Source of the DNA: Lachnospiraceae bacterium
GTDB taxonomy: Bacteria; Bacillota; Clostridia; Lachnospirales; Lachnospiraceae
Assembly: GCA_017525525.1 (NCBI GenBank)
Contig: JAFXSQ010000036.1
Span: forward strand, 31,223 to 95,222
Direction: 5' to 3'
Length of the DNA stretch: 64,000 nucleotides
A program made the translations under genes and the position numbers. Under the pieces are notes generated by a model, which was given only the letters and a program-made list of their open reading frames with translations, was not told the origin of the DNA and made no database searches. Shown one piece after another: positions 1-64,000 of this stretch. The number at the start of each line of letters is the position of its first letter. Positions within the stretch are counted from its first letter, which is position 1.

Positions 1-212
1 TCAAAACCAAGCTTTCTTATATCCTCTTCGGTATAATCGGTATCCTCTATCACATCATGAAGAAGAGCAACGCAAACCTCAGCCTCGGTATGCATCTGCT
101 CGGCTACATGAAAAGGATGGAAGATGTAGGGGACTCCACCCTTGTCCACCTGTCCTTCGTGTGCCTTGTATGCAAATGCCATAGCCTTCTTGGTAAGCTC
201 AGTGTAAAGCAT
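1..212 (-). CDS. HD-domain protein (RelA/SpoT-type hydrolase fold), 3' part cut by window edge
   Basis: About 70 N-terminal codons are visible on the minus strand, starting at the ATG complementary to 210-212, with a ribosome site (AGGAAACC) just upstream. The reading has an AYKAHEGQ stretch, then IFHPFHVAEQ, then ALLHDVIEDTDYT. This His...HD spacing is typical of the metal-dependent HD phosphohydrolase domain at the N terminus of RelA/SpoT enzymes and of short stand-alone (p)ppGpp hydrolases. The rest lies outside the window, so full-length Rel cannot be told from a short HD protein. It is divergent from the protease gene to its right. Confidence 0.75.
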   Translation of the reverse strand, partial: MLYTELTKKAMAFAYKAHEGQVDKGGVPYIFHPFHVAEQMHTEAEVCVALLHDVIEDTDYTEEDIRKLGF

Positions 213-321
213 CGCGGTTTCCTTTCGTGACAAAAAGAATACAAGCGCTATACTACCACATTTATATACAGTCTTTCAACATTTTTTTGCTAAAACTATA
301 AAGTATAAAGAATAAAACGCC

Positions 322-351
322 TTGTTTTGTGAATGTATTATATGGTAAAAT
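322..351 (+). promoter_or_regulatory. Probable sigma-A promoter for the C39 protease gene
   Basis: TTGTTT at 322-327 and TAAAAT at 346-351 are 18 bp apart. Transcription would start near 358, downstream of the in-frame ATG at 329, which supports the GTG start at 410. Confidence 0.4.
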
Positions 352-409
352 ACTGATAGTTGCGTGGGTTTCGGACATAATTTCATATTATACAACAGGA
401 GGTATTAGG

Positions 410-2032
410 GTGAAGCTGAAGAAATTAAAGAGGTTTACGGCGCTGCTGGTTGCACTGGCTTTTATTGCGGGCGCGGTCTTCGGGTTTGATATTGATGCTC
501 TGGCTGCGGGGGACGGGAATATAACAATAACGGTGCATCAGCAGACCTACGGTAATCTGACCGGCATCAAGAGCGGAGGGACTGCGGGCAAGGTCAGGAC
601 AGGCAAGAGGATAGAGGGCTTCTCGGTAAAGAAGGCGAGCGGCATGCCTGCGGGTTCGATAGTTTACCGGTCTTACGTGCAGAATAAGGGCTGGATGCCC
701 TGGGTTCGTGACGGTCAGTACTCGGGAACCAAGGGGCAGGCTTTAAGGCTTGAGGCTTTTCAGGTAAAGCTTACAGGCAATCTTGCCAAGGCATATGATG
801 TGTATTACAGGGCGTATGTTACGGGGCTTGGCTGGCTTGCGTGGACAAAAAACTCCGGCACGGTCGGAACCAAGCAGTGCGGACTTTCCATAGAAGGCTT
901 TCAGTTGAGGCTTGTGAGAAAGGCTGCGAAGAAGCCGGTGGAGAACGGCAGAGCATTTATTCAGTCTTCTGACATGAATGCGGTTGCCTACAATGCGATA
1001 TCCATATCCGGCGATGAGCTTGCCGATGCAAGGAACGGCGCGGTGCTCGGAGACCTCGGGCATGAGAGAGGCTTTGACAGGATAAGGCTCAGGCTTTCGC
1101 ATAATGAAGGCAAGTTCGACGGAGGGATAAACTATCAGGTTTACCGTCGAGGTAAGGGATGGACCTGGATAATAGGCGAGAATACATATTCCGATCTCGG
1201 AGACGCGAGCGGAGATAATCACATAGAAGCAGTCAGGATATGGCTTACGGGTGAAGCGGACAAGTACTGTGACGTGTACTACAGGGTGCACATAAAGAAC
1301 GGTACCTGGCTCGGCTGGGCCAAGAATACCGAGATGACCGGCTGGACAAACGGCTGGAAATATATTGACGGGCTTCAGGTTCAGATCAAGCTTAAGAGCA
1401 AGCCGGCTCCGGAGAACGATGGCATGCAGGAGGTATTTATAGAGGACGGGCTTAAGCGTTCCAACAGCCTGGCGTCGGGTATGACTCACATGTACCAGAA
1501 ACCGGAGCTTCGATCGGGATGTGAGACAGTTGCGCTGACCATGGCTCTCAATTACTGGGGCTTTGGGCTTTCCAAGACTACCATAGCGGACAATTATCTT
1601 GTATACAGCAGCAGCTATGTGACGGGCTTCCAGGGCTCGCCTTACGGCTATCCGGGCGGAGGTATATATACCCCGGGACTTCAGAGAACAGCCAATAACT
1701 TCCTTATAGAAAGAGGAAGCAACTTAAGAGCCTATGACTACACGGGCACAGACTTAGGTGACTTGTATCAGTTTGTATCCGCAGGATATCCCGTGCTGGT
1801 ATGGCACACCTGCGAATGGGAGTGGCCGAAGTATGACGGCTACACTACCTATTATAACGGCAGGGCGTACCAGTGGGTTACCAATGAGCACTGCCTCGTG
1901 CTGACCGGCTATGACCTGGACGCCAACACGGTGACCGTATATGACTCGATAGACGGTATCCTGACTCATGACAGGGATTATTTCGAGGATGTGTACGACA
2001 ATGTATTTAAGCAGGCCATGGTCATTATGTAG
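410..2032 (+). CDS. Secreted C39-like cysteine protease with ChW repeats
   Basis: Predicted secreted cell-surface protein of 540 aa. I chose the GTG at 410 because AGGAGGT lies at 397-403; the longer in-frame ATG at 329 falls in the promoter. A Lys-rich N terminus and hydrophobic core ending in DALAA form a signal peptide. About four repeats with paired Trp follow (e.g. KGWMPWVRDG, LGWLAWTKNSG, GTWLGWAKNTE), which fit the clostridial hydrophobic (ChW) wall-associated repeat. The C-terminal domain resembles Peptidase_C39_2: Cys371 in SGCETVAL, His494 in NEHCLVLTGYD and Asp512 in VYDS form the expected Cys-His-Asp triad. It could process surface peptides or dietary protein; the substrate is unknown. 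It stands alone, followed by the promoter of locus A. Confidence 0.8.
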   Translation: MKLKKLKRFTALLVALAFIAGAVFGFDIDALAAGDGNITITVHQQTYGNLTGIKSGGTAGKVRTGKRIEGFSVKKASGMPAGSIVYRSYVQNKGWMPWVRDGQYSGTKGQALRLEAFQVKLTGNLAKAYDVYYRAYVTGLGWLAWTKNSGTVGTKQCGLSIEGFQLRLVRKAAKKPVENGRAFIQSSDMNAVAYNAISISGDELADARNGAVLGDLGHERGFDRIRLRLSHNEGKFDGGINYQVYRRGKGWTWIIGENTYSDLGDASGDNHIEAVRIWLTGEADKYCDVYYRVHIKNGTWLGWAKNTEMTGWTNGWKYIDGLQVQIKLKSKPAPENDGMQEVFIEDGLKRSNSLASGMTHMYQKPELRSGCETVALTMALNYWGFGLSKTTIADNYLVYSSSYVTGFQGSPYGYPGGGIYTPGLQRTANNFLIERGSNLRAYDYTGTDLGDLYQFVSAGYPVLVWHTCEWEWPKYDGYTTYYNGRAYQWVTNEHCLVLTGYDLDANTVTVYDSIDGILTHDRDYFEDVYDNVFKQAMVIM

Positions 2033-2071
2033 TATTGCGTATTATATAGTAAAACCTGTCACCGTGTCCCC

Positions 2072-2100
2072 TTGTGTTTAGGGCGTAAAAATAGTATAAT
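2072..2100 (+). promoter_or_regulatory. Promoter of locus A
   Basis: TTGTGT at 2072-2077 and a perfect TATAAT at 2095-2100 are separated by 17 bp, about 50 bp before the first locus A gene. Just upstream (about 2061-2071) is ACCGTGTCCCC, which recurs in the palindrome at the right side of the locus (9479-9503). Confidence 0.6.
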
Positions 2101-2150
2101 AAAGTGATTTTTTGCATCGATTTTTTTAGCAGTGTGAGGTGATAAATTTC

Positions 2151-2924
2151 ATGGATCAGGAAAAACGAATCAACGAATTGACGGAAGAAGTAGAAAGCCT
2201 AAAACGCCAGCTGGCCATCACGGCATCCCTAAAATATCACCTGATGCCGGATGCCTACCCTTTTTTTTCGGATATTTCGGAAATCGATATATATGCCGAT
2301 CAGATCAGCCTGGCTAAGGTGGGCGGAGATTTCTTCGATTTCTTTCGTATCGACCATGATCATATCGGTATTGTGGTGGCGGATATTTTTGACGGCGGGG
2401 ATGCGGCAGCCCTCTATATGATCGCCTTTAAACTTTATCTGATGGCTGAGCTTTCCACGGGCTTTACGCCTGCGGAGCTCATCGAGGCGGTCAACAACCG
2501 ACTGGCGGCGTCCAATGAAAGCAATTTATGCCTTTCGGCTTGGTTCGGTGTATACGAGCTTTCTACAGGAACCATCACGGCGGTGAATGCGGGACATGAG
2601 TCTCCGATTCTTGCTACATCAAAGGGGATACATGATTGCGAAAATGAAGAGGTCTCGTATCTGATGGCGGTGATCGAGAATATAACCTACGAAAGCTATG
2701 AGATCCGCATGGAACCCGGGGATACGCTGTTGCTTTACACCGACGGCGCGATCAAAGCCGGATTCACAAGAGAAAAAATGGGAGAGGTGCTCCTGCAAAA
2801 TCCCGACCAAAACGCAGAGGAGCTTGTGGGCGCTTTGCAGGATGCCATGATGGAAACGATCGGAGACGACAGATTGACGGACGACGCGACATTTTTGTGC
2901 TTTCGCAAGGAGGTGACAGCATGA
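2151..2924 (+). CDS. PP2C/SpoIIE-type (RsbU-like) serine phosphatase, no sensor domain
   Basis: A 257-aa soluble phosphatase expected to dephosphorylate a STAS-domain anti-sigma-factor antagonist. The ATG at 2151 was chosen because GAGGTGAT (2135-2142) sits 8 bp upstream and overlaps the alternative GTG at 2139. A short N-terminal coiled coil (about 1-25) leads into the PPM domain. Metal-binding aspartates are visible in VGGDFFDFF (about Asp60), VVADIFDGGD (about Asp78) and the terminal DDATFLCF. NAGHESP and LLLYTDGA are also typical. The usual VSGKG after the second Asp is changed to IFDGG. It lacks a sensory or membrane module, unlike the second phosphatase at 4564. First gene of locus A; its stop overlaps the next start. 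Confidence 0.85.
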   Translation: MDQEKRINELTEEVESLKRQLAITASLKYHLMPDAYPFFSDISEIDIYADQISLAKVGGDFFDFFRIDHDHIGIVVADIFDGGDAAALYMIAFKLYLMAELSTGFTPAELIEAVNNRLAASNESNLCLSAWFGVYELSTGTITAVNAGHESPILATSKGIHDCENEEVSYLMAVIENITYESYEIRMEPGDTLLLYTDGAIKAGFTREKMGEVLLQNPDQNAEELVGALQDAMMETIGDDRLTDDATFLCFRKEVTA

Positions 2925-3817
2925 GCTTTTTAAAATCGGTGTCTTCAAACGGTGAAATCTGTCTTTTTGATCATAACGGCAATTCAGTATGGCTTTCCGT
3001 AAACGACGAGGATGCAAGGCTGCTTGACTTTTCAATCCCGCCCGAGCATCGTGAAGAAGGTACGTATGCAGCGCTTATCTCGGTGGCGGAATCGGAGGCC
3101 TTTATAAACGGAAAGACAAGGATGATCTGTGATTTCCCGGACAGTGAAAAAGGATTACGCACTGCGCTCTCCGATGCGGAATATGCCATGGAAGAGTCTG
3201 ACAAAGTGATCTTCGTAAAAACAAGAGATCTGCTTTCCTCCGCCGGAGTGGAAAAGTCACTGCGCATGAAATTCCCGCAGGTCGAGGCGGTCAGTTTTTC
3301 GGATCTCGTCTCTTTTCAGCGGGAAGAGGTTGCCATGTTTCTGAACAAAGCCCGCTTCAGCGCGGATAAGGAAAGACTGAAAACAATCGACCCGGATATC
3401 AGCGCGGTTGCCTACGACGACAACTACGAAGCCCGTGCGATTTTGCTTGCTTCAAAAGAAGAGGACGAGATCCTCGTGGAGCTTTTGCTCGGTTTCTCGG
3501 CAAAGAAACCGCAGTATATCCTGGCGGTCTGTCAGAAATTTGCCGAGAGTTTGATTGAACAAAAACTGCAGGATCAATACCCGCGGATTTCCATGCTCAC
3601 ATTAAATGCAAATGTGGTTCCGCTACTGAAACGTTTGTTGGATAAGCAGTGCGTGCTGGAAACCGAAGCGCAGATTCTGCACGCCGAGAAAAAACTGACC
3701 GGAGGAGACTCCGCACCGGAGGAAACATCGGAGGCTGTGAAAGAAACGCATCCCTTGTCTCCGTATCAGAAAAATATAACAGAAAAATACATCTGGGCAT
3801 CAAAAAGGAAGGGGTAA
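2921..3817 (+). CDS. Degenerate tandem GNAT-like protein (unknown function)
   Basis: 298 aa; the ATG at 2921 overlaps the upstream stop (ATGA) and follows AAGGAGGTGAC. No named family is certain. Residues about 35-60 contain PPEHREEGTYAAL, which looks like GNAT motif A (acetyl-CoA pyrophosphate loop) with the R/Q-x-x-G-x-G/A core degraded. A second half starts near residue 160 with AVAYDDNYEARAIL followed by EDEILVELLLGFS, a strand pattern also seen in the proteins at 8463 and 36064 (e.g. MLIEQTAEDLLTVSYLY). I infer a tandem GNAT fold that may bind, not acetylate. The C-terminal about 50 residues look disordered. It lies between a phosphatase and its likely STAS substrate, so it is probably part of the same signalling unit. 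Confidence 0.55.
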   Translation: MSFLKSVSSNGEICLFDHNGNSVWLSVNDEDARLLDFSIPPEHREEGTYAALISVAESEAFINGKTRMICDFPDSEKGLRTALSDAEYAMEESDKVIFVKTRDLLSSAGVEKSLRMKFPQVEAVSFSDLVSFQREEVAMFLNKARFSADKERLKTIDPDISAVAYDDNYEARAILLASKEEDEILVELLLGFSAKKPQYILAVCQKFAESLIEQKLQDQYPRISMLTLNANVVPLLKRLLDKQCVLETEAQILHAEKKLTGGDSAPEETSEAVKETHPLSPYQKNITEKYIWASKRKG

Positions 3818-3820
3818 CAC

Positions 3821-4129
3821 ATGAAGGATTTGGAAACAAAGATTATTGAAAACGGAACGGAAGCCGAAATCGTAATGAACGGGAGATTGGACACTTCAAC
3901 CGCAAAGGATGCCAGGACATTGTTCGAGGATGTTGCCGGTCGCTTTGACAAGGTGACGCTGAACATGGAAGGGCTTACCTATTGCTCGAGTGCGGGAATC
4001 CGCTCCATTCGTCATATCTATAAGCTGATTAAGGAAAAGAAAGGAAAACTCGAAACAATTAATGTGTCTGATTCGGTGATGCAGATTTTTGAGATTACGG
4101 GAGTTACCGCCATTCTTTCCGTTGGCTAG
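3821..4129 (+). CDS. STAS-domain anti-anti-sigma factor (SpoIIAA/RsbV-like)
   Basis: A 102-aa single STAS domain. In partner switching the unphosphorylated form binds the anti-sigma kinase and releases its target; phosphorylation on a conserved Ser blocks binding. The motif YCSSAGIRSI places the probable phospho-acceptor at Ser57, by alignment with Ser58 of SpoIIAA. MNGRLDTSTA and FEITGVTAI are also typical. It starts 3 bp after the preceding stop. Neighbours are two phosphatases that could dephosphorylate it and a kinase (4181) that could phosphorylate it. No sigma factor gene is nearby, so the output is not evident. Confidence 0.88.
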   Translation: MKDLETKIIENGTEAEIVMNGRLDTSTAKDARTLFEDVAGRFDKVTLNMEGLTYCSSAGIRSIRHIYKLIKEKKGKLETINVSDSVMQIFEITGVTAILSVG

Positions 4130-4180
4130 GAAGCGATAGGTTACGAAGTAATCGAGTCATTTTTACGAGGAGGAATAGGC

Positions 4181-4588
4181 ATGAACAGTATGACTGTTAC
4201 CGCAGAAGAAGACAAATTGGATGAAGTGATCGATTTTGTCATGGACGAGCTTTCCGAATATGAGTTGGATGAAGATATTCAAATGCAACTTGAACTTGCC
4301 ATAGAGGAGATATTCGTGAATATTGTAAGCTATGCATATAATCCGAATGTGGGAGATGCGGAGGTGCATGTAGAGGTTAAGGAGAATCCGCTTTCGGTAG
4401 AGATCGGTTTTCTTGATTCCGGCGTGCCTTTTAACCCCCTTGAACAGGATGCGGATACCTCGAAGGAAGCGCTTGAAGACCATGAAGGCGGGTTGGGTAT
4501 TCACATGGTAAAAAAGCTAATGGATTCCGTGGCCTATACCTATGAAGACGGAAAGAATATATTATGGATAAAGAAAAGAATGGAATAA
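4181..4588 (+). CDS. RsbW/SpoIIAB-like serine kinase anti-sigma factor
   Basis: A 135-aa GHKL ATPase (HATPase_c) that would phosphorylate the STAS protein and sequester a partner protein. It shows the N box with Asn47 (LAIEEIFVNIVSYAY), the G1 box FLDSGVPFNP (Asp79) and the G2 box EGGLGIHMVKKLMD. The length fits RsbW-type kinases. AGGAGG lies 8 bp before the ATG. The 3' end overlaps the next gene by 25 bp, indicating translational coupling. Its sequestered target could be a sigma factor encoded elsewhere or one of the unusual locus A proteins. Confidence 0.87.
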   Translation: MNSMTVTAEEDKLDEVIDFVMDELSEYELDEDIQMQLELAIEEIFVNIVSYAYNPNVGDAEVHVEVKENPLSVEIGFLDSGVPFNPLEQDADTSKEALEDHEGGLGIHMVKKLMDSVAYTYEDGKNILWIKKRME

Positions 4589-6027
4589 GTGAAAATGTCT
4601 TATGGGAAAACGAAGTTACGGCAAACAGAGTTCTTACAATCATCCTGTTTCTTACGATCCTTTTAGTCGGAATTCTTTGGGCTATGCTCGAACTCGGCAT
4701 ATTCTATGTTGAGAAGACGGATTACAGGATCGTAAATGTTTTTAACGTTGCCCTATTGATCATCACAGGAATTATTTCCGTGCGCAACAAGTACGAAAAG
4801 CGATGGATCAAATATGCGTTGATATCTGTGCTGATCTATGTATATGCTACTAACTTTGCTATTTTTACTTACAATGCCGTACTGCTGATGGCAATTCCGA
4901 CGGTCATTTCGTGCCGTTATTATTCAAAAAAGCTAACGATCATCGTTGCCTGTGTTACCGTGGGACTGTTCCTGATTGCTACGGTTTACGGTTCGGTAAA
5001 CGGTGTATTGGATCTGAACTATCTGGAACTTTCAAAGGGGACAGTAATCGATTTCGGGGAGAATACCTGGTTAAGTGACGCCTTGGAGGGAGTATCCTAT
5101 GACAGGGAGCTTATGGTGAAAAACTCTCTGGGTTACGGTTACTTTATCCGATTCTTATGGTTTCTTATTATCATGGTAGTCTGTGCACGTATTTCCAATC
5201 AGGGAAGAAAGTTGATTCTGCGGCAGCAGGAGCTTTCGGATCATAAGGCACGCGTGAGCGCGGAACTCGATGTTGCAACCAACATTCAAGCAAGCATGTT
5301 GCCGAACCGTTTTCCGGCGTTTCCCGACAGGAAAGAGTTGGATATCTATGCTACCATGGAGCCGGCAAGGGAGGTCGGTGGCGATTTTTATGATTTTTAT
5401 TTGCTTGATCCGGACCATCTTGCACTGGTCGTAGCGGACGTATCAGGGAAGGGCGTTCCCGCAGCATTCTTTATGATGCAGGCAAAAACGATGATCAAAA
5501 TCAGTATTCAAAATGACCCGGATCCGGCGGCCACATTGTACGCGGTCAATACTATGTTATGTGATAACAATGATGAAGATATGTTTGTTACCGCATGGCT
5601 CGGTATTTTGGAGCTTTCTACGGGTAGGCTTACTTATTCGGATGCAGGGCATGAGAAACTGATCATACGCAAAAAAGGGGAATGGGAAATGCTTCCGAAA
5701 AAAGGAAAGAGTGCTCCCCTTGCCATGTTTGATGAGGAGGATATGGAAGATATGCCGGAGCTGGCATTTCTAAATAACACCGTATATTTAAACCCGCAGG
5801 ATATTATACTGCAGTATACGGACGGCGTGACGGAGGCTCAGACTGTGGATGAGGAAATGTTTGGTGAGGAGAGGCTTTTGGAGGCAGTTTCGGGACTTGA
5901 TACGGATGATCCGCGAGAAATTCTTTCCTGTGTACGTGCAAGGATGAACGAGTTTGTGAAAGATGCACCGCAATTTGACGATATTACAATGCTTTCGGTT
6001 GTATATAAAGGCTTATTTTTGAATTAA
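4564..6027 (+). CDS. Membrane PP2C phosphatase (RsbU/SpoIIE family) with multi-TM sensor
   Basis: A 487-aa signal-responsive phosphatase. Residues about 23-210 hold five or six hydrophobic segments with an extracytoplasmic loop near 143-190. A short coiled coil (about 212-240) then joins the phosphatase domain, with SMLPNRFP marking its start. Catalytic metal ligands are in VGGDFYDFY (Asp274) and VVADVSGKG (Asp292), both canonical, plus LQYTDGVTEA and FDDITMLSV. It overlaps the kinase gene by 25 bp. With the sensorless phosphatase at 2151 it gives the module two inputs, one membrane and one cytoplasmic, onto a single STAS protein (inference). The ligand is unknown. Confidence 0.88.
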   Translation: MDKEKNGISENVLWENEVTANRVLTIILFLTILLVGILWAMLELGIFYVEKTDYRIVNVFNVALLIITGIISVRNKYEKRWIKYALISVLIYVYATNFAIFTYNAVLLMAIPTVISCRYYSKKLTIIVACVTVGLFLIATVYGSVNGVLDLNYLELSKGTVIDFGENTWLSDALEGVSYDRELMVKNSLGYGYFIRFLWFLIIMVVCARISNQGRKLILRQQELSDHKARVSAELDVATNIQASMLPNRFPAFPDRKELDIYATMEPAREVGGDFYDFYLLDPDHLALVVADVSGKGVPAAFFMMQAKTMIKISIQNDPDPAATLYAVNTMLCDNNDEDMFVTAWLGILELSTGRLTYSDAGHEKLIIRKKGEWEMLPKKGKSAPLAMFDEEDMEDMPELAFLNNTVYLNPQDIILQYTDGVTEAQTVDEEMFGEERLLEAVSGLDTDDPREILSCVRARMNEFVKDAPQFDDITMLSVVYKGLFLN

Positions 6028-6039
6028 AGGAGGATGTGT

Positions 6040-8448
6040 ATGGGACAATTTGAAGAGTACCTTGAAAAGAAAAGACAACAGCAGGAGTCGGTGGAAGGGA
6101 CCATGGTGGATCTTGAACGCGATCTGGTCGAAAACCAAAAACTTCTGGGACTTGGAATGAATCCGGAAATAGAGGAGGATTCGGCCAACTTTGTAGAGGA
6201 AAACCTTCGTATGCGGAATGCGAAGAGCACCTTTGCCGAGCGTACCGATTATTATTTTAAAAATTCGGAATATATGGATGCGAAGACCGAACGATATCTC
6301 GGTTTGGCAGACGGAAAAGAACTGGATGCGTATGCCGAGAAGCATACAAATCGAAGTGCAAAAAAAAGGAAGGAAAATGCCCAAAAGGCTGCAATAAGCT
6401 TTGACAAGGCAAGAAGACTGGAAGAAAAGGCAAGAAGTCGAGAAGAAAACCCGGACGCGGCACCGCAGAAGCCCCTTGAGGTTTATCGCGAAAGGGAGGA
6501 GATCATGCGCGCCCGCATGGAAGGTATGATCAGCGCCGCGAAGGTAAAAAGTACAAGCGCGTCAAATGAGGAGTACCGTATCGCCAAGGCAAAGCTTTCC
6601 TGCCTTACCCTTCTGCTGGATCAGGCGGGGAACCTCCGTGAAAGAGAATCCAAGGATTTTGACAAGATCGAAAGAAATCTGAAAAAAGAAATCCTGGATG
6701 CGAGAAAGACCCTGAAAAAGTATGCATCCGATGCGGACGCCAAGTGGAAGGAATCTCTGGGGGCAAACGATACCGAAAAGCTTGACAAGATGGTAAAGGA
6801 TTCCGGAAATCCCTATGCCAAAAGGGAGCACGCGGAATTATCCCTGTTGATGAAAAGCATGGCTGTCGAGTATATGAGACCGGAGTATAAGGAGGCACAG
6901 AAATACGGAGAAGAGGTGTTTGGCAAAACCGTAGACTCCAGACGGGATCCTCTGGTTGCCGTCACTTATACGATCCGAAGGGACAAGAACGGGAAGCCCA
7001 TCAACCGCGAGGAATTAAAGAAGGAGCAATGGAACAACAATTGGCTGGAGGCTTGTAAGAATCCGAAGATGAAGTATGAGCGGCAGCGCATGATCATAGA
7101 GGCCTATCAAAGAATGACGCGCGTTGAGCTTCCCACACCGCAGGATCTGAAAAAACATGGCGCCCTCTATTATTTGAAAAAAAATCCGGTAGAGATTTGG
7201 GACCTTTACAAGATGACCCTGCGTATCGATAACCTGGCAGACTATGAGCCCATTTGCAGGGAGTACTGCTTAAATGACAAGCAGTTTAAATCACGCATGG
7301 AAACCGTTATGTATTTTACGCAAGTTTTAGACTTCGAGCTGAAGGAAAACTACAATCTGTATGAAAGCAAAAATTTTGAAATCTATCCGGGAGATCAGCA
7401 TGAGGGGGAAACGGAAGAGGAAAAAGCGGAAGTCATAAGACAAAAACGAGATAATATGGAGCGTTCTTTAAAGGCCTATGAAGATACCTATGACAGGATC
7501 AAGGTGGCGGATGATTTAAGGGCCGCGGAAGATGAGGAATACAGATACAATAAAACACTTAGCTATGTAGAAATAAAGGAAAAAGCGGACAGTCTCGGAA
7601 ATAGACAGTTTAACAAGGAGTCCTATGAGAAATACAAGCAAATTAAGGAATCCAACAAAGCGCTGGAAAACCCGCAGTACAGAGCGCTGTATGCGCCGAT
7701 CCATAAAAAGCTGGGATCGGATCGGGATATTTCCCGTGTGTGCGGCGCCATGCTTCGCTCGGTAAAATTTGATCAAAACTGGATGCCTGTTTCCGAGGAA
7801 GATATGAAGGCACATGAGTGGAACATGAAGTATTTGAACAATCTTTCCACCTACACGCTGGGATTTGAGTTAGATGCGATGGACCTGCGTGAAAAAAAAG
7901 AGCTTGAAGAAGAAGGAAGGACGACGGCGGAAAACAATAAGATCATACGAAAACTGGAAGAAAAAAAGGCAAAAAGTGAAGCAATCCTAAAAGAGATGGT
8001 AATGGAGGAGTTTACGAGGTCCTTCTCCGGCGCAGGGTCCTATCCGCTGCCTACACCGGAGCAGCTGAAAAAAGAACTGTATGAACCGTTAAAAAACGGT
8101 CAGCCGCTTGACGCACCGTGCATGGAAAACGTCATGAAGAATATTTCGAAATATTCGACCATGGCACAAAAGTCACTTTGTATGGAGGGAACGACCAAGA
8201 ATCTGCCCTTTGTACAGGAGTTTGTAGACAGCCACCCGGAATTCCTTGCACTTCAAAAGGCACAGAGTACTTTTTCGATGATCGTGGATTCCTATTACAA
8301 CAGTAAATACCATGTATCACCGAATACCGGCTCGAATGTAAAGGTGGATTTAGCTATGCCGCTTGTTCCGGAAACACTAGAGTTTTTTATCACACAGTTT
8401 GAAGAAGCATATAACAAATTCCGTGAATTGACAGGCAGCGGACAGTAG
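6040..8448 (+). CDS. 802-aa charged, largely helical protein (unknown)
   Basis: I do not recognise a family. The start at 6040 is favoured because AAGGAGG ends at 6033, 6 bp before this ATG, and directly abuts the alternative ATG at 6034. The protein is very rich in Lys, Glu and Arg with long stretches of predicted helix or coiled coil (about 1-60, 100-160, 190-250, 640-680). It has no signal peptide, membrane segment or obvious catalytic motif. It begins 12 bp after the phosphatase stop and is followed by a GNAT-like gene. A protein of almost identical length (803 aa) and composition lies at 37886, again beside a GNAT-like gene. I infer a scaffold or output protein of the signalling module; similarity between the two needs a profile comparison. 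Confidence 0.6.
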   Translation: MGQFEEYLEKKRQQQESVEGTMVDLERDLVENQKLLGLGMNPEIEEDSANFVEENLRMRNAKSTFAERTDYYFKNSEYMDAKTERYLGLADGKELDAYAEKHTNRSAKKRKENAQKAAISFDKARRLEEKARSREENPDAAPQKPLEVYREREEIMRARMEGMISAAKVKSTSASNEEYRIAKAKLSCLTLLLDQAGNLRERESKDFDKIERNLKKEILDARKTLKKYASDADAKWKESLGANDTEKLDKMVKDSGNPYAKREHAELSLLMKSMAVEYMRPEYKEAQKYGEEVFGKTVDSRRDPLVAVTYTIRRDKNGKPINREELKKEQWNNNWLEACKNPKMKYERQRMIIEAYQRMTRVELPTPQDLKKHGALYYLKKNPVEIWDLYKMTLRIDNLADYEPICREYCLNDKQFKSRMETVMYFTQVLDFELKENYNLYESKNFEIYPGDQHEGETEEEKAEVIRQKRDNMERSLKAYEDTYDRIKVADDLRAAEDEEYRYNKTLSYVEIKEKADSLGNRQFNKESYEKYKQIKESNKALENPQYRALYAPIHKKLGSDRDISRVCGAMLRSVKFDQNWMPVSEEDMKAHEWNMKYLNNLSTYTLGFELDAMDLREKKELEEEGRTTAENNKIIRKLEEKKAKSEAILKEMVMEEFTRSFSGAGSYPLPTPEQLKKELYEPLKNGQPLDAPCMENVMKNISKYSTMAQKSLCMEGTTKNLPFVQEFVDSHPEFLALQKAQSTFSMIVDSYYNSKYHVSPNTGSNVKVDLAMPLVPETLEFFITQFEEAYNKFRELTGSGQ

Positions 8449-8462
8449 GAGGATAAGATCGA

Positions 8463-9275
8463 ATGAATTATATAAGAATTGATGCGACAAATTTAGACGG
8501 TTTCACCTCGGTCCTTCCGGCAAGCTATTTTGACGGAGCGGGTATCTGCCTGGGTGCTTACGAGGAAGACGGAAGCGTGTGTGGCGCCATTGCTCTGTCT
8601 TATGACGGCGTGCAATATGATATCGACTGGCTGTATGTGGTCGGAGAAAAGCGTCTTGCCGGCGTGGGAACCGGACTTATAAGGGAGGTAAAGCACATTG
8701 TTGCGGAACTGGGCGTTGCACCGATTCGTGCGCAATTTGATATCGAAGAGGATACCGGACTGTACGCCTTCTTTCTGTCCATGGATGATCCGGATTTCAC
8801 GGTAGATGTGGCGTATTCCCATAATCGTTATTTTTCAAATACAGAGGATTTTATAGAGAGCTTTGGCGGAGGAGATTTCTTGAAGCTTCCCCGGCCGCGC
8901 CTGTTCTGGAGCCTGAAGGAGGAGCTGAAAGATCAGGCACTGAGTCTGGCGATGGAGCATCTGGAGATCACGGACGCCGAACGGTTTGAAAGCTCCTGCG
9001 AGAAGACCCTTTGTCTTGCGGTAAGTGACGGGGAGATCGTAAACAGCTTTATGATGGTGCAGCACACACCCTCCGGAGATCTGTCCCTTTCGTACCTTTA
9101 CGCAAAGGATCAAAAGGCGCTGGTAGGCATGCTGAAGGCAGCGGCCATCGAGGCGCAGGAAAACTTTCACGACAAAAACATCTTCTTTGATGCCGTCACC
9201 GATGAAGCGGAGGCTTTGGCAGATAAGATTTTGCCCGGTGCAATAAGGCATGCGGTCTATGAGGTCGAATTATAG
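8463..9275 (+). CDS. Tandem GNAT-like protein
   Basis: 270 aa. The N-terminal half resembles an acetyltransferase of the GNAT fold: strand-rich AIALSYDGVQYDIDWLYV, then GEKRLAGVGTGLI (about 61-73), a motif A acetyl-CoA loop. The C-terminal half (about 175-270) repeats the strand pattern SFMMVQHTPSGDLSLSYLY followed by a long helix, and matches in style the C-terminal unit of the protein at 36064. The second unit lacks a clear acetyl-CoA loop. It follows the 802-aa protein by 14 bp and ends locus A. Isoleucine codons here include 4 ATA among 16, unlike locus B genes. Substrate unknown. Confidence 0.6.
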   Translation: MNYIRIDATNLDGFTSVLPASYFDGAGICLGAYEEDGSVCGAIALSYDGVQYDIDWLYVVGEKRLAGVGTGLIREVKHIVAELGVAPIRAQFDIEEDTGLYAFFLSMDDPDFTVDVAYSHNRYFSNTEDFIESFGGGDFLKLPRPRLFWSLKEELKDQALSLAMEHLEITDAERFESSCEKTLCLAVSDGEIVNSFMMVQHTPSGDLSLSYLYAKDQKALVGMLKAAAIEAQENFHDKNIFFDAVTDEAEALADKILPGAIRHAVYEVEL

Positions 9276-9330
9276 TCTGAAAGCTATGATCATAAACAGC
9301 GGCATTTGCCGCAAAAGAAAGTAGAACCAT

Positions 9331-9516
9331 ATGGAAAGACAAAGAAGATGATACATCCTTCCAATCCTGTTTTTGATCGCCGGTTTCTTCCTGCTTGGAG
9401 GATCATTGACCGTGCGGGCGGAAGACACAACGGAAACATACGTTTGGCAAGAACGGGTATGTAAAATAACAGACACGGGGACGGGGACACCGTGTCCCCG
9501 TCTATGTCTTTTTTAA
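9331..9516 (+). pseudogene. Remnant of a secreted-protein gene 5' end
   Basis: From the ATG at 9331 the frame reads six codons and then TGA (9349-9351). It continues openly as YILPILFLIAGFFLLGG then SLTVRAEDTTETYVW, a convincing signal peptide with a cleavage-like VRA/ED, and runs into the palindrome at 9479 before stopping at 9516. The mature part is missing. This looks like the amputated start of an exported protein, left at the edge of locus A. A chance ORF is possible, but the signal-peptide quality argues against it. Confidence 0.4.
9479..9503. repeat. REP-like palindrome (GGGGACACCGTGTCCCC core)
   Basis: A near-perfect palindrome, with arms GACGGGGACAC and GTGTCCCCGTC, preceded by an extra ACGGGG. 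It resembles REP-type GGGGACA...TGTCCCC elements. A half copy, ACCGTGTCCCC, occurs near 2061 on the other side of locus A. Confidence 0.5.
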
Positions 9517-9542
9517 ATATATAGTAAAAACTTAAAAATCGC

Positions 9543-9571
9543 TTGACTTTAAGGGCATTTTCTGTTATTGT
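9543..9571 (+). promoter_or_regulatory. Promoter of rpmG-secE-nusG operon
   Basis: TTGACT at 9543-9548 and TATTGT at 9566-9571 are exactly 17 bp apart. The spacer and -10 overlap the 5' arm of the terminator at 9551-9602. Confidence 0.6.
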
Positions 9572-9602
9572 GTTCTTCGCGTGGCAGAAATGCCCTTTTT
9601 TT
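9551..9602 (+). terminator. Rho-independent terminator enclosing the rpmG promoter
   Basis: AAGGGCATTTTCTG (9551-9564) pairs with CAGAAATGCCCTT (9585-9597) with one bulge, followed by a T run. Only transcripts arriving from upstream contain both arms. Confidence 0.6.
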
Positions 9603-9644
9603 GGTGTGTTTGTCATGCAATTAAATAAAACGGAGGTGGAGGAA

Positions 9645-9794
9645 GTGCGTGTTAAGATAACATTGGCATGTCAGGATTGTAAACAGCGTAACTACAATAT
9701 GACAAAGGATAAGAGAAAGCACCCGGACAGAATGGAAACCAAGAAGTATTGCAGATTCTGTAAGGCGCATACCATGCACAAGGAAACAAAGTAG
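9645..9794 (+). CDS. rpmG: 50S ribosomal protein L33
   Basis: A 49-aa protein of the large ribosomal subunit. The GTG start at 9645 is preceded by GGAGGTGGAGG; an earlier GTG at 9636 would have no ribosome site. The sequence begins [11 protein letters not shown] and has two Cys pairs, CQDC and CRFC, so this is the zinc-binding (C+) form. The conserved [14 protein letters not shown] is present. It is followed by secE and nusG, the usual Firmicute order. The tRNA-Trp gene often found in this cluster is absent. Confidence 0.93.
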
Positions 9795-9808
9795 TAAAGG
9801 AGTTAGCT

Positions 9809-10021
9809 ATGGCAAAGAAGGAAGAGACATCGTCTTCACCTGCTCTTAAGCGCAGCTGGTTTCAGGAGCTTAAGGGTGAGTTCAACAAGATTACATGGCC
9901 GACGAAGGAAAGACTCAAGAAGGAGTCGGTACTCGTGATCGTGGCATCGGTTGTACTCGGATTTCTGATAGCAGGCGTTGATTTCCTGCTTAAGATCGGT
10001 TTAACCTACATAATTCAGTAA
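9809..10021 (+). CDS. secE: Preprotein translocase subunit SecE
   Basis: A 70-aa single-span membrane protein that clamps SecY in the Sec translocon. It has the conserved amphipathic motif FNKITWPTKERLKKE (about 31-45) and one C-terminal membrane helix (about 47-68). AAAGGAG lies before the ATG. It sits between rpmG and nusG, its classic position. Confidence 0.95.
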   Translation: MAKKEETSSSPALKRSWFQELKGEFNKITWPTKERLKKESVLVIVASVVLGFLIAGVDFLLKIGLTYIIQ

Positions 10022-10036
10022 TAGGCAGGTGGGCAT

Positions 10037-10624
10037 ATGTCAGAATTATTTGAAGAAGGCCTTGATACCATGATGGATCCAGAGGAGGATTCTTCGGCGA
10101 ACGGAGCTAAGTGGTATGTGGCCCATACCTACTCGGGTTACGAGAACAAGGTAAAGAAGGATATCGAGAAGACCATAGAGAACAGAAAACTCCAGGACCA
10201 GATCTTAAGGGTTGAGGTTCCTGTGCAGCAGGTTGTCGAGGTGTCAAAGACCACAGGCAAGAAGAAGACGGTTGAGAGAAAGCTCTTCCCCGGCTATGTT
10301 CTTGTTAATATGTACATGAATGATGTGACATGGTATGTGGTAAGAAACACCAGAGGCGTGACCGGTTTCGTGGGTCCGGAATCAAAGCCGGTACCGCTTA
10401 CCGAGAAGGAGATGATCAATCTCGGTATCAAGTCGGGTGATTCTGCGCCGAAGATCGAGCTCGACGTAAAGGTCGGAGACATGATAAAGGTTATAAACGG
10501 TGCCTGGGAGGGTAGCGGCGGTCCTGTTATCAGCGTCGGCAAGCAGAGCGTGACTATCGAGGTAGACATTTTCGGAAGAGCTACATCGGTAGAAATCGGT
10601 TTTGCAGATATCCAGAAAGTATAA
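10037..10624 (+). CDS. nusG: Transcription termination/antitermination protein NusG
   Basis: A 195-aa RNA polymerase elongation factor. The NGN domain begins with AKWYVAHTYSGYENKV (about 29-44) and includes LFPGYVLVNM. The C-terminal KOW domain shows VKVGDMIKVINGAWEG and ends ATSVEIGFADIQKV. A 28-residue acidic N-terminal extension precedes the domain. It is in the same operon as secE, 15 bp downstream. Confidence 0.95.
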   Translation: MSELFEEGLDTMMDPEEDSSANGAKWYVAHTYSGYENKVKKDIEKTIENRKLQDQILRVEVPVQQVVEVSKTTGKKKTVERKLFPGYVLVNMYMNDVTWYVVRNTRGVTGFVGPESKPVPLTEKEMINLGIKSGDSAPKIELDVKVGDMIKVINGAWEGSGGPVISVGKQSVTIEVDIFGRATSVEIGFADIQKV

Positions 10625-10636
10625 GAGTTATGCAGA

Positions 10637-10664
10637 GTGGAAGGGTATCCCCCGTTATTACCAC
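10637..10664 (+). promoter_or_regulatory. Probable L1-binding mRNA motif before rplK
   Basis: A 28-nt motif opening with GTGGAAGGG and closing with CCAC, containing a small hairpin. A closely similar 28-nt motif precedes rplA (11124-11151). The GTGG...ACCAC form fits the known autoregulatory target where L1 represses its own operon by mimicry of its 23S rRNA site. Confidence 0.55.
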
Positions 10665-10687
10665 AATATTTTTAGGAGGTAGCTATA

Positions 10688-11113
10688 ATGGCTAAGAAAG
10701 TAGAAGGTTATATCAAATTACAGATCCCCGCAGGTAAGGCAACACCGGCTCCTCCGGTTGGTCCCGCTTTGGGTCAGCACGGTGTGAACATCGTTGCATT
10801 TACCAAGGAGTTTAATGCACGTACAGCAGATCAGGGAGACACAATCATACCGGTAGTTATCACGGTTTACGCTGATAAGAGCTTCAGCTTCATAACCAAG
10901 ACTCCGCCGGCAGCAGTTCTCCTCAAGAAGGCAGCAAACATCAAGTCAGGTTCGGGTGTTCCGAACAAGACAAAGGTAGCTAAGATCTCCAAGGATAAGG
11001 TTAGAGAAATCGCGGAGTTAAAGATGCCTGATCTTAATGCTGCAAGCATTGAAGCTGCTATGAGCATGATCGCAGGAACTGCCCGTTCAATGGGAATAGA
11101 GGTAGTTGACTAA
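10688..11113 (+). CDS. rplK: 50S ribosomal protein L11
   Basis: A 141-aa protein of the GTPase-associated centre. It starts [33 protein letters not shown], the diagnostic N terminus with the proline-rich hinge, and ends with [12 protein letters not shown]. Length matches the family. AGGAGG lies 8 bp upstream, and the preceding leader carries the probable L1 target. Confidence 0.97.
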
Positions 11114-11123
11114 TTATAAATAG

Positions 11124-11151
11124 GTGGGAGGGTCGCTCCCGATAATACCAC
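11124..11151 (+). promoter_or_regulatory. Second probable L1-binding motif, before rplA
   Basis: A GTGGGAGGGTCGCTCCC hairpin, then ATACCAC; same length and near-identical layout to the motif at 10637-10664, directly before the rplA ribosome site (AGGAGG at 11152-11157). Confidence 0.55.
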
Positions 11152-11166
11152 AGGAGGAATATTAAA

Positions 11167-11859
11167 ATGAAAAAAGGTAAGAGATATCTTGAGGCTGCAA
11201 AGCTTATAGAAAAAGCAAATACCTATGACTTAGGCGAGGCTGTAGCTTTAGTAAAGAAGTCAGCAAGCGCAAAGTTCGATGAGACCGTAGAGGCACACTT
11301 CAGACTGGGTGTAGACGGTCGTCATGCAGACCAGCAGGTAAGAGGCGCGGTAGTGCTTCCGCACGGAACAGGTAAGACCGTTCGTGTTCTTGTATTCGCA
11401 AAGGGTGATAAGGTTGACGAGGCGCTTAACGCAGGCGCTGATTACGCAGGCGGCGATGAGCTCGTTCCGAAGATCCAGAACGATGGCTGGTTAGACTTTG
11501 ACGTAGTTGTTGCAACACCGGACATGATGGGCGTTGTTGGTCGTCTCGGTAGAGTCCTTGGACCTAAGGGCTTGATGCCGAACCCGAAGGCCGGTACAGT
11601 AACCATGGATGTTGCAAAGGCTATCACTGATATTAAAGCAGGTAAGATTGAGTACAGACTTGACAAGTCAAACATAATCCACGTGCCGATTGGAAAGGCT
11701 TCTTTCACAGAGGAGCAGTTATCTGACAACTTCCAGACTTTAATAGATGCAATTATCAAGGCAAGACCTTCAGCTGCTAAGGGCCAGTACTTAAAGAGCG
11801 TTGTAATCGCTTCTACCATGGGCCCGGGCGTGAAGCTCAACACCACGAAGTTTGCATAA
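11167..11859 (+). CDS. rplA: 50S ribosomal protein L1
   Basis: A 230-aa protein of the L1 stalk and translational repressor of its own operon. Typical motifs are visible: [41 protein letters not shown] (read in parts), [30 protein letters not shown] (in parts), and ending [11 protein letters not shown]. It is the last gene of this operon: a terminator follows, and rplJ and rplL are not next to it, unlike the common arrangement. Confidence 0.97.
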
Positions 11860-11962
11860 ATAGATTACTTTTCACAGGTATCGCGAAGCCGCGACGGACG
11901 CGTAGCGGACGGGACGTGGGTTGCGTGGCTGTGAATAGTAACGTATATATAAAGTTTATTCA

Positions 11963-11999
11963 GAGGGAACCGTTTGGAGACGGTTCCCTCTTTTCTTTT
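11963..11999 (+). terminator. Terminator after rplA
   Basis: GAGGGAACCG / CGGTTCCCTC with an 8-nt loop and TTTTCTTTT. Between rplA and this hairpin is a GC-rich segment (about 11873-11937) flanked by TTCACAG and CTGTGAA. Confidence 0.85.
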
Positions 12000-12053
12000 A
12001 CTTTAAGAAATGTTAGAATAAAGGATAACTATTTAATGTAAGAGGGTACCTTG

Positions 12054-14540
12054 ATGAATAACAAAAGAAAACACGGCTTCACGGTGCAGCTTGCAATCGC
12101 AATTTCTGTCATGCTGCTCGTGGCGAACATGCTTCTGGGCCTTGTTCTTATGAACAATTCCAAGACGGCTATGAAAACCCTTATACACAACAGAATGTTC
12201 GACATATCCAACACCGCGGCAGACATGCTTGACGGTGATGCTTTGCGTGACTTAAAGGCTGAGGACAAGGGCACGGAGAAGTATCAGCTTATTAACGATA
12301 CCTTGAAGGTCTTTCAGGACAATATTGACTTGAAGTACATCTATTGTGTTCGCGACATGGGTAACGGGAGCTTTACATTTACGGTGGATCCGGCCATAGA
12401 GGACCCAGGTGAATTCGGAGCTCCGGTTGAGTACACGGAGGCCTTGGCTACTGCAGCAAAGGGAACGTCTGCCGTTGACGAGGAGCCGTACACGGATGCC
12501 TGGGGCAGGTTCTACAGCGCTTATTCTCCGGTCTTTGATTCTGACGGAAAAGTAGCCGGAATAGTTGCGGTTGACTTCTCAGCGGAGTGGTACGATGCTC
12601 AGATTACCAAGCAGACACGGGCCATACTTTTCAACAGTCTTATCGCCGTTGTGGTTGGTATAGCCATGGTTATTTTCGCAACCATGAGGATGAGCAAGCG
12701 ATTGAATACCATGACTGACGAGATAACAGAGCTTAGTCGTGATGTGGACGAGCTTACCAGTGAGATTAATCAGGAGATTTCCGTGACCGAAGATGAGAGT
12801 GAGGGGGTGGATGAGATAATGAAGCTCGGCAACCGTCTGCATCGTATAAGGAACGGACTGCGCGAGTATACGGCCAATCTGCATTCACAGGCCAACAGCA
12901 TGATCACGGCTCTTTCTTCGGAGTACAGAAGCGTGTACTACATCGACTTGGATAAGAACCAGGGTATATGCTATCAGGAACACACCGAGCTTGAAAGCGG
13001 CTTAAAGCAGGGAGAGGAATTCCCTTATGTTGAGACCATGAAGGCCTATGCGAACAATTTCGTAACTGAGAAATACAGGGAAGAATTCCTGAAGTTTATA
13101 GAGCCGGATGCGGTGAGAAAGGGGCTTGAGAAGGAACGCATAATTACCTTGAGATATATGGTAAAGCGGTTTGGAACCGAGTCCTACGAGATGCTTCGCA
13201 TGGCAGGCGTGCGCCGCCCGGAGGACAGAGATGACCATATAGTTCATGCTGTCGGAATGGGCTTTACGGATGTGGATGCGGAGACAAGGAAGACTCTGAG
13301 CCAAAGCCAGGCCTTAAGTGATGCGCTTGCCGTCGCGGAGAGCGCGAACAGGGCGAAGACGGCCTTCCTTTCGAGCATGAGCCATGAGATTCGTACTCCG
13401 ATGAACGCTATAATCGGATTGGACAGGATCGCCTTAAATGATCCGGCTATTCCGGAAACAACAAGGGACCAGCTCCAAAAGATCGGAAGCTCTGCAGACC
13501 ATCTGCTGTCGATAATCAACGACATACTTGACATGTCCCGTATCGAGGCCGGTCGTATGGTTATAAAGAATGAGGTTTTCTCCTTAAACGAATTGCTTGA
13601 TCAGATCAATGTGATGATCGGCGGGCAGTGCAGGGAGAAGGATATAGCTTATACACAGGAGTTAAAGGGTGGACCTGATGAGTTTTATGTCGGAGATGAT
13701 ATGAAGCTGAAGCAGGTACTGATCAATATCCTCGGCAATTCGGTCAAATTCACTCCGGAGGGTGGCAGCGTGAATTTCATTGTTGAGAAGGTCGCTCATT
13801 ATGATGATAAGACTACTCTGGAGTTTGTGATATCCGATACCGGCGTGGGCATGAGTGAGGAATACCTACCGAAGCTCTTTGAGCCTTTCTCGCAGGAGGA
13901 TGCGACAACCAAGACCAAGTACGGCAGCACAGGTTTGGGAATGTCCATAACCAAGAGTATAGTCGAGCAGATGAACGGTGAGATAAAGGTTAAGAGTAAG
14001 AAGGGAGAGGGAACCACCTTCACAGTGGCCGTAACTCTTGCCGACTATAAGCAGGAGATTTCCGCTGCCGAGGCGCTTGAGAAGGTCAAGGCGGAGCATG
14101 CCAAGAGCGGAAGCTTTGTACCCGAGCAGACCGAGGATAAGGAGGTTGCGGATCTTACCGGAAGGCATGTACTCCTTGCGGAGGATGTGGATGTAAATGC
14201 CGAGATTATAGAGGCTATACTTGAACTTAAAGAGATTACGGCTGACAGGGCGGAGAACGGAAGGATAGCAGTCGAGACATTTGCGGCTCATGAGGCAGGC
14301 TTTTATGATGCGATACTTATGGATATGCGAATGCCGGAAATGGACGGCCTCGAGGCAGCGAGAGCCATAAGGGCTATGGAAAGAGACGACGCCAAGACCA
14401 TACCCATCATAGCGCTTACCGCAAATGCTTTTGACGAGGATGTGCAGCGAAGCCTGCAGGCCGGACTTAACGCCCATTTGTCCAAGCCGATAGACCCGGA
14501 CAGCCTGTATGAGACACTGGAGAGTTTGATAAAACCTTAA
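12054..14540 (+). CDS. Hybrid sensor histidine kinase with C-terminal receiver
   Basis: An 828-aa membrane sensor kinase. Start is the ATG at 12054 (AGAGGG at 12041), one codon after an in-frame TTG. Order: TM1 (about 12-34), extracytoplasmic sensor (about 35-185) with a Cache/PAS-like FYSAYSPVFDSDGKVAGIVAVDF, TM2 (about 188-210), coiled coil, a divergent PAS-like region, HisKA with His444 in SSMSHEIRTPMNAI, HATPase (GNSVKFTPEGG, DTGVGMSEEYLPKLFEPF, STGLGMSI), and a receiver with Asp757 in LMDMRMPEMDG. There is no HPt domain or DNA-binding output, so a separate phosphotransfer protein is needed. It heads a tightly packed run with the GH43 gene 15 bp downstream. Confidence 0.9.
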   Translation: MNNKRKHGFTVQLAIAISVMLLVANMLLGLVLMNNSKTAMKTLIHNRMFDISNTAADMLDGDALRDLKAEDKGTEKYQLINDTLKVFQDNIDLKYIYCVRDMGNGSFTFTVDPAIEDPGEFGAPVEYTEALATAAKGTSAVDEEPYTDAWGRFYSAYSPVFDSDGKVAGIVAVDFSAEWYDAQITKQTRAILFNSLIAVVVGIAMVIFATMRMSKRLNTMTDEITELSRDVDELTSEINQEISVTEDESEGVDEIMKLGNRLHRIRNGLREYTANLHSQANSMITALSSEYRSVYYIDLDKNQGICYQEHTELESGLKQGEEFPYVETMKAYANNFVTEKYREEFLKFIEPDAVRKGLEKERIITLRYMVKRFGTESYEMLRMAGVRRPEDRDDHIVHAVGMGFTDVDAETRKTLSQSQALSDALAVAESANRAKTAFLSSMSHEIRTPMNAIIGLDRIALNDPAIPETTRDQLQKIGSSADHLLSIINDILDMSRIEAGRMVIKNEVFSLNELLDQINVMIGGQCREKDIAYTQELKGGPDEFYVGDDMKLKQVLINILGNSVKFTPEGGSVNFIVEKVAHYDDKTTLEFVISDTGVGMSEEYLPKLFEPFSQEDATTKTKYGSTGLGMSITKSIVEQMNGEIKVKSKKGEGTTFTVAVTLADYKQEISAAEALEKVKAEHAKSGSFVPEQTEDKEVADLTGRHVLLAEDVDVNAEIIEAILELKEITADRAENGRIAVETFAAHEAGFYDAILMDMRMPEMDGLEAARAIRAMERDDAKTIPIIALTANAFDEDVQRSLQAGLNAHLSKPIDPDSLYETLESLIKP

Positions 14541-14603
14541 TATCAGGAGGAAAAAATGTAATACAAAAACCCCATAATCAGCGGTTTCTACCCCGATCCT
14601 AGC

Positions 14604-16142
14604 GTGGTGAAGGCCGGCGACAAATTCTATCTTGTAACAAGCTCCTTTCAGTATTTTCCGGGAGTTCCGCTCTTTGAGAGCGAGGACTTAGTCAACTGGA
14701 AGCAGATAGGTCATGTTCTGACAAGAAAGAGTCAGGTTATGCTTGAGGGAGTGAGAAGCTCAGGCGGAGTATTTGCTCCGACTATAAGGTACAACAACGG
14801 TCGCTTCTATATGGTCACGAACAACAACTCGACCAATAAGAATTTCTATGTGTACACGGATGACATATACGGGGAGTGGTCCGATCCCATAGAGGTTGAG
14901 AGGGACGGCATAGATCCGTCGCTGCTTTTCGACGGAGACAAATGCTATTTTGTGTCTAACGGAGTAGACGAAATCGACGGTGTGAAAAGAAACGGAGTAT
15001 TTCAGGTTGAGATAGATATAGAGACCGGCGCGTGCATAGGCGAGGCGGTATGTATTTGGCACGGATCGGGCGGTAGGTACATAGAGAGTCCGCATGTGTA
15101 TAAGATAGGCGATTATTATTACATCATGGTTGCTGAGGGCGGAACCGAGTACGGCCATATGGTTACCTACGCGAGGTCGAAAAATGTGATGGGGCCTTAT
15201 GAGGACTATTGCCAAAACCCCGTGCTCACAAACCGCAACAAGGCGCCCTTTGAAATCCAGGCAATAGGCCACGGCGACCTTATAGAGAAGGCGCCGGGCG
15301 AGTGGTACATGGTCACCTTAGGCTTTAGGCAGATAGGCACCTGGGAGCCCTTTCACCACTTAGGAAGAGAGGTTTACCTCACGCCCGTTAAGTTTGATGA
15401 AGAGGGTTGGTTTACCTGCGGTAAGGATGGAACGACGGATGAGTATTATGAGATACCCGGCGACTTTGAACAGGAAATAAAAACAGAGTACACCTTTGAG
15501 AATACCGATTATAATCTGGACTGGGCTTATATGCGTCATCCGGATGAGACGAAGTATGAGTTTGACAGCGGTAAGGTTGTGCTTTACGGAAGCGATAAAA
15601 CCCTTGATGATGTGGCTTCACCGACATTTTTCGCCTTAAGACAGAAGGACTTTGACATGGAGTGCACGGTTAGGGTTTCGCTTGAGGGAATTAAAGCGGC
15701 TGAGGACGAAGGAGACGTTAAAGCCGGTGAGGCTGACAACCGGACGTCGGGTAGCGCAAAGCCTGCGAATAAGATTTCAGATGAAGCGGGCGTGACGCTT
15801 TACATGTGCGAGAATGAACACTATGAGATAGCGATAAAGAAGGTAGGCTTCTTGAGATTTGCGGTTTTAAGACTCAACATAGGCGGGATAAAGCATGTGC
15901 AGCAGGAGGTGCTCTTAGCGGGCAAGGAAGCGGTGCTTAAGGTGACCGCGGATCATATGAATTATAATTTCTACGTGGCAAACAGCGGCACGCCCGATAT
16001 GTTCTTAAAGCTCGGAAGCGCCATGACAAAGTATCTTTCGAGTGAGGTTTCAAGCGGCTTTACCGGTACGATGATTGGGCTTTATGCAACCGGAGCTGTG
16101 AAGAGTACATTTACGGAGTTTGACTTAAAGTATGAAAGCTAA
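14604..16142 (+). CDS. GH43 beta-xylosidase/arabinofuranosidase, broken at codon 2
   Basis: Homologous sequence starts before this coordinate: from the ATG at 14556, 6 bp after AGGAGG, the frame is ATG-TAA-TAC and then reads [20 protein letters not shown], the normal GH43 N terminus. The stop at codon 2 leaves GTG 14604 as the first standard start downstream, which would remove the PDPS motif carrying the catalytic-base Asp. The remainder looks intact: [26 protein letters not shown] (pKa-modulating Asp), [20 protein letters not shown] (acid Glu) and a C-terminal beta-sandwich, as in GH43 xylosidases that act on xylan oligosaccharides. It is cytoplasmic (no signal). It may be a recent pseudogene, an unusual initiation or a base-call error. 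It overlaps the next gene by 11 bp. Confidence 0.8.
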
Positions 16143-16440
16143 GATTGAGGAAAAAGGCACGACAAACAGTAATAAGATAAGACGGCACTATGTGGTAAGG
16201 GGCCGCGTGCAGGGCGTGGGATTTCGATACACGGCTTACTATACCGCGCGGGCCTACGGCGTAACCGGCTATGCGAAAAACTGCTATGACGGCAGTGTTG
16301 AGCTTGAACTGCAGGGCAACCCCGAGACGGTGAATAAGTTTTTCTCGCTTATGGATACAAGCAGGTACATAAGCATCAACGATATAGAGGAGCGCGATAT
16401 GCCGGTGGATCCGGATGAGCACTACTTTAGGACTTATTAG
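16132..16440 (+). CDS. acyP: Acylphosphatase
   Basis: A 102-aa small enzyme hydrolysing carboxyl-phosphate bonds. The active-site loop [10 protein letters not shown] supplies the catalytic Arg, and [17 protein letters not shown] supplies the catalytic Asn. There is a 16-residue N-terminal extension before the ferredoxin-like fold. The start lies inside the end of the GH43 gene, so translation is coupled; an alternative internal start is not obvious. The LytTR gene follows 8 bp later. Confidence 0.88.
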
Positions 16441-16448
16441 GAGCAGGT

Positions 16449-16937
16449 ATGAAGAACAAACCGAATATCCGTATAGAGATTGATCCGGGATGCACCGTGC
16501 CGGAAATTGTGATAAGGACGGATAAGAAAACAGCAGACATAGAGAGGCTGATTGAAGCGATAGAGGCCGAGAACGAAAATGATCTGCCGAAGATAAAGGG
16601 CTATAACGGCAGTATCATGACGCTTATCAACCAGAAGGACCTTGTTCGCGCTTATACCGAACACCGTAAGGTTCTGATATGCACTCTCTCGGAAAGCTAT
16701 GAGGCGAGATACACCTTAAGGGAGCTTGAAGAGCTGCTCGACGAGGATCATTTTGTGCGCATAAGCAGGTTTGAGATTGTTAACCTGGACAAGGTTTCGG
16801 GCTTTGATTTCAGCCTTGCGGGTACGATAAAGGTTAATTTCGAGAATGGCGACTCCACCTGGGTTGCAAGGAGATATGTGAAGGCTATCGAGGAAAGGCT
16901 CGAAAGACTTCAGGCAGGAAGGGGGGCGGCGCTTTGA
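16449..16937 (+). CDS. LytTR-family DNA-binding regulator
   Basis: A 162-aa regulator without a receiver domain. Residues about 50-150 form the LytTR fold: VRAYTEHRKVLICT, SYEARYTLRELEELLDEDHFVRISRFEIVNLDKV and VNFENGDSTWVARRYVKAIEERL. The N-terminal about 45 residues resemble the small domain seen in LytTR regulators that are paired with DUF3021 membrane proteins. The next gene is exactly such a DUF3021 protein and overlaps its stop codon, so the two probably form a membrane-controlled regulator pair. Confidence 0.85.
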   Translation: MKNKPNIRIEIDPGCTVPEIVIRTDKKTADIERLIEAIEAENENDLPKIKGYNGSIMTLINQKDLVRAYTEHRKVLICTLSESYEARYTLRELEELLDEDHFVRISRFEIVNLDKVSGFDFSLAGTIKVNFENGDSTWVARRYVKAIEERLERLQAGRGAAL

Positions 16938-17374
16938 AGAGTAATTTAAAGAAGATCATCATTCGCTCTCTGATAGGATTCGCTTTGGGACTTGCCGTGG
17001 GCGCGTTCTTCTGGTTCCTGCCGGGAAACAGTGACACAGACGAGATTTCGGTCCGGTTTGTGGTAAGGCATTTTCTGGTGAGCGGGCTTTTCGGGGCTTA
17101 CGCTATGGGCTCGACTTTCTTTTATGAGGTGGAGCATTGGAGCATAACCAGAGCAACGCTGACACACTTTATCCCGCTGTTTGTCCTGTACTTTACCGTC
17201 GGATTGTTGCAGAGGTGGTTTACCTTAGGCAGTTTGATGTTCTGGATTATGCTTGCTATGTGGCTTGCTATGTATGCTGTTATATGGCTTATCTGCTATA
17301 CAAGCTATCGCAGGGAGATTAGGAAGATAAACCGGCAGCTTGAAAGCTGGAAGGCAGGTTCAAAGGATAAATAA
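16934..17374 (+). CDS. DUF3021 membrane protein
   Basis: 146 aa with four hydrophobic segments (about 9-29, 44-62, 79-95, 101-123) and a charged C-terminal tail. It starts with TTG inside the LytTR stop codon (overlap of 4 bp); GGAAGGGGGG lies upstream. DUF3021 proteins are regularly encoded beside LytTR regulators and are thought to hold or modulate them. Function beyond that is not known. Confidence 0.8.
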   Translation: MKSNLKKIIIRSLIGFALGLAVGAFFWFLPGNSDTDEISVRFVVRHFLVSGLFGAYAMGSTFFYEVEHWSITRATLTHFIPLFVLYFTVGLLQRWFTLGSLMFWIMLAMWLAMYAVIWLICYTSYRREIRKINRQLESWKAGSKDK

Positions 17375-17415
17375 TATTCTATCAGGGAAGACGCAGTCGA
17401 ACCCTGATTGCGCGC

Positions 17416-17502
17416 GGGGCGCCGGTCAGCTTTGCTGACATATACTTTACGGCGCCCCGGTGCATAAACATGAGCAGAGCGCGGCTTGGTCACGCCCTGC
17501 TC
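17416..17502 (+). terminator. Two consecutive hairpins ending the kinase-LytTR run
   Basis: First, GGGGCGCCG / CGGCGCCCC (17416-17458) encloses an inner GTCAGC-TTT-GCTGAC stem. Second, GAGCAG.GCG / CGC.CTGCTC (17472-17502) is followed by ATTATTTA. Neither has a long T run, so termination is probable but not certain. Confidence 0.5.
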
Positions 17503-17533
17503 ATTATTTATATACAAATATTTAATTTCCATC

Positions 17534-17562
17534 TTGAAAAAAATCGGATATGTCGTTATAAT
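17534..17562 (+). promoter_or_regulatory. Promoter of amylosucrase-lacI-HAD operon
   Basis: TTGAAA (17534-17539), 17-bp spacer, TATAAT (17557-17562). Confidence 0.75.
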
Positions 17563-17568
17563 ACTTTT

Positions 17569-17582
17569 TGAAAACGTTTACA
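17569..17582 (+). promoter_or_regulatory. LacI-type operator or CcpA cre site
   Basis: TGAAAACGTTTACA lies just after the -10, over the expected transcription start. The identical 14-mer in the other orientation is at 21408-21421 before the PTS genes. It also fits the cre consensus TGWAARCGYTWNCW, so CcpA and the local LacI regulator are both candidates. Confidence 0.65.
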
Positions 17583-17618
17583 CAACTATTTCAAGCGATG
17601 TGATACGGAGATATGCTT

Positions 17619-19466
17619 ATGGAAAAGAAAAATCGGGACAAAACCTTTACCGACAGATTGTCGGTTTATTATGACGAGCTTAAGTGGCTCTACTGTGAGC
17701 TTTATAACAATGATATGCGGGCGTTTGATTATTTTACGGATATGCTCTATGAGTATTACTGCGCAAGAAGCAAAGAGCTGAAGATGTGGGACGAGGCACG
17801 TGATGTGGTAAAGGACTGGTTCACGGGCAACGAGATGCTCGGTATGCTAATGTACACCAATTGCTTTGCAGGTAACCTGAAGGGCGTAAAAAAGCATCTT
17901 GATTATCTTCAGGAGTGTGGAATAAATTACGTTCATCTGATGCCACTTTTGGAAAGTCCTGCCGGAAGGAGTGATGGCGGCTATGCGGTTGCTGACTTCA
18001 GGAAGGTTCAGCCGGAGCTTGGTACCATGGTGGATCTCGCTAAGCTTGCCATGGACTGCCACGGCAGAGGCATGAGCCTGTGTCTGGACTTTGTCATGAA
18101 CCATACAAGCGAAGAACATGAGTGGGCAAGACGCGCAAGGGCCGGTGAGAAGGAGTATCAGGACAGGTATTTCTTTTATGATAATTGGGATGAGCCGAAT
18201 GAATATGAGAAGACGGTTCCCCAGGTATTTCCACAGACGGCGCCGGGAAACTTCTCCTGGTGTCCCGAGGCGGGCAAGGTAGTGATGACTACATTCTATC
18301 CGTATCAGTGGGATCTTAATTACCACAATCCTACAGTGTTTAACGATATGACCGCAAATATGCTCTTCCTGTGCAATCAGGGCGTCGACATCATCAGACT
18401 TGACGCAGTGCCCTATGTATGGAAGGAGCTTCACACGACCTGTCGAAATCTTCCTCAGGTGCACACCCTGGTGAGGATAATGAGAATAGCGGCCGAGATA
18501 GTGTGTCCCGGTACTCTGCTGCTCGGAGAGGTTGTAATGGAGCCGTCGAAGGTGGTTCCGTACTTCGGTTCGGTCGAGAAGCCCGAGTGCCATATGCTCT
18601 ATAATGTAACTACCATGGCAAGTACCTGGCATACGGTTGCGACTAAGGATGTGCGGCTGATGAAACACCAGCTCGGCACCGTATTTGCGCTTCCTAAGGA
18701 GTATGTATTCCTGAATTATCTGAGGTGTCATGATGATATAGGCTGGGGCCTTGATTATGAGTATTTAAAGCAGTTCGGAATGGAGGAAGCGGCGCACAAG
18801 AAGTTTCTTAACGACTGTCTGGCCGGCAAAATATACGGTTGCGACGGGCGCGGAGAGCTTTACAATGACGATCCGAAGCTCAAAGATGCCAGACTGTGCG
18901 GGACAACCGCATCTCTCTGTGGTATAGAGGCTGCAGAATATGAAGCGGATGCAGCGAAGCTTGAGCGTTCAATCAGGCTTGATATCATGCTCCATGCGTT
19001 TTTGCTGACACAGAGCGGCATACCGGTCTTGTACAGTGGTGATGAGATCGGACAACTTAATGACTACACTTATCATGCGGATCGTCACAAGAAGGATGAC
19101 AGCAGGTATCTTCATCGCGGTAACTTGAGCTGGAAGAGTGTAGGGAACAGAAAGAAGAAGGATACCAGGGAGAATAAGATATTTACGGCATTGGGACAGT
19201 TAACCAAGCTTCGCGCAAAGCACAGGGTGTTCGAGAATGCTGCCGATACCTGGATAATTGAAGCGTGGAATGACCATATTCTGGGCATAGGCCGTTATTA
19301 CAGGGGACAGAAGCTTATAGCTCTGTTTAACTTCAATGATGCACCCGAGACAGCCTGGATAGATGAGAAGGAGGAGTTCATCAATCTTGTGACCGGTGAG
19401 CTTGAGGATGTGAAGGATGTTGTTATACCGGGATACGGTTTTAAATGGCTTTTGACAGAGTTTTAA
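17619..19466 (+). CDS. Amylosucrase (GH13 subfamily 4)
   Basis: A 615-aa intracellular glucosyltransferase that would turn sucrose into alpha-1,4-glucan plus fructose. Start at 17619 gives 8 bp from CGGAG; the ATG at 17613 is too close. The whole protein follows the Neisseria-type amylosucrase layout, including an all-helical N domain, GMLMYTNCFAGNLKGV, HLMPLLESPAGRSDGGYAV, VMNHTSEEHEWA and FYPYQWDLNYHNP. Likely catalytic residues: Asp262 (IIRLDAV), Glu304 (LLGEVV), His371-Asp372 (CHDDIGW); the specificity Asp and Arg of amylosucrases (SDGGYAV, KDDSRYLHR) are kept. It is the first gene of the left sucrose operon, preceded by a promoter and operator and followed by lacI. Confidence 0.87.
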   Translation: MEKKNRDKTFTDRLSVYYDELKWLYCELYNNDMRAFDYFTDMLYEYYCARSKELKMWDEARDVVKDWFTGNEMLGMLMYTNCFAGNLKGVKKHLDYLQECGINYVHLMPLLESPAGRSDGGYAVADFRKVQPELGTMVDLAKLAMDCHGRGMSLCLDFVMNHTSEEHEWARRARAGEKEYQDRYFFYDNWDEPNEYEKTVPQVFPQTAPGNFSWCPEAGKVVMTTFYPYQWDLNYHNPTVFNDMTANMLFLCNQGVDIIRLDAVPYVWKELHTTCRNLPQVHTLVRIMRIAAEIVCPGTLLLGEVVMEPSKVVPYFGSVEKPECHMLYNVTTMASTWHTVATKDVRLMKHQLGTVFALPKEYVFLNYLRCHDDIGWGLDYEYLKQFGMEEAAHKKFLNDCLAGKIYGCDGRGELYNDDPKLKDARLCGTTASLCGIEAAEYEADAAKLERSIRLDIMLHAFLLTQSGIPVLYSGDEIGQLNDYTYHADRHKKDDSRYLHRGNLSWKSVGNRKKKDTRENKIFTALGQLTKLRAKHRVFENAADTWIIEAWNDHILGIGRYYRGQKLIALFNFNDAPETAWIDEKEEFINLVTGELEDVKDVVIPGYGFKWLLTEF

Positions 19467-19504
19467 TCTGATTTGAAATACAATAATTAACCAACGGAGG
19501 CGAA

Positions 19505-20494
19505 ATGGCAATGACCATAAAAGATATAGCGAAGGAGGCGGGAGTCTCGCCTGCTGCTGTGAGCAGATATTTCAATGGAGGTTCCCTCTCGGAGGAAAAG
19601 AAGTCAGCGATAAGCGAGGTTGTGGAAAGGCATCATTTTGTACCGAATCAGACCGCATCAAGCATGCGCACGGGCAAGACGGGACATATAGGCGTGATAG
19701 TTCCGAAGATTCACTCGGACTCACTTTCACATCTGATGCATGGAATATCGACGGGCCTTAAGAAGTCGGATCGTACCATGATAGTCGGTTGCGCGGACGG
19801 TAACACTGAGCTTGAAGTGCGTTACATCCGGGCCATGGAAAGCGGCGGCATGGAAGGAATTATCCTTATGGGCACGGTGATGACACCGTATCTGAGTAAT
19901 ACTATAGACAAATGCGGCATCCCGCTTGTGGTTACCGGTCAGTCATTTCCGGGGATACCCTGTGTGTATTATGATGATTTCAACGCCATGCGTGAGCTTG
20001 CGGGTCTCATGCTGAAGAAGAGAAAGCACATAGCTTACATAGGCGCAATCGAGGAGGATGCGGCCGTGGGCAAGACACGTCGCCTCGGTGCATTGAAGGC
20101 TATGGAGGAGGCGGGGCTTGATCCGAAGAAGATGCTTTGCACTGTCTCAGGCTTTGATATAGAAAACGGATATGAGGCTATGAATAAGCTTCTGAAAAAG
20201 AGAAGTAAGATAGACGGAGTTCTGTGTGCAACAGACTCAATGGCTTTGGGCGCTATGCTTGCGTTAAGAGAAGCCGGCATGAGCATCCCTGAGGATGTGT
20301 CCGTTGCGGGTATCGGCAACAGTATCTCCGGAAGAGTGACCATTCCGCAGCTTACTACGGTCAGGCTGTTTTTTGAGCAGTGCGGTGAGACTGCGGTACG
20401 GCTGATAGAGGAGATGATCGCGGACGGTGACAGGAGCATGGCCATAAGCCAGATAAGACTCGGCTACGAGATTATAGAAAGGGGTTCGATATAG
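19505..20494 (+). CDS. LacI-family transcriptional regulator (likely sucrose repressor)
   Basis: 329 aa. The N-terminal HTH is TIKDIAKEAGVSPAAVSRYFNGG (about 4-26), followed by the LacI hinge with RHHFVPNQTASSMRTGKTGHIGVI. The rest is a periplasmic-binding-protein-like sensor (SDSLSHLMHGISTGL, CATDSMALGAMLALREAG, SVAGIGN). The start could be ATG 19505 or 19511; GGAGG is 4 or 10 bp away. It lies between amylosucrase and a HAD phosphatase, inside the regulon it most likely controls; candidate operators are at 17569 and 21408. Confidence 0.88.
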   Translation: MAMTIKDIAKEAGVSPAAVSRYFNGGSLSEEKKSAISEVVERHHFVPNQTASSMRTGKTGHIGVIVPKIHSDSLSHLMHGISTGLKKSDRTMIVGCADGNTELEVRYIRAMESGGMEGIILMGTVMTPYLSNTIDKCGIPLVVTGQSFPGIPCVYYDDFNAMRELAGLMLKKRKHIAYIGAIEEDAAVGKTRRLGALKAMEEAGLDPKKMLCTVSGFDIENGYEAMNKLLKKRSKIDGVLCATDSMALGAMLALREAGMSIPEDVSVAGIGNSISGRVTIPQLTTVRLFFEQCGETAVRLIEEMIADGDRSMAISQIRLGYEIIERGSI

Positions 20495-20496
20495 TC

Positions 20497-21312
20497 ATGA
20501 AGCTGATATTTCTTGATATAGACGGCACTCTTACCCGTGCCGGTGAAAATGTACCGCCGGACAGCGCGCTTTACGCCATCAAGATGACTCAGGCGAAGGG
20601 CAACAAGGTATTCTTATGTACAGGGCGAAACTTAGATATGCTCAAACCGCTTTTGAAATACGGCTTTGACGGTGTCGTGGGAAGCAGCGGCGGTTATGTG
20701 ACGGTTGGCGACGAAGTGCTCTTTGACTGTCCGATGACTGACGAGCAAAGGGACACGGCTTTAGATGTGCTTCACAGAAACGGAGTTTTCTGTACCATAG
20801 AGGCCAAGGGCGGCTCCTGGGGCGATGACAATATGGATGAGTTTCTTAAGGAGCAGCCGGAGGGAAACAGCGAGATAGAGCGCTGGAGAAAGGCGCTTTC
20901 GGAAAACTTAGGTATTAAACCCATGAGTGAGTATGACGGAAGTCCTATCTACAAGGTTGTTGTGATGTGCACAAAGCCCGAGCAGCTTGACGAGGCAAAA
21001 GAGCTTCTTGAAAAGGACTTTTCCTTTGTGGTTCAGGAGGTGAAGGCTCACAGTTGTATAAACGGTGAGCTTGTGAACAGGGCCTTTGACAAAGGAAAGG
21101 GCGTGCAGCTTGTGAGAGATCATTTCGGTCTTACGGATGAGGACACCATAGGCTTCGGCGACAGTATGAACGACCTTGAGATGATGCAGACGGTCGGAAC
21201 CTCGGTCTGCATGGCGAACGGAGCCGAGGCGCTAAAGGAGATAGCAGATATGGTATGTCCGTCGGTGGAGGAGGACGGACTTGCGAAGGCTTTCAGTGAA
21301 CTCGGATTATAA
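20497..21312 (+). CDS. HAD-superfamily (Cof type) sugar phosphatase
   Basis: A 271-aa cytoplasmic phosphatase. Motif I is FLDIDGTLT (nucleophile and acid/base Asp, near residues 6-14), motif II CTGRN, motif III Lys in FDKGKGVQ, motif IV GFGDSMNDLEMM. The large cap between residues about 80 and 190 fits Cof/type IIB phosphatases. It begins 2 bp after the lacI stop, so it is part of the sucrose operon. I infer a sugar-phosphate substrate; dephosphorylating imported sucrose-6-phosphate would give the free sucrose that amylosucrase needs, but this is untested. Confidence 0.85.
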   Translation: MKLIFLDIDGTLTRAGENVPPDSALYAIKMTQAKGNKVFLCTGRNLDMLKPLLKYGFDGVVGSSGGYVTVGDEVLFDCPMTDEQRDTALDVLHRNGVFCTIEAKGGSWGDDNMDEFLKEQPEGNSEIERWRKALSENLGIKPMSEYDGSPIYKVVVMCTKPEQLDEAKELLEKDFSFVVQEVKAHSCINGELVNRAFDKGKGVQLVRDHFGLTDEDTIGFGDSMNDLEMMQTVGTSVCMANGAEALKEIADMVCPSVEEDGLAKAFSELGL

Positions 21313-21326
21313 ATATGATTATTTCG

Positions 21327-21359
21327 GGCAGGGGACAAAAAAGTCCCTTGCCTTTTTTG
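21327..21359 (+). terminator. Terminator after the HAD gene
   Basis: GGCAGGGGAC / GTCCCTTGCC around AAAAAA, then TTTTTTG. Confidence 0.88.
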
Positions 21360-21368
21360 TTTTTTCTG

Positions 21369-21397
21369 TTGACAATGGCAGATAAGTATGATAGTAT
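21369..21397 (+). promoter_or_regulatory. Promoter of the PTS operon
   Basis: A perfect TTGACA (21369-21374), 17 bp, then a weaker TAGTAT (21392-21397). Confidence 0.6.
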
Positions 21398-21407
21398 GAA
21401 AATACAT

Positions 21408-21421
21408 TGTAAACGTTTTCA
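21408..21421 (+). promoter_or_regulatory. Second copy of the LacI/cre operator
   Basis: TGTAAACGTTTTCA is the exact reverse complement of the site at 17569-17582 and sits at a similar distance after the -10. Confidence 0.65.
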
Positions 21422-21495
21422 ATAAGAATTCAAAAAAATAACCAAGGAGGAATTCGAAATTAAGGTGCGGTGAATAAAAGAGAGGAGTGATCTTA

Positions 21496-23457
21496 ATGGC
21501 ACTGGATTACAGAAAATGTGCAGAAGAGATAGTATCCCATATCGGCGGAAGGGATAATGTCGCTCAGGCTGCGCATTGTGCTACAAGGCTTCGACTTGTC
21601 ATAAAAGATAACGGAAAGATAGACAAGAAGGCGCTTGAGAATGTTGACGGAGTGAAGGGTATGTTCGAGAACAGCGGACAGCTCCAGCTCATAATAGGAA
21701 CGGGAACCGTAAACAAGGTTTACGACGAGTTCCTTTCGGTTACGGGAATGACCGCAGCCACGAAGGATGATGTTAAGGCCGCTGCGGCAGCACAGCAGCC
21801 GGCATGGAAGAGAGCTTTAAAGTCGGTCGGAGATGTGTTTGTTCCGATACTTCCGGCTATCGTGGCATCCGGTCTTATGATGGGTGTCGTTGAGGCGCTC
21901 GGTAAAGCAATCCCTTCTTTCGCGGAGACTGACTGGTATTCATTCCTGGATATGGTTGCCAATACGGCGTTTGCCTTCCTGCCGGTTATAGTAGCGGTTT
22001 CGGCGGCGAGAGTATTCGGCGGCAACATATTCTTAGCGGCGGTTATAGGACTTATGATGGTTCACACCGGTCTCTTAAACGGTTGGAATGTGGGCAGTGA
22101 AGATGCGATTAACAGCTTCTTCGGAATAACATCGGGCAAGATACCGACCTGGAATCTGTTCGGTAATCTGCAGATAGGTGATTATGTGGTCGGCTCGATA
22201 TCACGGCACGGTTATCAGGGACACGTAATCCCGGTAATGATTGCGGTATGGTTCATGAGCAAGCTTGAGAAATGGCTTCACAAGCATGTAAACGAGATGA
22301 TTGATCTCTTCGTGGTTCCGATAACCACGGTATTTGTAACGGCGCTCTTCACATTTGTAGTGATCGGACCTATCTTTGCTACACTTGAGAATTATGTATT
22401 AAAGGGAGCGGAGTGGCTCGTACAGTTCCCGCCGGGAGCTATGATAATGGGTGCTCTCTACCCGGCAACGGTAGTTATGGGACTTCACCATATGTACAAC
22501 GTTATCGAGGCGGGGATGCTCTCATCGGTAGGACTTAATACCTGGATGCCTATTGCATCCGCGGCAAACTTCGCTCAGTTCGGTGCCTGCCTTGCGGTAG
22601 GTATCAAGTGCAGACAGGCTAAGCTTAAGACAGTTGCCATTCCTTCTTCGATGTCGGCTGCACTCGGCATCACGGAGCCTGCGATATTCGGTGTAAATTT
22701 CAGATTTATGAAGCCGTTCATCTGTGGTATGATAGGTGGTGCGGCAGGTGCGATCTTCGGTGCCATAACTAAGATAGGCGCAACCGCTTACGGTGTAACC
22801 GGTATTCCGGGTTACCTGACCATAGACAACCCGGCAATCTATACCATACTTCTTCTGATATCCGGCGGTGTTGCGTTCGGACTTACCATGCTGGTATGGA
22901 AGGAGGAGGCAGATGAAGAGCCGGTGGCTGTTGCGGCAGGTGCTGCGGCAGCAGGAAGTGCGACCTCGTCAGCTTCAGAAACGCCAAAGGCAGTATCTTC
23001 GGCGGACAAGGCCGGTGAGGCGATAGTTGCCAAGACGGTTATCAGCTGTTCAGCTGGAGAGATCGGACAGCCTACAAAGGGCAAGATTATTCCTTACACG
23101 GAGATAAGCGATGAGACATTTGCCTCGGGAGTTCTCGGACAGGGCGTAGGAATTGAGCCTGATGAGGGTATAGTATATGCGCCGATGGATGGTGAGATTA
23201 GTTCGGTAGCCGAGAGTAAGCATGCAATCGGTATAACAGGAGCAGGAGATATGGAGCTTCTGATCCATGTGGGTGTTGACACTGTTGAGATGAAGGGCGA
23301 CGGCTTCGTTGATCTTGTTGCCGAGGGTGACAAGGTAGTCAAGGGCCAGAAGATTATGGAGTTCGACAGAGCCAAGATTAAGGCGGCAGGAAAGGCTGAG
23401 ACGGTAGTAGTATTACTTACGAACAGTGACGATTATGATGACTTTAAGGTATCATAG
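21496..23457 (+). CDS. PTS transporter EIIBCA, sucrose/beta-glucoside family
   Basis: A 653-aa membrane permease that imports and phosphorylates a disaccharide, most likely sucrose by context. The start ATG at 21496 follows AGAGGAG. EIIB (about 1-80) has the phospho-Cys28 in AAHCATRLRL; EIIC (about 105-470) holds about ten membrane segments, with GITEPAIFGVNFRFMKPF near its end; an Ala-rich linker (about 475-505) leads to a glucose-type EIIA with phospho-His591 in LLIHVGVDTVEMKG. All three domains are present in one chain, so only enzyme I and HPr are needed, and both are encoded just downstream. Trehalose or another beta-glucoside cannot be excluded. Confidence 0.9.
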   Translation: MALDYRKCAEEIVSHIGGRDNVAQAAHCATRLRLVIKDNGKIDKKALENVDGVKGMFENSGQLQLIIGTGTVNKVYDEFLSVTGMTAATKDDVKAAAAAQQPAWKRALKSVGDVFVPILPAIVASGLMMGVVEALGKAIPSFAETDWYSFLDMVANTAFAFLPVIVAVSAARVFGGNIFLAAVIGLMMVHTGLLNGWNVGSEDAINSFFGITSGKIPTWNLFGNLQIGDYVVGSISRHGYQGHVIPVMIAVWFMSKLEKWLHKHVNEMIDLFVVPITTVFVTALFTFVVIGPIFATLENYVLKGAEWLVQFPPGAMIMGALYPATVVMGLHHMYNVIEAGMLSSVGLNTWMPIASAANFAQFGACLAVGIKCRQAKLKTVAIPSSMSAALGITEPAIFGVNFRFMKPFICGMIGGAAGAIFGAITKIGATAYGVTGIPGYLTIDNPAIYTILLLISGGVAFGLTMLVWKEEADEEPVAVAAGAAAAGSATSSASETPKAVSSADKAGEAIVAKTVISCSAGEIGQPTKGKIIPYTEISDETFASGVLGQGVGIEPDEGIVYAPMDGEISSVAESKHAIGITGAGDMELLIHVGVDTVEMKGDGFVDLVAEGDKVVKGQKIMEFDRAKIKAAGKAETVVVLLTNSDDYDDFKVS

Positions 23458-23494
23458 TCGGGAATATATAATATAATACAGGAGGGTTATAGCC

Positions 23495-23752
23495 ATGAAG
23501 GAATTTAAGTATGTTATCACAGACGAGGTAGGTATCCACGCAAGACCGGCAGGACTTTTGGTTCAGGAGGCCAAGAAGTACAGCAGTACCATCATGTTCA
23601 ACAAGGGTGAGAAGAGCGCGAAAGCGACTGCCCTGATGAAGCTTATGGGAATGGGAATAGTAAAGGGTGACGAGGTTACCGTTACCGTAGAGGGTGATGA
23701 CGAGGAAGCGGCAGCAGCGGCTATCGAGGCTTTCATGAAGGAGCATTTCTAA
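23495..23752 (+). CDS. ptsH: HPr phosphocarrier lacking regulatory Ser46
   Basis: An 85-aa phosphocarrier of the PTS. The catalytic His15 is intact in GIHARPAG. At the position of the regulatory Ser46 the sequence reads AKATALMKLMG, with Ala at 46 and Thr at 45. A canonical HPr kinase substrate serine is therefore missing, so this HPr probably serves transport but not CcpA co-repression. AGGAGG is upstream. It follows the EIIBCA gene by about 37 bp and is followed by a terminator. Another HPr elsewhere in the genome would be expected for catabolite control. Confidence 0.9.
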   Translation: MKEFKYVITDEVGIHARPAGLLVQEAKKYSSTIMFNKGEKSAKATALMKLMGMGIVKGDEVTVTVEGDDEEAAAAAIEAFMKEHF

Positions 23753-23763
23753 GACTAAATGCC

Positions 23764-23806
23764 GATCGGAGCTTTCCCTTACGGGAGGGCTCCGATTGCT
23801 GTTTTT
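23764..23806 (+). terminator. Terminator after ptsH
   Basis: ATCGGAGC..CCC / GGG..GCTCCGAT with a TTAC loop, then TGCTGTTTTTG. Read-through into the fructokinase gene is possible. Confidence 0.7.
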
Positions 23807-23834
23807 GTGTAACATTTTTGGTGGAGGGACGCAT

Positions 23835-24701
23835 ATGATATACGGTGCTTTGGAAGCCGGCGGGACCAAGATGGTCTGTGCGATAGGGGATGAGAACGGG
23901 AAGATATTCGATCAGATATCTGTTCCGACGAAGGATCCCGGGGATACAATGCCGGCGATAATCGATTATTTCAGGGATAAGGATATAGCAGCTCTCGGTA
24001 TAGCCTGTTTCGGACCGATAGAGCTGGATAAGTCGTCTCCGGACTACGGACATATACAGAAAACCCCGAAGCTCTTGTGGGCAGGCTATGATATAGTGGG
24101 CGTGATGAAGGAGAGCCTTAAGGTTCCTGTCGGCTTTGATACAGATGTGAACGGTTCGCTGCTCGGAGAGGTTACCTGGGGAGCGGCAAAGGGCTTGTCC
24201 GATGTGCTCTACATTACCATCGGAACCGGAGTCGGAGGAGGCATACTTTCCGGCGGAAATGTGGTACATGGCATGCTTCATCCCGAGCTTGGGCATATGA
24301 GACTCGTGAAGGCAGAAAATGATCCGTACGAAGGAAAGTGCCCGTTCCACGGCACCTGTCTTGAGGGACTTGCAGCAGGACCTGCCATAGAGGCAAGATG
24401 GGGCGCGCCCGCAAGAGAGCTGGTTGATAAGGAAGAAGTATGGGAGCTTGAAAGCTATTACATAGCCCAGGCGCTTGCGACACTGATTCTTACCATAAGC
24501 CCGAAGAAGATCATTTTGGGTGGAGGCGTAATGCATGTGGAGAAGCTCTTCCCGATGATCAGGAAGAAGGTGCTCGAGAACCTGAACGGGTATCTGGACA
24601 CAGCGGAATTAAATGATATAGATAATTACATTATCCCTGCAGGGTTAAACGACGACCAGGGAATAATGGGAGCGATAAAACTTGCTATAGATGCGGAATA
24701 G
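23835..24701 (+). CDS. ROK-family fructokinase
   Basis: A 288-aa sugar kinase. The ATG at 23835 follows GGTGGAGGG; earlier in-frame codons lie in the terminator. GALEAGGTKMVCAIG is the ROK phosphate-binding motif, and GTGVGGGILSGGNVVHGMLHPELGH followed by CPFHGTCLEGLAAGPAI gives the zinc-binding His/Cys set and the catalytic Asp region (VGFDTDVNGSLLGE). The short form with LEAGGTK is typical of fructokinases of sucrose operons. It would phosphorylate the fructose released by GH32 or amylosucrase. Confidence 0.85.
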   Translation: MIYGALEAGGTKMVCAIGDENGKIFDQISVPTKDPGDTMPAIIDYFRDKDIAALGIACFGPIELDKSSPDYGHIQKTPKLLWAGYDIVGVMKESLKVPVGFDTDVNGSLLGEVTWGAAKGLSDVLYITIGTGVGGGILSGGNVVHGMLHPELGHMRLVKAENDPYEGKCPFHGTCLEGLAAGPAIEARWGAPARELVDKEEVWELESYYIAQALATLILTISPKKIILGGGVMHVEKLFPMIRKKVLENLNGYLDTAELNDIDNYIIPAGLNDDQGIMGAIKLAIDAE

Positions 24702-24719
24702 CGTGTGAAAACGATAGAT

Positions 24720-24767
24720 TGAAAAGATTCTTCGCGTCGCTCAGAATGACACGAAGGATCTTAAACG
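24720..24767. repeat. Dispersed repeat copy (AAGATTCTTCGC..GCTCAGAATGACA)
   Basis: Lies between the fructokinase and enzyme I genes. Related copies are at 33548-33620, 34446-34499 (degenerate), 43689-43772 and a fragment near 59831. Confidence 0.7.
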
Positions 24768-24781
24768 GGGGTGAATATTAT

Positions 24782-26434
24782 ATGACGATATACGAAGGTA
24801 AAGCGGTATTCGAGGGTGTTGCCATAGGCAAGCTCAGCGTGTACAAGAAGCAGGAGCAATCGGTAAAGCGTGTGAAGATTGAGGATACCGATGCGGAGAA
24901 GAAGCGTTATGAGGACGCGAGAAACACGGCTATCGAACAGCTTAAAGGTCTGTACGAGAAGGCTGTGAAGGAAGTGGGAGAGTCCGGAGCGGAGATCTTC
25001 GAGGCACACCAGCTTATGGTGGATGATGAGGATTTCATCGAGTCCGTTGAGAATATAATAGAGACAGAGAATGTGAATGCGGAGTACGCGGTTGCCCAGA
25101 CCGGAGATAATTTCTATAAAATGTTCTCCGAGATGGAGGAGGAGTATTTCCGTGGAAGAGCAGCAGATATAAAGGATATAACCGAGAGATTGCTGAATGC
25201 GTTGTCGGGAGCAGGTGCGGGCGGCATACAGTCCGCTGAACCCGTCATTGTGGTTGCGGATGACCTTGCTCCGTCGGAGACTGTGCAGATGGACAAGGAT
25301 ATGATCCTTTCCTTCGTTACCGTTCACGGTTCGGCTAATTCCCACACATCGATTTTGGCAAAGACCATGAGCATACCGGCGCTGATTGGCTGTCCGGTTC
25401 CGCTTGACGAAAGCTGTGACGGAAAGCTTGCGGTTGTGGACGGTTATGAGGGCAAGCTTTATGTGGAGCCCGATGAAGATGTGCTTGCCTTAAAGAAGAA
25501 ATTACTGGCTGAAGAGGAGGAGAAGAAGAATCTCTTGGATCAGCTTAAAGGAAAAGAGAATGTTACTCTTGACGGGCAGAAGATAAACCTTTATGCAAAT
25601 ATCGGCAACACGAAGGACCTGGCACTTGTCCTGAAGAATGATGCAGGTGGCATAGGACTTTTCAGGTCGGAGTTCATTTATCTGGGATCCGATGACTATC
25701 CGACGGAGGAGGAGCAGTTTGCTATCTACAAGCAGGTTGCCCAGACACTTGCCGGCAAGAAGGTCATTATCAGAACCCTCGATATAGGAGCAGACAAGCA
25801 GGCGGATTATTTCAAGCTTCCCAAAGAGGAAAACCCGGCCATGGGACTCCGTGCCATAAGGATATGCTTAACCAGACCTGAGGTGTTCAAGACACAGCTC
25901 AGAGCGATACTTCGCGCCAGTGCCTTTGGTAAGATCTCGATCATGTTCCCGATGATCATCTCCGTAGATGAGGTAAAGAAGATCAAGGAGATCGTGGCGG
26001 AGATCAAACAGGAGCTTGACGCCGACGGACTTGCTTACGATAAGGATATAGAACTCGGTATCATGATAGAGACGCCGGCTGCGGTTATGATGGCGGATGA
26101 GCTGGCCGAAGAGGTGGATTTCTTCAGCGTGGGAACCAATGACCTTACACAGTACACGCTCGCCATAGACCGCCAGAACCAGTCCTTAGACGAGTTCTAC
26201 GATTCGCATCACCCGGCCATCATGCGCATGCTTAAGATGATTGCAGATGCGGCTCACAGACACGGCGCATGGGCAGGCATATGCGGAGAGCTCGGCGCAG
26301 ATCTCTCGCTTACGAAGGAATTCCTTGCCATGGGCTACGATGAGCTTTCGGTATCACCGGGCAGGATACTTCCCATAAGAAAGACTGTGCTCGAAACCAA
26401 TGTGGCGGAGTACAAAAAAGAGAAAGGTCTGTGA
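24782..26434 (+). CDS. ptsI: PTS enzyme I (phosphoenolpyruvate-protein phosphotransferase)
   Basis: A 550-aa cytoplasmic enzyme that passes phosphate from PEP to HPr. The ATG at 24782 follows GGGGGTG; the longer frame reads through a dispersed repeat. The N-terminal HPr-binding helical domain is followed by the phospho-His188 loop HGSANSHTSILAKTMSIPAL (in parts). The C-terminal PEP barrel shows GIGLFRSEFIYL, RTLDIGADK, GIMIETPAAVMMADELA, FFSVGTNDLTQYTLAIDR and GICGELGAD. It is unusual for a general PTS enzyme to sit inside a sugar-specific cluster, 80 bp after the fructokinase. Confidence 0.95.
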   Translation: MTIYEGKAVFEGVAIGKLSVYKKQEQSVKRVKIEDTDAEKKRYEDARNTAIEQLKGLYEKAVKEVGESGAEIFEAHQLMVDDEDFIESVENIIETENVNAEYAVAQTGDNFYKMFSEMEEEYFRGRAADIKDITERLLNALSGAGAGGIQSAEPVIVVADDLAPSETVQMDKDMILSFVTVHGSANSHTSILAKTMSIPALIGCPVPLDESCDGKLAVVDGYEGKLYVEPDEDVLALKKKLLAEEEEKKNLLDQLKGKENVTLDGQKINLYANIGNTKDLALVLKNDAGGIGLFRSEFIYLGSDDYPTEEEQFAIYKQVAQTLAGKKVIIRTLDIGADKQADYFKLPKEENPAMGLRAIRICLTRPEVFKTQLRAILRASAFGKISIMFPMIISVDEVKKIKEIVAEIKQELDADGLAYDKDIELGIMIETPAAVMMADELAEEVDFFSVGTNDLTQYTLAIDRQNQSLDEFYDSHHPAIMRMLKMIADAAHRHGAWAGICGELGADLSLTKEFLAMGYDELSVSPGRILPIRKTVLETNVAEYKKEKGL

Positions 26435-26438
26435 TCTT

Positions 26439-27923
26439 ATGCGTGAATGGACAAGAGAAGAAAAGTACAGATACTTGAAGGATCCGCAGGAGGTAAAGGA
26501 ACTCTACGACCGCATCAGCAGGTCACGCTATCGCCAGACCTTTCACAACCAGGCGGTGACGGGACTGATGAACGATCCCAACGGCTTTGTGTGGTTTGAC
26601 AACCGCTGGCACCTGTTTTATCAGTGGTGTCCCTGGGGAGCGGTGCACGGACTTAAATACTGGTATCATATTGTGTCTAAGGACTTAGTCACATGGAAGA
26701 ACTTAGGAGTGTGCCTTCTTCCGGATGAGGCTGACGGCTATGACAACAAGGGTGCTTATTCCGGCTCGGCCATGCCCATAGGCGACAAGATGTACCTGTA
26801 CTATACGGGAAATCACAGGGATGAGGACTATGTCCGTCATGCCTATACCTGCCTTGCGAGACTCGGCCCGGACGGCTGGCCCGAGAAGTATCCCTTACCG
26901 CTCTTCGGAGCGCATCCGGATTATACTGAGCATCAGAGAGATCCGAAGATAATCGCGAGGCCTGACAGGGATTGTTATTATATAATTATAGGAGCGCAGA
27001 GCAAGGACAAACGGGGCGTGGTGCTGGTGTATCAGTCAGATGATCTGCAGCACGGCTGGACATTTGCCGGAGAGCTTAAGGTGCCCGGGTTTGAACATTT
27101 GGGTGACATGTGGGAGTGTCCTTCGATAGAGCATATAGGCGGACATGATGTGCTGATGTTTTGTCCGCAGCACATAACCCTTCCCGGGCGCGGAGGCAGC
27201 AGAAACCACAACGGCTACATCATGGGCAGTATGGACTGGGATACCCTGACCTTTACACCGGACGGACAGTTCCATGTGCTCGACTTCGGCTTTGATTCCT
27301 ATGCAGCGGCCTGCGCGAACAATATCGAGGATGTGGATAAGGCGATACTTATAGCCTGGATGGGACTTCCGGATGTATCTTATCCGACGGATTTTGAAGA
27401 CTGGTCGGGCTGCCTTACGCTTCCGAGGGAGCTTACGGTCAGGGGAAGAAGACTAATCCAGCGTCCGCTGCCCGAGCTAAAGAAATTAAGAGACGAAAAG
27501 CTTGAATTAAAGGCCAATGATGCAGGGTGCTTTACTCTGCCTGAGGCATGTGAGGTGGAGCTTGACATAAGACCGGGCGACTGTGAGCTTGATTTGTTCA
27601 CTGACGTACACGGTGAGGGAGGCGTATCCATAAGCTATGACGACGGCGAAAAAGAGATTACTATAGACAGAAGCGGAATGGAGATACAGTTCAACGAATC
27701 CGAAGGCTTAAGCCGCAAGAGGCCTCTTGAGAACGGACTGTCGCACCTAAGGATATTTGTTGACAGAAGCTCGGTTGAAATCTTTGTCAATGACGGCGAC
27801 GCGGTGTTTACCTCAAGAGTTTTTCCGACAGATGATGAGCATTATATGAGAGTGAAGACAGGCGATGCATTTACAAGAATATGGACACTGAAGCCGGCGG
27901 TAAAGGAGCAGTTTCTGATCTGA
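26439..27923 (+). CDS. scrB: GH32 sucrose-6-phosphate hydrolase / beta-fructofuranosidase
   Basis: A 494-aa cytoplasmic hydrolase that would split sucrose-6-phosphate into glucose-6-phosphate and fructose. The ATG at 26439 is 4 bp after the ptsI stop. Catalytic nucleophile Asp46 lies in GLMNDPNG, the transition-state stabiliser Asp168 in QRDPK, and the acid/base Glu226 in WECPS. A five-bladed propeller is followed by a C-terminal beta-sandwich with LRIFVDRSSVEIFVNDG. No signal peptide. Its place beside EIIBCA, enzyme I and fructokinase fits the phosphorylated route. Confidence 0.9.
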   Translation: MREWTREEKYRYLKDPQEVKELYDRISRSRYRQTFHNQAVTGLMNDPNGFVWFDNRWHLFYQWCPWGAVHGLKYWYHIVSKDLVTWKNLGVCLLPDEADGYDNKGAYSGSAMPIGDKMYLYYTGNHRDEDYVRHAYTCLARLGPDGWPEKYPLPLFGAHPDYTEHQRDPKIIARPDRDCYYIIIGAQSKDKRGVVLVYQSDDLQHGWTFAGELKVPGFEHLGDMWECPSIEHIGGHDVLMFCPQHITLPGRGGSRNHNGYIMGSMDWDTLTFTPDGQFHVLDFGFDSYAAACANNIEDVDKAILIAWMGLPDVSYPTDFEDWSGCLTLPRELTVRGRRLIQRPLPELKKLRDEKLELKANDAGCFTLPEACEVELDIRPGDCELDLFTDVHGEGGVSISYDDGEKEITIDRSGMEIQFNESEGLSRKRPLENGLSHLRIFVDRSSVEIFVNDGDAVFTSRVFPTDDEHYMRVKTGDAFTRIWTLKPAVKEQFLI

Positions 27924-27937
27924 CCGGACAGGCATGA

Positions 27938-27974
27938 CGACACCCTGCGGATTTTCGCCGGGTGTTGTTTTTTT
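27938..27974 (+). terminator. Terminator of the sucrose regulon
   Basis: ACACCC.GCGG / CGCC.GGGTGT with loop ATTTT, then TTGTTTTTTT. Confidence 0.85.
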
Positions 27975-28010
27975 GCGTGCATTATAGTAAAATAACATAA
28001 TACACTTTGT

Positions 28011-30095
28011 ATGATATATGCGCTTCGAAATGGGAAAATATACGGGGAAATGTACGACAATAATGACGGAGTATCAAAAGTTCATAACAGCGCCATTATG
28101 ATAATAACGGTGACGTGTATGGTTGCGATCGTCGAGAGCCTGCTGCACGGCTGGGAATTCTGGGTTCCGCCTCTTATAGCAGGTGGTCTTATTGCGTCAT
28201 GGTGGTTCCACCTGACGCAGTATTCAAGGCCGGCCTTCAGGGAGAATTTCTACCTGACGCTGTCAACGATGGTTGCTTTTTTTCATGGCGTTCACGAGAC
28301 CAGCTTTTTTGAAATCATTGTTATTTCCGTGCTTCTTATGTCCGCAGCTACTCTTATGAGGCGTAAGGAGTTTCTGCTTATCATACTTATCGAATTCTAT
28401 GTGCTCATGACCATACAGGTTATTCTTGTGGAATACACGGGCAATACCGTGTTTGATTCTTATTCCATTTCGAGGATAGTTCTTCACTGCGTTGCGGAAT
28501 TCTGCGTATACAGAGCTCTTAAAAGTGTACTGACCGGATGGAACAGAACCGAGGCTACTCTGGAGAAAAAGAAGCTTGAAGAGGATGCGGAGAAAACCGG
28601 CATGGAGGATTTCCTTGTGAACATATCCCATGAGCTTCGTACACCTGTCAATGTAATTAACGGTATGACTGCGCTGATCCTTAAGAAGGAGGATCGAGAG
28701 GATGTGCTTTCAATCAAGAACGCCGGCATCAGGCTTTCACACCAGATAGAGGATATACAGGATTACAGTGAGATACAGAGAGGTGAGGTGGTACTTACAA
28801 ATGATAAGTACATGATTACCTCGCTCTTAAACGACATAACTGCCGGTTACAACCTGTTTTCAAACGTTGAGCGTCCTGAACTTGTGGTCGATCTTGATCC
28901 CACGCTTCCGGCTATGCTTAAGGGTGATGCGAAGAAGATAGCCAAGATCATTACCCTGCTTTTGGACAATGCATTTAAGTTCACGAGAAAAGGCGGAGTG
29001 TACCTTCACATTACGGGATATAAAAAGGACTATGGCCTTAACCTTGTGATAGAGGTTACGGATACAGGTATCGGTATGACGAAGGCGGATATAGAGAGGC
29101 TTTCCAAGGGGCGTTACCAGGCAAACCGCAAGAGGAACAGAAGCACAGGTGGTATAGGGCTTGGACTTTCCATAGTGTACGGCTTTGTAAGAGTGATGAA
29201 GGGCTTTGTGTCCGTGGAGAGCGTGAAGGGAAGCGGTACTACGGTTAGAGTAAGTATAGTTCAGGAGGTTATCAATCCGTCACCGTGTCTTTATGTTCCG
29301 GAGAGAAGCTCCATGAATACCGCATTTTATGTAATGCCCGAGAAGTATAAGGCGCCTGCGCTGAAAGAGTTCTATAACCTTATGGCTATCAATATGGCCA
29401 CCGGTTTGAAGATAAAGCTTAACTCGGCAACCAGCCTGCCGGAACTTAAGAAACTCATCACCAGAGAGGCAATCACTCATGTGTTCATGGGTATTGAGGA
29501 GTATGAGCAGGATCCCGAATATTTTGAGAAAGTAAGCCGTGAGGGTGTAACAGTTACGGTTTCGGCTCCCGTAGGTTATAGCGTGCGAAGGGGCAGCAGC
29601 GTGGTCGTTATGCCCAAACCACTTTACGGATACCAGGTCGCAAAGGTGTTAAACGGCGATACCGACGCCTCGGAGCTTCTGCCGGGTGCGGGTGAACAAA
29701 AGCCGGAGCTTGACGGTCTTCGCGCCCTCGTTGTGGATGACGAGATGCTGAACCTTGTGGTTGCAAAGGGACTGTTCAAGGACTACAACATGATAGTCGA
29801 TACCGCGGAAAGCGGCATGGAAGCCATAAGCAAATGTGACAGTAACGATTATGATGTTGTATTCATGGATCATATGATGCCCGAGATGGACGGTGTTGAA
29901 GCTATGAAGCGGATTCGTATGGCCATGGAGCAGAGCGGAAAGAATATTATAATAATTGCGCTTACCGCCAATGCATTAAGCGGGGCGCGTGAGATGTTCA
30001 TGAAGGAAGGCTTTGACGGCTTCATAAGTAAACCGATAATCATAAGAGATTTCGAACATGTTATGAACAGGTTATTCCCTAACGGAAAAACTTGA
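28011..30095 (+). CDS. Hybrid histidine kinase with 5-6 TM sensor and receiver
   Basis: 694 aa. The N terminus has five or six membrane segments between residues about 27 and 165. HisKA has His207 in NISHELRTPVNVI; HATPase shows LDNAFKFTRKGG, DTGIGMTKADI and GGIGLGLSIV. A second, receiver-like region without a clear acceptor Asp lies at about 435-545. The terminal receiver has Asp620 in FMDHMMPEMDG and Lys in ISKPI. The start is uncertain: ATG 28011 has no ribosome site, and ATG 28050 (codon 14) has GGGG too close. It is followed 20 bp later by another hybrid kinase. Confidence 0.88.
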   Translation: MIYALRNGKIYGEMYDNNDGVSKVHNSAIMIITVTCMVAIVESLLHGWEFWVPPLIAGGLIASWWFHLTQYSRPAFRENFYLTLSTMVAFFHGVHETSFFEIIVISVLLMSAATLMRRKEFLLIILIEFYVLMTIQVILVEYTGNTVFDSYSISRIVLHCVAEFCVYRALKSVLTGWNRTEATLEKKKLEEDAEKTGMEDFLVNISHELRTPVNVINGMTALILKKEDREDVLSIKNAGIRLSHQIEDIQDYSEIQRGEVVLTNDKYMITSLLNDITAGYNLFSNVERPELVVDLDPTLPAMLKGDAKKIAKIITLLLDNAFKFTRKGGVYLHITGYKKDYGLNLVIEVTDTGIGMTKADIERLSKGRYQANRKRNRSTGGIGLGLSIVYGFVRVMKGFVSVESVKGSGTTVRVSIVQEVINPSPCLYVPERSSMNTAFYVMPEKYKAPALKEFYNLMAINMATGLKIKLNSATSLPELKKLITREAITHVFMGIEEYEQDPEYFEKVSREGVTVTVSAPVGYSVRRGSSVVVMPKPLYGYQVAKVLNGDTDASELLPGAGEQKPELDGLRALVVDDEMLNLVVAKGLFKDYNMIVDTAESGMEAISKCDSNDYDVVFMDHMMPEMDGVEAMKRIRMAMEQSGKNIIIIALTANALSGAREMFMKEGFDGFISKPIIIRDFEHVMNRLFPNGKT

Positions 30096-30115
30096 TCTGC
30101 GGAGGTATGTAAGGC

Positions 30116-33100
30116 ATGCTCAAGCCTGTAAACAGAATTAAAGAGAGGCTTACCGACTCCACGCGAAGCTTTAAGGAGAGAGTGTTTATTCTGCTGACGC
30201 TCGTCACTGATTTTGTGGCTGTTCTGGCTCTTGTCGGAGATATTGCGTTAGGTGAAAACATAGTAGAGATAATAGCACTGGCTATTACTATTATTTTAGT
30301 TCCTATAGTAACGCTTGTGTCGGTCAGACTGAAAAAGGTGTCTGCGGCGGCGATGATAGTCGTGTTCGGGCTTGTGTTTGTGCTGCTTCCTATTCTCTTC
30401 TACTTCGGCGGAGGAGTAGAGGGCGGAGGAGTTCTGTGGATCATATTCTCGTACCTTTATGCCGGACTGGTTTTGACCGGAAAGTGGAAGGTCTTCTTCC
30501 TGATAGTGTTATCTATAGAGTCATGCGGATTTTATCTGCATGCTTATTTTAATCCTTATCTGATCAAACAGCACTCAAGAAGGGAATTCTATACGGACTC
30601 TCTTATCTCCATAATCATGGTGGGTGTGATATGCTGCATGATGGTTTGGTTTGAGGAATGGATGTACGCTGAGGAAAACAAGCGCGCAAAGGAGGAGACG
30701 GATAAGGTCGACGAGATGAGAAGAGCACAGAGCCGTTTCTTCTCTAGCATGAGCCACGAGATCAGAACTCCGATCAATTCCATTTTAGGCTTAAACGAGA
30801 TCATACTCCGGCAGGAGGATGCATCCGAAGAGATTGTTAAGGATGCGGAAAATATACAGGGCGCAGGCAGGATGCTTCTTGCTCTTGTAAATGATATCTT
30901 AGACCTGTCCAAAATCGAGGCCGACAAGATGGAGATAGTTCCCGTAAGCTATAATCTAGGAAATGTCATCTCGGAGATAGTCAGCATGATATGGCTCCTT
31001 GCCGAGCAAAAGGGACTCGAACTCAAGGTTGAGGTGGATCCCGACACGCCATCCGCCCTTTTCGGAGATGAGGTGCGTATCAAGCAGATACTGGTTAATC
31101 TCCTTAACAACGCTATAAAGTACACCAAGGAAGGAACGGTTACACTTCATATTCAGACTGAGGAGACAACAAGCGAACGTACGCATCTGCTGTTCTCGGT
31201 AACGGACACCGGAATGGGTATTAAGCAGGATGCCATTCCTTATCTCTTCGATGCATTTAAGAGAACGGATGAGGAGAAGAATACCGGTATAGAGGGAACG
31301 GGACTCGGGCTTTCGATAGTCAAGCAGCTTGTCGAACTGATGGGCGGTGAGATTACGGTTAACAGTGTATATACCCAGGGCTCGAGCTTTGTTGTCTCAC
31401 TGTGGCAGGAGGTTACGAGTGAGGAAAAGATTGGCGATATCAACATCAACAGCTATGGCAGCAGAAGGAGTGTGTCGGGGTATGTTCCTGCCTTTACCGC
31501 TCCCGATGCAAGGATACTGATTGTCGATGATAACCGGATGAATCTCGATGTTGAGAGCAAGCTACTCACCGAAACTGAGATAAATATAGACACGGCGGTA
31601 AGCGGTGAGGAAGCCCTTGCCAAAACTCTTAATGAACAATACGACCTGATATTCATGGATCATCTCATGCCGGAGATGGACGGAATAGAATGTCTCCAGA
31701 ACATACGGAGACAGATTGGCGGACTTAATACCAGAGTTCCGGTTATAGCACTTACCGCAAATGCGGGCGGGGAGAACAGGGAGCTTTACGAAAAGAGCGG
31801 TTTTGACGGTTATCTCGTAAAGCCGGTAACCGGACAGAGGATGGAGGAGTGCCTGCTTTCGCATCTTCCGGAAACAAAGGTATTTAAGAATGAGGGTGCG
31901 GACGAGCTGATTGCAAGAATGAACACCTCTGACACCTACAGCAAGAAGCTTTCGGTGGTGGTTGCGACAAACAGTATGTGTGACCTTCCGGAGAGTGTCA
32001 TAAAGAATTGCGGAATAGATGTGATCCCCTTCAGGCTTTCCTCTGACGGGAAGACTTACTTCGACAGGGTTGAGGCGAATACAGACGAGCTGGTTCGTTA
32101 TGTGCGCGAGGGAGATGAATTCGACATCTCGCCTCCGTCGGTAAAGGATTTCGAGGAGTTCTTTGCAAGAGAGATTAAAAAGGCACATCATGTGATCTAC
32201 ATCTCTCTTGCGGGAAGTGTGAGCCACGAGTATACGAATGCGCTTGAGGCAGCACGGGAATACGGCAATGTTACGATCTTCCAATCGGGTCTTAATTCAA
32301 GCGCAATGGGTATGCTGTCTCTGTATGCATATAAGCTTTCGACTCAGGGACGTACTACGAAGCAGATTATTAACGCCCTGGAGATTATGAGAAGAAGCTT
32401 AAGGTGTACGTTTATGACGGATGATGTCATATTCTTTTCGAGAAGACGTATGTTCAGCAAAGGCATATACAGCTTTTTGCACCTCTTTTCATTTAAACCG
32501 GTCATTAGTCTGAATGACAACAAGCTGGCCGTTAAGAGGTTTTTCGTGGGAGAGTTGAGTGCCTGTCACGAAAGGTATATCTCTGTGGCGCTTCCTAAAA
32601 GAGCAAACCCGGATTTGGATGTGTGTTTCGTGTCCTATGCCAGCCTTTCTGAGGAGGAGAGGGAGAGAATTGAAAAGGCGATAAGAAAGCATCACAATTT
32701 TAACAGGATTGTGTTCCAGAAGATTTCCGGTGCAAATGCTTTAAGCTGCGGAACAGAGGCTTACGGTATCTCCTACATGAAGAAAAACAGTCTTACGCCG
32801 GGGCTTTCCTCTCTGCTTGTAACTGAAGCTGCGCCTCGCTTAGGTATGATGGATACGGAGCCGTCTGAGCCTGTGCATGATCAGTCTTTGAAAAAAGAGG
32901 AAAAGAAAAAAGAAAAGAAATGGTATGAGGATATACCGGAAATAGACTCTCAGGTTGCGCTTGAGTATTGCCGCTCGGAGGATGATCTTAAAGGAGTGCT
33001 TAAAACCTACTGTGCTTCGATAAACTCAAGAGCAGATGAGATCGAGCGATACTATAAGGCAGAGGACTGGGAGAATTACATAATAAAGGTACACGCGATG

Positions 33101-33508
33101 AAAAGCTCCTCGAAGCTTGTGGGAGCCATGCAGCTTAGCGAGGATGCAAGGGTTCTGGAATTTGCGGGCAAGGAGAAGAACATCGAGCTTATAAAGGAGA
33201 GGACGGACAAGCTGCTTGACGAGATGAGGAGGTTTAAGACCGTGCTCGAGCCTTATGTGACGGATGAAGCGCCTCAGACGGAAACAACCGATTTTGACAG
33301 GGACAGTGTATCGGAGCTTCTTAATCAGCTTGAGGAAGCTATGAATGAGCTTGATTTGGACATTGCCGATTCCGTGATTGACAAGCTGGCCGGATATGTC
33401 GGACCGGAGGAGTATGCCGTGAAGCTCGAGCTTATCAAGGCGGCGGTAATAAATGTGGATGACGAAGAAGCGATAAAGCTTATTGAAGAAATGAGAAAAA
33501 TGTTATAA
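30116..33508 (+). CDS. Hybrid kinase fused to a DegV domain and an HPt domain
   Basis: 1130 aa, one uninterrupted frame. Order: about six membrane segments (17-180); HisKA with His214 (SSMSHEIRTPINSI); HATPase (NNAIKYTKEGT, DTGMGIKQDA, GTGLGLSIV); receiver with Asp515 (FMDHLMPEMDG); DegV/EDD fatty-acid-binding-like domain from about 610 to 905 (VVVATNSMCDLPESV, FDISPPSVKDFEEFF, IYISLAGSVSHEYTNAL, FSFKPVISLNDNKLAVKRF); a Lys-rich linker; HPt with His993 (KVHAMKSSSKLVGA); and a helical tail. DegV proteins such as FakB bind fatty acids, so a lipid could be the cytoplasmic ligand (inference). The TDS of classic DegV is TNS here. GGAGG lies before the ATG. Confidence 0.87.
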   Translation: MLKPVNRIKERLTDSTRSFKERVFILLTLVTDFVAVLALVGDIALGENIVEIIALAITIILVPIVTLVSVRLKKVSAAAMIVVFGLVFVLLPILFYFGGGVEGGGVLWIIFSYLYAGLVLTGKWKVFFLIVLSIESCGFYLHAYFNPYLIKQHSRREFYTDSLISIIMVGVICCMMVWFEEWMYAEENKRAKEETDKVDEMRRAQSRFFSSMSHEIRTPINSILGLNEIILRQEDASEEIVKDAENIQGAGRMLLALVNDILDLSKIEADKMEIVPVSYNLGNVISEIVSMIWLLAEQKGLELKVEVDPDTPSALFGDEVRIKQILVNLLNNAIKYTKEGTVTLHIQTEETTSERTHLLFSVTDTGMGIKQDAIPYLFDAFKRTDEEKNTGIEGTGLGLSIVKQLVELMGGEITVNSVYTQGSSFVVSLWQEVTSEEKIGDININSYGSRRSVSGYVPAFTAPDARILIVDDNRMNLDVESKLLTETEINIDTAVSGEEALAKTLNEQYDLIFMDHLMPEMDGIECLQNIRRQIGGLNTRVPVIALTANAGGENRELYEKSGFDGYLVKPVTGQRMEECLLSHLPETKVFKNEGADELIARMNTSDTYSKKLSVVVATNSMCDLPESVIKNCGIDVIPFRLSSDGKTYFDRVEANTDELVRYVREGDEFDISPPSVKDFEEFFAREIKKAHHVIYISLAGSVSHEYTNALEAAREYGNVTIFQSGLNSSAMGMLSLYAYKLSTQGRTTKQIINALEIMRRSLRCTFMTDDVIFFSRRRMFSKGIYSFLHLFSFKPVISLNDNKLAVKRFFVGELSACHERYISVALPKRANPDLDVCFVSYASLSEEERERIEKAIRKHHNFNRIVFQKISGANALSCGTEAYGISYMKKNSLTPGLSSLLVTEAAPRLGMMDTEPSEPVHDQSLKKEEKKKEKKWYEDIPEIDSQVALEYCRSEDDLKGVLKTYCASINSRADEIERYYKAEDWENYIIKVHAMKSSSKLVGAMQLSEDARVLEFAGKEKNIELIKERTDKLLDEMRRFKTVLEPYVTDEAPQTETTDFDRDSVSELLNQLEEAMNELDLDIADSVIDKLAGYVGPEEYAVKLELIKAAVINVDDEEAIKLIEEMRKML

Positions 33509-33547
33509 AATAGTCAGCGTCGGGGATGTTCGGTGTGAATTGGATTT

Positions 33548-33620
33548 TGAAAAAGATTCTTCGGGCTTAAGCGCTCAGAATGACACGTGGTGTCACTCTG
33601 AGCGCAGCGAAGAGTTTTAA
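33548..33620. repeat. Dispersed repeat, inverted pair
   Basis: GCGCTCAGAATGACAC and GTGTCACTCTGAGCGC face each other around GTG, flanked by AAAGATTCTTCG and CGAAGAGTTTT. Lies between the fusion kinase and the double-receiver gene. Confidence 0.7.
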
Positions 33621-33635
33621 TCAGAGAGAGGCTCT

Positions 33636-34394
33636 ATGAATAATCTGTTGTTGATCGGAAAACCAAATGAAGATCTGGTAAGCTTAAACGAAGCGCTTGC
33701 GGACTGCTATAATGTTCAGTATGCATCGGAGAACCCTTCTGCCCTTGCGGGTGTATTAAAGCTTGCAAAACCGGACGTGGCAGTGGTTTTGCTTGTGGGC
33801 TTAACTGAGGGTTATGAGGCTATATTTATCATGCTTGATACGTCGCTTCCGAAGGTTCCGGTAATCATGATAGGAACCATGGAGGAGCATATGCAGTTTG
33901 AGCGCTTTGAGCGAGAGGAGCGTTACGGTATTCTCATGCGTCCGTTCAAGAACAGGGATATACTGGATATGGTAAAAAAGACGATTGAAAAATACAGTTT
34001 GATGGGCAAGAAGAGGATTCTTGTTGTTGATGATGACGGACTGCAGCTCAGGAATATTAAAAGCATCCTTGAGGATACCTACGAGATATCCCTTGCTAAC
34101 TCGGGCTTAAAGGCCCTTACCAGCATGGGCAAGAACAGACCTGACCTTATCCTGCTTGATTACGAGATGCCCGTGTGCAACGGTAAGAAGACCTTAGAGA
34201 TGATACGTGCCGAAAAGGAGTATGATGATATTCCGGTTGTATTCCTGACAGGACTCAGCAGTGAGGCGCATATCCGTTCGGTGCTTGACTTAAAGCCGGC
34301 CGGGTATCTGTTAAAGCCGCCCGAGCCCAAGGTTCTGCATGAAAGGCTGGCAGAGATTCTCAGTAAAGCAAAAGAAAATGATGATGAAGAATAA
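33636..34394 (+). CDS. Double-receiver response regulator (first receiver degenerate)
   Basis: 252 aa. The C-terminal receiver (about 127-245) is complete: RILVVDDDG acidic pocket, acceptor Asp175 in LILLDYEMPVCNG, FLTG and LLKPPEP. The N-terminal half (about 3-115) has the same fold pattern (NLLLIGKPNED ... VPVIMIGT ... ILMRPFKNRD), but the acceptor strand reads VAVVLLVGLTEG with no Asp. It has no DNA-binding or enzymatic output. It could be the phosphate acceptor of the two upstream kinases (inference). AGAGAGG precedes the ATG. Confidence 0.85.
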   Translation: MNNLLLIGKPNEDLVSLNEALADCYNVQYASENPSALAGVLKLAKPDVAVVLLVGLTEGYEAIFIMLDTSLPKVPVIMIGTMEEHMQFERFEREERYGILMRPFKNRDILDMVKKTIEKYSLMGKKRILVVDDDGLQLRNIKSILEDTYEISLANSGLKALTSMGKNRPDLILLDYEMPVCNGKKTLEMIRAEKEYDDIPVVFLTGLSSEAHIRSVLDLKPAGYLLKPPEPKVLHERLAEILSKAKENDDEE

Positions 34395-34406
34395 GTATGT
34401 AATATG

Positions 34407-34435
34407 AAAGCAAGGACAGATGTCCTTGCTTTTTG
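34407..34435 (+). terminator. Terminator between the receiver gene and the 517-aa gene
   Basis: AGCAAGGAC / GTCCTTGCT with a 4-nt loop, then TTTTTG. It separates the kinase part of locus B from the helical/GNAT part. Confidence 0.8.
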
Positions 34436-34445
34436 TCAATAAAAA

Positions 34446-34499
34446 AAGACGAGAAAAGATTCTTCGGACTTGCGCAGCAACAGGAAGGAGCTTAAACAG
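34446..34499. repeat. Degenerate dispersed repeat copy
   Basis: AAAGATTCTTCGGACTTGCG and the GGAGCTTAAACAGG tail resemble the copy at 24720, with the middle decayed. Confidence 0.4.
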
Positions 34500-34510
34500 G
34501 AGGGATAAAA

Positions 34511-36064
34511 ATGGACGAGGAGTTACAGAGTAAGCAAGTAATGACAGAGGAGCAGCTTTTTAAGGACCTGCAGGGAGAGACTGTGGACGGCGGCACCTGG
34601 AAGCATCTTGTGAGTATTCCGGGTGAGCTTGTGCACATGGGGCCGACCTTGAAGCTCAAGAAGTTTTCAAGTCTGTCAAAGGATGAACAGGATGCCGAGG
34701 AACAGCACTATAAGGAATTAAAGGCTGCGAATACATTTGTCAAGAATGCGGAGCTTAACTCTCCGTACATGCGTAAGGTGCTTGAAAAAACGGTGAAGAT
34801 CGGCGGGGAGAAAATCACCCAGGAGGAGCTGCTCAACAAGGTAAGGGGCGGAGACTATTCGCATATGCAGCAGCTTGATTCCGTGCTGAGGAATCGCGCT
34901 GCGACGGAATACATGCTTGCGCACCCGATACCTGAGAATGTAACGCCGGAGGAATTTATTGAAAACTTCAAGACAGAAGCTAAAGCGAGCAGAAAGGATC
35001 CGGTCTCCGAGATGCTGAATCCGCTTTTTCGCATGGGCATATCTTTGATGATCAATTCCAAGGCTGTGCTTCCTAAGGTCGCGGAAAGGTATCGCAAGAT
35101 AGACGACCTTCTCAATAAAGAAATCATGATGGCTACGATCACAAAGAGAAAATGTAGAATTGATGAAGGCAGTGAGGAAGACAAACAGCGAAATGTCCGC
35201 TCACAGGTATTCATTATGAAGACACTTTTTACCAGTCATCTCGGACGCCTTCAGATGAAGAAGAAGGACGGAAACCCGCCGTCAAAGGACTGGCCTTATT
35301 CCGTGGCCAATGCATTCACTCACTGCTCACGTGTGATGATAACTCTTCCGGGCAGTCGCTCTAAAGAAGACTATTACGGTGAGCCGGGTTTTAAAAAGCG
35401 AGGCGGCGCAACCCACAATTTGGAGCTTAAAAGAAAGGATGCCACGAAGGGCGCAGAGGAGAAGAAATCATTTACCCCCTTTAACCAGTTCGGCATGAAT
35501 ATTGCGGTCGGGGGCTTGGGAAACAACGGAATACCGGCAGGGAAAAACAAAAGGAAGATTAAGAACGACGGCTCCTGCGGACATCTGTATATGCACTTTG
35601 AAAAGGGGGATGAAGAGAAGCATAGCGGAATGCTTATAGGCTTTGAAAGCGATGCCTATGGTGTTATGAACCAGACGGGGCACGTACACGACTTAAAGGC
35701 TACGGGTGAATTCGCCTCAAGCTTCGGAGGGCAGCGCTGCGATGAAATCGGAGATAAGTACGGCGGGCGTGAGGTCGATCTTTCGAAGATGGATCCGGAT
35801 GCTTACATCGCGGTAATGAACCTGCTTGATAGTGTGGCTACAAGACTTCTGTTGTCCGAAAGAGGTGATAACGAGGACGCGGATGCGGATCATCAGATAA
35901 AGCTTAATAATATAGCGGAAAAGCTCTGCGGAAATCTTATGGAAGGAGAGCAGCTGAGAAGCTTTATTCAAATGCTTTACGAATACAGTGGGGCATCCGA
36001 TGCTGTCGGAGACAGTATCGATATGTACAGCAGGCTTTATGATGACGAAGGAGATGAATTATAA
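34511..36064 (+). CDS. 517-aa protein of unknown function, helical N half and Gly-rich C half
   Basis: No family recognised. Start follows AGGAGGGAT. Residues about 1-250 are charged and mostly helical. Residues about 255-425 are different: FTHCSRVMITLPGS, FNQFGMNIAVGGLGNNGIPAG, NDGSCGHLYMHF, HSGMLIGFESDAYGVMNQTG, HVHDLKATGEFASSFGGQRC. Recurrent Gly, His and Cys and alternating strands suggest a compact, possibly enzymatic, beta-rich domain. No signal peptide or membrane span. The stop overlaps the start of the multi-GNAT gene by 1 bp, so the two are coupled and belong with the 803-aa protein that follows. Confidence 0.55.
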   Translation: MDEELQSKQVMTEEQLFKDLQGETVDGGTWKHLVSIPGELVHMGPTLKLKKFSSLSKDEQDAEEQHYKELKAANTFVKNAELNSPYMRKVLEKTVKIGGEKITQEELLNKVRGGDYSHMQQLDSVLRNRAATEYMLAHPIPENVTPEEFIENFKTEAKASRKDPVSEMLNPLFRMGISLMINSKAVLPKVAERYRKIDDLLNKEIMMATITKRKCRIDEGSEEDKQRNVRSQVFIMKTLFTSHLGRLQMKKKDGNPPSKDWPYSVANAFTHCSRVMITLPGSRSKEDYYGEPGFKKRGGATHNLELKRKDATKGAEEKKSFTPFNQFGMNIAVGGLGNNGIPAGKNKRKIKNDGSCGHLYMHFEKGDEEKHSGMLIGFESDAYGVMNQTGHVHDLKATGEFASSFGGQRCDEIGDKYGGREVDLSKMDPDAYIAVMNLLDSVATRLLLSERGDNEDADADHQIKLNNIAEKLCGNLMEGEQLRSFIQMLYEYSGASDAVGDSIDMYSRLYDDEGDEL

Positions 36065-37881
36065 TGATTGAGATATATGATTTAAGCGAGGAGGATCCCA
36101 CACCCTTCTGCGAGTTTATGACAAGTGAGGCGCAGGCGATGCTTAATACCGACAGCTGTTCGGCGGTCGGTATAAGCGAGGACGGAACTCCGGTGGGCGC
36201 GGTGGTTGCCAACATAAAGAATTCGGATGCAGCCGGCATTGTCTCACTTTTTGTGAAGGAGGATAGAAGGAGACGGGGCTACGGTACCGAGCTGATATAC
36301 CGAGTGCTGACATTGCTGTCCAGAAAGGAAGATTTGAGCCGTATAGAAGCAGACTTTGCCGTGACAGAGGGAGATGACAACGGACTTTATGAATTCTTCT
36401 CGGCTCTGGACTTCAAGCTTGAAGCCGATGACATGCATGGCGCATTTATGATAAGTCTTGCGGAGGCTGCAGAAAGTGAAATCTTTAAGAAGGCTTCATC
36501 TCACGGTGTCACGCCTTATTCTAAGGCGACGCTTCAGAGTAAGAATATGATTAAGGCTGCGCACCCTATGTTGAACAGTGTTGAGATAGATGAGAAGGTA
36601 AGCTGTGTTGCCACAGCCGGCGGTGAGGGGGACAGCTGTCCGGACTGCCTGCTCTTTACAAAGGAAGAGGACACGCTTGTGATGGTGTGGGCAGATTCTT
36701 CGGAGGACAAGCTTAATTTAGTAAGGATGCTCAAATTCGCTGTGGAAGAAACAATAAAAGCATACGGGGTGCAGACGAAGGTTCGGATTCCGTACATTAA
36801 CGAGAATTCAAAGAAGCTTATAGTAAAGATGATGGGCGAAAAGGCTGTTACGGCGGAAACCGTGTGGAACGCGGCGCTGCCCGTGTTTGACAGGGGAGAG
36901 GTGGAGGAAAGCGAAGCGCAGACGCAGGCTTCGCCTAAGGCGGAAAAGATGAATAACAAACAAAGGAGAGGGAAAATGAATTACCTGGTCAGATTAGGGA
37001 AATCGGACTTGAAGCTATTTGAAGGCTTCCTTTCAGCTGAAACCAGGGAGAGTGTGCTTGAGGATGACACACTTTCGGTAATAGGCTTTTGCTCCGGAGA
37101 TACGGCCTGCGGCGCGGCCGTTTTAAGATTTATGCCCGAGGAAAGCGAACTCTACTGGTTGAATATGGCGCCGGAGGTAAGAAACGGCTCGGATGACCAT
37201 AGCTTTTTTACAAAGCTGCTTACTCTTCTATGCAGGGAAGGCAATGACAGTGTATCGGTGCTTCTTCCCGTAGGCGAAAATGTCTGGGCTCAGGATTTGT
37301 TTAAGGTGTTTGGCATAACCTATGAAGACTCCGGAACAGGTGTAATACACACGACCTTAGAGCGCTTCTTAGGCGGTGGTTTTGCGCCGAAGAAGCCTTC
37401 GAAAAATTGCAAGGCATTGACGGATGTAACCGATAAAGAGCTTTCCTACATCTGCGGCGCAGCGATTAAGGCAGGTGTTGATTATGTTAAGCTTCCGATA
37501 AACCGAGCCGATTATTCGGGTACATTAAGCGCGGTATCCTATGAGGACGGAAAACCGGTGGGGATAATGCTTATCGAGCAGACGGCGGAGGATCTGCTCA
37601 CGGTGTCGTACCTTTATACCACTACCCCCAATCCGAGCGCTGTGCTTGAACTCATAAGATATGCATCAGAAGCAATAGCAGCTGCTTATCCGCCGGAAAC
37701 GAGGATAGATATTCCATTTGTCGAAAAGAAGATTGTGGAGATGACGGAGACAAAGGGCAATCCGCTTTCGATAGTAAGGAACAAAAGAGGAAGGATTTCT
37801 CTTGATTATATTAAAAGCGCTATGGAAAGAGCACAGGCAGAAATGGAAACGGAATTGATGCTTAAGGGACAAGGGAGGTAG
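36064..37881 (+). CDS. Multi-unit GNAT-like protein
   Basis: 605 aa. Residues 1-145 form a convincing GNAT domain with motif A VKEDRRRRGYGTELI (about 64-78). A second unit (about 175-290) has CLLFTKEEDTLVMVWAD, then a helix. A third region begins near residue 305 after a Lys/Arg-rich link (NKQRRGKMNYLVRLG) and ends with a fourth unit SAVSYEDGKPVGIMLIEQT and LLTVSYLYTT, which matches the pattern in the locus A proteins at 2921 and 8463. Only the first unit keeps a good acetyl-CoA loop. Internal ATG 36976 follows AGGAGAGGG and could give a shorter product. ATA is the commonest Ile codon in the first half (9 of 15 counted). Confidence 0.6.
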   Translation: MIEIYDLSEEDPTPFCEFMTSEAQAMLNTDSCSAVGISEDGTPVGAVVANIKNSDAAGIVSLFVKEDRRRRGYGTELIYRVLTLLSRKEDLSRIEADFAVTEGDDNGLYEFFSALDFKLEADDMHGAFMISLAEAAESEIFKKASSHGVTPYSKATLQSKNMIKAAHPMLNSVEIDEKVSCVATAGGEGDSCPDCLLFTKEEDTLVMVWADSSEDKLNLVRMLKFAVEETIKAYGVQTKVRIPYINENSKKLIVKMMGEKAVTAETVWNAALPVFDRGEVEESEAQTQASPKAEKMNNKQRRGKMNYLVRLGKSDLKLFEGFLSAETRESVLEDDTLSVIGFCSGDTACGAAVLRFMPEESELYWLNMAPEVRNGSDDHSFFTKLLTLLCREGNDSVSVLLPVGENVWAQDLFKVFGITYEDSGTGVIHTTLERFLGGGFAPKKPSKNCKALTDVTDKELSYICGAAIKAGVDYVKLPINRADYSGTLSAVSYEDGKPVGIMLIEQTAEDLLTVSYLYTTTPNPSAVLELIRYASEAIAAAYPPETRIDIPFVEKKIVEMTETKGNPLSIVRNKRGRISLDYIKSAMERAQAEMETELMLKGQGR

Positions 37882-37885
37882 CGTA

Positions 37886-40297
37886 ATGGATGAAAATCAG
37901 GTAGTGCAGCCGGTGGTTATGCAGCCGGTGATAAAGCAGGCGGATTTTGAAAACTTTACGGAAATGAGTGATGAGCAGCGCTTTCTGGAAGGAATGACAG
38001 CGGAAAAGGGCTTGAAGGAATTCGACAGACACTGGACTCATATAGAAAGGCTTACAGAGGAGTGGAAGGAAACTCCTTTACTCAAAAAGGTAAACAAAAC
38101 AGCTGAGGCTCCTGCGCAGCCCGTGGAGGACGAATCAAAATTAGGAATGAAGGAAAGGCGCAGACGGCGCAAGGAGAGAGCCAGACAGGAGGCGGAAAAA
38201 GAACGGACAGAGAAGGAGAAAAAAAGAATCCATCTGACGGCTGTTGAAATAATATCGCAAAACATCGATGAAAAACCCCAGGATTTGCATGAAGAGTTTT
38301 CGGCGCAGACAGGTTTTCCCGACCTTCATTTTTACAGTAAAAGTTCTTATGAAGCCTTGATTATGCTTCAGAAGGATATAAGAAAGGGGCAAGAGGGTTA
38401 TCTTAAGAATAAGGCTGTGGTGGACAGGATATTTTCGGATGCGGTCAAGTATTTGCAGATGTTCGACAGACTATCGCAGATAATGGGAGCCTCTGCGCTG
38501 GCTCAATTCGCGGATGAGGTTGTGAACAGTCCCGATCATGCTGCGCTTCAGAAAGAGATAGAGCATGAAACGAATAAGCTTCTTGCCAGGTCACTGACTA
38601 TTTCAAACAGGATAGAAGCGCTTCACGGATGTATCCGTTATCTCACGAGAAATGAAGAGGTAGACGGCATATCCATGCAGCTTCTTGCCGAGTATACGAA
38701 AGACGCGGCATTTGAAGAACAAAAGAAGCAGAACATAGAGGATGCCAGAGCTTTTCTGGATATTACAAAAGCAGAAGAAGAAAGGAAGGAGACTAAGGAA
38801 GAAAAGGACAAGAGGCTTGCTGCTGTCTGCAAGGAACTGATGACAGTTGACGAACAGGCGTTGAGTGTATATGCGCGCAACCCCGAAAAGCAGGTAGGCA
38901 TGGTTAATTTTGCCATAGCGGCGGATGAGCTGCTTAGATTGTCTTCGGAGGAAAAAAAGAAGCTTTTTGTTAAACCCGAAGGAAGTGACTTAAGCGATGA
39001 AGCTTTTATCGCAATCATGGAATCAAAGCTTGAAGTCATGAGGTCCTATGGTAAGATTGCGCGAGCCCGCCTGATACTAAGGGCGGTTATGTCCTCTGAC
39101 AGTATACCACCTCAGGAATTAATGACGGATGAGGAGCTTGACAATTATTTAACAGGCTATGAAGCCGGCTCCGTAGCGGATATTCTGTGCGCATTTGCAA
39201 GGGATATGATAGCTGAGGCTTACGCCGAATTGGAAACCCCTGACAGAAAGCTGCTAACCTCAATGGATGTGCTTAAGTATCTCACAGAAGTCGGTCCGGA
39301 AAGCAAGCTTAAGGATGAATGCTTCAGTCTAAACAAAGACAACCTTCAACAATACTATGATCTTATTGATGAAAAAGGAGCGGTTTTGAAGGCGCAGCAC
39401 GATGAGGAAGTAAAGGCGCGGCAAGCTGAGGGTAAAGAAGAAAAGAAGAAAGAACCGCCCTTTGATGCGAGAAACGAGGGCGCTAAGGCAATCTACCGTG
39501 AGGCCTGTGAAAAGCTTGCCGACAAAAAGTGGGTCGAGGAAAACCCGGATGAGGCAAAGCGACAGGAAGAGATAAGAAGAAACGTAGAAATTGTGGTCGG
39601 CGTCAGCATGAGAAATCTGACGATACCCGGGGAAAAAGCTGCTTTTCTTCCGGAGCCGTTCGCTCGCTCATTTATAGCCTCACAGCAGTATGATTCCTTC
39701 CGCAGCATGAAGGATGAAGAATATGTGGATATGATGAGCAAGGTTGCCGCAGGCGCATTTCTGGATGAAAAATCATCGGAAGAAGAAATAGCGAAGGCGA
39801 AAGCGTTACAGAAGGAAGGAATAGAAAAGTATTACGAGAAGACACTTGAACACTATGATATGCTTGAGCAAAGATTCGGTTACGAAATCCCGAGTCTTGG
39901 CTATATTGTGGAGCACTTAGGTGAGATTCAGACTTTTTCGGCAAATACGCAGGTCGATCTCAATATGATCACAGCAGATAAAACGGTGTTGACTTTAAGA
40001 AATGCAGATCATGAGAAGCTGATTCATCTGGTTAACTTTTACTCCGCTTATTTCCAGTGGATACTGGGAATGTGGATGGATGTCAGAGGTGATATGGGCA
40101 CTTACAATGCAATTACCGATGAGAGCGAAAGGAAGTCAATACTTGAGAATATGTATGAGAAAATGAAAAACAACCTTGAGCAGAACAAAAAAACCTTCCT
40201 GAAAGATTTCAAAGTCGAAAAAGATTTGGATTGGCTGCGCAACATAGGCACAAGGCGAAGGAGAGATAAAGAAAAGGCTAGAAAACAAATGAACTAG
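37886..40297 (+). CDS. 803-aa charged, largely helical protein (unknown)
   Basis: No family recognised. Start follows GGGAGGT and lies 4 bp after the GNAT gene. It is Lys/Glu-rich with coiled-coil stretches, notably a basic block KERRRRRKERARQEAEKERT (about 89-108) and segments near 280-315 and 520-570. It has no signal peptide and no transmembrane helix, though residues about 705-730 are more hydrophobic (FYSAYFQWILGMWM). The length equals that of the locus A helical protein (802 aa), and both sit next to GNAT-like genes. I infer related roles as scaffolds or outputs; direct homology is not obvious by eye. Confidence 0.6.
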   Translation: MDENQVVQPVVMQPVIKQADFENFTEMSDEQRFLEGMTAEKGLKEFDRHWTHIERLTEEWKETPLLKKVNKTAEAPAQPVEDESKLGMKERRRRRKERARQEAEKERTEKEKKRIHLTAVEIISQNIDEKPQDLHEEFSAQTGFPDLHFYSKSSYEALIMLQKDIRKGQEGYLKNKAVVDRIFSDAVKYLQMFDRLSQIMGASALAQFADEVVNSPDHAALQKEIEHETNKLLARSLTISNRIEALHGCIRYLTRNEEVDGISMQLLAEYTKDAAFEEQKKQNIEDARAFLDITKAEEERKETKEEKDKRLAAVCKELMTVDEQALSVYARNPEKQVGMVNFAIAADELLRLSSEEKKKLFVKPEGSDLSDEAFIAIMESKLEVMRSYGKIARARLILRAVMSSDSIPPQELMTDEELDNYLTGYEAGSVADILCAFARDMIAEAYAELETPDRKLLTSMDVLKYLTEVGPESKLKDECFSLNKDNLQQYYDLIDEKGAVLKAQHDEEVKARQAEGKEEKKKEPPFDARNEGAKAIYREACEKLADKKWVEENPDEAKRQEEIRRNVEIVVGVSMRNLTIPGEKAAFLPEPFARSFIASQQYDSFRSMKDEEYVDMMSKVAAGAFLDEKSSEEEIAKAKALQKEGIEKYYEKTLEHYDMLEQRFGYEIPSLGYIVEHLGEIQTFSANTQVDLNMITADKTVLTLRNADHEKLIHLVNFYSAYFQWILGMWMDVRGDMGTYNAITDESERKSILENMYEKMKNNLEQNKKTFLKDFKVEKDLDWLRNIGTRRRRDKEKARKQMN

Positions 40298-40395
40298 AAG
40301 TATGTAAGAGAAGAGCAAGTCGGGAATAAGCCGGTGTATCCGGATAATGCCAAGGCGGTAGAAAAAATTTTTTTGAGTTTAAGCTTCGATTAAGG

Positions 40396-40423
40396 TTGAC
40401 AGGTTATATTATGCCCATACAAA
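40396..40423 (+). promoter_or_regulatory. Promoter of the VTC-DUF4956 pair
   Basis: A perfect TTGACA (40396-40401), 16 bp, TACAAA (40418-40423). Confidence 0.45.
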
Positions 40424-40452
40424 CGAAAAACACAAAAAATGAGGTGAACGGT

Positions 40453-41232
40453 ATGGGTGAATATCAGGACAACTTTAAAAGATATGAAGTGAAGTATTTA
40501 TTGAGCGCGGAGCAGTATGCAAAGCTTAAAAAGAGGCTTGAGAAAATAGCTGCAGTCGATGCTTACGGCGAGACCAAGATACTTAATATATATTACGACA
40601 CTCCGAGCTTTTCCCTTATAAGAACTTCGCTTGAGAAGCCTGTATATAAGGAAAAGCTCAGGCTTAGGAGCTACGGGACGGCGAGCGATACCACGAACTC
40701 CTTTGTGGAGATCAAGAAGAAGTACGATGGCATAGTCTATAAGAGAAGAATCAATCTTCCTTACAAAAAGGCGGAGGCCTACCTGAACAAAGGGTTGAGG
40801 GTTTCGGGAGATGAAGCCGGCAACGAGCAGATAGTCGGCGAGATAGATGCCTTTAAGGACTACTACGAGGGCCTCGCGCCGAAGATGATGATAAGTTATG
40901 ACAGGATAGCCATGGCGGGGATACATGATCCGGAATTGAGGATAACCTTTGACAGGAATATCTGCTGGAGGACCGAGGACTTAGACCTTCGCCACGGCGG
41001 CTACGGAAGAACTCTCTTGGAAGAAGGACAGGTGTTAATGGAGGTTAAAATCCTGGGCGCCATGTCTATGGAGCTTTCAAGGATATTAAGTGAACTTGAA
41101 ATCTTCCCGGCGAGCTTTTCAAAGTACGGACGGGGTTATGTGGATATGATTAGCATGCGCAGGGTCGGACATATGGTTGCCGGGGCTTACGCAATACACA
41201 CAGGGAAGGGGGCTTACGCTTATGCTGGATAA
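40453..41232 (+). CDS. VTC-domain protein (polyphosphate polymerase-like)
   Basis: 259 aa; the ATG at 40453 follows GAGGTG. It shows the VTC4-like tunnel-fold signatures: FKRYEVKYLLSAEQY, ILNIYYDTPSFSLIRTSLEKP, KEKLRLRSYG, FVEIKKKYDGIVYKRRI, ITFDRNICWR and VLMEVKILGAMSMELSRIL. These Lys/Arg/Glu residues line a triphosphate tunnel in polyphosphate-making enzymes. In bacteria such proteins are usually encoded with DUF4956 membrane proteins, as here (11-bp overlap). Polyphosphate synthesis is plausible but not proven for this bacterial branch. Confidence 0.85.
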   Translation: MGEYQDNFKRYEVKYLLSAEQYAKLKKRLEKIAAVDAYGETKILNIYYDTPSFSLIRTSLEKPVYKEKLRLRSYGTASDTTNSFVEIKKKYDGIVYKRRINLPYKKAEAYLNKGLRVSGDEAGNEQIVGEIDAFKDYYEGLAPKMMISYDRIAMAGIHDPELRITFDRNICWRTEDLDLRHGGYGRTLLEEGQVLMEVKILGAMSMELSRILSELEIFPASFSKYGRGYVDMISMRRVGHMVAGAYAIHTGKGAYAYAG

Positions 41233-41902
41233 TTTATTCGCTTCTATAATTACAGACGGTACATTTACCGGAGTTGAATTCTTAATTACAACGGGAGTCT
41301 CGCTTATATGTGGTTTTGCGATAGCGGCGCTCTATATGGTAAGGAACAAGACCTCGAAGAGCTACGCAATCACGCTTACGCTTCTTCCGGTGATAGTTGA
41401 GTTGGTAATCATGCTTGTAAACGGCAATATCGGAGCCGGCGTTGCTGTAGCCGGTGCCTTCAGCTTAGTAAGGTTCAGGTCGGCGCCCGGAACGGGACAG
41501 GAGATAACCTCAATCTTTCTTGCTATGGCAGTCGGACTTGCGACAGGAATGGGATACATAGGGATTGCATTGTTCTTCACGGTGCTCGTATCGGTTATAA
41601 ATCTTGTGCTTAATATGTCCACCTTCGGAGGTAAGGAGCATGAGGTTCGTGTCTTGAAGATAACGGTTCCGGAGAATTTGGACTTCGAAGGAAAGTTTGA
41701 CGACATACTCGACAAGTATCTTGTGCAGCACGAGATAACCGAGGTAAAGACCGCCAATATGGGCAGCCTGTATAAGATATCCATGGATGTGACCGTAAGG
41801 GAGAACGCTTCCGTTAAAGAGATGATGGACGAGCTCAGAAAGCGCAACGGCAACTTAGAGATAAGTCTTGCAAGGCCTGTTACGGTGGTAAATGAGCTGT
41901 AA
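41222..41902 (+). CDS. DUF4956 membrane protein
   Basis: 226 aa. The ATG at 41222 overlaps the VTC stop. Four hydrophobic segments lie within residues about 18-135 (VSLICGFAIAALYMV, TLLPVIVELVIMLV, FLAMAVGLATGMGYIGIALFF), then a soluble C-terminal domain of about 90 residues with KITVPENLDFEGKFDDIL. The motif GAFSLVRFRSAPGTGQEI is typical of the family. The conserved pairing with VTC proteins suggests a membrane partner. Confidence 0.85.
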   Translation: MLDNLFASIITDGTFTGVEFLITTGVSLICGFAIAALYMVRNKTSKSYAITLTLLPVIVELVIMLVNGNIGAGVAVAGAFSLVRFRSAPGTGQEITSIFLAMAVGLATGMGYIGIALFFTVLVSVINLVLNMSTFGGKEHEVRVLKITVPENLDFEGKFDDILDKYLVQHEITEVKTANMGSLYKISMDVTVRENASVKEMMDELRKRNGNLEISLARPVTVVNEL

Positions 41903-41906
41903 AATA

Positions 41907-41937
41907 AAGAGGGGTTGTCTTATGGCAACCCCTCTTT
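41907..41937 (+). terminator. Terminator after DUF4956 gene
   Basis: AAGAGGGGTTG / CAACCCCTCTT, perfect 11-bp stem with an 8-nt loop; short T run. Confidence 0.75.
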
Positions 41938-41971
41938 ACAATGTACATGGTTTTGTTGTATTATATACCGC

Positions 41972-42904
41972 ATGAAAAAATTTAGAGCATTACTTATTTT
42001 AATAGTGATAGCCGCATTCCTTTGCGCCTGCGGGAAGAAGAAACCGAAGCTTGTTGAATCGGGCAGGTTCATAAAGCTCTCCACCACTGAGCTTGGCTCG
42101 GTTGAAACCTACAAGATGTACACTGTAAATGTGGAGATAACCAAGGCCGGGAACGTGCGCATCTATGCAAGCGACTTTAACAAGTGGATTCCGACGAGCG
42201 CCATACCCGAGGAGGTGTTCAATATAGATCCGGAGGCGGCAGCAGAGCTTTACGAGCTTGTAGAGAAGAGCGGAATCGCAACCTTGAGAGACAATGTGGG
42301 CAACCGCGATCAGACGGAGGGAACGAAGAAGCTTATTACGGTATATACCACCGATGGCGAGCACACCACGGGAGGCATGAATCCTTCCAACCGTACATTT
42401 ACAAAGGTTTACGACAAAGCCTACGAGCTTGTGAGGGAAAGGCTGTTTAACTATATCAGCACCATAGACAAGCAGCAGCTTGACGGCATGAAGCTGAGGG
42501 CTTCGGAGAAGCTTTCGGTAGTGAGCAAGGATAAGTCGGTTGTTTTGGACAACCAGAGGATAAATGATGTCTACATTCTCACGCCTGATGATGAGTACTT
42601 AGATGTCGATTCTTCGGGCATGATGCCTGTAAGAGGCGATACGGCGTGGACCGGAAGTGAGAAGGAGAGTTATTATGTAGCTCTTTTGATAGATGATGAT
42701 ACGAAATTCTCGCTTATGATGAAGACGGAGCTTTGCTCGGAGGAATTCCCTGACAGCTACGACCTCTACATGGGCGACAGGATACTTTTCACATTTCTTG
42801 TGGATAAGCAGATTGCGACAAATGCGATATATGTTGCCAGGACAAACAACCTTGAGGAAGCGCAGCGCATAGTGGATGAGCTTTCGCAGGGCTTGATGCA
42901 TTAA
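41972..42904 (+). CDS. Predicted lipoprotein, unknown function
   Basis: 310 aa starting at ATG 41972. The N terminus KKFRALLILIVIAAFLCACG is a lipoprotein signal with the lipobox LCAC. The mature part has a mixed alpha/beta region with VYTTDGEHTTGGMNPSNRTF and a C-terminal portion rich in strands (SYYVALLIDDDTKFSLMMK). I do not recognise the family. It stands alone between a terminator and the glmU-like gene. Confidence 0.7.
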   Translation: MKKFRALLILIVIAAFLCACGKKKPKLVESGRFIKLSTTELGSVETYKMYTVNVEITKAGNVRIYASDFNKWIPTSAIPEEVFNIDPEAAAELYELVEKSGIATLRDNVGNRDQTEGTKKLITVYTTDGEHTTGGMNPSNRTFTKVYDKAYELVRERLFNYISTIDKQQLDGMKLRASEKLSVVSKDKSVVLDNQRINDVYILTPDDEYLDVDSSGMMPVRGDTAWTGSEKESYYVALLIDDDTKFSLMMKTELCSEEFPDSYDLYMGDRILFTFLVDKQIATNAIYVARTNNLEEAQRIVDELSQGLMH

Positions 42905-42941
42905 GAGCGTCGAAGAAGATTTTGGTGTTAAGGAGATAGTG

Positions 42942-43679
42942 ATGAATAATTTTAAAGCAGTTATTCTTGCAGCAGGTAAGGGAACAAGGATGGACTCGGA
43001 ATTGCCTAAGTGTATAAATAAGGTATGTGATCAGCCAATGGTTCACTATGTGATAAAGGCGTGTAACGATGCGGGTGCAAGAGAGGTCTGTGTGGTTGTC
43101 GGTTACAGGGCTTTTGAGGTAAAGAGTGCGGTTTATGATGTGGTAACCTTCGCTGAGCAACGTGAGCAGCTCGGCACGGGTCATGCTGTAAAATGCGCCG
43201 CTGACTTTATAGGTACTGAGGGCGACACCTTGGTGCTTTGTGGGGATGCCCCGCTGATCACGGCGGAGACAATAAAGAGCCTGGTTGAGCTTCACAAGAA
43301 GCAGGCAAACGGTGTGACCGTCCTCTCGGCGAAGCTTGAGGACCCTACCGGCTACGGACGTATAATCAGGGACAGTGACGGAAGCTTTGTCAAGATAGTT
43401 GAGCAAAAGGACGGAACCCCCGAGGAGCTTATGTGCAACGAGATCAACTCAGGCATGTATATCTTTAATTCGGAGGCGCTTTCACAGTCTTTGGAGAGAC
43501 TTACCAACGACAATGCGGCAGGCGAGTATTACTTAACCGATACCATAGCCATGATCAAGAAGATAGGCTTAAAGGTTGAGGCTATGCCCTTAGAAGGTGC
43601 GGCGGTAGACGAGATACGCGGCGTCAACACGGTGGAGCAGCTTAAGGCGGCTGAAGAGATAATGAAGGCAAGGCAGTAG
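42942..43679 (+). CDS. GlmU-like nucleotidyltransferase without acetyltransferase domain
   Basis: 245 aa. ATG at 42942 follows AAGGAG. It matches the N-terminal uridylyltransferase half of GlmU: AVILAAGKGTRM nucleotide-binding loop, LPKCINKVCDQPMV, EQLGTGHAV, LVLCGDAPLI, PTGYGRIIRD and NEINSGMYIF. Full GlmU is about 450 aa with a left-handed helix acetyltransferase; here translation stops after the pyrophosphorylase half. Next to pth and mfd, the usual glmU neighbourhood, it may be the only uridylyltransferase for UDP-GlcNAc, with acetylation supplied elsewhere. Confidence 0.82.
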   Translation: MNNFKAVILAAGKGTRMDSELPKCINKVCDQPMVHYVIKACNDAGAREVCVVVGYRAFEVKSAVYDVVTFAEQREQLGTGHAVKCAADFIGTEGDTLVLCGDAPLITAETIKSLVELHKKQANGVTVLSAKLEDPTGYGRIIRDSDGSFVKIVEQKDGTPEELMCNEINSGMYIFNSEALSQSLERLTNDNAAGEYYLTDTIAMIKKIGLKVEAMPLEGAAVDEIRGVNTVEQLKAAEEIMKARQ

Positions 43680-43688
43680 AATGTCGGG

Positions 43689-43772
43689 TCATTCTGAGCG
43701 AGAGGTGTCATTCTGAGCGAGAGGTGTCATTCTGAGCGAGAGGTGCCATTCTGAGCGAAGCGAAGAATCTTA
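43689..43772. repeat. Four tandem 19-bp units of the dispersed repeat
   Basis: TCATTCTGAGCGAGAGGTG starts at 43689, 43708, 43727 and 43746 (last with CC), then GCGAAGCGAAGAATCTT. No spacers, so not a CRISPR. Lies between the glmU-like gene and pth. Confidence 0.85.
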
Positions 43773-43806
43773 AATACAAAGAATCTTAATACGGAAGGTT
43801 TTAATT

Positions 43807-44367
43807 GTGGTAATAATTGCAGGATTGGGAAACCCGGGGGACAAGTATGCGGGCACAAAGCATAATACGGGCTTCTCGGTAATATATAATATAAGCGACC
43901 GTTACAATATACCCCTTAACAAGGCGGAGCATAAAAGCCTTACGGGGCGTGGGGTTCTCGAGGGTGAGAAGGTAATACTTGCCATGCCTCAGACCTATAT
44001 GAACCTAAGCGGAGACGCTTTAAGGCTCCTTACGGATTACTATGATGTGGATCCCGAGACGGAGCTGATAGTAATATATGATGATGTGTCGCTTCCGGTC
44101 GGAAAACTCAGGATCAGAAAGAAGGGCAGCGCCGGAGGACATAACGGTATAAAGGACATCATAGCGAAGCTTGGAACCGATACATTTGCCAGAGTGAAGG
44201 TGGGTGTCGGGGAAAAGCCCGAGTACATGGACTTGGCGGATCATGTGTTGAGCAGGTTTGCCAAGGACGAGCTGCCTTTGGTCAGGGAGACGGTAGAGCG
44301 CGCGGCGGACGCCGTATGCGCCATTATAAGAGACGGCGCGGACAGCGCCATGAATAATTATAATTAA
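43807..44367 (+). CDS. pth: Peptidyl-tRNA hydrolase
   Basis: A 186-aa enzyme that frees tRNA from stalled peptidyl-tRNA. GTG start at 43807 with GGAAGG upstream. IIAGLGNPGDKYAGTKHNTGF carries the catalytic His19 and Asn9; MPQTYMNLSGDALR, VIYDDVSLPVGKLRIRKKGSAGGHNGIKDI (read in parts) are also diagnostic. It lies 3 bp before mfd, a common Firmicute pairing. Confidence 0.96.
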   Translation: MVIIAGLGNPGDKYAGTKHNTGFSVIYNISDRYNIPLNKAEHKSLTGRGVLEGEKVILAMPQTYMNLSGDALRLLTDYYDVDPETELIVIYDDVSLPVGKLRIRKKGSAGGHNGIKDIIAKLGTDTFARVKVGVGEKPEYMDLADHVLSRFAKDELPLVRETVERAADAVCAIIRDGADSAMNNYN

Positions 44368-44370
44368 GAT

Positions 44371-47300
44371 ATGCAGACATTATGCGATGCATTTGCAAAG
44401 TCGGATGAGGCGAAAAGACTTAGCGGCAGCAGATACCTGAGCGGTGTTAACGAGAGGGTGTTGCCGCTTCTTGTGTCGGCGCTTAACGGCCGGGACAACA
44501 TGAAGCTTGTGATAACCTATGATGAGAAGCGCGGCAGGGAGATAGCGGCGGATCTAAAGTTCTATGACAGAAGGACTTGCTTTTTCCCGGCAAGGGACGC
44601 GCTTTTTTACTCTGCGGATATCCATAGCAACACGGCGGCCCGTGAGAGGTTTGATGCCATAAAGCGGATATCCGAGCATGAGGCCGCTGCGGTGGTGGTA
44701 ACCGTGGACGGACTTATGGAGAAGCTTCCGAAACTGTCTAACATAATAGACAGTTTGATGAGCTTTAAGACGGGCGACGAGCTCGACAGTGACGGCTTTG
44801 CAAAGCGAATGACGGAAATAGGATACGAGAGGACCACCATGGTTGAGATGCCCGGGCAGTTTTCGGTGAGGGGAAGTATAATTGACATATACCCGCTCAC
44901 GGAGGAGTGCCCTGTTCGTCTTGAGCTTTTCGGAGATGAGATAGAAAGTATAAGAAGCTTTGATTTGGAGAGCCAGCGCTCCATAGAGAAGCTTGAAAGC
45001 TGCGAGATATACCCTGCGAGCGAGATGGTTCTTTCCGCAGCAAGGATAGATAAGGGAATAGCGGCGATAGAGAAGGAATTCAAGGAGCGCGAGGCATACT
45101 TTAAAAAGGATTTCAGGACCGAGCAGAGAGCAAGACTCCGCCATAGCGTGGAGGACTTAAAGGAGCGCGTGCTTGAGTTCGACTCTACCATGGGTCTTGA
45201 CTCTTATGTGGAATTCTTCTATGACGACTGCGGCACCCTGCTTGATTACTTCCCCGAGGGGACGGACATATATGTAGATGAACCTGAGAAGGTAGCCTTG
45301 AGGGCGCGGGACTATGACGCGGAGTTTAAGTCCTCCATGGAGGGAAGGCTTGCGGGCGGATATGTGCTGCCAACCCAGACGAAGGCGCTGCTCGATGCCG
45401 ATGAGGCACTTTTGCGAATCATGAAGAGGAAGCCGGTGCTGCTTTCGGAGTTTTCATCCAAGCTTGCCGACTGGGATGCGAAGGAATGCGCTACTGTAAA
45501 TGCGAGAAGGCAGGAGAGCTACCGCAATTCATTTGAGGCTCTTATGGCCGATATACTTCGCTGGAAGCAGAAGGGAATGAAGACGCTTATTCTGTCTCCT
45601 TCGGCGACCAGAGGCAAGAGAATAGCCAAGAACTTAAGGGATAACGATATAGAGGCGCACTACACCGAGGACAGGTTCCACATCATAAAGCCCGGGGAGG
45701 TCATGGTCTCCTTAGGCAGGCTTTCGGGCGGCTTTTTCATGGAGGCAGCCGGCATAAGCGTGGTGTGCGAAGGCGATATATTTACCACAAGGGAGATAAA
45801 GAATAAAAAGAAATACGGCGGCGGAGAGAAGATAGAGAGCTTCGCCGATATCTCCGAGGGCGACTACGTGGTTCATGAGAGACACGGCGTGGGCATATAC
45901 CGCGGCCTGGACAAGGTCGAGACCGACGGAAGAAAGAGAGATTACATCACTATTGAGTACGCCGGCGGAAGCAAGCTTTTTGTGCCGGTTGAGAGGCTTG
46001 AGGTAATAGGCAAGCTCTCGGGCAAGGACGGCGCGAAGCGCAAGCTGAACAAGCTCGGCGGAACCGAGTGGCAGAAGACAAGGAATACCGTAAAATCAAA
46101 GATAGACAACATAGCCAAGGAGTTGGTGGAGCTCTACGCTCTAAGGCAGATAAAGCAGGGCTTTGCCTACTCTCCGGACACCCCGTGGCAGAGAGAGTTC
46201 GAGGAGCTCTTCCCCTACGAAGAGACCGCGGACCAGGAGCGCGCCATAGAGGATACAAAGCGGGACATGGAGTCCGGCAAGATTATGGACAGACTTATCT
46301 GCGGGGATGTGGGCTTCGGCAAGACCGAGGTTTCGATACGCGCCGCATTTAAGGCGGTTCAGGACAACAAGCAGGTGGCGTACTTAGTTCCGACCACCAT
46401 ACTGTGCGAGCAGCATTACAATACCTTTAGGGAGAGGATGAAGGACTTTCCGGTAAACATCAGCATGCTGTCGCGCTTTGCAACCGCGAAGGATATAAAG
46501 CAGACCATAAGCGACTTAAAGAGTGGCAAATGCGATATAGTGATAGGCACTCACAGGCTGCTTTCCAAGGACGTGGAGTTCAAGAACCTGGGACTTCTCA
46601 TAATAGATGAGGAGCAGCGCTTCGGCGTAAAGCACAAGGAGCAGATTAAGCAGCTGAGGAAAAATGTGGATGTGCTGACCCTGACCGCAACGCCAATCCC
46701 GAGAACCCTGCACATGAGTCTGGTGGGTTTAAGAGACATAAGTCTGTTGGACGAGCCGCCGGTGGACAGGCTTCCGATTCAGACCTATGTCATGGAGTAT
46801 GACGAGGAGTTCGTCAAAGAGGCGATAAACAGGGAGCTGAAACGCAACGGGCAGGTTTACTACGTCTATAACAGGGTTGATAACATAGAGGACGTAACCA
46901 TTAATCTGCGGACTATCGTTCCGCATGCGACCATAGAGTTCGCGCACGGTCAGATGCACGAAAGGGAGCTTGAGGATGTGATGCGGCGGTTCATCTCCGG
47001 TGAGATAGATGTGCTCGTCTCGACGACCATAATAGAGACCGGGCTTGACATACCGAATGTAAATACCATGATAATCCATGACTCCGACCGTTACGGACTG
47101 GCGCAGCTTTACCAGCTCAGGGGCCGCGTGGGAAGGTCGTCGCGGAGCGCCTATGCATTTCTTATGTACAGAAAGGACAAGCTCTTAAAGGAGGTTGCGG
47201 AGAAGAGGCTCAAGGCCATAAGGGAGTTTACGGACTTAGGCTCAGGGTATAAGATATCCATGAAGGACTTAGAGATAAGAGGCGCCGGCAACCTGCTGGG

Positions 47301-47880
47301 AAAGGAGCAGTCCGGAAATGTGGAGGCCGTGGGCTATGATATGTATGTGCGTCTTCTCTCGGATGCGATAAAGAGGCTTTCGGGTGAGAAAACGGAGGAA
47401 AGGGATTTCCTCACCACGGTGGATCTTCCGGTGGACGCTTACATACCCGAAACCTATGTCAAAAATGAGTTCGTGAAGCTTGATTTGTACAAGAGGATTT
47501 CAAGGCTTAACAACCGTGAGGAGAGTGACGACATCCTCGAAGAGGTGAGAGACCGCTTCGGTGAGCCTCCGAGGGAATTTATGCGGCTTATCGAAGTGGC
47601 CTGCGTCAAGGCGAAGGCCCACAGGGCTTATATCACGGACATAAAATACTTAAACGGCGAGCTTAAAGTATTCATAGCCGACGGCGCGCCGGTTAACATG
47701 GAGAAGCTCGGCAAGCTCTTAAAGAGGAGCAAGGGCACCTTGAAGATATTTACGGAGAAGCAGAGCGGAGTGAAAATGGCCGCGTCGAAGACGGTTCAGG
47801 AGGAGCTTATCAAAACGGCTGACGTGTTGGTAGACAAATTGTCTAATGTGTTGGACATTGAGGTGGAAAAGGATGATTAA
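44371..47880 (+). CDS. mfd: Transcription-repair coupling factor
   Basis: A 1169-aa DNA translocase that removes stalled RNA polymerase and recruits UvrA. The N-terminal UvrB-like region ([27 protein letters not shown]) is followed by the polymerase-interaction domain ([18 protein letters not shown]) and the RecG-like motor: [16 protein letters not shown] (Walker A), [16 protein letters not shown] (DEEQ box), [29 protein letters not shown] and [16 protein letters not shown]. The C-terminal D7 domain is present. Length is normal. Its stop overlaps the next start. Confidence 0.97.
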
Positions 47881-48949
47881 GAATACATTATTAAAGAAGA
47901 AGATAATCTCTGCGGTAATGCTCGGAATACTTGCCGTGTCTGTTCCTGCCTGCGGCGCGAAGCAGCCTGAGGCTTCGACCACGGTGGAGGAGGGCGTGGA
48001 GAAAACCGTTGTTTTCACCTACGGCAACAATGTTGTCACAAAGGGCGAGGTCTACATCTACATCAATACTGTGAAGGAACGCTATGAGCTTCAGTACGGC
48101 AAGGATGTGTGGAATGTGACCATCGAGGAGGGACTCGACCAGAATGTTACCATGGCGGGCCTTACCAAGCAGGAGGTCGTGGAGGAGATAGTCCGTGTAA
48201 AGACCTTGGCCGCGCACGCGGAGGAGATGGGAGTATCCTTAAGCGTGAACGATACCGATGAGATAGACAAGAAGGTTACGGAATTCTACGAAGGACTTAC
48301 CGATGACGACAAGAAGCGCATGGAGCTCGACGAGGAGAAAATAAGGCGCGTGTATGAGGAAACTGCCATCGCCAAGGAGGTTGAGGACAAGATTCTCGAG
48401 AAGAACCCGGTGGAGGTTTCAAGCGAGGAAGCGCGAATGACCAGGTTTTATGATATGTATTTCCCGTGCTACTCCATAGACGAGAAGGGCAATGTGACCT
48501 CATACTCGGACACTCAGCGCGAAAAGCAGTACAAGAACGCACTTCAGGCGGCGAGTACGCTGGCTACGGCATCGCTTAACGACGATGACGATGCCAAGGA
48601 TGTGGAGAAGCTGGCTGAATACTATAAGCTCGACCAGGCAAAGGAGCAGGTTCTTTCGCCGAACGAGATATTGGAAACCTACGGAGAAGATATATATAAT
48701 CTGCTATATTCCATGGAAAACGGGGCCTACAGCGAGGTCGTGGAGAGCGAATACGGATATCATGTGTTCGTGATGTACGAACTTACCGACCGGGAGAAGA
48801 CCGAGGAGAAGAAGCAGCGCCTAAAGGACGAGCGCGTCAATGAGGAGCTCGCGGAGACGCTCGAAAAATGGCGCACCGAGATCGACCCCGAGTTCAAGTA
48901 TCCCGACTCCGTCGACATGGAGGTGTACGATTCGATATTTAATGGCTGA
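47873..48949 (+). CDS. PrsA/SurA-like lipoprotein foldase
   Basis: 358 aa; ATG 47873 overlaps the mfd stop by 8 bp and follows GAGGTGGAAAAGG. The N terminus KKKIISAVMLGILAVSVPAC is a lipoprotein signal with the modified Cys at about 27. The helical chaperone domain (YGNNVVTKGEVYIYINTVKERYEL, TKQEVVEEIVRVKTLAAHAEE) resembles SurA_N. A parvulin-like segment EQVLSPNEILETYG and SEVVESEYGYHVFVMYE is present in degenerate form, so prolyl isomerase activity is uncertain. Likely helps fold exported proteins on the outer side of the membrane. Confidence 0.8.
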   Translation: MIKNTLLKKKIISAVMLGILAVSVPACGAKQPEASTTVEEGVEKTVVFTYGNNVVTKGEVYIYINTVKERYELQYGKDVWNVTIEEGLDQNVTMAGLTKQEVVEEIVRVKTLAAHAEEMGVSLSVNDTDEIDKKVTEFYEGLTDDDKKRMELDEEKIRRVYEETAIAKEVEDKILEKNPVEVSSEEARMTRFYDMYFPCYSIDEKGNVTSYSDTQREKQYKNALQAASTLATASLNDDDDAKDVEKLAEYYKLDQAKEQVLSPNEILETYGEDIYNLLYSMENGAYSEVVESEYGYHVFVMYELTDREKTEEKKQRLKDERVNEELAETLEKWRTEIDPEFKYPDSVDMEVYDSIFNG

Positions 48950-48950
48950 T

Positions 48951-49142
48951 GTGACGCGGCATAACGCCGGTCATATTGGGTACGCAGGACGCTCGCGCTC
49001 TGGTTCACGACGTAGCGGTTCTAAGCGGTCAAAAAACGCCCGCTAAGAACCGACGTCGCTCAACAGCCTGCTTAACCCAATACGAACCGGCGACACCGCG
49101 TTCTTTACTTCGGTTATTCAGGCTCGGCGACACCGCGTCACT
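48951..49142. repeat. Large imperfect palindrome with terminal inverted repeats (MITE-like)
   Basis: Ends GTGACGCGG (48951) and CCGCGTCAC (49134-49142) are perfect inverted repeats. Inside, GCCGG / CCGGC, TATTGGGT / ACCCAATA, GCAGG / CCTGC, GACGT / ACGTC and GGTTCTAAGCGG / CCGCTAAGAACC pair in nested order around TCAAAAAACG. CGGCGACACCGCGT occurs twice at the right end. No reading frame of note. Could be a small non-autonomous mobile element or a structured RNA. Confidence 0.55.
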
Positions 49143-49272
49143 AAATACTGTAATTTCGGCATTCCCGTCCTGCACGTCCCCCGCAATGCCCGATTTTTCG
49201 GGAATGTGAACATTCTGTGTTCAAACTTTCCATATTTCATAAGGCTTTACAAGCTGTCGTCTATCACATTAG
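49143..49272. other. Intergenic segment before the nrdD promoter
   Basis: No gene is visible. A weak hairpin CATTCCCG / CGGGAATG (about 49160-49206) may terminate upstream transcripts; the rest is AT-rich. Confidence 0.4.
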
Positions 49273-49318
49273 ACACAATATATAGTAAAAAAGTGAAAAA
49301 AGCCACTATATTTAGTGG
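49273..49318 (+). promoter_or_regulatory. Tandem NrdR boxes
   Basis: ACACAATATATAGT (49273-49286) and CACTATATTTAGTG (49304-49317), 31 bp apart (three helical turns), match the NrdR repressor box form. The second box touches the -35 of the nrdD promoter. Confidence 0.75.
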
Positions 49319-49344
49319 ACAAAACGGGATAAGGGTGCTATAAT
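49316..49344 (+). promoter_or_regulatory. nrdD promoter
   Basis: TGGACA (49316-49321), 17 bp, TATAAT (49339-49344). A leader hairpin ACGGG..CCCGT with TTTTTG follows at about 49352-49376. Confidence 0.75.
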
Positions 49345-49478
49345 ACATTCTCACGGGAGAAAGTGCCCCGTTTTTGTGCACCTTAAAATGCAGGTGCAGG
49401 ATATGGATACAGGTATGTATTCATTCATAAGATAACTTCTGTCAATAACAAAATATACACACATAAGGAGAGGGGAAA

Positions 49479-51605
49479 ATGAAGGTTATCAAAAGAGACG
49501 GTCAGACAGTGAACTTCGACCGTTCGAAGATCGTATCGGCCATCAGGAAGGCCAATGCTGAGGTTGACGAGGAGGAAAAGGTATCCGACGAACGGATCGA
49601 GGCCATAGTTCAGGGCATCGAGGATAAGAAGAAAAAGAGGATCCTTGTTGAGGATATCCAGGATATCATAGAGCACGATCTGATGGAGGACGGCAAATAT
49701 GTTCTTGCGAAGACCTATATCATCTATCGTTATACCAGGGAGCTTGTCAGAAAGGCAAATACCACCGATAATTCTATTTTGAGCCTTATCAAGAACAGTA
49801 ATAAGGATGTCATGGAGGAGAATTCGAATAAGAATGCTACCGTAGCATCCACACAGAGGGATCTTATCGCGGGTGAGGTATCCAAGGATCTTACCAGAAG
49901 AGTTCTTCTTCCGGAGAAGATCTCAAAGGCTCATGATGAGGGTGCGATACATTTCCATGATGCGGATTACTTCCTGCAGCCGATATTCAACTGCTGCCTT
50001 ATCAATATAGGTGATATGCTCGACAACGGCACCGTGATGAACGGCAAGCTCATAGAGAGCCCGAAGAGCTTCCAGGTCGCATGTACGGTGACCACGCAGA
50101 TCATCGCAAGTGTCGCATCGTCGCAGTACGGCGGTCAGTCGGTCGATATGATCCATTTGGGCAAGTATTTAAGAAAGAGCCATGATAAGTACAAGCAGCG
50201 CTTTATGGAGGATTTCGGCGATAAGCTTGATGAGGAGACTATAGACAGGATGGTTGAGGAGCGCCTCTATGATGAGCTTAAGAGCGGCGTTCAGACCATG
50301 CAGTATCAGATAAATACTTTGATGACGACCAACGGCCAGTCACCCTTTGTGACACTCTTCCTTCACCTTGATAAGGATGATGAGTACATAGAGGAGAATG
50401 CAAGGATTATAATGGAGATCCTGCGCCAGAGACTTGAAGGTATCAAGAATGAGGCGGGTGTTTATGTGACACCGGCGTTCCCGAAGCTTGTTTATGTGCT
50501 TGATGAGTGCAACTGCTTAAAGGGCGGCAAGTATGATTATATTACGGAGCTTGCCGTGCAGTGCTCCGCAAAGAGAATGTATCCGGATTACATTTCCGCG
50601 AAGAAGATGCGTGAGAATTACGAAGGAAATGTATTCTCGCCCATGGGCTGCCGGTCATTCCTTTCCCCGTGGAAGGATGCGGACGGCAATTACAAGTGGG
50701 AGGGACGCTTCAACCAGGGCGTTGTATCGCTCAACCTTCCGCAGATAGGAATTCTGTCAAAGGGTGATGAGGACAAGTTCTGGGCACTGCTTGACGACAG
50801 GCTTGAGCTTTGCTACGAGGCGCTGATGTGCCGCCACAACGCTCTTATGGGCGTGACCTCGGATGTGAGTCCGATCCACTGGCAGTACGGAGCTATCGCA
50901 AGGTTAAAAAAAGGTGAAAAGATTGACCGTTACCTGATGAACGGCTACTCCACCATCTCACTCGGATATATAGGCTTATATGAGCTCACAAAGCTTGTCA
51001 AGGGTGTGAGCCATACTACTCCCGAGGGCGAGGAGTTCGCCATGAGGGTTATGAAGAAGTTAAGAGCTTCATGCGACAAGTGGAAGGCTGAGACAGGTAT
51101 CGCCTTCGGCCTCTACGGCACACCGGCAGAGTCACTCTGCTACAGATTCGCGCGTATCGATAAGGAGCGCTTCGGAACTATCGAGGATGTAACCGATAAG
51201 GGTTATTACACCAACTCCTACCATGTGGATGTAAGGGAGAGGATAGATGCCTTTAGCAAGTTCAGGTTCGAGGCTAAGTTCCAACCCATTTCATCCGGCG
51301 GATGCATATCTTATGTGGAGATACCGAACATGCGCCACAACATAGATGCCATGCAGGAGGTTGTACGCTTCATCTATGACAACATCCAGTATGCGGAGTT
51401 TAACACCAAGTCGGATTACTGCCATGTATGCGGCTTCGATGGTGAGATAATAGTAAATGACGACAACGAGTGGGAGTGCCCTCAGTGCGGCAATAAGGAC
51501 CACAGCAAGATGAATGTTACCCGTCGTACCTGCGGTTACCTTGGTGAGAACTTCTGGAACGTAGGCAAGACCAAGGAGATCAAGTCGAGAGTGCTTCACC
51601 TGTAG
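49479..51605 (+). CDS. nrdD: Anaerobic ribonucleoside-triphosphate reductase (class III)
   Basis: A 708-aa glycyl-radical enzyme making dNTPs without oxygen. The N-terminal ATP-cone (KVIKRDGQTVNFDRSKIVSAIRKAN in parts) gives allosteric control. The catalytic barrel has AIHFHDADYF, NCCLINIGDML and SSQYGGQS. The C-terminal zinc site is CHVCG...CPQCG, and the glycyl radical lies in RRTCGYLGENFWN near the end. AGGAGAGG precedes the ATG. NrdR boxes lie upstream. Its activase gene nrdG is at 53826, unusually separated by two unrelated genes. Confidence 0.97.
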   Translation: MKVIKRDGQTVNFDRSKIVSAIRKANAEVDEEEKVSDERIEAIVQGIEDKKKKRILVEDIQDIIEHDLMEDGKYVLAKTYIIYRYTRELVRKANTTDNSILSLIKNSNKDVMEENSNKNATVASTQRDLIAGEVSKDLTRRVLLPEKISKAHDEGAIHFHDADYFLQPIFNCCLINIGDMLDNGTVMNGKLIESPKSFQVACTVTTQIIASVASSQYGGQSVDMIHLGKYLRKSHDKYKQRFMEDFGDKLDEETIDRMVEERLYDELKSGVQTMQYQINTLMTTNGQSPFVTLFLHLDKDDEYIEENARIIMEILRQRLEGIKNEAGVYVTPAFPKLVYVLDECNCLKGGKYDYITELAVQCSAKRMYPDYISAKKMRENYEGNVFSPMGCRSFLSPWKDADGNYKWEGRFNQGVVSLNLPQIGILSKGDEDKFWALLDDRLELCYEALMCRHNALMGVTSDVSPIHWQYGAIARLKKGEKIDRYLMNGYSTISLGYIGLYELTKLVKGVSHTTPEGEEFAMRVMKKLRASCDKWKAETGIAFGLYGTPAESLCYRFARIDKERFGTIEDVTDKGYYTNSYHVDVRERIDAFSKFRFEAKFQPISSGGCISYVEIPNMRHNIDAMQEVVRFIYDNIQYAEFNTKSDYCHVCGFDGEIIVNDDNEWECPQCGNKDHSKMNVTRRTCGYLGENFWNVGKTKEIKSRVLHL

Positions 51606-51705
51606 AGTTTAAGAAAATTCCATAATTGCATAATTACATTTTGTCTCATAATTCAAAAGCCTTATGTAGTAAGGGTTTAGGGCGTGAGATATAAAAAAGT
51701 TTAAG

Positions 51706-51751
51706 AAAAACTGTCCCATAATTATTTGATGAATTATGGGACAGTTTTTTT
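51706..51751. terminator. Bidirectional terminator after nrdD
   Basis: AAAAACTGTCCCATAATT and AATTATGGGACAGTTTTT form a perfect 18-bp stem with an 8-nt loop and flanking A and T runs on both strands. Confidence 0.9.
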
Positions 51752-51759
51752 GATAAGAC

Positions 51760-51906
51760 TCAATCCCACAGATTCCAAAACCACTTTTTGAACAGATCAA
51801 GAGCTTTATTCTTGCACTCATCCCTATAAGCTCTAATTTCTTTCGCCTCTTTTGTATCCCGCTTAATCCATAGGATGCTTCCATATATATTGACACAATA
51901 AACCAT
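51760..51906 (-). CDS. Possible small ORF or gene remnant (48 aa)
   Basis: The minus-strand frame reads MVYCVNIYGSILWIKRDTKE and ends KKWFWNLWD just before the bidirectional terminator. The tail is amphipathic and Trp-rich. There is no ribosome site, and its start overlaps the operator palindrome, so it may be the C-terminal stub of a lost gene or chance. Not recognised. Confidence 0.22.
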   Translation of the reverse strand: MVYCVNIYGSILWIKRDTKEAKEIRAYRDECKNKALDLFKKWFWNLWD

Positions 51907-51918
51907 TTGGTTTATACT
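51890..51918 (+). promoter_or_regulatory. Promoter with 18-bp palindromic operator
   Basis: TTGACA (51890-51895), 17-bp spacer, TATACT (51913-51918). The spacer holds the perfect palindrome ATAAACCATTTGGTTTAT (51898-51915), ideally placed for repression, probably by the HTH protein encoded next. Confidence 0.75.
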
Positions 51919-51973
51919 TCGTTGCGAGGCATAGGTTTTACATATAATACTTGTTGGATACAGAGGTTTATTT

Positions 51974-52801
51974 ATGAAGTCATCAGATATGATCAGGCAG
52001 CTTTGCAGGAAAAAGCAAATAACCGTTGCAGAATTGGCGAGAAGATTGAATCAGACGCCGCAGAATCTGGGGAAAAAGCTGAACAGAGATACCGTCACCT
52101 TAGATGAGATGATGAAAATAGCGATGGTGCTTGGTGTAAATTACGAGCAGGCTTTTGTGCTCGAGGACGGAGAAAAGATTGAGATTACCGGCCCCGCTCC
52201 CATATACTTTACAAAAGTTGAGTTTCGTGAAGTGCTTGGGCATGGGATTACAACCGGTATTCTCTTGCTTAACATTCCCGAGAAAGAGCTGTCATATCAG
52301 GAGCTTGACCGGAAGCGACGAATGCCGGCTATGCAGGGTATATGTACAGAGAGAGTCGGCGATTATGAGTGGACTATGGATTTCGCTGTGCCTGCGGTGA
52401 AAATGAGGAACGGAAAAACAGGTTTTAAGGCAGTGACTCTGGCTAGTGATGTGTATGAACAGGAAGAGACTTTTTCTTATGCCATAAAAATTACAGACGA
52501 GCAGATGGAGGAGCTTCTTCCCTACTGTGATGCGTGCAAATTCGAACCGTATCGTGGCAGAAAGATGTCTATGAAGGACGAGGGATACATAGGCTATAGG
52601 GACGAGGTTCAGCTTTATTTCAGCGCGATAACCAATTCATATATTCCGTTACTGGAATTACCTATGGATTATTATTATGACGAAGAGCATATATGGCCGA
52701 GTGAGAAACTGTATCGATATCTGGTAAAGAAATATTTTGAAGGGAATAAGAATATCAAAGGAAGGGGGCCGGTATACGGAGGAAGTTCCCTCTTCTGTTG
52801 A
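51974..52801 (+). CDS. HTH (XRE-type) regulator with unknown C-terminal domain
   Basis: 275 aa; CAGAGG precedes the ATG. Residues 1-65 are an XRE helix-turn-helix: MIRQLCRKKQITVAELARRL and NQTPQNLGKKLNRDTVTLDE (read in parts), then MMKIAMVLGVNYEQAF. The remaining about 205 residues (from GPAPIYFTKVEFREVLGHG) are not recognised; they are rich in Tyr, Glu and Asp, contain YCDACKFEPYRGRKMS, and end GGSSLFC. It sits 17 bp before an ATP-grasp gene under a palindromic operator. The C-terminal domain might be the sensor or the substrate of that enzyme (inference). Confidence 0.7.
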   Translation: MKSSDMIRQLCRKKQITVAELARRLNQTPQNLGKKLNRDTVTLDEMMKIAMVLGVNYEQAFVLEDGEKIEITGPAPIYFTKVEFREVLGHGITTGILLLNIPEKELSYQELDRKRRMPAMQGICTERVGDYEWTMDFAVPAVKMRNGKTGFKAVTLASDVYEQEETFSYAIKITDEQMEELLPYCDACKFEPYRGRKMSMKDEGYIGYRDEVQLYFSAITNSYIPLLELPMDYYYDEEHIWPSEKLYRYLVKKYFEGNKNIKGRGPVYGGSSLFC

Positions 52802-52818
52802 GAAAAAGGTGGTAGAAG

Positions 52819-53604
52819 ATGGGACGAGTATGGCTAAAAACGAGATATGATTCCGAGATGAATATGGAGATTCCGCACAACCATAATTTTGCGGTTGCAA
52901 TGTATGGATTCCGGGAATTGGGAGCGGAAATAATACCTTATCACACTATAGATGAGATCTATGACGATGTAGACAGAGAAGATATCGTGCTGGACTATAT
53001 AGAACAGTGCAAAACGATATTCGGGAAATTCGGAGCAAAATCGCAGATTCCGGATTATCCCGACAGTATGAAAGCGTTTCTGGGAAGAAGGATATGGAAG
53101 GATACGATTGACAGTATTGCGTCAGATGAGGAGAAATGGTCGGCCGGATACTTCGTTAAACCTATACATGATAAGGCCTTTACCGGGAAGATTATCTCGA
53201 GAATCGCAGATTTGATTGGCTGTGGCAATTCCACTGAAAACTATGAGGTTTTAGTTTCGGAACCCTTGGATATTCTGGCGGAATGGAGAGGCTTTATCAT
53301 ATATGATAAGCTTGTGGATCTCAGACCGTACGGAATCCTGCTCAACAGAACAAGGCAGAGTTATCTGTATCATTACGACGGAAGCACAGTCCGCGAGATG
53401 ATGAAGGCCTTTTGTGAGTGGGAGGACAGACCGGCGGCCTGCAGCATGGATATATGCTATACAAAAGACGGGAGAACGCTGCTGGTTGAGTTTAATGATG
53501 CATATTCATTGGGAGCATACGGGCTTCCGGATATAGTGTATGCGAAATTGATTTCGGCAAGATGGGCGCAGCTTATGCGCAGGGAAGATGAATATAATTT
53601 TTAA
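52819..53604 (+). CDS. ATP-grasp domain protein (R2K-like clade)
   Basis: 261 aa. It has ATP-grasp signatures: GYFVKPIHDKAFTG (about 111-124, nucleotide-binding Lys), SEPLDILAEWRGFIIYDKLVDLRPYG (in parts), ACSMDICYTKDGRTLLVEFNDAYSLGAYGL (in parts; metal-binding Glu and Asn in VEFND). These match the R2K-type ATP-grasp clade related to CDC123, for which peptide-tag ligation and roles in biological conflict have been proposed. AAGGTGG precedes the ATG. The substrate is unknown; the preceding HTH protein is the obvious partner. Confidence 0.78.
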   Translation: MGRVWLKTRYDSEMNMEIPHNHNFAVAMYGFRELGAEIIPYHTIDEIYDDVDREDIVLDYIEQCKTIFGKFGAKSQIPDYPDSMKAFLGRRIWKDTIDSIASDEEKWSAGYFVKPIHDKAFTGKIISRIADLIGCGNSTENYEVLVSEPLDILAEWRGFIIYDKLVDLRPYGILLNRTRQSYLYHYDGSTVREMMKAFCEWEDRPAACSMDICYTKDGRTLLVEFNDAYSLGAYGLPDIVYAKLISARWAQLMRREDEYNF

Positions 53605-53659
53605 CTTGATGAGCGGCTGTGGATAGCAACATTAAACTGCTGCACTCTCGGAATAATGC

Positions 53660-53687
53660 TTGCAAGCTATCTTGTATATGATATAAT
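53660..53687 (+). promoter_or_regulatory. Promoter of nrdG
   Basis: TTGCAA (53660-53665), 16 bp, TATAAT (53682-53687). A leader hairpin CCCGTAAT / ATTACGGG lies at 53763-53789. No NrdR box is seen here. Confidence 0.55.
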
Positions 53688-53825
53688 GTTGTTTATATGA
53701 GGAAAATGGAAATTAAAGGACTTGATGATTGTTTGTGGAGTTCGGGTTTTTCAAAGATAAGCCCCGTAATTCTTAAAACGGATTACGGGACTTAAACATA
53801 TCCCTAAAACAGAGGTAATTATCTG

Positions 53826-54371
53826 ATGAATTATGGCGATTTGAAAAAGGTGGATGTGGCGAACGGACCGGGAGTGAGAGTGTCCCTCTTTGTGTCCGGG
53901 TGCACGCATCATTGCAAGGGGTGCTTCAACCCCGAGACGTGGGACTTCTCGTTCGGGAAGCCATTTACCGATGAAACAATAGAAGAGGTGATTGAGGCGC
54001 TTCGCCCCGACTATATAACCGGTTTTTCGCTGCTTGGCGGAGAGCCCTTTGAGCGCGCCAACCAGAAGGCGCTTCTTCCTTTGCTCAGGAGGATAAAAAA
54101 GGAATATCCGCAGAAGAGCATATGGTGCTATTCAGGTTATACTCTCGACAAGGATGTCTTCGGTTTTATGTACGACAACTGGGAGGAAACGCCGGAGTTT
54201 ATAAGCTATATAGATGTGCTCGTGGACGGCGAGTTCGTGGAGGAGCTTAAGAACCTTTCGCTTCGTTTCAGAGGCTCGTCCAACCAGAGGATACTTGACG
54301 TGCAGCAGTCGCTAGAGGCGGATGAGGTGGTGCTTTATCTTCCGGGCTATGAGGAAAGCTTCTGCCCGTGA
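53826..54371 (+). CDS. nrdG: Anaerobic ribonucleotide reductase activating protein
   Basis: A 181-aa radical-SAM enzyme that installs the glycyl radical on NrdD. SGCTHHCKGC supplies Cys26, Cys30 and Cys33 for the 4Fe-4S cluster, in the CxxxCxxC form normal for NrdG; LLGGEPF is the SAM-binding GGE motif. GPGVRVSLF and CYSGYTL are typical. It has its own promoter because the HTH/ATP-grasp pair separates it from nrdD. dut follows 16 bp later. Confidence 0.95.
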   Translation: MNYGDLKKVDVANGPGVRVSLFVSGCTHHCKGCFNPETWDFSFGKPFTDETIEEVIEALRPDYITGFSLLGGEPFERANQKALLPLLRRIKKEYPQKSIWCYSGYTLDKDVFGFMYDNWEETPEFISYIDVLVDGEFVEELKNLSLRFRGSSNQRILDVQQSLEADEVVLYLPGYEESFCP

Positions 54372-54387
54372 TAATAAGGAGAACAAA

Positions 54388-54834
54388 ATGGTTACACATA
54401 TACCTGTAAATGTAAAGAAATTGAATGACAATGCAATCCTGCCGACCTACGGCTCGGCAAATGCGGCAGGGGCCGACCTTTACGCCTGCTTGGACGGTGA
54501 TGTTACCATCGAGCCGGGCGATACATTTCTTGTGAAGACGGGCCTTGCGATGGAGCTTCCCGAAGGCTATGCGGGACTTATCTACGCTCGCTCGGGACTG
54601 GCGACTAAGCGCGGTCTTGCACCGGCAAACAAGGTGGGAGTCGTTGACTCCGATTACCGCGGAGAGATTATGGTTTCGCTGCATAATCACGGCAAGGAGC
54701 CGCAGACCATAGCCCATGGCGAGCGTATAGCCCAGCTTGTGGTAACGCCTTATATAGCGGCTGATTTCGCAATTGTCGATGACCTTAACGAAACCGAAAG
54801 AGGAGAGGGCGGCTTCGGTTCGACAGGGAAATAA
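54388..54834 (+). CDS. dut: dUTP pyrophosphatase
   Basis: A 148-aa trimeric dUTPase. The ATG at 54388 follows AAGGAGAAC. The five family motifs are visible: AAGADLYAC, YARSGLATKRGL, NKVGVVDSDYRGE (catalytic Asp), GERIAQLVV and the P-loop-like RGEGGFGSTG. Grouping with nrdG fits nucleotide metabolism. Confidence 0.96.
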   Translation: MVTHIPVNVKKLNDNAILPTYGSANAAGADLYACLDGDVTIEPGDTFLVKTGLAMELPEGYAGLIYARSGLATKRGLAPANKVGVVDSDYRGEIMVSLHNHGKEPQTIAHGERIAQLVVTPYIAADFAIVDDLNETERGEGGFGSTGK

Positions 54835-54837
54835 TAG

Positions 54838-54866
54838 TTGAAAGAATTGCAAAAAAATGATAGAAT
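54838..54866 (+). promoter_or_regulatory. hpf promoter
   Basis: TTGAAA (54838-54843), 17 bp, TAGAAT (54861-54866). Confidence 0.6.
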
Positions 54867-54922
54867 AAACACGTGCATTTATTTCCACAGAATGCATAGA
54901 CGATAGCAAAGGGGTGGAGCGT

Positions 54923-55450
54923 ATGAAGTATACCATTAGCGGTAAAAACATTGATGTTACAGAGGGTTTAAGGTCAGCTGTCACGGATAAGCTCGGAAGA
55001 CTTGAGAAGTTCTTCGCGGCAGATACCGATGTCCAGGTTACATTTTCGGTTGAGAAGGAAAGGCAGAAGATTGAGGTTACTATCCCGATGAAGGGGCATA
55101 TCATAAGGGCTGAGCAGTCGAGCGATGATATGTATGTATCCATCGATCTGGTTGAAGAGGTTATAGAGCGTCAGGTTACACGCTATAAGAAGAAGATAAC
55201 CGACAAGGAGCAGAACAAGGCATACATGGCTGAAAGCTTCTTCACTGATGATGTTGAAGATGATGAGGAGGTTAAGATCATCAGAAGCAAGAAATTCGCC
55301 GTTAAGCCCATGTATCCTGAGGACGCCTGTGTACAGATGGAGCTCCTCGGCCACAATTTCTATGTATTCAGGAATGCTGAGACAGACGAGGTTAACGTGG
55401 TTTACAAGAGAAGAGGTAATACCTACGGACTTATAGAGCCCGAATTCTAA
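54923..55450 (+). CDS. hpf: Long-form ribosome hibernation promoting factor
   Basis: 175 aa. The ATG at 54923 follows GGGGTGGAG. The N-terminal S30AE domain (MKYTISGKNIDVTEGLR, VQVTFSVEKERQKIEVTI, SSDDMYVSIDLVEEVIERQ) binds the 30S decoding region; the C-terminal dimerisation domain (KFAVKPMYPEDACVQMELLGHNFYVF in parts, VVYKRRGNTYGLIEPE) makes 100S ribosome pairs. It is monocistronic, with a promoter and a terminator. Confidence 0.95.
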   Translation: MKYTISGKNIDVTEGLRSAVTDKLGRLEKFFAADTDVQVTFSVEKERQKIEVTIPMKGHIIRAEQSSDDMYVSIDLVEEVIERQVTRYKKKITDKEQNKAYMAESFFTDDVEDDEEVKIIRSKKFAVKPMYPEDACVQMELLGHNFYVFRNAETDEVNVVYKRRGNTYGLIEPEF

Positions 55451-55457
55451 TATAGCG

Positions 55458-55494
55458 AAAAGAGGCTCCGCGCCTTCAAGCGTGGAGTCTCTTT
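55458..55494 (+). terminator. Terminator after hpf
   Basis: AAAGAGGCTCCGCGC / GCGTGGAGTCTCTTT with loop CTTCAA; ends in TTTCG. Confidence 0.8.
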
Positions 55495-55522
55495 CGTATA
55501 ATACGGAGTTGTTTGATTTATT

Positions 55523-56104
55523 ATGAGTAAGCTTCTTACGGCGGCTTGGACCTTGGTTGAGAAGCCGGCGATTTGGTTTTACACACTGGTTTTAAAGCTT
55601 GCGGGGCGTACCCCCGACGAAGAGGGAAAGAAAAGCTTCCTTCAATTTGTAAAGTTCTGCGTGGTGGGTGTGAGCAATACACTGGTCAATTATTTGCTAT
55701 ACCTGCTGTTTTTGTATATCTTCGCAAAGAGCGGGATGGTTGAGAAAAGGTACATGCCGGCTCAGGTACTGGCTTTTTTTCTCAGTGTTCTGTGGTCATA
55801 CTATTGGAACAACCGATATGTCTTCGCGGCAGGCGAGGGCGAGAAGCGCGTGTGGTGGAAGACGCTTATCAAGACCTACATCTCCTACGCCTTTACGGGA
55901 CTGTTCCTGAACATGATACTGCTTTATGTGTGGATAGATGTGCTGCATCTCTCGGAGGTTGTGGCGCCTATAATCAATATAGTGATAAATGTTCCGCTGA
56001 ACTTTATAATCAACAAGGTCTTTGCCTACGGGCAGGGTAAAAAAAGAAGTACTGACAGAGATGATGACAAGAAGCCTTCGAAGGAGGGTGAGGAGTTAGG
56101 ATAA
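55523..56104 (+). CDS. GtrA-family membrane protein
   Basis: 193 aa with four membrane helices between residues about 42 and 165 (FCVVGVSNTLVNYLLYLLFL, VLAFFLSVLWSYYWNNRYVF, YAFTGLFLNMILLYVW, IINIVINVPLNFIINKVFAY). GtrA proteins are linked to flipping or transfer of lipid-linked sugars for cell-wall polymers. The last base of its stop is the first base of the LCP gene start, so an envelope role is likely. Confidence 0.85.
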   Translation: MSKLLTAAWTLVEKPAIWFYTLVLKLAGRTPDEEGKKSFLQFVKFCVVGVSNTLVNYLLYLLFLYIFAKSGMVEKRYMPAQVLAFFLSVLWSYYWNNRYVFAAGEGEKRVWWKTLIKTYISYAFTGLFLNMILLYVWIDVLHLSEVVAPIINIVINVPLNFIINKVFAYGQGKKRSTDRDDDKKPSKEGEELG

Positions 56105-57606
56105 TGGCCGAGAAAAAGGACGACAAGAACAAGGATAAAAAGGAGAGTAAACTTGCAAAGCCGATAGGTTATCTTTTGGCAATCGGCTTTTTTGTAATGG
56201 GATGTGTGACCGTCGGCGTGGCGCTGAATACTGAGCTTGTTCCGACGAAGATGATTGCAATCGTCGGCGTGGCGCTGCTTGCGTTGACGGTGCTTTTTAT
56301 TGCGCTGCAGAACTGGAAGGTGACCGGGGTTATCGCCAAGGTCCTTTCGGTATTGCTTTCGCTTGTGCTACTTTTAGCCTGCAACTACATGAAGTTCACG
56401 GGTGATAAGATAGCCGAGATGAGCGGCGTCAAAACCAAGATAGACAACATACAGGTTTATGTTCTGTACGAGGACAAGGCTCAGAATATAAACGATGCGA
56501 TAGATTACAAGTTCGGAATTCTTCGCGAGCTCGACAGGGCCAATACGGAGATATTCTTGGAGGATATCAACCTTGAGCTTAAAAAAGAGGTTGAAACCGT
56601 GGAGTATGAGAACGCTTACATGCTTATAACCGCTCTCTACAAGGGTGATGTGGGCGCAATCATATTAAACAGCGGTTATGAGAACTTCATAACCGAGGCG
56701 AAGGGCTTTGAGGATTTTAAGGATAAGGTTCGTTCCATAGGCTACAAGGAGATTGAGTCTTCCTCAGTGGAGAAGGATGAGGCTGAGGACAAGAAGCGAT
56801 ACATTTACGGAGAAAATGTCCTGACGCTTTATGTGAGTGGCGTGGACACGAGAGGCTCGGCAAATGTCAACAGCAACAGCGATGTGAACATCCTTGTGGT
56901 TATCAATTTCAAGACACATCAGGTGCTCCTGATACACACTCCGAGAGATTATTATGTGCCGATTTCCATAGGCGGCGGCGCGAAGGATAAGCTCACACAC
57001 ACCGGAAGCCACGGTGTAAATGTATCGGTGGACACCATGGAGCTTCTTTACGGAGTGAATATAGACGACTATGTAAGGATTAATTTCAAGGGCTTCACGG
57101 ACATAATAGACGCTCTGGGCGGAATAGAGGTTGATTCGGAATATGCATTTGAGCAGGACGGAAATGTGTACTCGGTCGGCGTGAACCAGCTTGACGGAAC
57201 AGCGGCGCTTAACTTCGCAAGATCGAGACAGTTCCCGGACGGCGACAGAACCAGGGGCAAGAATCAGATGAAAGTGATAGAGGCCATGATAGGCAAGGCT
57301 TCTTCGTCCGATTTCCTGAAGAATTACAAGAAGGTTTTGAACAGCGTATCAGATACTGTGGTCACCAGCATGGATTACAACAGGATTGCCGATATCGTCA
57401 AGATGCAGCTTGAGGAATCCATTACCTGGGATGTGCAGAAGTACAGTGTAAACGGCTTTGACTCACAGGGAGTGACCTACTCGGCGGGCGACCAGCTGCT
57501 TTATGTAATGGAGCCTGACGGACAGACGGTGTCACAGGCAAAGGAGTATTTGCGACAGATATACAACGACGAGATAGTAACAGTACCGGTAGAGGAAGGA
57601 GAGTAG
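56104..57606 (+). CDS. LytR-CpsA-Psr (LCP) family phosphotransferase
   Basis: A 500-aa membrane enzyme that attaches teichoic acid-like or other polymers to peptidoglycan. A Lys/Asp-rich cytoplasmic start is followed by three membrane segments (about 22-100), an accessory domain (about 110-230), then the LCP domain with LYVSGVDTRG, NSDVNILVVINFKTHQVLLIHTPRDYYV (in parts; conserved Arg/Asp), DALGGIEVDSEYAF and LNFARSRQFPDGDRTRGKNQ (in parts). It is coupled to gtrA and 1 bp ahead of glmS, so the three form an envelope operon. Confidence 0.9.
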   Translation: MAEKKDDKNKDKKESKLAKPIGYLLAIGFFVMGCVTVGVALNTELVPTKMIAIVGVALLALTVLFIALQNWKVTGVIAKVLSVLLSLVLLLACNYMKFTGDKIAEMSGVKTKIDNIQVYVLYEDKAQNINDAIDYKFGILRELDRANTEIFLEDINLELKKEVETVEYENAYMLITALYKGDVGAIILNSGYENFITEAKGFEDFKDKVRSIGYKEIESSSVEKDEAEDKKRYIYGENVLTLYVSGVDTRGSANVNSNSDVNILVVINFKTHQVLLIHTPRDYYVPISIGGGAKDKLTHTGSHGVNVSVDTMELLYGVNIDDYVRINFKGFTDIIDALGGIEVDSEYAFEQDGNVYSVGVNQLDGTAALNFARSRQFPDGDRTRGKNQMKVIEAMIGKASSSDFLKNYKKVLNSVSDTVVTSMDYNRIADIVKMQLEESITWDVQKYSVNGFDSQGVTYSAGDQLLYVMEPDGQTVSQAKEYLRQIYNDEIVTVPVEEGE

Positions 57607-57607
57607 T

Positions 57608-59422
<1,815 letters not shown>

Positions 59423-59516
59423 GGAGACGTGATTGTGAAGAAGTCACAATTATCATCACACCGACCGTTTTACCGCCGAACGAAAGTGAGGAGGCATTTC
59501 ATTAAGGGGGTTGCTT

Positions 59517-59768
59517 ATGGAGCATTATACATACACGCCCACAGGGGTGTGCTCGATGAAGATAGACTTTGATGTGGACGACGAAAAGAAACTCCACAAT
59601 CTGCAGTTCCTGGGTGGCTGCAACGGAAACCTGAAGGCTATAGGAAAACTGGTGGAGGGCAAGGATGCAAAGGAGATAGCGGACATCTTAAGGGGAAACG
59701 ACTGCAAGATGCGCGGAACCTCCTGCGCGGACCAGTTTGCCAAGGCGATAGACCAGTTTGTGCAGTAA
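59517..59768 (+). CDS. TIGR03905-family four-Cys protein (TSCPD domain)
   Basis: An 83-aa small protein. ATG at 59517 follows AAGGGGG. The conserved cysteines lie in TPTGVCSMK, LGGCNGNLKAIG, DCKMRGTSCADQ, the pattern of the TSCPD domain also found at the C terminus of some ribonucleotide reductases. Function unknown; common in anaerobic Firmicutes. Confidence 0.85.
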   Translation: MEHYTYTPTGVCSMKIDFDVDDEKKLHNLQFLGGCNGNLKAIGKLVEGKDAKEIADILRGNDCKMRGTSCADQFAKAIDQFVQ

Positions 59769-59797
59769 ATAAAAGATAATCAATATAATTTGGTTTC

Positions 59798-59830
59798 AAA
59801 TAGGGATACGAAATGAGTATCCCTATTTTT
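59798..59830 (+). terminator. Terminator after the TIGR03905 gene
   Basis: AAATAGGGATAC / GTATCCCTATTT with loop GAAATGA and TT. A fragment of the dispersed repeat (GAGCGAAGAGTCTT) follows at 59831. Confidence 0.88.
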
Positions 59831-59878
59831 GAGCGAAGAGTCTTAAGCAAGAGACTAAAATCAGAAGGTTATTGATAT

Positions 59879-60610
59879 ATGAATAAAACTAAGGCGAAAA
59901 AAACAATAAAGTTTATTCTGATAATAATTGCTTCGATTATTGTGGTATTTTTCGTGTGTGCAATTATTTTTCTGTTAAATTATTATCATGCCGGAGACAG
60001 AGCGCTTGAGGCCATGAAGTCAGATGACCTGGTTGTTGTGAAAGAGATAAACTCGGGATATCTGTTTGACGGCCCGGGCACGGAAAAGGCTATCATATTC
60101 TATCCCGGAGCAAAGGTTGAGGAAGAGGCTTATGCTCCACTCTTAAGAAAAATCGCCGAAAACGATACGGATGTGTTCCTTGTGTCCATGCCTTTCAGGC
60201 TTGCTGTATTAGGTGTAAATAAGGCAGACAGTATTCGCGATGCCTATGATTATAAGGAGTGGTATATGGCCGGACACTCCATGGGAGGCGCAATGGCGGC
60301 TGTCTACGAAGCTAAGCACGAAGCTGAATATGACGGAGTGATACTCTTTGCAGCATTTGCTACCAAGAAGATGAGTGACAGTGAAAGACTTCTTTCAATC
60401 TACGGCAGCAATGACACTGTATTGGATGATAAAAAATATAGCGAGAACAAAAAGAATTGGCCCAAAGAATCGAGTGAGTATGTGATTCAGGGCGGAAATC
60501 ACGCGCAGTTCGGCGATTACGGCATCCAAAAAGGCGACGGAGATGCCGGTATTTCATGGGAGGAACAGCAACGGATCACATTAGAAAATGTGAAAATGTT
60601 TTTGGAATAA
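59879..60610 (+). CDS. Membrane-anchored alpha/beta hydrolase
   Basis: 243 aa. One N-terminal membrane helix (about 12-34) anchors an extracellular hydrolase domain. The nucleophile Ser is in GHSMGGAMA, an acid is likely in LLSIYGSNDTVL, and His in GGNHAQFGDYG, giving a full triad. The GSNDTVL...GGNHAQFG spacing fits the Abhydrolase_5 group. AGAAGG lies upstream. Substrate unknown; it stands alone. Confidence 0.82.
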   Translation: MNKTKAKKTIKFILIIIASIIVVFFVCAIIFLLNYYHAGDRALEAMKSDDLVVVKEINSGYLFDGPGTEKAIIFYPGAKVEEEAYAPLLRKIAENDTDVFLVSMPFRLAVLGVNKADSIRDAYDYKEWYMAGHSMGGAMAAVYEAKHEAEYDGVILFAAFATKKMSDSERLLSIYGSNDTVLDDKKYSENKKNWPKESSEYVIQGGNHAQFGDYGIQKGDGDAGISWEEQQRITLENVKMFLE

Positions 60611-60670
60611 AGTGCTAGGCAGGGAGCAATAATGATTTCTGAATATGCGGGGGGATACTGCCTCATTATG

Positions 60671-60922
60671 TCATTCTTTGATGAAGCCTTCACCCGATGC
60701 CGCGGCGCTTATGTAATGGCTATCATACTCTGTTTGATCGCTCTGTTCTGTGCAGTCTAACTTGCTCCGAAAGTACCAAACCTGATCCTGTTTTCCGCTC
60801 TCCCGGTTAATGCTGCAATTCTCGGCGCCGGTCTTTGGGTCGCAAGGATACAGCTTCAGCACGATTCTCTGACAGTTGTCATGTTTATAGCGGCCGTGCT
60901 TGTTTTTTGTTGTATCGTGCAC
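60671..60922 (-). CDS. Possible 83-aa ORF or gene remnant, divergent from the ATPase
   Basis: From a GTG at 60922 the minus strand reads VHDTTKNKHGRYKHDNCQR, then IVLKLYPCDPKTGAENCSIN, and ends ASGEGFIKE. Composition (Cys, Lys, Asp, ordered motifs) looks protein-like and not like a shadow frame. There is no ribosome site, and the proposed start lies in the operator arm, so it may be a truncated gene or start elsewhere. Not recognised. Confidence 0.35.
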   Translation of the reverse strand: MHDTTKNKHGRYKHDNCQRIVLKLYPCDPKTGAENCSINRESGKQDQVWYFRSKLDCTEQSDQTEYDSHYISAAASGEGFIKE

Positions 60923-60965
60923 AAATATAGCAAATACGGTTTTTGTGCACGATATACTTGCACAA
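60913..60965. promoter_or_regulatory. Operator cluster with 13-bp inverted repeat
   Basis: TATCGTGCACAAA (60913-60925) and TTTGTGCACGATA (60942-60954) are perfect inverted repeats; a third related half-site TTGCACAA (60958-60965) overlaps the -35. Suits a repressor acting on the ATPase promoter. Confidence 0.6.
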
Positions 60966-60986
60966 AAATTGAAAACGAGGTACAAT
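60958..60986 (+). promoter_or_regulatory. Promoter of the AAA/DUF4143 ATPase
   Basis: TTGCAC (60958-60963), 17 bp, TACAAT (60981-60986). Confidence 0.6.
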
Positions 60987-61008
60987 GTGCAATATGGAGG
61001 TGCATGAA

Positions 61009-62226
61009 ATGAGGCTAAAGAGAGAGGATTATCTGGCGCAAATACGTCCATATTATGATTCGGATATTATAAAGGTTATTACCGGTGTCAGAAGAGCCGG
61101 AAAGTCGATATTGCTGGAGACAATCCGGGACGAACTGATCGAAAGAGGCGTGAGCGGAGATAGGATTATATTTCTTAATCTCGAAGACATGGATTATGAC
61201 TATATAGTAGATGCTTCCGATCTCAATAAGGAGATTAAAGCAAGAGTCAGCGAAAATGACAGATATTACATATTTCTGGACGAAGTGCAGCATGTAAAAA
61301 GCTTTGAAAAGGCCCTGGCATCCTTTAGGGCAACGCTTGATGTTTCACTGTTTGTAACCGGGAGTAATTCCACTCTCCTTTCCGGAGAGCTTGCAACACT
61401 CCTTACCGGAAGGACAGTGGAGTTTGAGATACTGCCGTTTTCTTTTTATGAAATGATGCGGTATTATGAACTGAACCGAATGGATTGGAATGATGATTTA
61501 TTTTTTAACTACCTTAAATGGGGTGGTTTTCCTCTTAGATTTGATTATAAGGATGATGAATCAATCCATAGGTATCTTTCAAACTTGTATGAGAGTATCA
61601 TAAACAGGGATATCATCGGCAAAAGCAAAAGCGCCGATAAGAAGAGTTTTATGGATATATCCCTTTATATCCTGGCGAATGCCGGAAAAGAGTTTTCGAT
61701 AGATAACATTATTGCTTCGTACAAGAAGAGCGGCAAAGAGATATCCAGACGTACGATCTATAATTATCTGGAACGGATGAAGAAAGCGTATCTGATACAT
61801 GGAGTCGGAAGATATAATATAGTCGGTAAATCCGCGCTTTCAAACAGGGAGAAGCAGTATGCAGTAGATACGGGCTTCAGAACGATAAACACGAATACAA
61901 TCAATTATGAAGACACATTTTTCCTTGAAAACATAGTCTATAACGAACTTCTGACAAGAGGGTATACGGTCTTTGCCGGCAAGACATATAAAGGAGAGAT
62001 TGACTTTGTTGCTATAAAAGGTGGAAAGAAATGCTTTATACAAGTAGCATATCTTCTTCCTAATGAGGAGACGATTCAAAGGGAGTTTGGGGCTTACAGC
62101 AAGATAACTGACGCATCACCCAAGTATGTCATGTCGCTTGATAAGCTTGATATGAGTCATGACGGTATTGTTCATTTGAATATCATTGATTTTCTTCTTA
62201 GAAAAACAGACCTTATGCTGACGTGA
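61009..62226 (+). CDS. AAA ATPase with DUF4143
   Basis: 405 aa. ATG 61009 is 8 bp after GGAGG; earlier in-frame ATGs lie in or near the promoter. Walker A is GVRRAGKS (26-33), Walker B YIFLDEVQ (Asp90-Glu91), sensor TGSNSTLLSGELATLLTGR. The C-terminal DUF4143 part includes TIYNYLERMKKAYLIHGVGR, then a PD-(D/E)XK-like segment FAGKTYKGEIDFVAIKGGKKCFIQVAY (in parts; Glu, Asp, Gln/Lys order). Such proteins are widespread in gut anaerobes, variable between strains, and of unknown role. Confidence 0.88.
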   Translation: MRLKREDYLAQIRPYYDSDIIKVITGVRRAGKSILLETIRDELIERGVSGDRIIFLNLEDMDYDYIVDASDLNKEIKARVSENDRYYIFLDEVQHVKSFEKALASFRATLDVSLFVTGSNSTLLSGELATLLTGRTVEFEILPFSFYEMMRYYELNRMDWNDDLFFNYLKWGGFPLRFDYKDDESIHRYLSNLYESIINRDIIGKSKSADKKSFMDISLYILANAGKEFSIDNIIASYKKSGKEISRRTIYNYLERMKKAYLIHGVGRYNIVGKSALSNREKQYAVDTGFRTINTNTINYEDTFFLENIVYNELLTRGYTVFAGKTYKGEIDFVAIKGGKKCFIQVAYLLPNEETIQREFGAYSKITDASPKYVMSLDKLDMSHDGIVHLNIIDFLLRKTDLMLT

Positions 62227-62313
62227 AGAATTGCTTTATATGAGAGCAGTCGGTTTGATTGCTTTTTGAAGCGTTTTCCGCATATAAAATGTGACAATTA
62301 CCTTTTACTGAGA

Positions 62314-62361
62314 GCATTACGCCGGAAGCTTCTTTCCTCCTTTCGGGTTCCGGCTTAATGC
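62314..62361. repeat. Inverted repeat GCATTACGCCGGAA / TTCCGGCTTAATGC
   Basis: Fourteen-base arms with one mismatch around a 20-nt loop. No T run follows; it may be a terminator remnant or small mobile repeat. Confidence 0.45.
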
Positions 62362-62407
62362 AAATAAGATATGTAATAGTTGTTCAAGCCTTGGATAAAG
62401 TTTATAG

Positions 62408-62436
62408 TGGAAATGTGTTGATGAATGTGGTAAAAT
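62408..62436 (+). promoter_or_regulatory. Promoter of the repeat-protein gene
   Basis: TGGAAA (62408-62413), 17 bp, TAAAAT (62431-62436). Confidence 0.45.
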
Positions 62437-62467
62437 ACTCATAACTATATTTTTCGGGAGGCGCTAC

Positions 62468-64000
62468 ATGAACGCATTATACAGAAGGATTGTTTCTTTG
62501 GGGATGATAAGCGTTGCTTCATTCCTGGGTTTTCTTTATTGTCTGTTTGAATTCAAGGACAAACCGTTATACATTGCAGGTGTGTCGGTAATACTTGTGG
62601 TATCGGCATATGTATTCCTGCTTGCTTTATTAAAATTAAAGGAGCAGCGTGAAGCGGAGCTTCGGAATTATATTCAGGATACGATTCGGGCGTCGGTAGA
62701 TAAGCTTGTCGAACAACAGGGCGGAGACAAGGACGACACCATGGAGCGTCTTGCGAAGGCCACTTACGTTCAGATCAGAAAGACCAACTCCGAGCTTGCG
62801 CGCATGACCGCAACTCAGTCACAGTCGCTTAAATCAACCTCCCGTGAGATAAGCGAAACCATGGAGAAGGCAGTAAAGATCCTTGTAAAATATGACCAGA
62901 CAGGACACGACAAGATATCTGATTCGGTAAGCAGTATAACCAGCGGACTGACTGTAAGCTTGAATAAGCTGGGTGAGGAGATAAGCGCCGTTAAGGATTC
63001 AATCGGCGGCATAAAGGTAGATGTTCCGGCGCCGGTTGTAAATGTTGAGCCACCCGTTGTGAATGTTGAACCTCCGGTAGTGAACATCCCGGCACCGGTT
63101 GTAAATGTATCGGTTCCCGCAGGCGCAGCGCAACCTGTACAGACTGTTGCGGCTCAGCCTGAGATTGTGTCTACGGTTGAGGAGGCTGTTGCGGCAGTGC
63201 AACCTGCTGTTGAAGCAATTGCGGAAGTTGCAGAGCCGGTTGTAGCCGAGGAGCCTGCAGAAGAATTTATAGAAGATACACCTATTGACATAGACCTTAC
63301 CGTACCGTCTGTTTCGGCTGAAGAGGTTGAACAGGCTATGGCAGTTGCATCCTTCCTTGACGAGTTTGCGCCTGCTGAAGAGCATGCGAAGGCTGAAGAA
63401 CCGGTGGCAGAGCCTGCAACTGCGGAAGTTGAAATGCCTGATTTCACGGGCGCAGACGGTCTCTTATCACAAGACTTTCTTGATGCTATGGCAGCAATCG
63501 GAGAGGATACCGGGGAGCCTGAGGCAGTTGAGCCTGCACCTGAACCGGTAGCAGAACCGGAACCGGTAGCGGTAACACCGGTGAGTGACGATCCGAATAA
63601 GCAGCTCAGTCCGGATGAGATAGCAGCATTGTTTGCGGCAGCAGCACCTAAAGAAGAACCTAAAGTTGAGGAACCGGTAGCAGAAACCCCGGTGAGTGAC
63701 GATCCGAATAAGCAACTCAGTCCGGATGAGATAGCAGCATTGTTTGCGGCAGCAGCACCTAAAGAAGAACCTAAAGTTGAGGAACCGGTAGCGGTAACAC
63801 CGGTAAGCGACGACCCGAACAAGCAGCTTAGCCCGGATGAGATAGCAGCATTGTTTGCACAGGCAGCGCCTGCACCTAAGGCAGAAGAACCTGTGCCGGA
63901 ACCGGTAGCAGAACCGGAACCGGTAGCGGTAACACCGGTAAGCGACGACCCGAACAAGCAGCTTAGTCCGGATGAGATAGCAGCATTGTTTGCACAGGCA
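62468..64000 (+). CDS. Membrane-anchored coiled-coil protein with FliM-like motif repeats (3' end beyond window)
   Basis: At least 511 aa, open at the window end. GGGAGG lies before the ATG. Two membrane helices (about 10-27 and 33-55) lead to a coiled coil (about 57-180). A PVVNVEPP-type repeat follows (about 184-217), then a long Ala/Glu/Pro/Val-rich acidic region. From about residue 370 the unit PVSDDPNKQLSPDEIAALFA appears four times, starting at bases 63578, 63689, 63800 and 63935 (spacing 37, 37 and 45 residues). LSPDEIAALFA resembles the N-terminal CheY-binding peptide of FliM (LSQxEIDALL). I infer a scaffold that displays several docking peptides; the partner is unknown. Confidence 0.7.
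   Translation, partial: MNALYRRIVSLGMISVASFLGFLYCLFEFKDKPLYIAGVSVILVVSAYVFLLALLKLKEQREAELRNYIQDTIRASVDKLVEQQGGDKDDTMERLAKATYVQIRKTNSELARMTATQSQSLKSTSREISETMEKAVKILVKYDQTGHDKISDSVSSITSGLTVSLNKLGEEISAVKDSIGGIKVDVPAPVVNVEPPVVNVEPPVVNIPAPVVNVSVPAGAAQPVQTVAAQPEIVSTVEEAVAAVQPAVEAIAEVAEPVVAEEPAEEFIEDTPIDIDLTVPSVSAEEVEQAMAVASFLDEFAPAEEHAKAEEPVAEPATAEVEMPDFTGADGLLSQDFLDAMAAIGEDTGEPEAVEPAPEPVAEPEPVAVTPVSDDPNKQLSPDEIAALFAAAAPKEEPKVEEPVAETPVSDDPNKQLSPDEIAALFAAAAPKEEPKVEEPVAVTPVSDDPNKQLSPDEIAALFAQAAPAPKAEEPVPEPVAEPEPVAVTPVSDDPNKQLSPDEIAALFAQA
63578..64000 (+). repeat. Coding repeats of the DPNKQLSPDEIAALFA unit
   Basis: Four units in frame. Units 1 and 2 share codons (GTGAGTGACGATCCGAATAAG, read as two parts), while units 3 and 4 share a different set (GTAAGCGACGACCCGAAC), pointing to at least two duplication steps. 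Confidence 0.85.

What the first reader, a model, noticed from the sequence alone, without database searches (positions are those of the whole stretch)
2151..40297. Loci A and B share a design: signalling genes + GNAT-like array + about 800-aa helical protein
Locus A (2151-9275) and the right part of locus B (34511-40297), 25 kb apart, each contain a charged helical protein of 802 or 803 aa beside a GNAT-like protein with the same strand motif, and each is joined to phosphosignalling genes (partner switching in A, hybrid kinases and receivers in B). This recurrence suggests one unnamed protein system hooked to different sensors.
Basis: partly seen in the sequence, partly recalled or inferred. 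Interest (0 to 1): 0.85.

Follow-up and report, generated by a model that had tools for sequence, protein, structure and literature searches.

The report
Scattered cargo loci of bacterial syringe
The two gene groups look like two of roughly twenty scattered cargo stations for a phage-tail-like molecular syringe that this bacterium encodes elsewhere, each pairing a large, sometimes toxin-like protein with members of one family of two-domain acetyltransferase-like helper proteins, which may be how the syringe recognises its cargo.

Summary
The two ~800-aa proteins and their GNAT-like neighbours exist as described. What A and B share is the GNAT family, not the 800-aa proteins: P0001 (804 aa) and P0002 (803 aa) show no detectable kinship, and the kinases beside B are not conserved with it. 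Locus A's partner-switching genes are.

The genome encodes a PVC-type contractile injection system (CIS) on another contig. The GNAT family occurs inside that CIS locus and in CIS operons of two other genera. In all 37 genomes of the genus, 7 of 7 CIS-positive genomes carry the family against 1 of 30 others at E<=1e-6; in 392 genomes of the order, 9 of 10 carriers are CIS-positive. This genome has 28 family genes, often beside large charged proteins. Of 42 candidate cargo proteins scanned (28 here), 11 (6 here) carry calpain, ADP-ribosyltransferase, ABC1-kinase or Ntox11 domains; P0005 in B carries Ntox11.

Best reading: A and B are dispersed CIS cargo loci; the tandem GNAT-like protein is a cargo adaptor (inferred). 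Against: G363 has the family without a detected CIS; no structure prediction; loading unshown.

The parts
2139..2924 (+). SpoIIE-type phosphatase of locus A (partner switching)
   Evidence: Pfam SpoIIE E 1.5e-32; 80% identical gene in the G012 copy of the locus and 68% in G018
2897..3817 (+). P0006, probable degenerate tandem GNAT-like protein; no acetyl-CoA motif found
   Evidence: No Pfam hit; matches the family's second-domain model weakly, E 1.5e-5; orthologues L024_13 (47%) and L028_1 (46%) are not reached by the model
3821..4129 (+). STAS-domain protein (anti-anti-sigma type)
   Evidence: Pfam STAS E 2.7e-11; 64% orthologue in G012
4181..4588 (+). HATPase_c_2 protein (switch-kinase type)
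   Evidence: Pfam E 2.5e-23; 62% orthologue in G012
4564..6027 (+). SpoIIE-type phosphatase with a hydrophobic N-terminal half (membrane-anchored, read from the sequence)
   Evidence: Pfam SpoIIE E 7e-45 at residues 283-479
6034..8448 (+). P0001, 804 aa (802 from the conserved start at 6040): charged protein, candidate CIS cargo or cargo subunit
   Evidence: Kin beside tandem GNATs in L011, L012, L024, L025, L026; after the CIS AAA+ gene in a G018 contig; and inside the 2453-aa ABC1-kinase protein L137_2 of G351
8463..9275 (+). P0003, tandem GNAT-like protein next to P0001; has the acetyl-CoA motif
   Evidence: Acetyltransf_1 20.8 bits, cut-off 20.7; family model E 2.4e-39, a training row; kin co-diverge with P0001 kin (r 0.95; 5 of 120 permutations as high; five pairs)
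34408..34434 (+). Terminator-like hairpin between the receiver gene and the locus B operon
   Evidence: 10-bp inverted repeat plus T run read in the sequence printed; not reported by the pattern scan
34511..36064 (+). P0005, 517 aa, Ntox11 toxin-like domain at residues 227-442: candidate CIS cargo
   Evidence: PF15521 E 5.5e-42; 63% orthologue in G012
36064..37881 (+). P0004, 605 aa: two tandem GNAT-like units in a row; has the acetyl-CoA motif
   Evidence: Acetyltransf_1 E 5.6e-12; the family's second domain found twice, at 174-261 and 451-562 (the latter a training row)
37886..40297 (+). P0002, 803 aa: charged protein, candidate CIS cargo
   Evidence: 49% orthologue in G012; region 576-745 shared with L014_8 (1497 aa, 310 nt from a GNAT gene) and L030_2
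28011..34394 (+). Two hybrid kinases and a receiver protein: neighbours of locus B, judged not part of it
   Evidence: Pfam; absent from the orthologous G012 place

Best explanation
Loci A and B are two of roughly twenty dispersed cargo loci of a PVC-type contractile injection system (CIS) encoded elsewhere in the same genome. Each pairs one or more large charged cargo proteins (A: P0001; B: P0005 with an Ntox11 domain, and P0002) with members of one family of tandem GNAT-like proteins (P0003 and probably P0006; P0004 = two units). Proposed working: the cargo is made in the cytoplasm; its cognate tandem GNAT-like protein binds it and presents it to the CIS (AAA+ ATPase and baseplate/tube), which loads it and on contraction delivers it into another cell; SpoIIE/STAS/HATPase partner switching, found both at A and in CIS loci, times expression or firing. 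Shown: gene content, homology, linkage and co-occurrence. Inferred: that P0001, P0002 and P0005 are loaded; that the GNAT-like protein is an adaptor (about 0.42; lowered from 0.45 after a recount found the acetyl-CoA motif in 18, not 16, of 28 genes) rather than a modifying enzyme or immunity protein; the direction of signalling; and the target cell.
For: (1) CIS in this genome (L044/L045): Pvc16_N 7.8e-29, PAAR-like DUF4280 1.5e-33, sheath 2.3e-18, tube gp19 4.5e-32, spike OB 3.9e-20, CIS_tube 4.9e-14, gp25 7.9e-16, Baseplate_J 7.6e-8, Tail_P2_I 1.6e-11. (2) Family members lie upstream on the same strand in the CIS locus of G000 and G012 (L055_2-4; L056_5-7), and in G240 one co-directional run holds CIS structural genes, the CIS AAA+ ATPase, four family genes, charged proteins, STAS and SpoIIE; in G118 a family gene follows the CIS AAA+. 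(3) Co-occurrence: genus, 7 of 7 CIS+ genomes carry the family, 1 of 30 CIS- at E<=1e-6 (G018, which has a CIS-operon fragment), 2 of 30 at E<=1e-3. Order: 9 of 10 carriers are CIS+, against 18 of 382 non-carriers; Fisher 8e-11; 1e-9 without G000, 5e-5 counted by genus. (4) 28 family genes in the fetched G000 stretches; 15 of 28 have a >=400-aa, >=30% charged partner within 300 nt on the same strand; 18 of 36 neighbours against 14 of 233 other genes are of that kind (P 3e-10). (5) 11 of 42 candidate cargo proteins scanned in seven genomes have an enzyme or toxin domain above cut-off (6 of 28 in this genome): calpain 5, ABC1 kinase 4, ADP-ribosyltransferase 1, Ntox11 1. (6) A P0001-like gene follows the CIS AAA+ gene in G018; P0001-like sequence and the kinase sequence of L011_10 are fused in L137_2. 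(7) Ntox11 was listed with PVC export in Zhang 2012 (PMC3482391, one passage).
Against: G363 carries 6 family matches but no Pvc16_N and no sheath. G018 has no sheath match (80% complete). 18 of 27 CIS+ genomes of the order have no family match (at most 10 candidates a genome were scored there, so some may be missed), so the family is not general to CIS. Loci A and B do not touch the CIS operon. P0001 and P0002 have no enzyme domain, and 31 of 42 candidates have none above cut-off. DUF4157, often near known eCIS toxins (PMC11297309, passage), matched none of the 42. 13 of 28 family genes have no strict large charged neighbour. No fold was available. The model was built partly from genomes G000, G012, G014 and G016; without them the genus test rests on 3 of 3 against 1 of 30 (P 7e-4).
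Confidence: 0.75

Rival explanations
1. The GNAT-like proteins are modifying enzymes: they acylate the cargo before export, as the HlyC/ApxIC group, of which ApxIC has a GNAT-like fold, activates RTX toxins, and the loci are activation cassettes.
For: The first domain is a GNAT by sequence (best PDB match the N-terminal acetyltransferase 4pv6, 6.4e-10); the acetyl-CoA motif was found in 18 of 28 genes in at least one of two scans, including P0003 and P0004. ApxIC: PMC8339906, passages.
Against: 10 of 28 lack the motif in both scans, and at L011, L090, L092 and L095 no family gene with it was found; the feature that defines the family here is the second domain.
Confidence: 0.23
2. The GNAT-like proteins are immunity proteins protecting the producer or its kin from the paired toxin.
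For: Adjacency and co-divergence with the partner.
Against: One family accompanies unrelated domains (calpain, ADP-ribosyltransferase, ABC1 kinase, Ntox11), whereas immunity proteins usually change with the toxin domain (general knowledge); several family genes lie in CIS operons, some beside the AAA+ gene.
Confidence: 0.12
3. The loci are not cargo loci: the large proteins work inside the producing cell (for example as scaffolds of a stress or signalling body with the partner-switching proteins), and the tie to the CIS is a lineage effect.
For: Locus A has the genes of a stress-type switch; G363 has the family without a detected CIS; P0001 and P0002 have no toxin domain.
Against: Presence of family and CIS varies together within three genera (g1, g26, g33), with G363 of g26 as the exception, and across four; physical linkage to CIS operons in g1, g26 and g33; toxin-type domains in some paired proteins.
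Confidence: 0.12
4. A type VII secretion system exports these proteins (a DUF4176 gene lies beside L014 cargo and a gene that looks similar beside L134 cargo).
For: DUF4176 E 2.6e-26 in L014_12; its tie to type VII secretion is recalled, not tested.
Against: YukC (PF10140) absent from 41 of 41 genomes searched, this one included.
Confidence: 0.03

Closest known systems
Extracellular contractile injection systems of the PVC/Afp type and their effectors
   Same: Same kind of structural gene set including Pvc16_N, DUF4280 PAAR-like, sheath, tube, spike, baseplate and an AAA+ ATPase; toxin-like cargo; Ntox11 previously listed with PVC export (PMC3482391, passage).
   Different: Candidate cargo is spread over many loci; much of it is very large (about 400 to over 3000 aa); no DUF4157; cargo genes stand beside tandem GNAT-like genes. 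The words GNAT and acetyltransferase do not occur in the main text of PMC11297309, nor 'N-acetyl' in PMC8213781.
Pvc15 AAA+ loading ATPase with N-terminal signal peptides
   Same: An AAA+ gene sits in or beside CIS operons (L052_2, L098_2, L128_8 by Pfam; L130_6 by similarity).
   Different: In PVC, loading is mediated in part by 50-70-residue disordered N-terminal signal peptides and needs Pvc15 (PMC11495950, passages); here a further family accompanies the cargo. An N-terminal MD[EDNG] is enriched (10 of 42 family-adjacent charged ORFs against 25 of 504 others), but the pattern was chosen after looking, and no common signal was shown.
T6SS effector adaptors and chaperones (Eag, Tap/DUF4123, PRR; recalled)
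   Same: Cognate proteins encoded beside large effectors, presumed to present them to the injector.
   Different: No sequence relation tested; GNAT-like first domain here.
HlyC/ApxIC toxin-activating acyltransferases
   Same: GNAT-type protein encoded beside a large toxin.
   Different: Two-domain, acetyl-CoA motif seen in 18 of 28 only, associated with a CIS.
RsbU-RsbV-RsbW partner switching
   Same: SpoIIE phosphatase, STAS and HATPase genes together at locus A.
   Different: No sigma-factor gene in the locus; associated with candidate CIS cargo.

Membership tests
PVC/Afp-type eCIS (the genome's system) | Sheath, tube, PAAR-like tip, spike, gp25, baseplate J and the eCIS-specific Pvc16 | tested here: met
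   L044/L045 Pfam hits
PVC/Afp-type eCIS (the genome's system) | AAA+ ATPase | tested here: met
   L098_2 PF00004 2.4e-27 on a separate contig of G000; in the CIS operon in G014 and G240 by Pfam and G118 by similarity
eCIS effector (P0001, P0002, P0005) | Encoded in or next to a CIS operon | tested here: not met
   Window loci lie on another contig than the CIS; only kin of P0001 (G018) and of the GNATs lie in CIS loci
eCIS effector (P0001, P0002, P0005) | Toxin or enzyme domain | tested here: inconclusive
   Met for P0005 (Ntox11); none in P0001 or P0002
eCIS effector (P0001, P0002, P0005) | DUF4157 in or near the protein | tested here: not met
   No DUF4157 among Pfam hits of loci A and B or of the 42 candidates
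eCIS effector (P0001, P0002, P0005) | Loaded into the particle and injected | not testable with these tools
   Needs experiment
GNAT superfamily (P0003, P0004) | Pfam GNAT domain above cut-off in the first domain, with the acetyl-CoA loop | tested here: met
   20.8 bits (cut-off 20.7) and 46.4 bits; motif present
GNAT superfamily (second domain, and P0006) | GNAT homology | tested here: inconclusive
   Second domain against first: hhalign probability 3.6%, E 0.012; PDB matches only at chance level, best E 0.47; P0006 no Pfam hit
RsbUVW partner switching (locus A) | Phosphatase, STAS and HATPase genes | tested here: met
RsbUVW partner switching (locus A) | Sigma factor in the operon | tested here: not met
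   No sigma factor among the seven genes of 2139-9275
Type VII secretion | YukC/EssB | tested here: not met
   0 of 41 genomes
HlyC-type toxin-activating acyltransferase | Catalytic His/Ser pair and acyl-ACP use | not tested
   -

The most novel reading that the evidence does not exclude
A tandem GNAT-like family is the dedicated cargo adaptor of a CIS: with a member beside each cargo gene, a single injection system in one bacterium serves some twenty scattered, modular cargo loci (calpain, ADP-ribosyltransferase, ABC1 kinase, Ntox11, giant charged proteins of up to over 3000 aa), with partner switching to time it.
Probability: 0.42. Interest if true: 0.85.

Novelty: new variant of a known kind. 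Interest (0 to 1): 0.72.

Why it matters
eCIS effectors are usually sought next to the structural operon. If a shared helper family marks cargo genes anywhere in a genome, the cargo of a CIS can be listed by searching for the helper, and the question of how a CIS selects its cargo becomes directly testable. It would also point to Clostridia of this order as carriers of a large, dispersed injection arsenal; I found no description of one in the searches named in the report.

Tried and rejected
Rejected: that P0001 and P0002 are one family; hhalign of P0001 and P0002 families with the CIS-locus protein L055_1, and of P0005 with both, was also negative. Rejected: a common cargo domain; the P0002 region 576-745 is shared by four proteins only. 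Rejected: type VII secretion. Rejected: kinases 28011-34394 as part of locus B. Led nowhere: PDB sequence searches with the P0001, P0002 and P0005 alignments gave only weak matches (best E 0.031, 0.0061 and 0.082) that I take as chance; P0003 has no match in the plasmid or phage collections; P0001 kin none in viral contigs and one record in the named genome collection (RUG655, whose contig matches G012). NCBIfam gave nothing above a curated cut-off for the seven proteins given. Small acidic proteins beside some cargo (L055_0, L090_6) recalled YbjN or type III chaperones to me, but Pfam gave no hit. Mended on checking: the acetyl-CoA motif count (16 of 28 in each of two scans that looked at different residues, 18 of 28 in at least one) and the neighbour count (four ORFs seen twice or in pieces dropped); L088_0 and L089_5 are two pieces of one protein over 3000 aa, of which only the second was scanned with Pfam. 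Papers: searches (listings with titles and abstract starts); none of the listed titles or abstract starts concerns GNAT proteins with a CIS. Passages were read of PMC3482391, PMC11696984, PMC11297309, PMC8213781, PMC11495950 and PMC8339906; no paper whole.
Full report
What is in the window. Locus A (2139-9275) is a run of seven co-directional genes: SpoIIE phosphatase, P0006, STAS, HATPase_c_2, membrane SpoIIE, P0001 (804 aa) and P0003. Locus B is three tightly packed genes, P0005 (517 aa, Ntox11), P0004 (605 aa, GNAT) and P0002 (803 aa) at 34511-40297. The hybrid kinases and receiver before it (28011-34394) are separated from it by a terminator-like hairpin (34408-34434, read from the sequence; the scan did not report it) and are missing from the orthologous place in G012, where ROK (95%) and PTS enzyme I (94%) lie directly before the P0005 orthologue and VTC (87%) and DUF4956 (95%) follow the P0002 orthologue.

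Are the two ~800-aa proteins related? Not detectably. hhalign of the two family alignments gives probability 0.7% and 0.2% with wider sets; the alignments are shallow, so distant kinship is not excluded. Both are charged (0.36 and 0.35 of residues K, R, E or D). P0001 has kin of 804-815 aa, but also kin within an 846-aa and a 2453-aa protein; P0002 has kin of 774, 1021 and 1497 aa. So equal length is not a shared design.

Are the GNAT-like proteins related? Yes. They form one family of mostly 270-330 residues: a GNAT domain followed by a second conserved domain. A model of the second domain built from 18 rows hit, at E<=10 among the ORFs then held, only GNAT-like candidates and the 477-aa L053_2; it finds P0004 twice and P0006 weakly (E 1.5e-5). 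It does not reach four other GNAT-like proteins, L024_12, L024_13, L028_1 and L057_2. The second domain's fold is open: hhalign with the first domain gives probability 3.6%, E 0.012, and PDB sequences match it only at chance level. The first domain matches N-terminal acetyltransferases in the PDB (4pv6, 6.4e-10). The acetyl-CoA loop pattern is present in 18 of 28 genes of this genome in at least one of two scans.

The link to an injection system. Kin of P0001 and of P0002 were found in 3 of 61 genomes, the own one included. Testing secretion systems gave none for type VII (0 of 41) but a contractile sheath in 11 of 41 genomes, G000 and G012 among them. The locus in G000 is a PVC-type CIS: Pvc16_N, DUF4280, sheath, tube, spike OB fold, CIS_tube, gp25, Baseplate_J and Tail_P2_I. 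Upstream on the same strand and contig lie a 1006-aa charged protein and three tandem GNATs, two of which fall in one BLAST cluster with P0003 and P0004 (L055_1-4; likewise in G012). In G018 a P0001-like gene (L029_5, E 1e-7; its continuation L028_4, E 2e-25) follows the CIS AAA+ gene (L029_4, 71% to that of G014) and a CIS-type kinase.

Co-occurrence. All 37 held genomes of the genus were searched with Pvc16_N (7 positive) and with the second-domain model (9 positive at E<=1e-3): all 7 CIS+ genomes are carriers (27, 4, 6, 7, 31, 11 and 1 matches for G000, G023, G014, G016, G012, G027, G030). The two other carriers are G018 (19 matches; 80% complete; CIS-operon fragment, no sheath) and G031 (one match at 7.6e-4, probably chance). 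In an even sample of 392 genomes of the order, 10 are carriers at E<=1e-5 (at most 10 candidates a genome were scored, so weak carriers may be missed) and 27 are CIS+; 9 are both. The exception is G363 (6 matches, no Pvc16_N, no sheath at E<=1). 18 CIS+ genomes are not carriers. Fisher P: 7.8e-7 for the genus at E<=1e-6, 3.5e-6 at E<=1e-3 and 8.2e-11 for the order; 7e-4 for the genus without the four genomes that fed the model, 1e-9 for the order without G000, 5e-5 by genus. These tests do not model phylogeny, but carrier state and CIS vary together within genera g1, g26 (but for G363) and g33.

Physical linkage elsewhere. In G240 (another genus) a co-directional run holds the CIS structural genes, family genes L127_15, L128_1, L128_5 and L128_7 with charged proteins between them, the CIS AAA+ (67% to that of G014), STAS and SpoIIE. 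In G118 a family gene follows the CIS AAA+. In G351 a 2453-aa protein, a family gene (E 1e-4), STAS, an HATPase (38% to the window's) and another family gene (3e-24) stand in a row, an independent version of locus A. In G363 family genes also stand beside charged proteins (L132-L135), without a detected CIS.

The arsenal. I fetched 16 further G000 stretches around matches. Over the G000 stretches examined, 28 ORFs match the family at E<=1e-3 (8 of them fed the model; the genome search counted 27 matches, P0004 twice), at some 23 places. Of 36 same-strand non-family neighbours within 300 nt, 18 are >=400 aa and >=30% charged, against 14 of 233 other genes in the same stretches (P 3e-10); 15 of 28 family genes have such a neighbour and 13 do not (the first count, included four ORFs seen twice or in pieces). 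Of 42 candidate cargo proteins scanned with Pfam (28 in G000, 14 in six other genomes), 11 pass a cut-off for a catalytic or toxin domain: in G000 calpain in L101_9 and L102_11, ABC1 kinase in L011_10 and L096_6, ADP-ribosyltransferase in L099_3, Ntox11 in P0005; elsewhere calpain in L052_7, L053_6 and L024_3, ABC1 kinase in L053_3 and L137_2. Some of the 42 are not direct neighbours of a family gene, L013_18 is a fragment, L089_5 is a piece, and L098_3 may be a structural CIS protein (similar to L052_3 in the G014 CIS operon). Cargo is modular: L137_2 joins a P0001-like part (about 597-857) to a part like L011_10 (1113-2080); in this genome the P0001-like L011_9 and the kinase-bearing L011_10 are adjacent separate genes. 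This makes P0001 plausible as a cargo subunit without its own enzyme domain.

How it probably works. Shown: homology, linkage and co-occurrence. Inferred: each tandem GNAT-like protein binds its neighbour and presents it to the CIS. For an adaptor speak the constant second domain across unrelated cargo domains, the absence of the acetyl-CoA motif in 10 of 28, places where no family gene with the motif was found (L011, L090, L092, L095), and co-divergence of P0001 kin with P0003 kin (r 0.95, 5 of 120 permutations as high; five pairs only). An enzymatic role like that of HlyC/ApxIC (PMC8339906, passages) remains open, as does immunity. After the recount of the motif I lowered the adaptor reading from 0.45 to 0.42 and raised the enzyme rival from 0.20 to 0.23. 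Partner switching may set when cargo is made or the CIS assembled; no sigma factor is in locus A, so its output is unknown.

Known and new. The CIS is a member of a known kind. Ntox11 was listed with PVC export in 2012 (PMC3482391, one passage) and a distant relative was proposed in a Legionella effector (PMC11696984, passages). In PVC, loading is mediated in part by N-terminal signals and needs Pvc15 (PMC11495950, passages), and DUF4157 has been proposed as an eCIS-toxin chaperone (PMC11297309, passage); none of the 42 candidates here has DUF4157. Searches for papers with contractile injection and acetyltransferase or GNAT, Lachnospiraceae, rumen or partner-switching listed nothing whose title or abstract start describes this. 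The library holds openly licensed papers only.

Limits. Habitat of the window's organism, target cells, loading and toxicity are untested.

Noticed in passing
L013:19043-19471 (own genome, contig C57, near its end): A 142-aa ORF joins the N-terminal ~85 residues of the P0001 family to residues ~510-570 of it: an internally deleted remnant.
   Followed up: partly
L137:805-8166 (G351): A 2453-aa protein joins P0001-like sequence to an ABC1 atypical-kinase region that is a separate neighbouring gene in the window's genome (L011_9 and L011_10).
   Followed up: yes
L014:16583-18933 (own genome): A 674-aa protein with Gly/Ala-rich repeats followed by a DUF4176 gene stands after two tandem GNATs; a small gene that looks similar (L134_3) stands beside cargo in G363. 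YukC is absent, so the usual type VII reading of DUF4176 (recalled) does not fit.
   Followed up: no
L055:209-748, L090:8382-8882, L052:13086-13556: Small acidic proteins of about 155-180 aa lie directly beside some cargo genes and may be a second class of cargo partner; no Pfam hit for the first two, the third not scanned.
   Followed up: partly
window 59419-59505 (+): GA-cis RNA (RF02987, 48.8 bits).
   Followed up: no
window 9483-9499: Palindrome GGGGACACCGTGTCCCC in a strong terminator-like hairpin after locus A; a related CACCGTGTCCCC stretch lies before locus A, at about 2060.
   Followed up: partly
L010, L012, L092, L103 (own genome): Several ORF starts carry the same peptide (…KCEGLRSNRK… or close to it), pointing to a dispersed DNA repeat in this genome.
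   Followed up: no
L100:1-9297; L088 and L089 (own genome): Two charged proteins of over 3000 aa beside tandem GNATs: L100_0 (cut by the stretch end) and the one whose pieces are L088_0 and L089_5; they share long regions with each other and with L131_2; no Pfam hit for L100_0 or L089_5.
   Followed up: partly
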